32,230 nucleotides of DNA from a virus. Below the pieces are notes generated by a model. That model was not told where the DNA came from, did not search any database, and saw only the letters and a list, made by a program, of their open reading frames with translations. The stretch spans positions 1 to 32,230 of IMG/VR virus record IMGVR_UViG_3300018933_000011; one strand, given 5' to 3'. Both the position numbers and the translations under genes were made by a program. Below, one piece after another: positions 1-32,230 of this stretch. Numbering within the stretch: the stretch's first letter is position 1; every line of letters starts with the position of its first letter.

Positions 1-356
1 ACCCGGGCACCGACCACCTGGTCCGCCGCCTCCTGCGCCTCGTCCCAGTCCTGGTGGGTGGACAGCACGGCGCCGTCCTTGACGACTTCCAGGGCCAGAA
101 ACCGCTGGGCGCTCTCGGGGAGCATGAGACGGGCCACGAACTGGCGCAGGCCGCGGGTGGCGCCGCGCAGCTTGGCCGGGTCCATCGTGGACAGGTCGTC
201 CAGGTCGATCCCGGAGGCGGCGGCCTGGGCCTCCCTCAACTCGGAGAAAGCATCCATGAACTCATCGCCCATCACCTCCGGTTCGAACAGGAGGTCGTGC
301 CCGTTGACGGTGGCGACGTGAGGCTCGGTGTTGAAAGAGAAAGTCTTGGTTGCCAC
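1..356 (-). CDS. Probable tail assembly chaperone, partial (C-terminus beyond the left edge)
   Basis: The frame is open from a GTG start to the window edge, giving 118 visible residues that begin VATKTFSFNTEPHVATVNG. AAGGA lies 8 nt before the GTG, and a copy of the 15-bp start-associated element lies 30 nt upstream, which supports this start. The protein is acidic and mainly helical (FMDAFSELREAQAAASGIDLDDL), with a segment like RGLRQFVARLMLPESAQRFLAL. Together with its place after the head-tail connectors and the major tail protein gene, this fits the first tail assembly chaperone of siphoviruses, which helps load the tape-measure protein and is usually extended by a programmed frameshift. 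The frameshift site and tape-measure gene would lie outside the window. The assignment rests on synteny and general character rather than a diagnostic motif. Confidence 0.6.
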   Translation of the reverse strand, partial: MATKTFSFNTEPHVATVNGHDLLFEPEVMGDEFMDAFSELREAQAAASGIDLDDLSTMDPAKLRGATRGLRQFVARLMLPESAQRFLALEVVKDGAVLSTHQDWDEAQEAADQVVGAR

Positions 357-385
357 GGGGTGTGTCCTTGTCCTCCGTGCCTCGC

Positions 386-400
386 CCGGCCCTCAACCAG
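386..400 (-). promoter_or_regulatory. Start-associated 15-bp element, copy 1 (chaperone gene)
   Basis: Coding-strand sequence CTGGTTGAGGGCCGG, 30 nt upstream of the GTG of the chaperone-like gene. It is identical to copies 2 and 3 and near-identical to copies 4 and 5. It is one of few non-coding stretches in this tightly packed operon. A role in transcription or translation of the following gene is inference. Confidence 0.65.
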
Positions 401-433
401 TCGGCGTGCGGATCAGGGTAGCCGCCCGGCCGG

Positions 434-601
434 TCAGCCCCCTCCCACCAGCACGAACGTCCGACCGTCGCGCTCCTGGTGCACCTCCGGGGGCTGCACC
501 GCGTGGTGGTCGATGTCCCCGTACGCGAACGACTCCACCACGAGGTCGCCCCGCTCAGCCCGGATCGCTTCCAACCTGGCCACAAGCTCGCTGATCAGCA
601 T
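434..601 (-). CDS. Small hypothetical phage protein (55 aa)
   Basis: ATG start 11 nt after the upstream connector gene. The product starts MLISELVARLEAIRAERGDL and ends in TFVLVGGG before TGA. The amphipathic N-terminal helix followed by a short beta-rich part (VVESFAYGDIDHHAV) is typical of small phage proteins of unknown role. GC-rich third positions and tight spacing support a real gene. No Cys, no membrane segment. It sits between the HK97 gp10-like connector and the chaperone gene, so a small virion or assembly role is possible but not shown. Confidence 0.55.
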   Translation of the reverse strand: MLISELVARLEAIRAERGDLVVESFAYGDIDHHAVQPPEVHQERDGRTFVLVGGG

Positions 602-612
602 GGGCGGGCACC

Positions 613-990
613 TTACCGGCCCAGGCGCAGTGCCCTGCCCAGGAAGTTGTCCGGCCTAGTCCCGGGATGTCTCACCAGCTTGGTGAACACGATGTCCCCG
701 CCCACCTCGAACCGCAGGTACTGGCGGCGGCGGGGACGGATCAGGTGCGGGCGGGTGCCGTCCAGGACCAGGCGGGCCTTGGGGTGGGTGCAGATGACCG
801 CGCCCTCCAGGCCGCGCGGCCCCTCCCGAATGTCCGTCTCGATGTACCGGCCCATGCTCCCCGGGGCCTCCGCCTCCGCGATCCGCGCCACCCGGTCCAG
901 CCGCCGCTGGAGACGGCGCCGAGCCACCCCGTTACGGGCCCGCAACAGCCGCGCGATGGCGCCCTGGTCGACACGTACCTCAACGCTCAT
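613..990 (-). CDS. HK97 gp10-like head-tail connector / tail completion protein
   Basis: The ATG overlaps the upstream stop as ATGA, giving 125 residues beginning MSVEVRVDQGAIARLLRARN. The arrangement is an N-terminal helix, an Arg-rich helical stretch (RRRLQRRLDRVARIAEAEAP) and a beta-rich second half (GRYIETDIREGP, AVICTHPKARLVLDGTRPHL, RFEVGGDIVF). This is characteristic of HK97 gp10-like minor proteins that join head and tail. Length and gene position (connectors, then gp10-like, then chaperone) agree with the family. In-frame starts further upstream are ignored because they would run deep into the previous gene. Confidence 0.65.
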   Translation of the reverse strand: MSVEVRVDQGAIARLLRARNGVARRRLQRRLDRVARIAEAEAPGSMGRYIETDIREGPRGLEGAVICTHPKARLVLDGTRPHLIRPRRRQYLRFEVGGDIVFTKLVRHPGTRPDNFLGRALRLGR

Positions 991-1592
991 GCCGGGCCCT
1001 CCTGCGGGCATCCGCAGCCTGGCAGCGCGACGGTGACGCGCTGCTCCAACCCCACGCAGCCGCCCTCCGGGCCGACCGTCTTGGACTCCCCGACGAACAC
1101 CACCCGGCGTCGCTGCTCGCTCGTGGCCGGCAGGCAGCACTCCACGGCGTTGCGCACGACCACCATGTCCGTGTGCAGGATGCGGGCTGCCTCCCCCAGC
1201 GCCTCACACGACGGCGGACAGCCGCCCTCGTCCATGGTTGGGGCGCAGCGCAGCAGCGTGACCACCAGCTCCACCGCCATGGCCGGCGGCGCCGCGCACG
1301 TCAGCCGGCCCCGCGCCTGCGTCGGGGGCAGGGTGCGGTCCGCGGTGGGGAACTCGGAGCTGGAGAACAGCCGGGCGACGTTGACCGTCAGCTGACCGCC
1401 CGCGCCGCCGCCCGGCGCCTGGTTGCACGGGTCGTCACAGGAGTCCCAGGCGGCCAGGCCGGGCACCAGGCAGCTCCGGCAGGGGCAACCGGGCTGGCCC
1501 TCCACCTGCTCGGCGGCGTCCTGCAACGCGGCGCACACGCACCCCAGCACGGCCTCCGCCGCCTCCTGCACGGCGGTCAGTCTCAGGGCCAT
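987..1592 (-). CDS. Cys-rich head-tail connector or tail terminator-like protein (201 aa)
   Basis: ATG start overlaps the end of the upstream adaptor gene by 10 nt; the stop overlaps the next start as ATGA. The product begins MALRLTAVQEAAEAVLGCV. It has an N-terminal helix, a central beta part (QLTVNVARLFSS, RGRLTCAAPPAMAVELVVTL) and a final strand-rich part (RRRVVFVGESKTVGP). It carries 16 Cys in 201 residues, including pairs such as CPCRSC and the CC of AVECCLP, far above normal for a cytoplasmic phage protein. Context places it in the neck: adaptor, this gene, gp10-like, chaperone. A tail terminator or stopper role is the best guess; no diagnostic motif was found. Confidence 0.5.
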   Translation of the reverse strand: MALRLTAVQEAAEAVLGCVCAALQDAAEQVEGQPGCPCRSCLVPGLAAWDSCDDPCNQAPGGGAGGQLTVNVARLFSSSEFPTADRTLPPTQARGRLTCAAPPAMAVELVVTLLRCAPTMDEGGCPPSCEALGEAARILHTDMVVVRNAVECCLPATSEQRRRVVFVGESKTVGPEGGCVGLEQRVTVALPGCGCPQEGPA

Positions 1593-2392
1593 GTGGTCTT
1601 CCTCGGCCGGTTGTAGTCCACGCTGTACACGCGGGACGGCCGGGTGAGCCGGCCGGGGTTGACGGTGGTCAGGAACAGGTCCACCAGGGGCAGGCCGGTC
1701 AGGCCCGAGCTGTAGAAGATGGTGGGGTCCGGCATCTCCATCTCCACGCCCTGGCGCTGGAGCCTGGTGACGCGGGGGTTGGCCTTGCAGCCGCAGGAGC
1801 CGGTGCCGCCGCACCCCCGCAGCAGGTGGCAGGTCAGCTCCGAGACGGCCGCGATGGCGGAGTCATCCGGCTCGATGCCCCACCGGTACGTCACGGTGAA
1901 GGTGCCCGGGGCGCCCTCCGGCTCGGCGAGTTCTTGGCAGCGCGGCCAGCACTCCCCGCCCAGGCGCACGAGCAGGCTCGGCGCGTCCACCCGGTACTCC
2001 AGCCCGGGCAGCAGATCCTGGCCGTCCACGTTGACCCGCAGCACGTCATGCACCGGGCCCTGGAGCTTCACCTCGCACAGCTCCGAGCAGGAGCAGCCGC
2101 GGGGACGGCACCCACACACGGACGCGTTGCGCCACGCCCCATCCGTGCCGATGTACGGCACCCACGGGCCCGTGCCCACCCCGGCCTGGAACGAGATGGG
2201 GGCGGACTCCAGGCACGCCTGGCGGCACGGCCGTACGGTCACCTCGCACACACCGATGCGCCGGCCGGACAGCCGCCACAGGATCTGGGTGGCCACCCGC
2301 CGCCAGCGCTCCAGCGTCTCAGCCTCCACGCCTTCCGTGTCGCAGCACAGCTCTACCGGCCATGGCTCACACGCCGTCGTCTGGAGCGGCAC
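1583..2392 (-). CDS. Head-to-tail adaptor (gp6-like connector), Cys-rich
   Basis: ATG start with AGGAGGGAGGTGG upstream; 269 residues beginning MPLQTTACEPWPVELCCDTE. An early helical segment (LERWRRVATQILWRLSGRRIG) is followed by VCEVTVRPCRQAC and a long beta-rich body. This pattern is known in actinobacteriophage head-to-tail adaptors, which assemble as a ring below the portal. The C-terminal part (FLTTVNPGRLTRPSRVYS) is basic. It has 17 Cys, with CxC-type clusters in the middle (VCGCRPRGCSCSELC). The gene lies after the major tail protein and before the other neck genes; in most siphoviruses the adaptor precedes the major tail gene. Confidence 0.65.
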   Translation of the reverse strand: MPLQTTACEPWPVELCCDTEGVEAETLERWRRVATQILWRLSGRRIGVCEVTVRPCRQACLESAPISFQAGVGTGPWVPYIGTDGAWRNASVCGCRPRGCSCSELCEVKLQGPVHDVLRVNVDGQDLLPGLEYRVDAPSLLVRLGGECWPRCQELAEPEGAPGTFTVTYRWGIEPDDSAIAAVSELTCHLLRGCGGTGSCGCKANPRVTRLQRQGVEMEMPDPTIFYSSGLTGLPLVDLFLTTVNPGRLTRPSRVYSVDYNRPRKTTWP

Positions 2393-2414
2393 GGCTCCAC
2401 CTCCCTCCTACGGC

Positions 2415-2445
2415 GCAGCCGCGCGACGAGGTGCCGCGCGGCTGC
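2415..2445 (-). terminator. Perfect 11-bp GC hairpin between major tail and adaptor genes
   Basis: Arms GCAGCCGCGCG (2415-2425) and CGCGCGGCTGC (2435-2445) pair perfectly around a 9-nt loop. It follows the major tail protein stop in the leftward direction. There is no U-tract, as is common for hairpin terminators in actinobacteria. It may reduce readthrough from the highly expressed tail gene or stabilise the transcript end. Confidence 0.55.
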
Positions 2446-2458
2446 AAGGGTGGCCGGG

Positions 2459-3136
2459 TCAGGCCGGAACCGGCACGTAGTCACAGGACGGCGCCGGCGG
2501 CGGCGTGGTCGTGATGAACGTCCGCCGGTGGCAGTTGGGCTCCAGCGGGGTGAGCAGCGGCCCGGGCGTGCCGGACGCGTCGACCGGCATGACGTCGTAC
2601 GGGCCCACCCCCCAGTTGCCGCCGGTCTTGGTGGACCCGGTGATCTGGAGGGTGACCGCCTCGCTGCCGATCTCCAGGTCGCCCAGCAGGCCGTTGCTCA
2701 CCCAGGGCAGAAGGAAGTAGATCCACTGCCCGGTGGCGCCCTCGGCGCACGCCTCGCCCAATACCTCCGCCCACAGCTCCAGAGCGAAACCGGTGTCGCA
2801 CTTGACCGAGCAGCTATCGAAACCGATCGGCTGGCCGTCGTAGCCCAGCACGACGGGGTTACCCGTCAGGATCTCGATCAGCTCCGGGGAGACCGAGAAC
2901 ACGTTGAGCTCCAGGTCGAAGCCGCGGAAGGTGGGGCAGCCGCGCTTGAACCCGCAGACGCGGCCGTTGGCGGCCTTGTACTCGATGTCCTCGCCGTCCT
3001 CGCTGTTGTTGTTCATCGCCAGCGAGGCGAAGCAGTCGAAGACGTACCCATTGTCCGGGCCGGGGATCGGGTTGCCACACTGGTCAACCCTGGTGACGCG
3101 CATGACGTCCGCGTTCGCGATGAGCGGGCAAGACAT
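2459..3136 (-). CDS. Major tail protein (tail tube)
   Basis: 225 residues beginning MSCPLIANADVMRVTRVDQC. The start was chosen because GGAGG lies 6 nt upstream and the start-associated element lies 25 nt upstream; an in-frame ATG further out lies in that leader. Segments such as VTRVDQCGNPIPGPDNGYV, CPTFRGFDLELNVFSVSPEL, LTGNPVVLGYDGQPIG, CDTGFALELWAEV and GNWGVGPYDVMPVD match the pattern of actinobacteriophage major tail proteins, which stack as rings to form the tail tube. Nearly all beta and Cys-containing. The leader folds into a hairpin that holds the ribosome binding site. The gene sits upstream of the neck genes, a less common order. Confidence 0.75.
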   Translation of the reverse strand: MSCPLIANADVMRVTRVDQCGNPIPGPDNGYVFDCFASLAMNNNSEDGEDIEYKAANGRVCGFKRGCPTFRGFDLELNVFSVSPELIEILTGNPVVLGYDGQPIGFDSCSVKCDTGFALELWAEVLGEACAEGATGQWIYFLLPWVSNGLLGDLEIGSEAVTLQITGSTKTGGNWGVGPYDVMPVDASGTPGPLLTPLEPNCHRRTFITTTPPPAPSCDYVPVPA

Positions 3137-3165
3137 GCCGGTCCTCCTACGATCAGGAGTCCGGC
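3137..3165 (-). promoter_or_regulatory. RBS hairpin in the major tail protein leader
   Basis: On the coding strand GCCGG pairs with CCGGC and, inside, CTCCT pairs with AGGAG around the loop GATCGT. The AGGAG is the ribosome binding site and the hairpin ends directly at the ATG. One side of the outer stem is the end of the 15-bp start-associated element. The fold would sequester the ribosome binding site, which suggests translational control; this is inferred from pairing alone. Confidence 0.55.
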
Positions 3166-3175
3166 CCTCAACCAG
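3161..3175 (-). promoter_or_regulatory. Start-associated 15-bp element, copy 2 (major tail gene)
   Basis: Coding-strand CTGGTTGAGGGCCGG, 25 nt upstream of the major tail protein ATG and directly joined to the RBS hairpin. Confidence 0.7.
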
Positions 3176-3222
3176 CGACATGTACGTGTCCGGCCCGAAG
3201 CCAGCGACACCAGCAGTTTAGC

Positions 3223-3250
3223 CGCGGCCTGGTCCAACAACCCGGCCGCG
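3223..3250 (-). terminator. Short GC hairpin after the 100-aa gene
   Basis: CGCGGCC (3223-3229) and GGCCGCG (3244-3250) pair around a 14-nt loop, directly after the stop of the 100-aa gene and ahead of the major tail leader. A 7-bp stem without a U-tract is only a weak terminator candidate. Confidence 0.35.
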
Positions 3251-3260
3251 AGCAAGGGAC

Positions 3261-3563
3261 TTACTCCACGTCCGGCGACTCCTCGGCCGGCGTGTAGCCG
3301 GACAGACGCCGCGCCGTCGACTCGGGCACGTTCAGGGCGAGCAGCGCCTCGTAGTCCCCTCGTGCCTCCTGATTGAGCTGCTCGTCCAGCTCGGCACGGC
3401 GCCTTGCGTTCGTCTGCTGGATCGCGGCGAGGGCCTGGTCGTACTGCTCGCCCGTGATCTGCTCGGCCCCCTCGGGGAGTGTGACCTCCGCCGGGTCCGT
3501 CGTCGTCTCCAGGCGGGCGACAGAGCCGTTGGGATACTGCACGTACACGGTGGTCATGGTCAT
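3261..3563 (-). CDS. Hypothetical 100-aa protein with acidic helical C-terminal half
   Basis: ATG start (MTMTTVYVQYPNGSVARLET) 10 nt after the upstream fibre gene; a second ATG two codons later is equally possible. Residues 1-40 look beta-rich (TVYVQYPNGSVARLETT). Residues 40-80 form a long charged helix (YDQALAAIQQTNARRRAEL) that could be a coiled coil, and the tail is acidic. No Cys, no membrane segment. It follows the fibre-like cluster and precedes the major tail gene, so it could be a small fibre-associated or chaperone protein. No family recognised. Confidence 0.6.
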   Translation of the reverse strand: MTMTTVYVQYPNGSVARLETTTDPAEVTLPEGAEQITGEQYDQALAAIQQTNARRRAELDEQLNQEARGDYEALLALNVPESTARRLSGYTPAEESPDVE

Positions 3564-3573
3564 GGGCTCTGCC

Positions 3574-4599
3574 TCACAGGTTGAAGATGAACGCGCGATG
3601 CCAGGTCTGGATCCTGGAGTACGTGCTGTTGCTGTTGTAGTTGCCGCCCATGCCGATGACGAAAGGCTCGGCCAGCGTCCCGCCCGGCGGGATCACGCGG
3701 TTGTACACCTTGGTCGTCTGCACGTGGAAGTCGTTGACGACCTGCGTGCTCTTGTTCTCGACGCGCAGCATGTCGTCCCCTCCGATGGCGTACAGCGCCG
3801 CTGAGTTGGGCGGCAGGGTGAAGTCGATGTCCAGCTCGGCCTCGAAGATCACGAAGGCTGGCCGGCATGGGTCGGGGTTGGTGACCGTGAACGGCCGGTC
3901 CTCGACCGGGGTGTCTCCCGGGCCTCCGGGCACGAGCATTTCCGGGTAGGCCTGGTCAAGACCCTGCTGCACGTAGGTCGCGGTAGGGCGCGGTTCGCTC
4001 CTGAGCGCGCCCGTACTGTCGCAGTAGACCTGTCCGGCGTAGTCGTCGACGTCGCACGCGGCGTACGGCCAGGCGGCCACCGCCGCCGCCAGGGGCGCGC
4101 CGGCGCTTCCGTCGCCCGTGAGACCGCACGCGGTCTCGGGCGGGACGGCGCTCACCTCATACGGGTCAGCCGCGCTGCCGGTGCCGGTGACGGTGACGCC
4201 GTCCCCGGCCTGGACGACGGTCGCCGCCGCGGGCTCGGCGCTGATGGTGCCGCTGGCCGGGTCGTAGTCGATGCCCGTCCCGGCCGTCAGGCATGACCGC
4301 ACGTCCGCGCATTCCACGTACAGGCCGTCCGGCCCGGCCTCCAGCAGGTTGGTGCCGCCGCCGGGCGGGGTGGCGTCCAGGCGTACGGCGGCGGACACCT
4401 GGTAAGGGGTGGCCGCGGTGCCATTGCCGGTGACGGTGGTGTCCACGGTCGGGGTGTCCAGCGCCTGGAGGGCGGTGGGCGTCGCCGCACCGGCGCTGAT
4501 GACGTAGGGGCTGGTGGACGAGCCGTTGCCGTCGACGGTGACGCCGGGCCCGGCGGTGATGGTGCAGGTGCAGCGTCGGGCGCCGCAGCAGGTGGCCAT
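3574..4599 (-). CDS. Fibre-like virion protein with GVTVxGxGSxxxPYxVSA repeats (341 aa)
   Basis: ATG start (MATCCGARRCTCTITAGPGV) with GGAG 7 nt upstream and two copies of the start-associated element in the leader. At least three repeats of about 20 residues are visible: GVTVDGNGSSTSPYVISA, TTVTGNGTAATPYQVSA and GVTVTGTGSAADPYEVSA. Such repeats are common in fibre and beta-solenoid segments of phage adhesins. The C-terminal 110 residues form a separate beta domain (PFTVTNPDPCRPAFVIFEA through NSNSTYSRIQTWHRAFIFNL). It closes the fibre-like gene cluster that starts with the two giant Cys-rich proteins. A virion surface fibre or adhesin is inferred; whether it sits on head or tail is unknown. 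Confidence 0.6.
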   Translation of the reverse strand: MATCCGARRCTCTITAGPGVTVDGNGSSTSPYVISAGAATPTALQALDTPTVDTTVTGNGTAATPYQVSAAVRLDATPPGGGTNLLEAGPDGLYVECADVRSCLTAGTGIDYDPASGTISAEPAAATVVQAGDGVTVTGTGSAADPYEVSAVPPETACGLTGDGSAGAPLAAAVAAWPYAACDVDDYAGQVYCDSTGALRSEPRPTATYVQQGLDQAYPEMLVPGGPGDTPVEDRPFTVTNPDPCRPAFVIFEAELDIDFTLPPNSAALYAIGGDDMLRVENKSTQVVNDFHVQTTKVYNRVIPPGGTLAEPFVIGMGGNYNSNSTYSRIQTWHRAFIFNL

Positions 4600-4627
4600 G
4601 AGGAGGCTCCTCGTGTGAGGGAGTCGT

Positions 4628-4642
4628 CCGGCCCTCAACCAG
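4628..4642 (-). promoter_or_regulatory. Start-associated 15-bp element, copy 3 (341-aa fibre gene)
   Basis: Coding-strand CTGGTTGAGGGCCGG, 29 nt upstream of the ATG at 4599. The following leader can pair CTCC with GGAG of the ribosome binding site. Confidence 0.7.
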
Positions 4643-4662
4643 CAACGTCTGAATCGGTGCGC

Positions 4663-4677
4663 CCGGCCCTTAACCAG
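4663..4677 (-). promoter_or_regulatory. Start-associated 15-bp element, copy 4 (tandem)
   Basis: Coding-strand CTGGTTAAGGGCCGG, one base different from copies 1-3, 35 bp upstream of copy 3. It is the only place with two copies in tandem. The flanking bases also match copy 1: both have CGA before CTGG and GC after GCCGG. Confidence 0.65.
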
Positions 4678-4693
4678 TCGGCGCGTGAAGAAG

Positions 4694-4999
4694 TCAGGAT
4701 TGCGTGGCGTGCGCGTGCACCGTGACTCCGGAGGCGGGCGTCCCGGTCGCCAGGACACCGATCCCCAGGAGGGTGACGCCCGCCGCGGTGAGCACGGACA
4801 CTTGCGTCTGGGCGGCGGTGTTCGCCGAGATCCGCGCGGAGCGGAAGCCAGCGCCGGCCTCCAGGGCGACGGTGACGACTGGCGGCGCGGTGAACGTCCC
4901 CGGAGGCCAGTGGAACGTCGCCACACCGGTGCCGTCCGTGACCGCGGTTGCCCGGAACTCACGAGGACCAGGCGGCGTGTGGCTTCCTGTGGTGCTCAC
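4694..4999 (-). CDS. Small beta-rich protein, fibre knob-like (101 aa)
   Basis: GTG start 7 nt after the upstream stop; an ATG 20 codons earlier would overlap the previous gene by 53 nt, so GTG is preferred, although its ribosome binding site is weak. The sequence (VTDGTGVATFHWPPGTFTAP, VVTVALEAGAGF, TQVSVLTAAGVTLLG, SGVTVHAHATQS) resembles the terminal domains of phage fibre and minor tail proteins in which a TFxxPPVVTV-type strand precedes several beta strands. No Cys. It is likely a virion surface or fibre-tip component, inferred from composition and its place in the fibre cluster. Confidence 0.5.
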   Translation of the reverse strand: MSTTGSHTPPGPREFRATAVTDGTGVATFHWPPGTFTAPPVVTVALEAGAGFRSARISANTAAQTQVSVLTAAGVTLLGIGVLATGTPASGVTVHAHATQS

Positions 5000-5006
5000 C
5001 GGACGG

Positions 5007-5486
5007 CTACGCCTGCGTGGTCCACAGCACCAGCCACGAAGCGGCCGGGGCGGTCCCATCGATCGCGAGGGTGCCGGTGAGCGCCGAGTCGACCGCGTCG
5101 CCGTCCACGGACCACGTCAGGGTCGAGCCGGGCGGCACCAGGAACGTGCCCTCGGCAGTGGTGACGCCGACGCTCCCGGTGAGGACCATCAGCGTCACGG
5201 ACTGGGTGCCGGCGTTCGCGGCCAGGGACCAGTCCGTATCCCGAGTGCCGTGCGGGGTGACCGGCCTTGGCGTCGGGGTGGCGTCCCGGCACACGCTGGC
5301 CGTGCCGGTCACCGTGTAGGCGGTGGTGCCGTCCAGTTGGGTGTCCACAGGCACGACCGTGCCGGTGCCGTCGACGGTGTACCGGCGCAGGAACGCGGTG
5401 ACAGTCCCCGCACCGTCGTCGTCGCACAGGATCTCGAACTCGCGGTCAAGGCTGGAGGTCGAGACGGTGCCGCTGGTTCCTGCCAT
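5007..5486 (-). CDS. Short member of the Cys-rich LCD/LDG repeat family (159 aa)
   Basis: ATG start (MAGTSGTVSTSS) with AAGGAGG 8 nt upstream. Residues 17-66 are one copy of the repeat found many times in the two giant proteins upstream: FEILCDDDGAG, AFLRRYTVDG, DTQLDGTTAYTVTGTASVC. Residues 85-159 match the C-terminal beta domain of the 1317-aa protein: TQSVTLMVLTGSVGVTTAEG and STLTWSVDGDAVDSALTG align with QSVSVTVLAGVLNVTMSTG and MTLTWSVADTDDSSLA. It is therefore a minimal paralog: one repeat plus the C-terminal module. Probably a surface or fibre component; function not known. Confidence 0.65.
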   Translation of the reverse strand: MAGTSGTVSTSSLDREFEILCDDDGAGTVTAFLRRYTVDGTGTVVPVDTQLDGTTAYTVTGTASVCRDATPTPRPVTPHGTRDTDWSLAANAGTQSVTLMVLTGSVGVTTAEGTFLVPPGSTLTWSVDGDAVDSALTGTLAIDGTAPAASWLVLWTTQA

Positions 5487-5505
5487 GAGGTGCCTCCTTG
5501 GGTCG

Positions 5506-5976
5506 TTACGCGACGCGGCTGTAGCGCAGGGTGGACCGGCCGCTGCCGTCGCTGACGACGATGGCCGTCCCGGTCGCGCCCTGTGAGTTGAAGCGGGCAG
5601 CCTCGACGCGGATCGTGCGCGGGCCGGGGACGGTGTACTCGACCTGGATCGGCGCGCTGTTGTTCGTGCCCTGCGACAGGGTCGCCCCTGACGGTGAGCC
5701 GATGTTGATCTGATGGACCATCGCCTCACTGCCCGGGACGACGGCGCCGGCGGTCACGTCGTACAGCCTGGCGACGATGTACGTGTTCGCAGGCGAGACG
5801 GCCGCCATCGCCGCGCGGACCGTCGCGTCGAGCTGATAAGTCCCGGCGGCCGGGAGCGTCACGGACAGGCCAGTGGCCACCCACGTCCCGGACGCGGACG
5901 GCTGGAGATCCACGGCCGCCGGCAGGACGGCAGAGCCGTGCCCGATGAGCCGCAGGGCCGCGCTGGTGCCCGTCAC
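5506..5976 (-). CDS. Beta-sandwich virion protein, paralog of the 225-aa protein (156 aa)
   Basis: GTG start overlapping the upstream stop (GTGA). It starts VTGTSAALRLIGHGSAVLPA and contains GTWVATGLSVTLPAAGTYQL, NTYIVARLYDVTAGAVVPGS, GPRTIRVEAARFNSQG and a final STLRYSRVA. The pattern 'GTWV-T-L-VTLP-AG-Y-L...VRA...-I-ARLYD...-RTIRVEA' matches the 225-aa protein two genes upstream, so the two are paralogs. This all-beta layout is like the receptor-facing C1q/TNF-like or jelly-roll domains of phage fibres. No Cys, in contrast to its paralog. A surface role is inferred. Confidence 0.6.
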   Translation of the reverse strand: MTGTSAALRLIGHGSAVLPAAVDLQPSASGTWVATGLSVTLPAAGTYQLDATVRAAMAAVSPANTYIVARLYDVTAGAVVPGSEAMVHQINIGSPSGATLSQGTNNSAPIQVEYTVPGPRTIRVEAARFNSQGATGTAIVVSDGSGRSTLRYSRVA

Positions 5977-6143
5977 GCCTCCTCCCCGCCTTCGACCGCC
6001 GCGCGGTAGGCGGCCTCGTCGGTCTCCTCGAACCCGGCCGCCAGGAGCGGCCCGGCATCCGCCAGGCCGTGCACGGCCTGGACGCATCCACCGTTGGTGA
6101 AGTACCGCGTCGCCGCGTCCTGCTCGGGGGCCTCCTCGGCCAT
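5973..6143 (-). CDS. Small acidic hypothetical protein (56 aa)
   Basis: ATG start 11 nt after the 225-aa gene; the stop overlaps the next start as GTGA, a sign of translational coupling. The product (MAEEAPEQDAATRYFTNGGC ... ETDEAAYRAAVEGGEEA) is acidic and probably helical, with a single Cys. It lies between the two paralogous beta-sandwich genes, which suggests a partner or chaperone for one of them. No family recognised. Confidence 0.55.
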   Translation of the reverse strand: MAEEAPEQDAATRYFTNGGCVQAVHGLADAGPLLAAGFEETDEAAYRAAVEGGEEA

Positions 6144-6154
6144 GTCCCACCGTC

Positions 6155-6832
6155 CTAGTCTGTGATCTTGTGCCAGGTGACGTAGTTCCGGCTGGCGGGC
6201 ATGGTGCAGCTCTGGAAGGTCGTGTTCGCGCACGTCGTGCTGTTCTGGAAGAGACCTCGGAGCCGTAGCGTGCGCGAGCCCTGGGCCGCCGTGACGACGC
6301 TGATATGAGTGATCGGGGACGTGGCCGACTGGCACGTCTGCAGGGCGGTGCCGTCGTTCGCTTTGGAAAACTGATGCTGGGTGATCGTGCGCGGCCCGGC
6401 CTCCACGGCCCCGGCCGCGTCGAAGATCGCTCCCTCCACCCAGGCGTTGGAGCAGTAGTTGACCTGGGCGCATACCTGCGCCCGCACGTCCCAGGACAGG
6501 TAGTAGCGGCCGGGCTCGGGCAGCGTCACGACCAGGGCCGTGTCCACCCAGGCCCCGGGCGCCGGCAACAGGTTGGCGGCCGTCGCGAGAACGGCCTCCC
6601 CCGAGACCGGGGACAGGCGCGCCCCAATCTGCCAGGCGTCCGGGCAGCCGCCGGGATGGACGAGGTCAACGTCCACGGACCGGGTCGCGCCGACCGGGGC
6701 GGGCGCGCTGGACGGCAGCGCCGCCAGGCTCGTCCTGGGGACGAGGAGCCCGGCCGGTGTGGTCGTCAAGGCGTTGCACGCCTGTGGATCAACGGCTGGC
6801 GCGCCCTTGAGGCTGGCATCGGTACCCGTCAT
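6155..6832 (-). CDS. Beta-rich fibre-like virion protein (225 aa)
   Basis: The ATG overlaps the stop of the 1317-aa gene (ATGA). The first 60 residues are low in structure (LTTTPAGLLVPRTSLAALPS), followed by a beta domain: GAWVDTALVVTLPEPGRYYL, VEGAIFDAAGAVEAGPRTIT, HISVVTAAQGSRTLRLRGLF and a C-terminal NYVTWHKITD. The domain is paralogous to the 156-aa protein downstream but has added Cys residues (AQVCAQVNYCSN, LQTCQSA, TTCANTTFQSC). It may be translated together with the giant upstream protein. The general layout suggests a trimeric fibre or adhesin domain; this is inference. Confidence 0.6.
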   Translation of the reverse strand: MTGTDASLKGAPAVDPQACNALTTTPAGLLVPRTSLAALPSSAPAPVGATRSVDVDLVHPGGCPDAWQIGARLSPVSGEAVLATAANLLPAPGAWVDTALVVTLPEPGRYYLSWDVRAQVCAQVNYCSNAWVEGAIFDAAGAVEAGPRTITQHQFSKANDGTALQTCQSATSPITHISVVTAAQGSRTLRLRGLFQNSTTCANTTFQSCTMPASRNYVTWHKITD

Positions 6833-9800
6833 CCGGCCGCGCTCCCCTTGGCCGTCCAGTTCAGGACGTAGTCCGTCGCGGCCGATGCTCCGGTGAAGGA
6901 GGCCGCCGCCAGCGACGAGTCGTCGGTGTCGGCCACGCTCCACGTCAGCGTCATCCCGGCCGGGACCGCCTGAGCGGCCCCTGTGGACATCGTGACGTTG
7001 AGGACGCCGGCCAGGACGGTGACGCTCACCGACTGGAGTCCCGGATTCTCCGCCTTCACGTCCTGCGGTGCTGTGCCGGTGACGCGCCGGATACCGGTGG
7101 ACACCGGGGCGTCGGCCGGGCCCGTGGTGGAGGAGGAGCAGGAGCGGACCGTGCCGACCGGCGTGTACGCCCCTCCGGTGAGGTCGGTGTCCGCGGTGAC
7201 GACCTGGCCGCCCTCGTAGGAGAAGTGCCGCAGGAAGCTGCCCGCGTCGTCGCACAGGACGATCGGGGCCGCGCCGACGCCACACGGCGCGACCGCCCAG
7301 AACTCAGGCAGCTCCTCGTGCCGTGCGCCGAACTCGTCGAGGTAGTACACGGTGTCGTCGCAGCACACCATGCGCGTCCAGGAGCGCTGACCGTCGGGGA
7401 GCTGGTAGGAGGCGATGAGGTGGACCATCAGCGCGGCACCTCCCCCGCCGGCCACCGTCTCCTGAATCTCCAGGAAGATCTCGTTCGTGCCGGGCCGAAC
7501 GCCGGGCACGGCGGTCGGCCCGAACTGGGTCGGCGGCTCCGTGTGGTCCGCGCCGACCGGCTGCCAGGCGCCGGCGTTCAGCCGCCACGCCACGAGGTTC
7601 TGGTCCGCGTTGAGGACCGTCGCGGCGATCCGGATGGATGCCGGGTCCGCGCTGTCCGGGAGGTTGAAGGAGGCGCGGGCGTACCAGGTCTGCACGCCGA
7701 TGGTCGGGCCCTCGCCCGCCCTGGGCGGGCTGCTCTGGACCGGGCTGCCGTTGGGGTGAGCGGATACCCAGTGCGCGGTCCCGGCCGGGGTGCCGCCGTC
7801 CTGAGTGATCCACCCGCCCACCGGGGGCGTGCGGTACATGTCGTACCAGGGGCCGGCCAGGGCCGGGCTCCACTTCCACGTCGGATCGACCGAGTTGTCC
7901 GTCGCGTTGGCCGCGTTGGAGATGAACTCCAGGCTCTCCGTGCGCGTGGCCGCGACGCAGACCTGTACGGGCTGGCAGCAGTCGTCATCGCACAGGAGGG
8001 TGGCCGTCGCCGGGATCGCGGCTCCGGTGTCCGCGTCCACGACGGTGATGTTGCCCTCGCAGTCGGCGCGCTTGACGGCCCGCCACGGCACCGTCTCGGT
8101 CACGACGCCGCAGAAGCGTTCGTTGTGCGGGGTCGGTGGATCGCCGAATCCCGTGGTGTTGAGCGTGAGCCTGACGGGCCGCGAGAACTCAATGCGGTAC
8201 CGGTCGCCCTGGTCGACGTTCAGCCGCTTCGGGTCGGCGTTGCGGGCCACGCCGTTACCGGACAGCGCGCGCAGCGTCACGGTGACGCCGTTGATCGTTG
8301 CCGTGCCGACGTAGTTCGTGGGTGACTGCGTGGGGTGGGTCGGGATCGCCGGGGCGAAGGCGGTGAAGTCGATCTCTCCGCCGAGGTCCGGGCTGCTGAA
8401 ACCGAACGCCGAGATGGTGCCGGTGCTGGTCTGGTAGGTGGCCTCCCACGCAGTGACGCGGTCACCGAAGGTGTAGCGCGGGCTGGTCGCCGTCGCGAGC
8501 CAGCAGTCCGGGAACGCGGTGCTGGTGGGGTCGAATCCGAGCGGAACGTCGGGCAGGGAGTAGACGCACTCCCCCATGACCGTCATGTCGCACGGCGGGG
8601 TCGGCGTGCACTGGCCGACCGCCCCGAACGGGGTGTACGGCGTGACGCCGTCCAGCTCCGTGTCCGTGACGCTGGTGACCCGCCCGTCGCAGTCGCGGCA
8701 GACCTGCCGCAAGAACTGCCCGCCGGGGACCACGCTGATAGCGCCGGCGAGGTAGGTGAAGAAGCTGCCGCACGCGGCGATACGGCTGCCCAGGCCGGCC
8801 TGGGTCGTGATGGAGGTGACCTTGCCGCGGGTGCGGAACCTCGGCAGGTGCTCAACCTGCGGGTCCGTCACGTACGAGCACGGGTCCGCCGTGCCGCTAG
8901 GCGTACGGGTCAGGACGCCGGTCGCAGCGTCGTAGGCGTAGCCGCTCGGCAGGTTGAGGACTTCCAGCCCTGTGGGGAGCTGCGCCCTGTTGCTCGGTGC
9001 GTTCGTCGTGCTGCCAATGAGGTAGACCGAGAACTCCACGATCGACGGCCGCGAGAACGTCCACCGGGTTGGAGCGTCGGCGGTGTTGGGGAAGGAGTGG
9101 ATACCCCACCATGTGCCGTCGCTGTTGGTCAGGCGGGGCGGCATCGTCTGACCGGTGTTGGGCTGCTGTGCGGTCCAGTCGACGCCGTTGGGCAGGCTCC
9201 CGGAGGCGGTGCTGCCCGTGATCGTGGCCGCGGTGCCCTCGTCACACAGCAGCAGCGTCTCGCAGTCGTTGCACGGCGCGCAGCCGCAGCACCCTTCCGG
9301 CTTGAGGGTGATGCCCTGGAAGGCGACGCTTGCACAGGCCGTGCCGCCGCCGGTGTTGCCATACCGGTAGGTGATCTGTGCTGGGGGGTTGTCCCAGTAC
9401 AGGTGGGCGGTGACGTTGTTGTCGTTGGCGGTGACCGTGGAGCCGCCGTTCCAGGTGACGTTGCCCTCCACCCGGCTCGGTGGCGGGCTCAGCTGGCTGA
9501 TGCCCTCGAAGGTGTCGAAGTCGACCAGGTCGAGCCGGAAGACGTGCATCTCCTGGGCGGCAGCGTCCAGGGTGAGGGTGTAGACGGTGGGGTTGTTGAA
9601 GGTGGGATTCGCGGGGTCGTACGGCCCGCAGTTCCCGCCGGCGACCCGGGAGGCATGCAGGCGGACCTCCGCGACGGCGTCCGTGTCCGGGTTGGTGATG
9701 GTGTAGATGAAATCTTGTTGCGGGATGCCAGCCGGATCCTCGGCGATGCCGGTCTGCGGCCACACCAGCTCGACCTGGGCGGGCACGCCGCCTTCGCCGC

Positions 9801-10782
9801 AGTCCACGACCGCGACCGGCGTGTACGGGGTGGTGCCGTCCACCTCCGTGTCCGTCGAGGACAACAGGGCGCCGTCGCAGCCGTAGGTCAGGTGGCGCAG
9901 GAAGGGGACGGCGCAGCGGCGGCCGTCCTCGTCCGGCTGCACGTCGGGGTTCAGGTCGCACAGACGGAGCGTCTGCACGGCGACTGTCTCGCACTCCGGT
10001 GGCGGGCACAGGCCCACGCTGCCGGTCGGCTGGTAGTCGGCTCCGTCGAGGGTGTAGTCGCGGTGGGCGACGATGGCGCCCATCTCGTCGCGTCGGTAAT
10101 CCCGCAGGAACTGGGTCGCGGTGCCGTCCGGCTGGACGTCGCACAGGATCACGGCGTCCTGCTCGGGCTGCTCGACGCCGGCCGGGCACACGGTGACGGT
10201 GCCGGTGGGGGTGTAGGTGTCGCCGGTGACGGCGTCGACCAGGCGCACCGAGGAGATCGCCCCGGTGTCGTCGTAGGTGTACTCGACCAGGACGAGGCCG
10301 ACGACCTCGCCGTTCGCGTCCAGGTCACAGAAGGTCCCGGAGACCTGAATCGACCTGCTGTCACCGCAGGCGACCGTGCCGGCCGGGACGGCGCCGGCCG
10401 TCCACGCCCCGGTGGTGAGGTTGATCCATCCCTCGCTGGTGGCCACGCCCTCGCAGTCCCGTACGACGGTGACAGCGATCGGCGTGCCGTCCGCGAGGCA
10501 CAGGCCCACGCTGGTGATCGGCGTCGTGCGCGAGGCACAGTCGTCGCCGTCACACGGCTGGAGCGTGCCCTGCACCGTGTAGGCGTTCCCGGTGACCGGG
10601 TCCACGGTGCGGGTGGCGACGCGCTGACCGTTGCTCGTGTCGTAGATCGGCTCCACGAGGACCTGCGCAGCAACTGTGCCATCCGGCAGCACGTCGCACA
10701 GCAGGACGGTTTCCACGTCGACGCGGGCGGGCGTCTGGGTGGCGCTGATGACGACCGGGCTCTGCCCGCAGCATCCGCTCAC
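6829..10782 (-). CDS. Giant Cys-rich repeat virion protein (1317 aa)
   Basis: GTG start overlapping the upstream stop as GTGA; begins MSGCCGQSPVVISATQTPAR. It is built from a recurring unit of 45-60 residues: a strand ending in LCD, then FLR-Y (or VEY-Y), DxxG, LDG-PYTPVGTV and a closing Cys. Copies lie in roughly residues 20-80, 140-200, 205-260, 265-335, 690-735 and 1170-1215. Long beta domains are inserted at about 335-510, 740-930 and 940-1140; the last (WYARASFNLPDSADPASIRI, VAWRLNAGAWQPVG) looks like a lectin/jelly-roll. The final 90 residues (QSVSVTVLAG, MTLTWSVADTDDSS) recur in the 159-aa and, more weakly, the 842-aa proteins. No enzyme motif or signal peptide. Likely a head fibre or other surface adhesin made between capsid and tail genes; location on the virion is not determined. 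Confidence 0.7.
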   Translation of the reverse strand: MSGCCGQSPVVISATQTPARVDVETVLLCDVLPDGTVAAQVLVEPIYDTSNGQRVATRTVDPVTGNAYTVQGTLQPCDGDDCASRTTPITSVGLCLADGTPIAVTVVRDCEGVATSEGWINLTTGAWTAGAVPAGTVACGDSRSIQVSGTFCDLDANGEVVGLVLVEYTYDDTGAISSVRLVDAVTGDTYTPTGTVTVCPAGVEQPEQDAVILCDVQPDGTATQFLRDYRRDEMGAIVAHRDYTLDGADYQPTGSVGLCPPPECETVAVQTLRLCDLNPDVQPDEDGRRCAVPFLRHLTYGCDGALLSSTDTEVDGTTPYTPVAVVDCGEGGVPAQVELVWPQTGIAEDPAGIPQQDFIYTITNPDTDAVAEVRLHASRVAGGNCGPYDPANPTFNNPTVYTLTLDAAAQEMHVFRLDLVDFDTFEGISQLSPPPSRVEGNVTWNGGSTVTANDNNVTAHLYWDNPPAQITYRYGNTGGGTACASVAFQGITLKPEGCCGCAPCNDCETLLLCDEGTAATITGSTASGSLPNGVDWTAQQPNTGQTMPPRLTNSDGTWWGIHSFPNTADAPTRWTFSRPSIVEFSVYLIGSTTNAPSNRAQLPTGLEVLNLPSGYAYDAATGVLTRTPSGTADPCSYVTDPQVEHLPRFRTRGKVTSITTQAGLGSRIAACGSFFTYLAGAISVVPGGQFLRQVCRDCDGRVTSVTDTELDGVTPYTPFGAVGQCTPTPPCDMTVMGECVYSLPDVPLGFDPTSTAFPDCWLATATSPRYTFGDRVTAWEATYQTSTGTISAFGFSSPDLGGEIDFTAFAPAIPTHPTQSPTNYVGTATINGVTVTLRALSGNGVARNADPKRLNVDQGDRYRIEFSRPVRLTLNTTGFGDPPTPHNERFCGVVTETVPWRAVKRADCEGNITVVDADTGAAIPATATLLCDDDCCQPVQVCVAATRTESLEFISNAANATDNSVDPTWKWSPALAGPWYDMYRTPPVGGWITQDGGTPAGTAHWVSAHPNGSPVQSSPPRAGEGPTIGVQTWYARASFNLPDSADPASIRIAATVLNADQNLVAWRLNAGAWQPVGADHTEPPTQFGPTAVPGVRPGTNEIFLEIQETVAGGGGAALMVHLIASYQLPDGQRSWTRMVCCDDTVYYLDEFGARHEELPEFWAVAPCGVGAAPIVLCDDAGSFLRHFSYEGGQVVTADTDLTGGAYTPVGTVRSCSSSTTGPADAPVSTGIRRVTGTAPQDVKAENPGLQSVSVTVLAGVLNVTMSTGAAQAVPAGMTLTWSVADTDDSSLAAASFTGASAATDYVLNWTAKGSAAG

Positions 10783-13307
10783 AATTGCACTCCTGTCGTG
10801 AAGGTGATGGTGACGGTGCCGGGGCCCGCGGTGATGGTCAGCGGCCCGGTCAGCAAGGCGTCGGTGTCGCGCGAGACGCCCCAGGAGGCGGACTCACTGG
10901 GGTGGAGGGTGCTCGTGCCGTCCACGGTGGTGATCGTGGCGGTGCCGTCGTGGGCGACGGCGGTCACGGACTGAAGCGTCGGGTAGGACGCTGCGCTCCA
11001 GGTCTGGCCGGCCGCGAGTTCAACGCGGCGCGCCTGGACGCCGAACGCCGGGTCGGCACCCTCCTCCTGGCCCTCGTCGCAGTCGACCGGTGAGATGGGC
11101 GCGTAGGGCTCGGTGAGGTCACTGGTGTAGGTGCCGAGGCTGGTCAGGGCGCCGGCGCAGTCCACGCCCAGCAGCTCGACGTAGCCGATCTCACCCATGC
11201 CGTCGCCGTCGGCGTCGTCGCAGCGGCACGCCTGGAGCACTGCCTGCACAGGGCAGGGTGGCGGCTCGATACCGGTGTCGGCGGGCGTGCACTGGCCGAC
11301 CTCCCCGACCGGGGTGTACGGGGCCCCGTCGAGGGTGCTGTCCGTGACGGCGGTGACAACGCCGTCGCAGTCCAGGGTGACGGACCGCAGGAACTGGATC
11401 TCGCATCCGATCTGGTCGTAGACGACGCTGGCAGTGAATTGGTCCACGATCCATCCGCCGACGTGGGCGGCGGTCTGCCAGGTCTCCAGCACGCCGGCGA
11501 GATGGACGTCCCCGGCGGCGACGTCGGCGGCCGAGACCTGCCCGGACACGGTGAGGGTGCCGGTGTAGCCAACCGGCGCGTTGGTCGGGGTAGTCACGAC
11601 AGCGACACGGGTACCGCCGGACCACAGGCTCCAAATGCCATTGCCACCGAGCGCCGACGAGGGGCCGGTGCGCTGGACGCGGATGCTGGCCGTGATGGTG
11701 GCGGTGCCGGTGTCGCAACCGGGCCGCTCGGCCTGGAGGGTTGCCGCGACCGAGCGGAGGTGCTGGTTGACGTGGTCGGGGCCGGGGCCGGTGTCCGCTG
11801 GGATGCTGATGGCGCCTCCGGCCCACAGAGCCGCTGCGCCGCCGGGTAGCGGTTCCGCTCCAAGGCCGGCCCCCTGGTAAGGGGTGGGGTCGGTGTCGCT
11901 GACCGTGGGGGTGGGCTCGCCGCCGCTCGGCAGGTCGCACACGAGAAGCGTGCTCGTGGTGCGGCACGGCTGCGCCTCGGGCACGCACGGGGCGACGGTT
12001 CCAACCGGGGTGTAGGGGGCGCCGTCCAGGGTCAGGTTGACCACCACGGTGACCGCGCCCCCGGCGTCCTGGACCAGCTTGCGGATGAATGGCCCGTTGT
12101 CGTCGCACAGCACCAGCTCCCCGTGGAACACCTGGGGGATGACCGGGACGGGGCCGGGCACCTCAGTGGGGCACTGGCCCACGGTGCCGGTGACCGTGTA
12201 CGGGGCGCCGGCCAGGGTGTAGTCACTGTGGCCGACGACCTGTGTGTTCTCATCACGCCGGTAGTCGCGCAGGAACTGCACCGCGGCGCCGTCCGCCTGG
12301 ACATCGCACAGGATGACGAGGTCCGGGTCGGGCTGTGCCTGCCCGGTGGGGCAGTGGCGCAGCTCCCCTTGCAGCGTGTACGGGCTGCCGTCTGCCGGGT
12401 TGACCAGGGAGACGCCGGCGAGACTGCCGTCCGGGTTGTAGCTGTACTCGACCAGGGCCAGGCCGAGGACTTCCCCCGTGTCCGGGTCGGTGTCGCACAG
12501 GATGCCCGCGAGCTCGAAGGCGCTCCCGTCACCGCAGGCCGCGGCCCCAGCCGGAGGCGCGCCGGCGCTGTAGGCGCCGGTGAGGAGGTTGACCCATCCG
12601 GCCTGGGCCGTGACGCCGTCACAGTCCCGGGTGAGAAGGACCGCGATCGGTGTGCCGTCCGGGAGGCACAGGCCCACCGTGGCGGTAGGGGTGGTGGGTG
12701 AGGTGCAGTCAGGTGCGGCCGGGCAGACGCCGGGCGTGCCGATGACGACGTGCGGGGTCTGTCCGTCGAGGGCGACGTCCTCGTACGACGCGGTCCCGGC
12801 GAGGAACGTGTACCGCCTCAGAAACGGGCCGTTGGCGTCGCACAGCATCACCGTCTCGGACTCGGGGCAGCCGTAGGTGCACTCCACCGGCGAGATGGGG
12901 GTGTACGGCGTTGCGGGGTCGTCCTGGTAGGTGAGCAGCAGCGTGGCCGAACCGTCCGCGGCCAGGCACCACAGCTCGGAATAGGTGGTGTCCGGCTGGC
13001 CGTCGCCGGTGGTGTCGTCGCAGCGCTGCCGGCAGACGGTCTCCACGCAGCCGGGGGTGTCGCACGGTCCGGCGTCCGCGGGCGGCGGGCCGGGGGTGTA
13101 GGCGCCGGTTGCGGGGTCGATCCACCCGACCTGGACCGGGTCGGCGGCCGGGGCGCCGCAGTCCCCGCACGGGGAGCGCACCACGATGAGCACCGTGGTG
13201 CCGTCCGCCCGGCACAGCGGCATGGACGTGATGGACGGCGCGCACGAGCAGGCCCCCGGCGTACCGGTACCGCCGTCCGGGCCGCAGGGCAGGGGCTCTA
13301 CGGGCAT
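10779..13307 (-). CDS. Giant Cys-rich repeat virion protein (842 aa)
   Basis: ATG start 3 nt after the zinc-finger gene; begins MPVEPLPCGPDGGTGTPGAC. About ten repeat units fill residues 1-450 and 640-760, for example VMLCDANGPFLRRYTF, VILCDVQADGAAVQFLRDYR, LVLCDDNGPFIRKLVQ and LDGAPYTPVGTVAPC. A non-repeat beta domain (GIWSLWSGGTRVAVVTTPT, VHLAGVLETWQTAAHVGGWI) sits at about 500-640, and a C-terminal beta domain (RVELAAGQTWSAASYPTLQS) at 760-842. Unit 6 (residues 325-385) is nearly the same as a unit of the 1317-aa protein (ILCDVQxDGxxxQFLRDYRR), so the two genes arose by duplication and share modules. Closing Cys residues at the unit ends could form disulfides in the mature virion. A surface fibre role is inferred. 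Confidence 0.7.
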   Translation of the reverse strand: MPVEPLPCGPDGGTGTPGACSCAPSITSMPLCRADGTTVLIVVRSPCGDCGAPAADPVQVGWIDPATGAYTPGPPPADAGPCDTPGCVETVCRQRCDDTTGDGQPDTTYSELWCLAADGSATLLLTYQDDPATPYTPISPVECTYGCPESETVMLCDANGPFLRRYTFLAGTASYEDVALDGQTPHVVIGTPGVCPAAPDCTSPTTPTATVGLCLPDGTPIAVLLTRDCDGVTAQAGWVNLLTGAYSAGAPPAGAAACGDGSAFELAGILCDTDPDTGEVLGLALVEYSYNPDGSLAGVSLVNPADGSPYTLQGELRHCPTGQAQPDPDLVILCDVQADGAAVQFLRDYRRDENTQVVGHSDYTLAGAPYTVTGTVGQCPTEVPGPVPVIPQVFHGELVLCDDNGPFIRKLVQDAGGAVTVVVNLTLDGAPYTPVGTVAPCVPEAQPCRTTSTLLVCDLPSGGEPTPTVSDTDPTPYQGAGLGAEPLPGGAAALWAGGAISIPADTGPGPDHVNQHLRSVAATLQAERPGCDTGTATITASIRVQRTGPSSALGGNGIWSLWSGGTRVAVVTTPTNAPVGYTGTLTVSGQVSAADVAAGDVHLAGVLETWQTAAHVGGWIVDQFTASVVYDQIGCEIQFLRSVTLDCDGVVTAVTDSTLDGAPYTPVGEVGQCTPADTGIEPPPCPVQAVLQACRCDDADGDGMGEIGYVELLGVDCAGALTSLGTYTSDLTEPYAPISPVDCDEGQEEGADPAFGVQARRVELAAGQTWSAASYPTLQSVTAVAHDGTATITTVDGTSTLHPSESASWGVSRDTDALLTGPLTITAGPGTVTITFTTGVQL

Positions 13308-13310
13308 CCG

Positions 13311-13922
13311 TCAGTCCTCCCTGTGGACCTGGCGGCGGTGGCTGTCCCGGCCGCGCTCGGTGGTGAACTCCCGCGGGCACTGGTCGCACGCGAAGGGGCC
13401 GCCGTCGTCGGCAGCTTGCTCTCCCTCGTCCTCGTCGCTGGGCGCGTCCTCCAGCGGCGCGAAGTCTGGGACTGAGTCGCTTGGGTCGCTGCTGTCCCCT
13501 CCAGCGGCAGCGGCGTTGGAGGCGGCCAGGTCGGCGGCCACCACGGCGGCCGTCATGGCCCGCTCGACCGTCTCGGGCGGGGCGGCGGCCACCATCGCCG
13601 CGGCGTCCGCGTACGGATCACCTACGGGCGGGGTGAGCGCGGCCGGGTCAGCGACGCCCAGCAGCTCCTGGCCCACCTCCTCCTGGTGGCCGGGCTCGGG
13701 CACGCCGTTGGCGGCGTCCTCCGTCGGGGACACGTAGCGGTGGCCGTCCACCAGGGCGCCGATCAGCACGTCCTCCGGGGCGTGGACGAACAGGCCGGCC
13801 GGGACGCCGAACTCCCCCAGGCCGATGGTGCCGACCTTTGGCGTCTGGGCGGTCGCCCAACGGGCGAACGCCACGAGGCGGGTCCGCTGGGGCTTGACTC
13901 GGATCATGTCGTTGCTGCTCAT
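13311..13922 (-). CDS. Virion protein with a C-terminal C2H2 zinc finger (203 aa)
   Basis: The ATG overlaps the upstream stop (ATGA); a GTG/ATG two codons earlier is less likely. Residues 1-70 hold a compact domain (KPQRTRLVAFARWATAQTPK, VGTIGLGEFGVPAGLFVHAP, EDVLIGALVDGHRYVSPTED). Residues 75-170 are Ala- and Asp-rich and probably disordered. The last 27 residues contain CDQC, twelve residues, H, four residues, H (C-x2-C-x12-H-x4-H) with Phe inside (REFTTERG), the exact spacing of a classical C2H2 zinc finger. The gene sits between a capsid-associated protein and the giant repeat proteins. It may be a capsid decoration or linker protein; what the zinc finger binds is unknown. Confidence 0.65.
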   Translation of the reverse strand: MSSNDMIRVKPQRTRLVAFARWATAQTPKVGTIGLGEFGVPAGLFVHAPEDVLIGALVDGHRYVSPTEDAANGVPEPGHQEEVGQELLGVADPAALTPPVGDPYADAAAMVAAAPPETVERAMTAAVVAADLAASNAAAAGGDSSDPSDSVPDFAPLEDAPSDEDEGEQAADDGGPFACDQCPREFTTERGRDSHRRQVHRED

Positions 13923-14761
13923 GGGCACGCCATCACCTGCACCGCGCAGATCGTGCAGGTGGTGCCGACGACGACCGTCCGCTCCGCCAGCACCCTGCGG
14001 TCGTTGTTCCGGATGTTCACAGAGGCGGACGCGCGGGAGCGGTCCGGGATCACGTCCACCGGCCCGCGGCGGATGACCAGCGGCCCGGTGATGTACAGCC
14101 AGGCCGCGCCCGGATCGGCGGGGATGCCGCCGGGGCCCTGGTTGAGGAAGGAGTAGCCGGCGCCGATGACGGCGCAGTTCCCCGCCCAGGTCTCCAGCGC
14201 CCCCGTGGCCGGATCCTCGTGGACGAGGTTGCAGCAGCCGAGCAGCGCGGCCACGCCGGCGGGGATGTGCAGGACGCCCCGGCCGCCGTAGTTCTCGGCG
14301 AGGCAGCCCTCCAGCGCGGCCACGCCCTGGGCGATGTTCAGCGGCCCCTCCGGCGGGGTGATGTCCACCGCGTCCGCCGTGAGCGTGGTGCGCATGAACC
14401 CGGCCTCGATGGCGTGCTGCTCACCCAGGGCCAGGGATGCCAGGGCCTGCGCCCGCGCCTCCTCGTACGAGAACGAGGGGGCGGAGCACTCCGCGCCGGC
14501 GTAGATGGTGATGGGCGTGGCGTGCTCGGTGCTCGGGCGGCAGAACTCCTTTTCGGTGGGGTCCCCTGGCTGCGGGTCCTCGCACGGGTCCGGCCAGTCC
14601 CGGGCGGGGCAGCAGCCGATGGACAGCCACTCCACGCCGTTGAGCTGGTGGATTTCGTCCTCGGTGACGTCGATGACGTTCGTGCATGAGGCGCCGAGGA
14701 TGCCGCGCGGGAGTGGCGTGCCAGGGATGCCAGGGACGACTTGGCGCAGTCCTGCGGGCAT
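13919..14761 (-). CDS. Capsid-associated virion structural protein (280 aa)
   Basis: ATG with GGAGG 6 nt upstream (a GTG codon directly before it is too close to the RBS). Begins MPAGLRQVVPGIPGTPLPRG. Recognisable segments are FCRPSTEHATPITIYAGAEC, EEARAQALASLALGEQHAIE, NIAQGVAALEGCLAENYGG, RGVLHIPAGVAALLGC and AWLYITGPLVIRRGPVDVIP. This layout occurs in actinobacteriophage structural proteins encoded just after the capsid gene and resembles a shortened coat-protein fold (long helix, then beta strands). It ends Cys-rich (TTCTICAVQVMACP). A minor capsid, vertex or second coat role is possible; I am fairly sure only that it is a virion protein. Confidence 0.6.
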   Translation of the reverse strand: MPAGLRQVVPGIPGTPLPRGILGASCTNVIDVTEDEIHQLNGVEWLSIGCCPARDWPDPCEDPQPGDPTEKEFCRPSTEHATPITIYAGAECSAPSFSYEEARAQALASLALGEQHAIEAGFMRTTLTADAVDITPPEGPLNIAQGVAALEGCLAENYGGRGVLHIPAGVAALLGCCNLVHEDPATGALETWAGNCAVIGAGYSFLNQGPGGIPADPGAAWLYITGPLVIRRGPVDVIPDRSRASASVNIRNNDRRVLAERTVVVGTTCTICAVQVMACP

Positions 14762-14785
14762 CACGCACCTCCAGTCATGGGTGGG

Positions 14786-14829
14786 GCGCGTGCCGGGCCG
14801 GGACGGGGAGGCACCGGCCCGGCACGCGC
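14786..14829 (-). terminator. Perfect 15-bp GC hairpin after the major capsid gene
   Basis: Arms GCGCGTGCCGGGCCG (14786-14800) and CGGCCCGGCACGCGC (14815-14829), loop 14 nt, no mismatch. It directly follows the capsid stop in the leftward direction. It is the strongest hairpin in the window and fits a terminator or attenuator that sets a step between the capsid gene and the downstream virion genes. There is no U-tract. Confidence 0.7.
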
Positions 14830-14850
14830 GTCATCGGGTGACCGGGGCGG

Positions 14851-16518
14851 TCAGGCGGCCGGGCAGGCCACGAGGGTCTGGGCGCCGGTCTCACCGGACG
14901 CGCAGACGGGCACGGTCACCAGGCGCGTGTCCACGCTCCTGTCGACGAGGGCCACGCACTCCTCGGCGAAGAGGGCTGTGTAGTCGTTGCGGCTGAACTT
15001 GGTCGAATCATGGATCACGCCCAGGTTGACGTCCTCGCCGCGTCCGATGACCAGGCTGCCCGCCGGGTAGATCAGGAACTGGAGCTGGGCCGGCCAGACG
15101 GTGGCCGCGGTCGGGCCGCCGATGTCGGTGGGGACGGCCGGGGTGAGACCGCGGGCCCACTGGATGCGCACGCCCAGCGGGGAGAACAGGTCCTGCACGT
15201 CCTGGGTGCTCACCTCGGAGGGGCAGCAGCCGTTACGGCGCGCCAGGTCCGCGAGGAACATATTCCTCGACCACCACGGGAACACCACCTCGAGCGCGGT
15301 GCTGTCACACAGGCTGTGGCGCTCGATCATGTCGGCGGCCTGGAGGCTGACGGCTCCGAACACGGCGGAGAGGGCGGCCATGGAGGCCGGGATGGTCACC
15401 GGGGTGGCCGTCGTGAGCGCCTTCTGGAAGAGCACCTGCCGCAGCCGGATCTCGTGGGCCACCATCGCGTTGCGCAGGTACCACGCGATCAACTCGGGGA
15501 AATGCCTCTGGGTCAGAATTCCTGCCTCCAAGCACACCCCGACGGCGTCGCACCTGACCTCGACCGGGTCCGGACACGGAATCTTGAAGCAAGGCTTGGT
15601 GTTGCCGGCGATGTCGTCCGCCTCGGTGTGCACCCAGGTGAGGCTGGACACGTCCAGGGACAGCGGCTTGTAGTAGCGCAGGCCGCCGCGGGCGAGCTGG
15701 ATTTCCGGGGCGTCCCAGAGCATGTCCGGGCAGCTGGTGTCCGTCAGCTCATACAGCGTTTCGGACGGGGCGCACCAGCCGCCGGACGCGACCAGGTCGC
15801 CCTGGGGGAGGCGGGACTGGGTGGAGGCGGTCATGGCCACGGTGGTGCCCTCGGGCGCGGAGCTGGAGTCCGTGACGATGGTGTCCGCCGGGTAGGGGTG
15901 GTGGTAGGAGATGACCTGGCCGACTCCGCCACCGGCGGTCTTGAGGGCGGTGGCGCGGGAGTTGATGCCCTTGACCACGTCGTCGAAGTTCAGGTCCGAG
16001 CCGGGCGTATAGCCGGGCACGTCCACCGCGGCGGTGATGGTGGTGCCCGGGGGCGGGGCCTCCGGCAGGACGCGCGGCTGGGCGCGGCGGACGGCGCGCA
16101 GGTTGAGCGCGGGGCGGGTGGGCACGACGACACCGCCGGCGGATGCCGTGGCGGTGGTCTCGGCCGGGGCGGCCGGCGCCTCCGGGGCCGGGGGCTGCTC
16201 GGTGGCGGCGGCGGTCGGCTCGGCCGGCTCCTCGGTGGTGGCCGTGGTCTCCGCGGCGGCGGCCGGGTCCTCGCCGCGCACCTGGGCGGCCAGGGCCTCG
16301 ATCTCGGCGGCGGCCTGGGTGGCGGCCTCCACCCGGGTCTGCTGCTCGGTACGGATGTCCTCGACGCAGGCGGCCAGGGCGCGCATGCGGGTCATGGCGT
16401 CGCCGTCGATGACGTCCTGTCCGGAGAGGGCGGCGAACGCGGCACGGGCCCCGTCCAGGGCCTCGGCCAGGGCCTCGTCATCGAGAGCGGTGACGTCCTC
16501 GGGGATTTCGAAATCCAT
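14851..16518 (-). CDS. Major capsid protein with N-terminal scaffold-like domain (555 aa)
   Basis: ATG start (MDFEIPEDVTALDDEALAEA) with GGAG 8 nt upstream and the start-associated element 32 nt upstream. Residues 1-85 form acidic, coiled-coil-like helices; 85-130 are Ala/Thr/Pro/Glu-rich and likely a linker. From about 150 the HK97-type coat domain follows: VPGYTPGSDLNFDDVVKGIN, FPELIAWYLRNAMVAHEIRL, HSLCDSTALEVVFPWWSRNM, LQFLIYPAGSLVIGRGEDVN and SRNDYTALFAEECVALVDRS. HK97-fold coat proteins often carry an N-terminal delta/scaffold region that the prohead protease removes, and a protease domain is encoded just upstream. No separate scaffold gene is obvious, which fits the fused arrangement. 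The cleavage site near 130-160 is inferred. Confidence 0.85.
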   Translation of the reverse strand: MDFEIPEDVTALDDEALAEALDGARAAFAALSGQDVIDGDAMTRMRALAACVEDIRTEQQTRVEAATQAAAEIEALAAQVRGEDPAAAAETTATTEEPAEPTAAATEQPPAPEAPAAPAETTATASAGGVVVPTRPALNLRAVRRAQPRVLPEAPPPGTTITAAVDVPGYTPGSDLNFDDVVKGINSRATALKTAGGGVGQVISYHHPYPADTIVTDSSSAPEGTTVAMTASTQSRLPQGDLVASGGWCAPSETLYELTDTSCPDMLWDAPEIQLARGGLRYYKPLSLDVSSLTWVHTEADDIAGNTKPCFKIPCPDPVEVRCDAVGVCLEAGILTQRHFPELIAWYLRNAMVAHEIRLRQVLFQKALTTATPVTIPASMAALSAVFGAVSLQAADMIERHSLCDSTALEVVFPWWSRNMFLADLARRNGCCPSEVSTQDVQDLFSPLGVRIQWARGLTPAVPTDIGGPTAATVWPAQLQFLIYPAGSLVIGRGEDVNLGVIHDSTKFSRNDYTALFAEECVALVDRSVDTRLVTVPVCASGETGAQTLVACPAA

Positions 16519-16522
16519 GATC

Positions 16523-16551
16523 GGATCTCCAGCGGTACGCAGTGGAGATCC
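16523..16551 (-). promoter_or_regulatory. RBS hairpin in the capsid gene leader
   Basis: GGATCTCCA (coding strand) pairs with TGGAGATCC over 9 bp with an 11-nt loop. The GGAG in the second arm is the ribosome binding site of the capsid gene. The stem would hide the site, so initiation probably depends on melting or on an upstream signal. It starts exactly where the 15-bp element ends. Confidence 0.6.
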
Positions 16552-16564
16552 GGCCCTAAACCAG
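16550..16564 (-). promoter_or_regulatory. Start-associated 15-bp element, copy 5 (capsid gene)
   Basis: Coding-strand CTGGTTTAGGGCCGG, one base different from copies 1-3, 32 nt upstream of the capsid ATG. Confidence 0.7.
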
Positions 16565-16642
16565 CGATCAAACGGAATAGTAGCTTCCGCTCGACGCTGG
16601 TGTCTGTGAGCAGGCACTGAGCGCCCGTCAGGGGCCAGGCGC

Positions 16643-16672
16643 GCCCTGGGCGGAGGGTGGCCCGCCCAGGGC
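16643..16672 (-). terminator. Perfect 10-bp hairpin before the capsid leader
   Basis: GCCCTGGGCG (16643-16652) and CGCCCAGGGC (16663-16672) pair with a 10-nt loop, between the stop of the 140-aa gene and the capsid leader. With the hairpin after the capsid gene it brackets the capsid cistron. No U-tract. Confidence 0.55.
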
Positions 16673-16695
16673 ATGCGGCAGGGGCGCAGCAGCCG

Positions 16696-17118
16696 CTACG
16701 CGGGCGCCTCGTCCGCCTTCTTGGCCGCCTTCTTGGCCTCCGCGGCCTTGACCGCGGCGGCCGTCTCCTTTTGCATCGCGGCCGCCCTGCCCAGGCCTGC
16801 CGGGTGCGTGTGGACGATCTCTCCCGTCTCCCGCTCCCGCACATAGCCGGTCTCCCAGGTCTCGGCGTGAGCCTTGGCGGCTTCCAGGTCCGAGGTCACG
16901 AAGAACACCGGGCCCTTGGGCGTCTTGGTCACCTGGTAGGTCTCGGTGTGGTGGACGATCTCCCCGGTGTCCTTGATTCGGACGGCGCTACCGGCGTAGC
17001 GCTGGGCCACGGTGGTGGCGGTGGGCTTGCTGCCGCTGGTGAAGGCGACGCGGCCACGGCCGGCGTCCATGGCCACCTCGAACTGCGTACGGCCTCGCTG
17101 GCTGCAGGCGCATCCCAT
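16696..17118 (-). CDS. Small conserved capsid-region protein (140 aa)
   Basis: ATG two bases after the stop of the fusion protein, with GGAGGGGG about 13 nt upstream. Begins MGCACSQRGRTQFEVAMDAG. The N-terminal CxC and the phrase VAFTSGSKPTATTVAQRYAG followed by SAVRIKDTG suggest a small Cys-capped beta domain of a kind often seen near capsid genes in actinobacteriophages. A similar phrase is repeated inside: KDTGEIVHHTETYQVTKTP and RETGEIVHTHPAGLGRA. The last 35 residues are Ala/Lys-rich and helical. A scaffolding or decoration role is possible; no function is established. Confidence 0.6.
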   Translation of the reverse strand: MGCACSQRGRTQFEVAMDAGRGRVAFTSGSKPTATTVAQRYAGSAVRIKDTGEIVHHTETYQVTKTPKGPVFFVTSDLEAAKAHAETWETGYVRERETGEIVHTHPAGLGRAAAMQKETAAAVKAAEAKKAAKKADEAPA

Positions 17119-17120
17119 GG

Positions 17121-20100
17121 CTACTGGTCCCCCTCCGGGTCGGTGTGGGTGGTGTCGGTCGGCGCGAGGACGGCGGCGGCCATGGCCTCCACCTCCTGGC
17201 GGCGTTCGGTCTCCCGGCGGGCCAGGGCGGCCTGGAGGCCGTCCAGGAACTCCGGGTTGTCGAGCAGGGCGGCCACGTTGTCCGGAACGTGTCCGCCGTG
17301 GGTGTCCGGACGCTGTCCGGGCAGGTCAAGGCCGTCCGCCATGCCGGGACGGACAGTGTCCGCGGACGTGCCCGGACCGTGTCCGGACGTGTCCGCCAGG
17401 TTGTCCAGGACGGCGGCGGCACTGGCGGCCAGGGCGAGGTTGCCGCGCTCCACAGCTGCGGCGAGCAGCGGCGAGGAGTGCCCGGGCACCGGGACGGAGA
17501 GGACGGCGCGGAGCTGCCAGCGGCCGTCTGCCCCCTTCTTCATGTGGTAGCTGGGCTGGCACCCCATGAAAACGGTGCGGTCCCAATCGCTGAGCCACGG
17601 CGCGGCTGCGCCCGAGAACCACATGCCCCGGGCGTTCATGCCCACGGTGACGATGCCGGCGACGGTCCTGGAGTCGTCGAACTGGCAGGCCGCATCGTTG
17701 CATTCCGCGCCGTCCCGGCTATGGGGGGCGTTCATCGTGAAGGCGCCGGCCTTGACCGTCTGCCCGTTGTCGAGACGGAACCGGGCGCGCAGGAAGTGCG
17801 TGGTGTCGATCTCCCCCAGGCTCTCGATGGTCAGCTTCCGGTTGGAGAACCCGGCGTGAGGCTCCCCGGCCTGGGCCACCCACCCGTAGATCCGGCCGTC
17901 CGCGTAGTGCACCCCGCCGCTCCCGGGCGGTAGTTCCTCGTCGGTCGGCTCGCGGAACCACTCGCTGGGCATGGGTGGCAGGTCGCGCATGGCCGTCCAG
18001 GCGGAGGCCACCAGCTCCGTCAACGCGGGGTCTTCGGCGTCCACGGCGGCGGAGGCAGTGGCCTCCGGGCCCTCCGGGATGGTGGAGGCACCGACGTACA
18101 GGCCGCGGGCCAGGCGCACCAGGTGGCCGTCCTTGGCGGCGCCGCGCAGGTGGCGGCGGGCGGTCTCCATCGTGAGGCCGAGGGCCTGCGAGACCTCCGG
18201 GGCGCCCACGGGGTCCGGGCAGGTGCGCACGTAGCGGATGACGCGCTGGCGGGTCTCCCCCGGGGCACTGGCGGCCGCGGTGACGGCGGCGTTCACCGCG
18301 GCGACGGCCTCCTCGTCCTCTTCCGGGGGGTCCAGCACGATGCGCGCCTGGTCGAACGCCGGCATCGACACCAGCGTGGCGCCCCTGAGTCGACCGCGGG
18401 TGATGCGGATCCGGAAGTCCCCGGCCTGCTCGGCGTGCACGACCACGCCCGTGTCGTCGTCCTGGTCGCCGGCCGCCGCGGTGAGCAGGGGCAGGCGCGC
18501 GCCGTCGAAGGCCTCCAGGGCGGCGGCGGACAGCCGACCGTCCGGGCCGGTGATGAGCTGGGCGCGCTGCTGGCGCCGCGCCCAGGACGCCCCGGCCGCG
18601 GTCACCTCCACCTCCGTGGCGACGTTGACCACCCAAGAGCCGTCTTCCAGGCGCATCACGGAGGCGTATGGAAGGGACGCGACGAGCACCAGGCCGTCCT
18701 CGCCCTCCTCCACCGTGGTGTCCACGAACTCCACGTCGACGCTGTCCAGGTCGACCGAGACGCCCAGGGGGGCCTCCTGCTCCAGCAGGGTCACGGCCTC
18801 GTAGCCAGCGCGCTGCGAGAGGTACAGGGGGCCGCTGCCGGTGATGCGGTCGCCGTCCCGGCCGTAGCTGTTGATGGCGCCGGCGAGTTCGGCGCCCTCA
18901 TGGCCCATGCCCATCTCGTCCGCGTACTGGAGCGGCCACGGGCCGCTGCCCTCCCAGTACAGGGCGCCGGACGCGAAGATCCGGCCGTCGCCGGTCTCGG
19001 TGTTCTCGTAGGCCAGGGCCGCGCCGTCTGGGGTGGACCAGGTGCGGACCGGGAGCGCGGCCGTCAAGGCCGCGGCGGTGTCTTCCATGGGTGGCTCCTC
19101 CTCGGGGCCGAGTGGAATGTCCGTCACCGTGCCGCCGAAGGCGACGCGGATGCGGTCGAAGGTGAGCGGGCCCAGGCGTTCGGCCATGGCCTCAAGCGGC
19201 CAGGTGTCGGTGTCGTACACCCCGGTGACATGGGCGACCCAAGGGGAGTGCTGGCGGGGGGTCTCGGGGCGTTCGTGGGTGTCCTCCAGGGCGTCCTGGA
19301 CGACGTAGCGGGCCTCCTGCAGGTGGGTGGCGTCATAGGGGGCGTCTCGGTCGTCGCCCACGGCCCACACCCAGGCGGGGTCTTCGCTGCTCGGGTTCCA
19401 GTGGTTGACGCCGAACGCGTGGGCGGCGATGGGGCCGAGGCCAGCGGCCCGGGCGCGTACGCCGGCGATCAGCTCGTTGCGCTGGTCCTCACTCCAGCCG
19501 TCCGCCTCCCCGAGGAACCACAGGGTGCAGTGCAGCTCCTCGGCCGGCTCCCCGTTGTCGAGGGCCAGGCGCTCCACGTCCTGGGCGCTGGGGACGAGGG
19601 CGATCATGGCGCCGGTGTGCTCGGTGGCCGCTGCTGCCGTCGTTTCGAAAGCGTCGCTCCGTCCTGCGTCTGGGATTGCAAGGGCTGAGGCGCTGCGGTC
19701 CGGGGCGTGTTGAAGGCGCAGGATGCACCGGCAGTTGCACACCAGGGCCGGGGGTGCGCTGGGGTCGCCGGGGTGCTGCATGTCGACGCCGTCCACCTCG
19801 AACGCGTCGTCCAGCAGGCGCACGAATCCGTCCACGTCGTGGTGGGCGTCCCTCACCTTGCTGTCGCGGCGGGTCTGCCACTGCTTGACGATGGGCCGGT
19901 CCGGGCCGGTGAGGGCCTGGGCGGCGGCGAGGGTGGCCGTGTTCCAGGCCCGGGCGGCCTCGGTGGTCGAGATCAGGGATTCCCGGCCGGGGCCGAGCTG
20001 GGCCCCCTCGCGGGCGAACACGGCGAGCAGGCGGGCGCGCAGCGCTTCCAGGTCCTCCCCCTGGTCGACGCCGACGGCGAGCTCGCGCACGGCGACGTCG

Positions 20101-20471
20101 GCCAGGCGGTCGCCCACGGCGCGCAGCAGGTGCTCCGTGCTCTCCACGTACTGGCCGATGCCCTCGGGCAGTTCCTCGTTCCGGTCGTGGCGGCCGGGCA
20201 GGTCATCCCACCCCTCGGGCAGCTCCGCGTCCACCTGCTCGGCCGCGGCCTGGGCGGCCTGCTCGGTGACGCCGAGGAGCCGGCGCACCAGGCGCGGCAC
20301 CCGCTGGCGGAACATGGCCCCGATCCGGGAGACGCTGAAGCGGGCGGCCACCAGCTCCGTGGCGTCCTCGAGGTGGCCGGCGAACTCCTCGGCCACCTCC
20401 TCCAGGACAGCGCGCACCTCCGCCGCTACGTCCTCCTCGGCGGCGGCCAGGGCCTCCTCCAGCTCATCCAT
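17121..20471 (-). CDS. MuF / 2H-phosphoesterase / capsid maturation protease fusion (1116 aa)
   Basis: ATG start (MDELEEALAAAEEDVAAEVR) with GGGGAG upstream, overlapping the preceding gene by 8 nt. Domains in order: MuF-type head morphogenesis region at about 100-255 (KQWQTRRDSKVRDAHHDVDG at 196-215, CNCRC at 245-249); a 2H-phosphoesterase-like region at 285-455 with two H-x-T motifs, HCT at 314 and HVT at 414; the first half of a prohead protease at 475-715 (GHEGAELAG with His524, GVSVDLDSVDVEF with Ser572, RGATLVSMPAF); a winged-helix HTH at 738-800; and the second half typical of actinobacteriophage capsid proteases at 835-1000 (GRIYGWVAQAGEPHAGF, GMWFSGAAAPW). The tail is low-complexity. 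It should organise portal-proximal assembly and cleave the coat protein's N-terminus. The 2H and HTH insertions are unusual. His524/Ser572 as catalytic residues is inference. Confidence 0.75.
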   Translation of the reverse strand: MDELEEALAAAEEDVAAEVRAVLEEVAEEFAGHLEDATELVAARFSVSRIGAMFRQRVPRLVRRLLGVTEQAAQAAAEQVDAELPEGWDDLPGRHDRNEELPEGIGQYVESTEHLLRAVGDRLADVAVRELAVGVDQGEDLEALRARLLAVFAREGAQLGPGRESLISTTEAARAWNTATLAAAQALTGPDRPIVKQWQTRRDSKVRDAHHDVDGFVRLLDDAFEVDGVDMQHPGDPSAPPALVCNCRCILRLQHAPDRSASALAIPDAGRSDAFETTAAAATEHTGAMIALVPSAQDVERLALDNGEPAEELHCTLWFLGEADGWSEDQRNELIAGVRARAAGLGPIAAHAFGVNHWNPSSEDPAWVWAVGDDRDAPYDATHLQEARYVVQDALEDTHERPETPRQHSPWVAHVTGVYDTDTWPLEAMAERLGPLTFDRIRVAFGGTVTDIPLGPEEEPPMEDTAAALTAALPVRTWSTPDGAALAYENTETGDGRIFASGALYWEGSGPWPLQYADEMGMGHEGAELAGAINSYGRDGDRITGSGPLYLSQRAGYEAVTLLEQEAPLGVSVDLDSVDVEFVDTTVEEGEDGLVLVASLPYASVMRLEDGSWVVNVATEVEVTAAGASWARRQQRAQLITGPDGRLSAAALEAFDGARLPLLTAAAGDQDDDTGVVVHAEQAGDFRIRITRGRLRGATLVSMPAFDQARIVLDPPEEDEEAVAAVNAAVTAAASAPGETRQRVIRYVRTCPDPVGAPEVSQALGLTMETARRHLRGAAKDGHLVRLARGLYVGASTIPEGPEATASAAVDAEDPALTELVASAWTAMRDLPPMPSEWFREPTDEELPPGSGGVHYADGRIYGWVAQAGEPHAGFSNRKLTIESLGEIDTTHFLRARFRLDNGQTVKAGAFTMNAPHSRDGAECNDAACQFDDSRTVAGIVTVGMNARGMWFSGAAAPWLSDWDRTVFMGCQPSYHMKKGADGRWQLRAVLSVPVPGHSSPLLAAAVERGNLALAASAAAVLDNLADTSGHGPGTSADTVRPGMADGLDLPGQRPDTHGGHVPDNVAALLDNPEFLDGLQAALARRETERRQEVEAMAAAVLAPTDTTHTDPEGDQ

Positions 20472-20715
20472 GGGCGCGCTCCCCCTCTCGGGACGGGGCA
20501 GGGGCGCGGTCGGTGAACGGGGCGTCCACGAGGCGGGCGCGCTCGCGGTTACGCCAGGCGAACAGCTCCTCCCACAGCTCAATGCCGGGGCACTTGCTGC
20601 ACCAGCCGTGCACCTGGTGGGCGACGATGCTGTGCCCGGGCGGTGCCTTGACCTCCAGCGGCCGGCCGTTGGGCGCGGCCTCGGCCGGCGTCTCGGTGGT
20701 GGGGGTGTCAGCCAC
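20464..20715 (-). CDS. Small zinc-ribbon-like protein A (83 aa)
   Basis: GTG start with GGAGG 9 nt upstream; overlaps both neighbours by 8 nt. Contains PPGHSIVAHQVHGWCSKC followed by ELWEELFAWRNRERARLVDA. The same segment occurs in the next protein upstream (APWGHSAAAHRVLGWCADC ... ALAWRTRENRRHEA), so the two are tandem paralogs. Only one CxxC is present, plus two nearby His, so zinc binding would need the His residues or a partner. Its place between portal and MuF genes suggests a small head-assembly factor, but the function is unknown. Confidence 0.6.
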   Translation of the reverse strand: MADTPTTETPAEAAPNGRPLEVKAPPGHSIVAHQVHGWCSKCPGIELWEELFAWRNRERARLVDAPFTDRAPAPSREGERAHG

Positions 20716-21091
20716 GGTCGGAGTCCTCCAGCGTGGGGTGGGGGGTTGCGTCGCAGGCGGTGCAGTGCGCCCACCCGCCGGCCTTGCGCTGCTCGCCCTG
20801 GATGGGCCACAGGCGCACGGTCACGACGGTCAGGGCCTCCTGGCCGCACACGGGGCACAGGTGGTCATGGGTGGCGGCCAGGTCCACGGTGTTGCGGCGA
20901 GTCTCGGCGGCGGCCTCGTCGGCCTGCTGCGCCTCGTGCCGCCTGTTCTCCCGCGTGCGCCAGGCCAGCGCTTCCTGGCCGACGTTGCGGTCCGGGCAGT
21001 CCGCGCACCAGCCGAGCACACGGTGCGCGGCAGCGGAGTGCCCCCAAGGGGCCCTGCCCTGCGAAGCGGTGGGCTCGGGCGGGTTACACAT
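20708..21091 (-). CDS. Small zinc-ribbon protein B, paralog of A (127 aa)
   Basis: ATG start with GGAG 9 nt upstream and an 8-nt overlap with the upstream gene. Residues 14-52 match protein A (APWGHSAAAHRVLGWCADC). After a charged helix rich in Ala and Glu comes a second metal site: CPVCGQEALTVVT and, further on, CTACDATPHPTLED, giving a CxxC...CxxC zinc ribbon at about 79-118. Protein A lacks this second ribbon, so B is either the ancestral long form or a fusion. Function unknown; DNA or portal binding during assembly is possible. Confidence 0.6.
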   Translation of the reverse strand: MCNPPEPTASQGRAPWGHSAAAHRVLGWCADCPDRNVGQEALAWRTRENRRHEAQQADEAAAETRRNTVDLAATHDHLCPVCGQEALTVVTVRLWPIQGEQRKAGGWAHCTACDATPHPTLEDSDRG

Positions 21092-21311
21092 CGTGGGTCG
21101 CTCCGTCCGTCAGGGCCGGGGTGTTGGGGCACGGCTCCATCGGACCGACGTAGACGGCGGTGACGGGGCCCCGGATGATCGGGCCACCGGGACCGTCCAT
21201 GCGCACGTCGGTGACGCCGGTCAGGCGGGTCATGGGTGTGACGGTCAGGCCCTGGCACTGAGGGCACAGGTCCAGGCGCTCGATGTGCTCGGGACAGCGG
21301 TCAGCCGACAC
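21084..21311 (-). CDS. Small zinc-binding protein C (75 aa)
   Basis: GTG start (MSADRCPEHIERLDLCPQCQ) with GGAGG upstream, overlapping the previous gene. CPEH and CPQC form a probable zinc site in the first 20 residues. The rest is beta-rich (LTVTPMTRLTGVTDVRMDGP, IIRGPVTAVYVGPMEPCP). Metal-binding small proteins of this kind are frequent in actinobacteriophages, with no known function. The overlapping arrangement suggests coupled translation with its neighbours. Confidence 0.6.
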   Translation of the reverse strand: MSADRCPEHIERLDLCPQCQGLTVTPMTRLTGVTDVRMDGPGGPIIRGPVTAVYVGPMEPCPNTPALTDGATHDV

Positions 21312-21513
21312 GGGACACCTCCGGGGGATCGCAGGTCTCGCACCACGCCCAGTAGCCCACCGTTGCCACGCCGCCCGGGGTGAGCAGCACGATTTCGCCG
21401 GCCAGCAGCGTGTACGCCTTGCAGGTGGAGCACCATTCGGCGCTCACGTTGGCCGCCGACGCGGTGACTTCCACGTCGGCGGGGCGCGGCTCGACCGGCC
21501 GGCGGGGGGTCAT
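21301..21513 (-). CDS. Small zinc-ribbon protein D (70 aa)
   Basis: ATG start overlapping the portal stop as ATGA. The product begins MTPRRPVEPRPADVEVTASA and contains WCSTCKAYTLLAGEIVLLTP and, 30 residues on, WCETCDPP. The pair of CxxC motifs with beta strands between them is a typical zinc ribbon. First of four consecutive small metal-binding genes between portal and MuF. Function unknown. Confidence 0.6.
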   Translation of the reverse strand: MTPRRPVEPRPADVEVTASAANVSAEWCSTCKAYTLLAGEIVLLTPGGVATVGYWAWCETCDPPEVSRVG

Positions 21514-23297
21514 GCCGCGAGCCCCAGGCAGGAGTTCCGCAGCAGGCGCACCGTCTCCTCGAACGAGTGCTTCATGCGGGCGGCGATCAGGGCGCGGGCG
21601 TAGTGGTCCAGGGTGTCGATCAGGCACTCCGCCTCGAACCCGTACCGTTCCGCCATCTCCGGGACGCGGTCCCAGGCGCCGACGAGCAGGTGCCACTGGT
21701 CGACCTGCTCGTCCGAGACGGGGAACACGGTGTGCAGCTCCCCGGGCGCGATCTGCCTGGACCGGCCGCGCTCCGACCTCGGGCAGGCAGGTTTGACGCG
21801 GATCTTCTCGCCGACCATGCACATGGCGTTGTGGATCACGCCGTCGATGGCGGCCAGGATCGTCTGGGCCCGGAGCGCCTGCACGTCCACGGCCACCGCG
21901 GCGGCCAGGTCGACGTCCGGGCCCTGCTCGGCCGGGTCGCTGGTGGGCTGCTCGGGCTCCGTCTCGGACTCGTCCACGGGCAGGTCGTGGTCCTGGTCGC
22001 CGTCGGCCGGCTGCTTCTGGCGGCGGGCGCGCTCCTCCTCGGTGGGGGCGTCTGCGTCGGTGAACCCGGTCTCCCGGCGCAGCGCGGCATCGCTGATGGC
22101 GCCGGCCTCGTGGACCTTGAGGGCGGTCTCTGCCCGGTTGGTGCGCACGCGCAGGGGGCTGGTGTCGTACCAGACCAGGCACTCCAGGGCGTCCTCGACG
22201 TTCTCGGCCTCCAGCAGCGGCTGGAGGTACTGGGACGTGAGGGCGTCGGCGACGGTGCCCAGCTTGGGCTCCACCCCGATGGTGATCGCCTCGTCCTTGA
22301 GCGCCCACTGGCCCCAGTGGTTGATGTCTCCCTGGCCCAGCAGGATCTCCGCCGGCACCTCCAACCCGTTGGCGAAGCGGGTGATGGCTTCCTCGCGCAA
22401 CTGGATGGCGAGGGAGTCGAAATCGGACTCGAAGGTGAGGCGCTTGATGTTGGGGATCTGGTCGGCGGGCACCTCCAGGATGATCGGGACGGTGGCCGCC
22501 GCTGAGTCGGGTTCCTTGTAGGCGGTCTCGGCGACCGTCATCAGGACCTCGATCAGGTCGTCTTCCTCGTCCTCCTGGCCTGGCGTGGTGGGGAACTTGG
22601 TGCCCTGGGGGACGAGCACGATGCCCCGGCCGGTCAGCCGGCTGCGCGCGATGGCGGCCACCGCGGCGTTGAGGAGCTTCAGCTCCTCCAGCAGGGTCAG
22701 GCTGGACCGGACGGCGCTGTCCGCCTCCATGTGGCGGCGGGGGTGGGACTCCCACACCCGGATGGCCACCGGATCGTCGGAGTCCAGGGGGGCGTTCTCG
22801 TCCTCCGCTCCGGGGATGGCCACCTCCTCCCCGTCGATCTCGGCCACCAGCTTGTTGCCCTGGGGCTTGACCTCCTGAGTGGACAGCACCCGCCAGTCCG
22901 CGGCTACCGCGTTGCCGCGGCTGTCCTCCTTCGGCCGGACGACGATCCACCCCTCTCCGGCCACCGTGAGATGGGGGCCGAAGCTGCGCAGGAGCTGCGC
23001 CTGGCCGTTGGGGCCGCCGGCGATCTCGGCGACCAGCTCGGAGGCGCGGTGCGCCGCTGGGAGGGGGACGACGTTGCCCTCCTCGTCCCGGCGGCCGGCG
23101 ATGAGCCGGGCCCGGCTCATGGCGTTGGAGTACCAGCGGGCGGCGAACCGCACCTCAGGGGTCTCGTCGTAGAACAGCCAGGCCCGTTCCTGCCATGAGC
23201 CGTCCACGGGCTTGGTGCGCAGGCGGCGGGCGGTGTAGCGGGCGGCGGAGGCGGTCAGCTCCCCGCGGGGCCGGCGGGCCGGGGCCGGGGCGGTCAT
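21510..23297 (-). CDS. Portal protein (595 aa)
   Basis: The ATG overlaps the stop of the membrane protein gene (ATGA). Begins MTAPAPARRPRGELTASAAR. Segments typical of actinobacteriophage portals are visible: EVRFAARWYSNAMSRARLIA near residue 50, a conserved middle (ESHPRRHMEADSAVRSSLTL, LLNAAVAAIARSRLTGRGIV) and LEVPAEILLGQGDINHWGQW with nearby FANG. The C-terminal 200 residues are acidic in the middle (DQDHDLPVDESETEPEQPTS) and end in helices (HSFEETVRLLRNSCLGLAA), like the crown part of portals. The portal forms the dodecameric ring that terminase docks on and DNA passes through. Position before MuF/protease and capsid genes agrees. Confidence 0.85.
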   Translation of the reverse strand: MTAPAPARRPRGELTASAARYTARRLRTKPVDGSWQERAWLFYDETPEVRFAARWYSNAMSRARLIAGRRDEEGNVVPLPAAHRASELVAEIAGGPNGQAQLLRSFGPHLTVAGEGWIVVRPKEDSRGNAVAADWRVLSTQEVKPQGNKLVAEIDGEEVAIPGAEDENAPLDSDDPVAIRVWESHPRRHMEADSAVRSSLTLLEELKLLNAAVAAIARSRLTGRGIVLVPQGTKFPTTPGQEDEEDDLIEVLMTVAETAYKEPDSAAATVPIILEVPADQIPNIKRLTFESDFDSLAIQLREEAITRFANGLEVPAEILLGQGDINHWGQWALKDEAITIGVEPKLGTVADALTSQYLQPLLEAENVEDALECLVWYDTSPLRVRTNRAETALKVHEAGAISDAALRRETGFTDADAPTEEERARRQKQPADGDQDHDLPVDESETEPEQPTSDPAEQGPDVDLAAAVAVDVQALRAQTILAAIDGVIHNAMCMVGEKIRVKPACPRSERGRSRQIAPGELHTVFPVSDEQVDQWHLLVGAWDRVPEMAERYGFEAECLIDTLDHYARALIAARMKHSFEETVRLLRNSCLGLAA

Positions 23298-23635
23298 CCG
23301 TGCACCCGGCCCAGCATGCCGTCCAGGCGGTTGAGCAGGACAGCGGCGCCGGCGACGGCCAGCCACTCCAGGCCGTGCACGAGGAGCGGCGCCTGGTCGA
23401 AGGTGCCGGTGACGAGCAGGTACGTGAGCAGCAGGGCGCCGGACACCCACCAGCCCATGCAGTACACGCAGGAGATGAGCGTCACCACGGCGTTGCGGAC
23501 GGCGGAGTCCTGGCGGCGCTCGTGCCAGGCGATGACCCTGTCTCGGGCGGGGTCGAGGATGGTGTCGTGGACGGCGAGCTGGGTGCCGCGGTAGCCGGCC
23601 AGCCCGAGCAGGGCGAGGTGCGTCAGGTCGATCAA
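23294..23635 (-). CDS. DUF1360-like membrane protein (113 aa)
   Basis: ATG start; first gene after the promoter-like repeat. MIDLTHLALLGLAGYRGTQL begins a first hydrophobic stretch. ISCVYCMGWWVSGALLLTYL contains the CxxCxGWW motif typical of DUF1360 and a second membrane segment. LLVHGLEWLAVAGAAVLLNR is the third. DUF1360-type proteins are encoded near portal genes in some actinobacteriophages. The Cys pair faces the membrane interface. A role in membrane-linked assembly, superinfection exclusion or host envelope change is possible; none is proven. Confidence 0.7.
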   Translation of the reverse strand: MIDLTHLALLGLAGYRGTQLAVHDTILDPARDRVIAWHERRQDSAVRNAVVTLISCVYCMGWWVSGALLLTYLLVTGTFDQAPLLVHGLEWLAVAGAAVLLNRLDGMLGRVHG

Positions 23636-23673
23636 GGTCGCCCCCAGGCGGAACGTGGTCTTCCGGTTTCGGT

Positions 23674-23693
23674 CGGCGGAGCATGATAGGCCA
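23674..23693 (-). promoter_or_regulatory. Repeated promoter-like element, copy 1 (portal operon)
   Basis: Coding strand TGGCCTATCATGCTCCGCCG, 39 nt upstream of the membrane protein ATG. It contains TATCAT as a possible -10 box. An almost identical sequence lies ahead of the ParB-like gene, and both are followed by CCGGAAGA. No convincing -35 box is visible. It lies just after the hairpin that ends the ParB operon. Confidence 0.6.
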
Positions 23694-23791
23694 CGTGACG
23701 GACTGGCTCTGTGGGGCGAACTCGCAGGCCAGGGCCCGAAGTTCGATCACGCCCGGCTGGTACGGTGGCCGGGTTCCGAGCGGGGACAGGC

Positions 23792-23860
23792 GGGCGCCGG
23801 CGGAAAGCCGATGCAGTGCCCGGGCGGCGCAGGGGGTACACGCCCTGTCCGCCGGCGCCC
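23792..23860 (-). terminator. Long inverted repeat after the ParB operon
   Basis: GGGCGCCGGCGGA (23792-23804) and TCCGCCGGCGCCC (23848-23860), 13 perfect bp with a 43-nt loop. It follows the stop of the 183-aa gene and precedes the promoter-like element of the portal operon, so a terminator between two leftward operons is plausible. The rest of the 238-bp gap holds no convincing gene. Confidence 0.5.
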
Positions 23861-23873
23861 CTCCTCGCCCGGC

Positions 23874-24425
23874 CTACTTGCGCAGGTCGTCCACCCGGTC
23901 CACGCCCTGCCGCTCGGCCCAGGCCATCAGGAGCAGCGCCCCCTGCTCGGTGGCCGTCTCGGTGGCCTGCCGCTTCTCGCGCTGCTTCTCCCGCTCCAGC
24001 ACCCACTGCTTCAGGTCCGCGACGCCGGCCGCGCCGATGCACACCCGCTGGCCGCCCAGAGACAGCGGCATGCGCAGACCGTGGGCCAGCACCTGCCGCC
24101 AGTCGTCGCCGTCGCCCCACTCCGCCGGCAGGGTCCCCTCATGGGCGATCTTGCGCAGGAACCGGTTGCCGCGCTGGGTGGCCTGGCCCTCCCGGTGATG
24201 AACGAGACGTTCCGCGGCCCCGTGGACGACCTCTTGCAGGTCCGACCGCCTCATGTACTCGTGGACCACCTTGTCCACCACTCCGGACAGCCACGTCTTG
24301 TCGCTGGTGTCGTAGCGCTCCGGACGGGCGTCAAGCAGCCACAGGTCGACGTGCTGGGCCAGGCCCTCGTCGTCCAGCGGCCCAGCCTGGTCCCACGTCT
24401 CTTCGTCGTACGGCTCATGGGTCAT
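23874..24425 (-). CDS. Hypothetical protein downstream of ParB-like gene (183 aa)
   Basis: ATG start 3 nt after the ParB-like stop (a second in-frame ATG does not exist nearby). Begins MTHEPYDEETWDQAGPLDDE. Mostly charged helices: DKTWLSGVVDKVVHEYMRRS, DLQEVVHGAAERLVHHREGQ, then WRQVLAHGLRMPLSLGGQRV and KQWVLEREKQREKRQATETA. No Cys cluster besides one Cys and no catalytic motif. The tight link to the ParB-like gene suggests a partner protein acting on or with DNA. No family recognised. Confidence 0.65.
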   Translation of the reverse strand: MTHEPYDEETWDQAGPLDDEGLAQHVDLWLLDARPERYDTSDKTWLSGVVDKVVHEYMRRSDLQEVVHGAAERLVHHREGQATQRGNRFLRKIAHEGTLPAEWGDGDDWRQVLAHGLRMPLSLGGQRVCIGAAGVADLKQWVLEREKQREKRQATETATEQGALLLMAWAERQGVDRVDDLRK

Positions 24426-24428
24426 GGG

Positions 24429-25346
24429 TCAGCGCTCCAGCTCGGCGAGGATGGCGTCCAGCTCGGCCCGGTGCATGTCACCCAGGCCGTTCAGGAGTTC
24501 GGCGATGCGCGGGGTGCCGGCGCGGTCGCGGACCTGGCGCACGCTGGCCCAACCGGCGATGACCTGCCGGATACGGTCGCGGTCCCGCTCGATGGACTCC
24601 GCGCGCTCGGTCTCCCACTGCTGGGCGAGGGTGGCCGCCTCCGCCCAGGTGACGGCGCCGCTCTCGGCCCGCTGGGTGAAGGTGGGCGCGGGCGCACCGT
24701 CCGCGTCGCGCACCTGGTCCACGCGCTCCACGACCGCGCGCAGCGCTGCCTCTCGGCGCCGTTCCTCCAGCAGCTCCTGGGCAGCCTCCAGCGTCAGGCC
24801 CTCTTCGGTCACCTGGTCCGCCAGGTCCGCGGCCTCCGCGCGCAGCCGCCCCATAGCCGCCTCGGTGGACTCCGCCGCCTGCTTACGCTCCCGCGCCGTG
24901 CGGTACGCCTCGTGCAGCGGGAGGCCCGCGAAGACCTGGTCGGCGAGGTCGGGAGCGTAGTCCAGCACGGTGTTCGCCTGGCCGATCCGGGCCTGATTCA
25001 ATTTGAATCGCTGCGCTCCGTCGCGCTGGGAGATGCCGGCCAGGCGGACCGCACGGGCGACCACGATGGCGCGCTGGGAGGCGGACATGTGGCGGCGGGT
25101 GATGTTCACGGCGAGTGCGTACCCGTCCGGGTCGTCGCCGTCGTAGGTGGTGAACTGCGGTTGCACGCTGGCCAGCTCGCAGGCGGCGTAGCGGTTGCGG
25201 CCGTCGAGGATGCGCCCCTGGTCGTCCAGGACGATGGGCTGGAGGAGGCCGCGTTCAGCGATGTCGTGGGCGAGGTCTCTCAGCTCCTCGTCCGGGAGCA
25301 TGGGGAACAGGTCGGCGACGGGGTGGACGGCGAGGGGTGCGGCCAT
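24429..25346 (-). CDS. ParB-like DNA-binding/nuclease-domain protein (305 aa)
   Basis: ATG start (MAAPLAVHPVADLFPMLPDE) with GGAG 7 nt upstream; longer in-frame starts lie across the promoter-like repeat and are rejected. The N-terminal ParB domain shows FPMLPDEELRDLAHDIAERG, LLQPIVLDDQGRILDGRNRY (ParB box with DGRNR, residues 48-52) and AACELA. A helix-turn-helix region follows (ASQRAIVVARAVRLAGISQR, FKLNQARIGQANTVLD). The last 150 residues are long charged helices, probably coiled coil. ParB proteins bind specific DNA sites and CTP; phage versions act in partition, transcription control or as nucleases. It sits between the terminase and portal operons, divergent from the plus-strand cassette, so a regulatory role there is possible. 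Confidence 0.75.
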   Translation of the reverse strand: MAAPLAVHPVADLFPMLPDEELRDLAHDIAERGLLQPIVLDDQGRILDGRNRYAACELASVQPQFTTYDGDDPDGYALAVNITRRHMSASQRAIVVARAVRLAGISQRDGAQRFKLNQARIGQANTVLDYAPDLADQVFAGLPLHEAYRTARERKQAAESTEAAMGRLRAEAADLADQVTEEGLTLEAAQELLEERRREAALRAVVERVDQVRDADGAPAPTFTQRAESGAVTWAEAATLAQQWETERAESIERDRDRIRQVIAGWASVRQVRDRAGTPRIAELLNGLGDMHRAELDAILAELER

Positions 25347-25418
25347 CGGGTATCTCCGCAGGAAGAGGCGGCTGGGCGGGGCGCTGGGGCGCCCTGAGCG
25401 GAAGGGGGATCTTCCGGG

Positions 25419-25438
25419 CGGCGGAGCATGATAGGTCA
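25419..25438 (-). promoter_or_regulatory. Repeated promoter-like element, copy 2 (ParB operon)
   Basis: Coding strand TGACCTATCATGCTCCGCCG, 73 nt upstream of the ParB-like ATG. Nineteen of 20 bases match the copy before the portal operon. TATCAT may be the -10 box. In both cases CCGGAAGA follows a few bases downstream. Confidence 0.6.
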
Positions 25439-25508
25439 TGCCCTGGAGTGCGCCTGTGGCTACTGCGGAGCCTCGCGCTCCGCTGGCTTGCTTCCACAAA
25501 CCTCAGCC

Positions 25509-25554
25509 GCGCCCGTGTGGGCGCCTCTACCGTTGATGTATGTCCGGTAACGGT
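25509..25554 (+). promoter_or_regulatory. Inverted repeats at the start of the plus-strand cassette
   Basis: GCGCCC-GTGT-GGGCGC (25509-25524) is followed by ACCGTT (25529-25534) and AACGGT (25549-25554), arranged as a dyad centred on the ATG at 25540. TACCGT, 6 nt before the ATG, could be a -10 box for a leaderless transcript, because no Shine-Dalgarno sequence is present. Binding by a regulator such as the neighbouring ParB-like protein is speculation. Confidence 0.35.
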
Positions 25555-25788
25555 GAGATAGCCCGGGACGTTCTCGCGGAGCGCCGGGAGGCGCTGGAGG
25601 GGCCGCCGCTGCGCCTGGTGGAGCTGCCCGCCGAGGACGGCGGCCTGGACCTGCTGATCTACGCCGAGCACGGCGCGCTGGTGGACGTGTCCTATGTGCC
25701 GGCCGAGCTGGTCGAGGCAGTCACGTGTGGACCGGCCCCCTGTGGTGCTACCGTGATCGAGCAGGCCGAGGGCGAGCGCCCCGCCTGA
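25540..25788 (+). CDS. Small acidic hypothetical protein, plus-strand cassette (82 aa)
   Basis: ATG start without a visible Shine-Dalgarno site, possibly leaderless. Begins MSGNGEIARDVLAERREALE and continues PPLRLVELPAEDGGLDLLIY, AEHGALVDVSYVPAELVEAV, TCGPAPCGATVIEQAEGERP. A helix, then a beta-rich part, with two Cys. Third codon positions are G/C-rich like the neighbours. It is the first of two plus-strand genes in an otherwise leftward region, so it is likely separately regulated and accessory. No family recognised. Confidence 0.6.
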   Translation: MSGNGEIARDVLAERREALEGPPLRLVELPAEDGGLDLLIYAEHGALVDVSYVPAELVEAVTCGPAPCGATVIEQAEGERPA

Positions 25789-25842
25789 TCTGACCCTGCT
25801 GGTTCTGGGCCGAGGGCACGCACTCCCACACGGAGGACTCTC

Positions 25843-26991
25843 GTGCTGCTCGACATGCCCGACCAGGAAACCCACCGCGCTTACATCCGGGCCGTAGCCG
25901 CTGCCCTGGGCCGCGCTGGCGTGCCCGTCACCGAACCCTCCTTCCCGGTCGAGGACGGCCCGGACTGGGAGGGTTACCGCCAGGCCACGCTGCCCGTCCA
26001 GGCCGAGGCGGTCGCCGCGGTGTACGGCGACCAGCCGGTGGCCGTGCTGTGGGACGAGGTGCGCGGCTGGTGCATCGGCTGGGGCGGCACCCACGACGTG
26101 CCCAAGTACGAGCGGCGCATCCTGGGCCCCATCCTGCCGGAGCCCCGCGAGGTGGTGGCCGCCGTCCAGGCCGCCCTGGCCGCCGTTCCCGAGGCGGACC
26201 AGCCGGGCCCGTGGCGGAACTGGGACGAACACGACGAGGCGTTCGAGGGCATGCTGGACGCCTTCACCCGGGCCGAGAGGACAGCGATGGACAACCCGAC
26301 GGTGCACGCCACCCCTGAGTGGCCGGTGGTCATCAAGGGCATTCGCCTGGGCGGCGACCAGGCTGTGGTTGCGGCCGTGGAGGCGGCCAAGGCCGCCGCC
26401 GGCGAGGACTTCACCATGGAGGATCTGGAGCGCCACGCCCACCCGGACTGGGACCGTGTGCAGTTCGAGGCGTACAGCAGGGGCCCGGTGTCGCAGGGGG
26501 CGCAGCGGGTGGGCCTTGCGCGCCTCTACGGCCCGGACGACAGCCCGGTGGGCAAGGACACATGGGCGGTGGCGGCGTCCTGGTACGGGTGGCTGCCCGG
26601 GATCTACAGCAGCCGGGAGGCGGCGCTGCTCGCGTACGGGTACGTGCTGGGCCACGAGCGCGGCGGCCTGCTGGAGGAGCTGCGCAACCGGGTCAACCGC
26701 AGGGAGCAGCGCGCCATCCAGCCGGCCGACCTGATCGCTTACGCGGAACGGCGGGCCGGGGGCGAGGGGGCCGCCCATGTGCACCTGCCGGGTGACTGCC
26801 AGCCGGGCACCATCACCCTGTGCTGCCGTACGGGCGACGGCTTCAAGCACGTGCCCGTGGACCGCGCTCTGTGGCAGGGGGCGAGCGATGAGGAGCGGGC
26901 CGGCCTGCTGGCAGAGGCGCGCCGCCTGGCCGGTGACGAGACGGCCGCGGTGGAGGTCGTGGACGTTCCCGGCCTGGGCGACGGGAGCTGA
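25843..26991 (+). CDS. Accessory protein with a DUF6292-like N-terminus (382 aa)
   Basis: GTG start with GGAGG 6 nt upstream. Residues 8-85 (ETHRAYIRAVAAALGRAGVP, VYGDQPVAVLWDEVRGWCIG) resemble DUF6292-type domains of Streptomyces proteins, in which a helix precedes a WxEERGW-like strand. The middle (AAVEAAKAAAGEDFTMEDLE, TWAVAASWYGWLPGIYSSRE, AALLAYGYVLG) and the end (CQPGTITLCCRTGDGFKHVP, DEERAGLLAEARRLAGDETA) are not recognised. No enzyme motif, no signal peptide, no membrane segment. It is placed on the opposite strand between terL and the ParB-like gene and ends before a convergent hairpin, as a moron-type cassette would. A role in host takeover or defence against other phages is possible but unsupported. 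Confidence 0.6.
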   Translation: MLLDMPDQETHRAYIRAVAAALGRAGVPVTEPSFPVEDGPDWEGYRQATLPVQAEAVAAVYGDQPVAVLWDEVRGWCIGWGGTHDVPKYERRILGPILPEPREVVAAVQAALAAVPEADQPGPWRNWDEHDEAFEGMLDAFTRAERTAMDNPTVHATPEWPVVIKGIRLGGDQAVVAAVEAAKAAAGEDFTMEDLERHAHPDWDRVQFEAYSRGPVSQGAQRVGLARLYGPDDSPVGKDTWAVAASWYGWLPGIYSSREAALLAYGYVLGHERGGLLEELRNRVNRREQRAIQPADLIAYAERRAGGEGAAHVHLPGDCQPGTITLCCRTGDGFKHVPVDRALWQGASDEERAGLLAEARRLAGDETAAVEVVDVPGLGDGS

Positions 26992-27122
26992 GACCCGAGC
27001 GGCCGGGGCGCCGCGCCCTCCCGCGCCAACGGGACTCCAAGGCGCTGCGCCCCGGCCGTCTGGTTGGAGCCCGTCAAAGACAGGCGCACCGTTGCCGGGC
27101 CAGTGAGTCCGCGGGAGCACAT

Positions 27123-27163
27123 ACCAAGGCCCGCACTGTCTTCAACGCAGCACGGGCCTTGGT
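27123..27163. terminator. Convergent hairpin between the plus-strand cassette and terL
   Basis: ACCAAGGCCCG (27123-27133) and CGGGCCTTGGT (27153-27163) pair perfectly over 11 bp with a 19-nt loop. It lies between the 3' ends of two converging genes and could stop transcription from both sides. The rest of the 291-bp gap (26992-27282) shows no convincing gene. Confidence 0.65.
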
Positions 27164-27282
27164 CTACACACTCTAGCGCACGGATGGCCGGTGGCCTGTG
27201 TCCTCGCCGGTCTCCCGGGCGGGCGCCGTTCAGCGGCGCAGCACGTTGACGAGCCGGCCGGGCCGGGGGTGACACCCCCCTT

Positions 27283-28917
27283 CTACTTGGTGGCGGGCAG
27301 GCCCTGGGTGGTGGGACGGGCGTAGCGGGCGGCGGCCCGGGACGGGCGTGCCTCGCGCTGGCCGGCGGGGGCGTGCAGCCGGGTGGCGGCCAGGTGGTCC
27401 GCGAACAGGCTCATGGCCACGGAGTCGCCTCGGTCCGGGGAGCGGCCGAGGCGCGCGGTCACGTCGTCCTTGGGCTCTACCTTGATCTTGGGCGGCACGC
27501 CGGTTGTGACGTCCCACGTGGGCGTGGTCAGGTCCGCCACCAGCAGGTCGTCCGGGGGGAGGGCGAGGTCGGCGCCGAACGCGGGGTCCAGCAGCTCCCG
27601 CAGCTTCCAGTAGGCGGCGCTGCGGGTGTTGAAGAACCCCCACTCCCGGTCTCGGGTGCGCAGCTTGCTCTTGGCCGCCCCGGTGTAGGCGAGCACGGGG
27701 GCGCCCAGCTCCCGCAGGCGGTCCACGACGCCGCCGCCGACGCCGATGCTGTCGACCACGGCGGCGGCGCCTTCCTCCTCGCCCAGGGCGGCCTGGACCC
27801 GGGCCGTGGTCTGCATGGTGTCCTCCCGGTCGTGGGTCTCCAGCCGGGCGACGACCAGACCGCGACGGTGGCACAGCACGGTGGAGTCCCCACCCGTACG
27901 GGCGACGTCCACGCCGAGCACGCGCCGGCCGGGCACCTCCGGGCGGCCGGCCTGGTCCCACTCGTGCCACCGCTCGATAGCGGCCTCCACCCAGGCGAGT
28001 GGGATGACGCTGTCCTCATCCGAGGCGTGGAACTCCCCCAGGACGCGGTTGGCGTACATCGCGGAGTCGCGACCCCACTGCTTGGCGCGCTGCTCGGCCC
28101 ACTGGCGCGAGATGCGGCCGGCGGCGATGGCCTCCTCCAGCGTCACGTGGCGGACGTGCCAGTCCTCCAGGCCCGGGGCGCGCTTGTGAATCTCGTAGAA
28201 GCGGCCGGCGGGCGGCCCGGGCGTGGAGATGGCGAAGGCGAACGCCTCGGGCAACTGCCCGGGCGGCCCGTCCGTGCGGCCCCCGGAGAACGCGCCCTCG
28301 ATGGCGTCCCACGTGCCGTCAGGCACGATCTTGGCCTCATCGATGAGGTACAGCAGGGAGTCCGCGTGTGCGCCCTCGATCAGCTCGGGCTTGTTGGAGG
28401 CCACCGGGGTGGCGGCGCCATTGACCAGCTTCAGGTTGAGCGCCAGCAGCTCGGTGCGCTCCGAGAACGGCGGCCGGCCGAGCACGTCCCACCGGATGCG
28501 CTTGGCCCACTTCCGGACCTCCGGGACCAGGTACACCGACAGGTGGCGCCAGGCGCTGGCGGTCATGATGACCTTCCAGTCGATACCGGCTGCCTCTCGG
28601 GTGATGGCGAACCACAGGACGGTGATGGCGGCCTGAGCAGTCTTCCCGAGACCATGCGGTCCTCGGACGGCGACGCGGCGGTGCTTGGGCAGCGCGCCCA
28701 GGACGTCCTCCTGGTACGCGGTCAGGCCCTCCCCCTGCTCCCAGGCGATGCAGTCCCGCGCCCACCCCACCGGGTCGTACATGTAGCGCACGATGCGGCG
28801 GGCGCGCCTGCTCGTGTGCTGGGCGGCGACGCGGTCCCGCAGCGCGCGGAGGGCCTTCACGTCCCCCGCGCTCACGAGTGCCGCGACCTGCCGCTCAATC
28901 TCCTCCGCCGTCGCCAT
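27283..28917 (-). CDS. terL: Terminase large subunit
   Basis: ATG start with GGGAGG 5 nt upstream, overlapping the HNH gene by 23 nt; 544 residues. The ATPase part has Walker A GPHGLGKT (86-93), Walker B LLYLIDEA (188-195) and a coupling-type motif (FAISTPGPPAGRF, 227-240). The RNase H-like nuclease shows VLGVDVARTGGDSTV with Asp337, AAVVDSIGVGGGVVDRL with Asp389, and SPDRGDSVAM with Asp495 and Asp498. The protein cuts concatemers and drives DNA into the prohead through the portal. The C-terminal 40 residues are basic and Ala-rich. Gene order terS-HNH-terL is compact but the next leftward gene is separated by the plus-strand cassette. Confidence 0.9.
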   Translation of the reverse strand: MATAEEIERQVAALVSAGDVKALRALRDRVAAQHTSRRARRIVRYMYDPVGWARDCIAWEQGEGLTAYQEDVLGALPKHRRVAVRGPHGLGKTAQAAITVLWFAITREAAGIDWKVIMTASAWRHLSVYLVPEVRKWAKRIRWDVLGRPPFSERTELLALNLKLVNGAATPVASNKPELIEGAHADSLLYLIDEAKIVPDGTWDAIEGAFSGGRTDGPPGQLPEAFAFAISTPGPPAGRFYEIHKRAPGLEDWHVRHVTLEEAIAAGRISRQWAEQRAKQWGRDSAMYANRVLGEFHASDEDSVIPLAWVEAAIERWHEWDQAGRPEVPGRRVLGVDVARTGGDSTVLCHRRGLVVARLETHDREDTMQTTARVQAALGEEEGAAAVVDSIGVGGGVVDRLRELGAPVLAYTGAAKSKLRTRDREWGFFNTRSAAYWKLRELLDPAFGADLALPPDDLLVADLTTPTWDVTTGVPPKIKVEPKDDVTARLGRSPDRGDSVAMSLFADHLAATRLHAPAGQREARPSRAAARYARPTTQGLPATK

Positions 28918-29674
28918 CCGCCCCTCCCTTCAGGTGCCGCCATGATCGCCCACTGACGGCGTTGCGCAGGGTGGTGACGGCCACGCCGAACTCCTCGGCG
29001 AGCGCCCGGGTGTTCCCGGCCCGGCCGGGCACGTGGCGTCGGCGGGCGTTGAGCACCTGGGCCTCCGTCAGGACGTGCATGGCGTGCCCCTCGCCGCGCG
29101 CCTGCCGCTCGGCGTCCAGGCGGTCCTGGGTGTTGTCGTCGTTGTCGCCCAGGTACAGGTGGCGGCGGTTGATGCAGCCGTGGGAGCCGTCGCCCTCGTT
29201 GCAGGTGTGGAGCACGTGCTGGTCGCCGGGGTCGCCGTGGACGAGGGTCCACACGGCCCGGGCGGCCACCATCAGCGTGCCGTCGAGGCGCACGACGGGC
29301 CGCTGCTCCCACCCGGGCGGGATGATGCACTCCTCGGTCGTGGCGACCGCCGCAGCGCGCACCAGGGCCAGCAGGGAACCGCGCGGGGCCCGCTGACGGG
29401 CGGTCGGGTCGCCGCCGTTGTTCTGGGCAACCTTGCGGTGCATCTCGCACCAGCCGGTGCGCTTCACCACCACGGCGCGCCCGCACCGTACGCCGTCCTC
29501 CACCACCGGGCAGGAATCGGGGACCGGCCGCAGCGCCTGGCGCTCGGCCGGGTCGGTGCCCTTGCGGCCCCAGTGGTCCAGGCAGGACATACACCAGTAG
29601 CCGGAGCCGAGGCGGGCGCGGTGGGGAGCGGGGGACTTGCCGCAGCGCGGCGTCACACAGGTACGGTCGGGCAC
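28895..29674 (-). CDS. HNH endonuclease with zinc sites and C-terminal HTH (259 aa)
   Basis: GTG start (VPDRTCVTPRCGKSPAPHRA) with GAGAGG upstream; in-frame ATG further out would cover the promoter-like gap. The N-terminal third is Cys-rich (YWCMSCLDHW, CPVVEDGVRCGRAV, TGWCEMHRK), suggesting zinc ribbons. The HNH core lies at about 165-215: VLHTCNEGDGSHGCINRRHL followed by YLGDNDDNTQDRL. The end (LTEAQVLNARRRH, ALAEEFGVAVTTLRNAVSGR) is the HTH found in many HNH homing endonucleases. HNH proteins next to terminase genes are known to assist packaging; homing is the alternative. Its position between terS and terL is compatible with both. Confidence 0.75.
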   Translation of the reverse strand: MPDRTCVTPRCGKSPAPHRARLGSGYWCMSCLDHWGRKGTDPAERQALRPVPDSCPVVEDGVRCGRAVVVKRTGWCEMHRKVAQNNGGDPTARQRAPRGSLLALVRAAAVATTEECIIPPGWEQRPVVRLDGTLMVAARAVWTLVHGDPGDQHVLHTCNEGDGSHGCINRRHLYLGDNDDNTQDRLDAERQARGEGHAMHVLTEAQVLNARRRHVPGRAGNTRALAEEFGVAVTTLRNAVSGRSWRHLKGGADGDGGGD

Positions 29675-29738
29675 GTCGGACCTCTCGTCATCACAGGGTC
29701 GGTAGGTCTGGCACCGCCCCGTGGTGGTGGCCGCCGCC

Positions 29739-29752
29739 GCGGGGCTTATAGG
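29739..29752 (-). promoter_or_regulatory. Promoter-like sequence before the HNH-terL operon
   Basis: Coding strand CCTATAAGCCCCGC, 65 nt upstream of the HNH start. It resembles the CCTATCATGCTCCGC element of the ParB and portal operons with one deletion and few changes. TATAAG may be the -10 box. It follows the hairpin after terS. Similarity is partial, so confidence is low. Confidence 0.35.
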
Positions 29753-29769
29753 CGAAATGGTACGGGCGC

Positions 29770-29804
29770 ACCAGGGCCCGGGATCATGTCGCCGGGCCCC
29801 TGGT
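29770..29804 (-). terminator. Hairpin after terS
   Basis: ACCAGGGCCCGG (29770-29781) and CCGGGCCCCTGGT (29792-29804) pair with one bulged base and a 10-nt loop, just after the terS stop in the leftward direction. No U-tract. Confidence 0.55.
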
Positions 29805-29813
29805 ACAGGGTCG

Positions 29814-30251
29814 TTACGGCAGGTCAGCCGCATCCTCGTCGCCCTCGTCGGCGCTGGCGCTGCGGATGAGTTCCAGGATCTCGTCGCCCAGGCGCTGCGC
29901 GTCCACGTTCACCCGCACCGGTGCCTCCGTGCCCTCGATCTTGGCGCGGCCGGCCAAGCACTTGATGATCACGTCCGCCGCCTTGGCGTCGCCCTTGAGC
30001 GCCTTGGGCCAGAACGCGGCCTGTAGGCGGTCGTACCGCAGCACGGTCATCTGCTTGAGCGTCTCGACCTCCTCGGCCTCCTCCTTGCGGGCCGCAGCCA
30101 GCGCGCGCCGGACGTCCTTGCACGCGGTGTTGCGGTCCTTGTAGCCGAGCCGGTCAGTGATCGTCTGCCAGTCGACCCCGGCCGTCCTCATGGCGATGGC
30201 CTGTGCTCGGCGTTCCGCCGTAGCGGCCTGCTGGGCCTTGGAAGCGGGCAT
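29814..30251 (-). CDS. terS: Terminase small subunit
   Basis: ATG start (MPASKAQQAATAERRAQAIA) with GAGGAGGT 6 nt upstream; an in-frame start 8 codons earlier lacks such spacing. 145 residues. An N-terminal helix-turn-helix (MRTAGVDWQTITDRLGYKDR, NTACKDVRRALAAARKE) is followed by helices with VLRYDRLQAAFWPKALKGDA and KAADVIIKCLAGRAKIEGTE, a combination typical of actinobacteriophage small terminases, and an acidic C-terminus. It binds the packaging start site and recruits the large subunit. It is the first gene after the direct-repeat array. Confidence 0.75.
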   Translation of the reverse strand: MPASKAQQAATAERRAQAIAMRTAGVDWQTITDRLGYKDRNTACKDVRRALAAARKEEAEEVETLKQMTVLRYDRLQAAFWPKALKGDAKAADVIIKCLAGRAKIEGTEAPVRVNVDAQRLGDEILELIRSASADEGDEDAADLP

Positions 30252-30267
30252 GTGGACACCTCCTCTT

Positions 30268-30335
30268 GGGGACACGTTTTCGGCGGTTCGGGGACACGTC
30301 CCTTATGGGGACGCGTCCAGGGGTCAGGGACACGT
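30268..30335. repeat. Four direct repeats of GGGGACACGT (possible operator array)
   Basis: Units at 30268-30277 (GGGGACACGT), 30290-30299 (GGGGACACGT), 30307-30316 (GGGGACGCGT) and 30326-30335 (AGGGACACGT), 17-22 bp apart. Units 2 and 3 extend to dyads (GGGACACGTCCC and GGACGCGTCC). They fill the gap between the folE stop and the terS ribosome binding site. Regular spacing near two DNA turns suggests cooperative protein binding: an operator, a promoter region, or the terminase recognition site next to terS. Confidence 0.6.
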
Positions 30336-31010
30336 TCAGCCGGACATGAGCCGGTGCAGCTCCTCCCGCGCCTGGGGGCTGTCCAGGAACAGGCCGGTGT
30401 AGGAGACGGTGACCATGACCGAGCCCGGTTTGCGGGCGCCTCGGTGGGCGAGGCAGCCGTGTTCGGAGCGGATGCGGCAGGCGGCGCCGAGGGGCTCCAG
30501 GTGTTTGTCCAGGGCGTCTGTGACCTGGCGGGTGAGGTCTTCCTGGGTCTGGAGGCGGCGGGCGTACACGTCCAGCACCCGGGGGAGCTTCGAGAGGCCG
30601 GCGACGGGCTGGCCCTCGCTGGGCGCGTACGCGATATCGGCGTGGCCGTGGAACGGCAGCAGGTGGTGGGCGCACAGGCTCGTGAAGGGGACGTTGGTGA
30701 CGACGATGGGGGTGCCGGAGTGCTGGGCCGGGAAAGTCCGCTCCAGGTGGACGGCGGGGTCCTCGTCGTAGCCGGCGGTGAACTCGTTGAGGGCGGCCAG
30801 CACGCGCTGGGGGGTGTCGGTGAGGTCCGGGGCGTCCGCGTCCAGGCCGCGGGCCTCCAGCCAGGCGCGCACGCCGGCCTTGAAGGCGACCGCCCCGGGC
30901 AGGGGGTCCCCGGGGTAGGCGGGGGCCGGGACGGAGATGGTGCGCCCCTTCTTCGGGGAGAGGGCGCCGGGGGCGACGCGCAGACCCTGCGGCTGGTCGG
31001 TGGTGGTCAT
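30336..31010 (-). CDS. folE: GTP cyclohydrolase I
   Basis: ATG start (MTTTDQPQGLRVAPGALSPK) with AAAGG about 12 nt upstream; 224 residues, normal for the family. The catalytic core is clear: DTPQRVLAALNEFTAGY, then TNVPFTSLCAHHLLPFHGHA with Cys113 and His115/His116, GLSKLPRVLDVYARRLQTQE, and RSEHGCLAHRG with His184 and Cys186, the third zinc ligand. The usual CEHH is CAHH here, a change outside the zinc ligands. The enzyme makes 7,8-dihydroneopterin triphosphate from GTP, the first step of both folate and 7-deazaguanine (preQ0) synthesis. Next to queE in a phage, the 7-deazaguanine DNA modification pathway is the likely use. Confidence 0.85.
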   Translation of the reverse strand: MTTTDQPQGLRVAPGALSPKKGRTISVPAPAYPGDPLPGAVAFKAGVRAWLEARGLDADAPDLTDTPQRVLAALNEFTAGYDEDPAVHLERTFPAQHSGTPIVVTNVPFTSLCAHHLLPFHGHADIAYAPSEGQPVAGLSKLPRVLDVYARRLQTQEDLTRQVTDALDKHLEPLGAACRIRSEHGCLAHRGARKPGSVMVTVSYTGLFLDSPQAREELHRLMSG

Positions 31011-31093
31011 GGCGCGGGGGCCTTTCTGATCATGAGTGGTGAGGACGGCGGCGTCCGGGGGGCGGGCAGTGCTCGGTGTCGGTGGGCTGCGTC

Positions 31094-31321
31094 TCATCGG
31101 CCAGGCGGCGCAGGTCTGCGGGCGTACTTGTTCACCACGCAGGAGTCGCAGCCTCCGCACCTGCACCAGTCGTTGTTGGCGAGGAAATCGGCGGCCTCGT
31201 GGAGCGCGGCTGCCCGGATGGCAGCCGGGTTCGGGGCATCCTCGTGGGCGCAGCCCGGGCAGGGCACGGGGGCGCTGTGGTCGGGGATGCAGGGCGGCCC
31301 GGAGGGCCGGGGGACGGTCAC
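31094..31321 (-). CDS. Small Cys-rich protein between queE and folE (75 aa)
   Basis: GTG start 3 nt after the queE stop, with AAAGG upstream. Begins MTVPRPSGPPCIPDHSAPVP and holds PCPGCAHEDAPNPAAIRAAA, a helix (LHEAADFLANNDW) and CRCGGCDSCVVNKYARRPAP. The Cys pattern (CPGC ... CRCGGCDSC) suggests one or two zinc sites. It may be a small metal-binding accessory protein of the pathway or unrelated to it. No family recognised. Confidence 0.6.
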   Translation of the reverse strand: MTVPRPSGPPCIPDHSAPVPCPGCAHEDAPNPAAIRAAALHEAADFLANNDWCRCGGCDSCVVNKYARRPAPPGR

Positions 31322-31324
31322 CGT

Positions 31325-32050
31325 TCACCGGCCTTTCTCGTCGCCCCAGATGGCGACATGCAGGCGGTGGGACAGGTTGAACCCGGCGGCGATGGCGGGA
31401 TCGGCAATCTCGCCCCAGCGGGCGGACAGGGTGGCGGTGTCGGTGCCCTCGGGCATGACCCACACCAGGTGGGGCGGGATGCCGTGCGCCTGGGTGAATG
31501 CCTGGACCTCGTGGACGTCGGCCAGGTCGCGGACGACGAACTTGAACACGGCCTTGCGGGTCTCCAGCAGGGCGTACAGGGCGCCCGGGCGAATCCGCTT
31601 GTGGGCGGGGTCGCCGGCGTGGGCGAGCTTGGGCGAGACGTTGAAGCGGGTCACCCAGCGGGCGGTGTGCTCGGTGGGCTCCTGGGTGCCGTTGGTCTCT
31701 ACCTCGATCTCGGCGCCGGCGAGGATGAGCGCGCCAAGCAGGGCCCGCCACCCGGACTGGTGTTGGTGGAGCAGGGGTTCCCCGCCGGTGATGACGACCA
31801 TGTCCGGGTCGCCCTGCAGGGCGCGGGTGATGATCTCGACCACGGGGGTGCGGGTGAGGGTCTGGCGCAGGTCGAACCGGTCGGCGTCCCAGGTCTCGGG
31901 GGTGTCGCACCAGGCACAGGCCAGGTTGCAGCCTCCGAGGCGGACGAACGAGCAGCGCCGGCCGCAGCTCGGTCCCTCGCCCTGCACGGTCGGGCCGAAC
32001 GCCTCCCGGACGACGAGGGTTTCGGTGGTGTCGACGTCCAGCGGGGTCAC
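31325..32050 (-). CDS. queE: 7-carboxy-7-deazaguanine synthase (radical SAM)
   Basis: GTG start; 241 residues. The family features are complete: REAFGPTVQGEGPSCGRRCS, the radical-SAM cluster motif CNLACAWCDT (Cys41, Cys45, Cys48), MVVITGGEPLLHQHQ at about 84-98, and VETNGTQEPTEHTARWVTRF followed by NVSPKLAHAGD. The enzyme uses a 4Fe-4S cluster and SAM to contract 6-carboxy-tetrahydropterin to 7-carboxy-7-deazaguanine, after FolE and QueD and before QueC. QueD and QueC are not in the window and may lie to the right. Host restriction evasion by 7-deazaguanine DNA bases is the known phage use of this pathway. Confidence 0.85.
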   Translation of the reverse strand: MTPLDVDTTETLVVREAFGPTVQGEGPSCGRRCSFVRLGGCNLACAWCDTPETWDADRFDLRQTLTRTPVVEIITRALQGDPDMVVITGGEPLLHQHQSGWRALLGALILAGAEIEVETNGTQEPTEHTARWVTRFNVSPKLAHAGDPAHKRIRPGALYALLETRKAVFKFVVRDLADVHEVQAFTQAHGIPPHLVWVMPEGTDTATLSARWGEIADPAIAAGFNLSHRLHVAIWGDEKGR

Positions 32051-32101
32051 GAGGCGGCCCCGGCCGGGGCGGTCGCGTCCCAGGCCCGGCCGGACCCGTC
32101 G

Positions 32102-32230
32102 GCACTGACGGTCACCACCAGCGGCGCCGGGAGGGTCTCCGGCTCGCCCGCCGGCATCGACTGCGGGAGCACCTGCTCCGCCAGCTACGCCAACGGCACC
32201 TCCGTCACCCTCACCCCCGATCCCGCGCCC
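32102..32230 (+). CDS. Fragment of a secreted bacterial repeat domain (no start, runs off the edge)
   Basis: A plus-strand frame reads LTVTTSGAGRVSGSPAGIDC then GSTCSASYANGTSVTLTPDP, open to the window edge. The GS-PAGIDCG-C-A-Y-GT-VTLT pattern is a very characteristic bacterial beta-repeat (InlB B-repeat-like) of secreted and surface proteins, and third positions are almost all C or G. There is no ATG or GTG in this frame back to about position 32000, where the sequence is antisense to queE. So this looks like an internal piece of a different gene joined here. The minus strand in the same place gives only a weak ORF of at most 45 residues ending at 32047. Confidence 0.45.

Follow-up and report, generated by a model that had tools for sequence, protein, structure and literature searches.

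A 15-nt word that recurs upstream of virion genes in a 32,230-nt stretch of viral DNA (the window, meaning the whole stretch analysed) is the core of an irregular RNA hairpin, hairpin 1, that extends beyond it, a conclusion well supported by sequence comparison. We somewhat favor the view that hairpin 1 belongs to a family of leader RNAs that would gate late-gene translation, most like the Com/mom leader of phage Mu.

Copies of the element in the window and in related phages

The original prediction described five intergenic copies of CTGGTTDAGGGCCGG, four ending 25-32 nt upstream of a start codon and the fifth in tandem. All five are found, at 386-400, 3161-3175, 4628-4642, 4663-4677 and 16550-16564 on the (-) strand, which is the strand of the genes; three are exact, one is a TTTAGG and one a TTAAGG variant. 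They are indeed intergenic, and 24-31 nt separate the 15-mer from the start codon (chaperone GTG 356, tail-tube ATG 3136, fibre ATG 4599, capsid ATG 16518). The count was too low, since two more copies had been overlooked: CTGGCTTCGGGCCGG at 3190-3204 (-), the tandem partner of the tail-tube copy, and CTGGTTCTGGGCCGA at 25799-25813 (+), upstream of an opposite-strand gene. With up to three mismatches allowed, the 15-mer has 14 matches in the window against 3.5 ± 1.9 expected (0/100 shuffles reached 14), and the reversed pattern, used as a control, has none there. The 15-mer does recur, but the size of 15 bp was too narrow: the conserved unit is wider, with base pairing between its flanks, and most copies are preceded by a -10 box. 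The features are listed below.

3..356, (-): tail assembly chaperone gene, interrupted by the window end (phrog_12617)
380..407, (-): hairpin 1 of the tail-assembly-chaperone leader, exact core, 2-nt GA bulge (model R1, 15.2 bits)
415..420, (-): -10 box TACCCT, chaperone leader (from the sequence)
2459..3136, (-): major tail (tube) protein gene (phrog_792, E 7e-92)
3137..3165, (-): predicted hairpin 2 of the tail-tube leader, GCCGG-A-CTCCT/AGGAG-GA-CCGGC, ending at the ATG (sequence, folding)
3155..3181, (-): hairpin 1, second copy of the tail-tube tandem (model R1, 30.5 bits)
3184..3210, (-): hairpin 1, first copy of the tail-tube tandem, overlooked earlier (model R1, 27.9 bits)
3215..3220, (-): -10 box TAAACT, tail-tube leader (sequence; logo)
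3574..4599, (-): 341-aa fibre-like gene (open frame; the fibre name comes from the original prediction)
4622..4648, (-): hairpin 1, second copy of the fibre-gene tandem (model R1, 29.6 bits)
4657..4684, (-): hairpin 1, first copy of the fibre-gene tandem, 2-nt bulge (model R1, 21.2 bits)
14851..16518, (-): major capsid protein gene (phrog_777, E 3e-170)
16523..16551, (-): predicted hairpin 2 of the capsid leader, 9-bp stem GGATCTCCA/TGGAGATCC (folding)
16544..16570, (-): hairpin 1 of the major capsid protein leader, core 16550-16564 (model R1, 35.2 bits)
16577..16582, (-): -10 box TACTAT, capsid leader (sequence; logo of 119 copies)
25793..25819, (+): hairpin 1 on the opposite strand, 29 nt 5' of the DUF6292 gene, overlooked earlier (model R1, 26.5 bits)
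25843..26991, (+): DUF6292-domain gene, 382 aa, opposite strand (PF19809, E 2e-9)

The chaperone copy scores low with model R1 because of its 2-nt GA bulge; phrog_12617 is also the family of the annotated chaperone of phage TurkishDelight. The 341-aa fibre-like product has no Pfam match, and no clear -10 box was found upstream of the first copy of its tandem. The arrangement of hairpin and DUF6292 gene recurs in the records L150 and L159.

The element was present in 25/25 related records. The fuller relatives carry about 8-10 copies each, nearly all upstream of virion genes, with capsid, tail tube, chaperone, tape measure and fibres among the targets. The 93.6-kb genome of TurkishDelight has its copies at 12.9-30.6 kb, where they precede the capsid gene, the tail-tube gene (in tandem), the genes for chaperone and tape measure, and tail genes; none was found outside that interval at E<0.01. 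Gordonia phage Wizard has the hairpin upstream of capsid, tail tube, tape measure and endolysin. The hairpin is kept in Streptomyces and Gordonia phages, and probably also in those of Microbacterium. Model matches in the other Microbacterium phages BirdInFrench, Squash and Quhwah were not convincing, nor were those in the Mycobacterium phages Jeon, MitKao and Gadjet; the last of these, a cluster B phage, contains the core CTGGCTGCGGGCCGG, but its flanks form no good stem.

A start codon follows the element at 24-36 nt in 127 of the 136 copies with an assignable start, which, together with the clustering in virion regions, upholds the view of an element associated with the starts of highly expressed virion genes and kept in relatives. 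The parallel drawn with cluster K mycobacteriophages holds only loosely. The start-associated sequence (SAS) of that cluster is a 13-bp word, GGGATAGGAGCCC, that contains the Shine-Dalgarno sequence, overlaps the ribosome-binding site a few nt from the start codon and occurs in non-structural genes, in that half of the genome (PMC3203893). The likeness to SAS/ESAS is that of a short word repeated before the starts of a subset of phage genes, whereas the element studied here lies 24-36 nt upstream, precedes virion genes and forms a covarying hairpin of another sequence. Identity with the cluster K element therefore failed on sequence, start distance and gene class.

Hairpin 1 and its predicted promoter

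Hairpin 1 follows the pattern stem-[G]-C-[U]-GGY-N5-GCC-G-stem, in which a loop of 5 nt closes a stem interrupted by two bulges, one an invariant U and the other G (or GA/GT); the bulged U, the loop-closing GG/GCC and the loop G are invariant across phages. Among 47 distinct major-capsid leaders of relatives, 91.8% of cells are paired, as compared with 21-53% in slid-alignment controls, and five of the eight pairs show two-sided compensatory change. The covariation score of these leaders was 0.365 against 0.228 ± 0.015 for shuffles, and 0/500 shuffles reached it. The pair between the two bulges is C-G, replaced by A-U or U-A. In a many-gene set of 133 distinct copies, 93.1% of cells are paired and 75 are two-sided (24.6 when shuffled), figures biased by an alignment that leans towards the model. 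A less biased check used 17-mer core matches picked in genomes without regard to their flanks: flank pairing was 3.3/4 positions where a -10 box was present (n=38) and 1.95 where it was not (n=92). The covariation in the stem identifies the element as RNA and not a DNA word. Rfam 15 gave a single unrelated sub-threshold match in the window at E<=1 and matched no family in four relatives at the gathering score. No description of such an element was found in the open-access literature, including papers on these phages.

A -10 box, TANNNT, lies 17-25 nt upstream in 119/147 copies (0.6% in the background). The exceptions comprise 12 copies with an extra inserted segment, which usually folds into a stable hairpin, 12 second tandem copies and 4 others. 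By the standard of a vegetative-sigma promoter, the -10 box is there but the -35 box is absent, no position near -35 exceeding 0.2 bits in the logo of the 119 copies. From the placement of the -10 box the transcript is predicted to begin at hairpin 1, with its start probably within a few bases of it. Raised translation, a late promoter and RNA processing had all been offered as functions; the covariation makes the element an RNA hairpin, and the promoter -10 box is adjacent to it but separate.

A predicted second hairpin over the Shine-Dalgarno sequence

In the Streptomyces phages, folding indicates that the next 25-35 nt can form a second, stronger hairpin over the Shine-Dalgarno sequence (median energy -12.3 kcal/mol, against -6.8 for hairpin 1). 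Hairpin 2 reuses the 3' arm of hairpin 1, and the two are therefore mutually exclusive; in the capsid leader of the window it is predicted to sequester the Shine-Dalgarno sequence and to reuse G14-C18 of hairpin 1. Capsid leaders pair better with their own downstream half than with those of others (-14.5 vs -10.2 kcal/mol; 49/54, p 2e-8), a preference that holds over all leaders (p 5e-10), and the reuse of the hairpin 1 arm exceeds that in hybrid controls (p 5e-4). Sequence analysis supports this competition in silico, as it does the RNA nature of hairpin 1, its placement and the -10 box. In 117/127 leaders the Shine-Dalgarno zone is part of a helix of 4 bp or more, although DNA of 72% GC folds many ribosome sites anyway (mean pairing 0.60 in other TurkishDelight genes), and the pairing excess of the TurkishDelight leaders over other genes was not significant (p 0.1, 5 genes). 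A hairpin 2 covering the Shine-Dalgarno sequence was not clearly seen in chaperone leaders or in Gordonia leaders, so the switch is not universal.

The closest known system is the com/mom leader of Mu, in which a short hairpin stands beside a translation-inhibiting structure and a protein that binds the hairpin exposes the start signals (PMC6483171). The same arrangement, a hairpin upstream of and beside a start-hiding structure, is seen in silico in the Streptomyces phages, and not clearly in the chaperone and Gordonia leaders. The com/mom system involves a single target gene and a known protein, whereas here the hairpin sequence is different, there are up to ~10 virion-gene copies and the factor is a candidate. 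Separate late transcripts, headed by hairpin 1, would each start from a promoter that has a -10 box but lacks a -35 consensus. Only one full hairpin could form at once on each leader of the Streptomyces phages; free RNA is predicted to prefer hairpin 2, which would keep translation low, and recognition of the bulges and loop of hairpin 1 by a factor would make the ribosome site accessible. Such recognition would jointly raise the translation of capsid, tail tube, chaperone, tape measure and fibres. The transcription start, the direction of the switch, its trigger, and the existence and identity of the factor are what we infer. The broader model, an RNA-level late regulon in which one hairpin, present up to ~10 times per genome, and a common (possibly host) factor form a translational ON-switch coordinating all abundant virion proteins in phages that infect Streptomyces, Gordonia and probably Microbacterium, is tentative and in our estimate rather less probable than its failure.

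Candidate factors and other explanations

No non-virion phage protein common to all 15 phages compared was found, hence there is no obvious phage factor, and no shared early-gene factor was found among the TurkishDelight proteins. A WhiB protein was rejected as the common late activator, being present in 19/25 records and missing from a 110-kb record.

It is possible, if unlikely, that the 5'-terminal hairpin mainly shields late mRNA from decay (5' entry of RNase J/RNase E), with no translational switch. Stabilizing hairpins stand at the mRNA 5' end in T7 late messages (gene 10 leader) and in ompA, and a 5'-end hairpin on mRNAs for abundant virion proteins resembles the T7 gene 10 leader. The predicted transcription start coincides with the hairpin, the targets are high-demand genes and, where the -10 box is farther off, another stable hairpin usually fills the gap, so that the 5' end is nearly always helical. 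Any stable stem would suffice for protection, yet the bulged U, GG/GCC and loop G are invariant, the stem of hairpin 1 is weak (median -6.8 kcal/mol) and the distance from hairpin to start codon varies little. We know of no conserved bulges or Shine-Dalgarno competition in T7-type stabilizing hairpins.

Feedback on translation, by repression or activation, through a virion-module protein bound to hairpin 1 seems less probable still. The candidate, a zinc-finger/basic-tailed protein encoded by the gene after the pentamer gene (13311-13928 in the window), occurs in all phages compared, with a C-terminal C2H2-like finger in nearly all phages of the main loop type and an Arg/Lys-rich tail in those of the CGNUAG loop type; Mu Com is likewise a zinc finger. 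The correlation of finger and loop is, however, confounded by ancestry and has one exception (L167), and the finger scores fall under Pfam cut-offs. Neither module occurs in the proteins encoded at this place in Gordonia phages, although these phages retain the hairpin, which weakens the zinc-finger protein as a universal binder.

We give slightly less weight again to an RNA that acts, without a phage protein, on RNA polymerase just after initiation (antitermination or escape), in the style of HK022 put. The element is likewise a structured RNA directly 3' of phage promoters, its helix is bulged, and no universal phage factor was found. Against this, it is repeated before up to ten single genes and not one long operon, its spacing to the start codon is tight, and a single hairpin is shorter than put. 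PMC9378689 describes putRNA as a nascent RNA element acting alone and places put on early-gene transcripts, while the copies studied here precede single late genes. Least probable is a site that acts as DNA, either extending a late promoter or binding an activator, on the 3' side of the -10 box: the near-fixed distance of the box in 119/147 copies and the lack of a -35 recall promoters that need help, but we rejected this reading on the compensatory changes in the stem and on the copies that are displaced by inserted hairpins or second in tandem, and the portal leader has a -10-like box without the hairpin.

Late gene control is poorly understood in most actinobacteriophages, and a widespread RNA family marking the most abundant virion genes offers an immediately testable handle; TurkishDelight, TP1604-type phages and Gordonia phage Wizard are among the isolates that carry it. 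Annotation benefits as well, because the hairpin points to promoters and to true start codons. If the translational switch is real, a whole late regulon would be coordinated by translation, and not by a sigma factor or antiterminator, and the leader could serve as a portable element for gene expression in Streptomyces.

The repeated element and its hairpin

The original prediction had listed five copies of a 15-bp element, and all five proved exact in coordinates, on the gene strand and intergenic. The 15-mer occurs in the window beyond chance, with 14 near-matches against 3.5 expected. Two copies had been overlooked: 3190-3204 (-), the tandem partner of the tail-tube copy, and 25799-25813 (+), which belongs to an oppositely oriented gene.

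25793-26991, plus strand: DUF6292 gene with its own hairpin copy 29 nt before the start, on the opposite strand within the late region

The DUF6292 homologues of two relatives (L150 and L159) have the same arrangement. Close to its terminase end, the window also encodes a GTP-cyclohydrolase-like domain (30339-32105, -), possibly of a DNA-modification pathway, and a ParB-like protein (24432-25499, -).

Viral contigs were scanned with the 15-mer, and 58 loci encoding related capsid proteins were retrieved. Almost all of these loci carry, ahead of the capsid gene, a -10 box followed by stem-[G]-C-[U]-GG-Y-NNNNN-G-CC-G-stem, an irregular stem with two bulges (hairpin 1). In 47 distinct capsid leaders, pair counting gave 91.8% pairing for this structure, two-sided changes were seen at 5/8 pairs, and covariation exceeded all 500 shuffles and lay far above slid controls. 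Most phages have C-G as the base pair that separates the two bulges; two phages have A-U there and one has U-A. RNAalifold independently recovered a nearly identical helix. The pairing also stands for a set of 133 distinct copies drawn from many genes, whose alignment had been fitted to the model. Genome hits picked up with a 17-base core alone served as a less biased check: their flanks pair if the -10 box is present and otherwise do not. The covariation and the flank pairing therefore identify an RNA hairpin of which the 15-mer is the visible portion, and the element is almost certainly leader RNA. No Rfam family matched hairpin 1.

Distribution and promoter spacing

The window, an IMG/VR fragment of 32 kb, has as its nearest sequenced relatives Streptomyces phage TurkishDelight (capsid identity 77%) and the TP1604/BayC/phiSAJS1 group. 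In phiSAJS1 the product labelled 'serine protease' (KT989433.2 14219-15955) is a major capsid protein by homology. A covariance model found hairpin 1 in 25/25 related records tested, with up to ten copies each. In TurkishDelight, annotated independently of this analysis, copies precede the genes for capsid, tail tube (two in tandem), chaperone, tape measure, gp30, gp32 and tailspike, and the remaining 60 kb holds none. The annotated tailspike start (30557) falls within the hairpin (NC_073473 30545-30590); an in-frame ATG at ~30590 agrees better with the usual leader spacing. In Gordonia phage Wizard, whose capsid protein is only ~31% identical, the hairpin stands ahead of the genes for capsid, tail tube, tape measure and endolysin; it is present in EdmundFerry and Geodirt as well. 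Hendrix and MO526, which are Microbacterium phages, show variants recognised by eye: the loop is larger in one, and a G-C pair is swapped in the other. Among bacterial genomes, the copies that are likely real (-10 box and stem) come from Streptomyces and a handful of its relatives, Nonomuraea and Planotetraspora among them. Ahead of the capsid gene of Gadjet (L396, Mycobacterium cluster B) lies a core CTGGCTGCGGGCCGG, but a matching outer stem is missing. The leaders of Gadjet, MitKao and Jeon share the word CCGGGGAGYGATC and are perhaps diverged or different leaders.

The regular distance to the start codon noted in the original prediction was borne out, at 24-36 nt downstream in 127/136 copies. 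Upstream, 119/147 copies have a TANNNT that starts 17-25 nt ahead of the bulged U, compared with 0.6% of random places; no conserved -35 sequence was found upstream of the copies. Since a -10 box usually lies 6-8 nt from the transcription start, transcription should begin at the first stem bases of hairpin 1. Copies without a box at the usual distance comprise 12 second tandem members, 12 with an inserted segment, usually a hairpin, between box and element, and 4 left over. The tandems and the variable -10 distance argue for a transcribed element. Upstream of the fibre-gene tandem of the window (4663-4720, -) no -10 box can be recognised, which sets it apart from most copies. A useful natural control is the portal leader of the same phages, ahead of the portal operon (L127, 7500-7730, and L128, L129 and L130): inspection by eye showed -10-like boxes there (GGTAAGCT and GTAGACT) but no hairpin.

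Hairpin 2 and the Shine-Dalgarno sequence

In a second stem, hairpin 2, the 3' arm of hairpin 1 is used again and the Shine-Dalgarno sequence is included:

Capsid leader of the window: GGATCTCCA...TGGAGATCC
Tail-tube leader of the window: GCCGG-A-CTCCT...AGGAG-GA-CCGGC

Pairing with the leader's own partner beat pairing with those of other phages in 49/54 distinct capsid leaders (p 2e-8) and across 127 leaders (p 5e-10); arm reuse was modestly above hybrid controls (p 5e-4). Free leaders are predicted to favour hairpin 2: hairpin 1 has a mean folding probability of 0.19, and the pairing of the Shine-Dalgarno bases is 0.78, compared with 0.60 when linkers are shuffled, although GC-rich leaders fold readily and other TurkishDelight genes average 0.60. 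In chaperone and Gordonia leaders hairpin 2 is not clearly shown.

Two incompatible conserved hairpins, one over the ribosome site, form the classic layout of a translational switch. Recognition of hairpin 1, the weaker of the two, by some factor is suggested because its bulges and loop are invariant, and these are the features that would be recognised. The Mu com/mom leader is similar in placing a hairpin for recognition next to a structure hiding start signals; there, Com binds the hairpin beside a translation-inhibition structure and the start is exposed (PMC6483171). Post-transcriptional control of the late genes through the leader is probable, and a leader RNA gating late-gene translation is, by a narrow preference, our best overall explanation; a specific translational ON-switch is a tentative reading. 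The chief alternatives are that the hairpin stabilises the mRNA 5' end, that it is a put-like RNA with polymerase as its target, or that it serves as a feedback operator.

Candidate binders and related systems

Only virion-module proteins are common to all 15 phages compared, among them one candidate binder:

Window 13311-13928, minus strand (TurkishDelight 15636-16400): product of the gene that follows the pentamer gene; its N-terminal domain is conserved and it ends in a C2H2-like zinc finger

Almost every Streptomyces phage whose hairpin has the main loop type has the finger; in the BayC-like group an Arg/Lys-rich tail replaces it and the loop is CGNUAG, a correspondence that is confounded by ancestry and has one exception, L167. 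As a universal hairpin binder this protein is attractive, yet it fails in Gordonia phages, where the protein at that position has neither finger nor tail. A factor from the host is no less likely.

The parallel drawn earlier with the start-associated sequences of cluster K held only as an analogy, since word, position and gene class all differ, which excludes that identity. No description of the hairpin was found in the open-access literature, which was the scope of the search. We class it as a new family within a known kind of RNA, the cis-acting mRNA leader, for which reuse across a late regulon is unusual.
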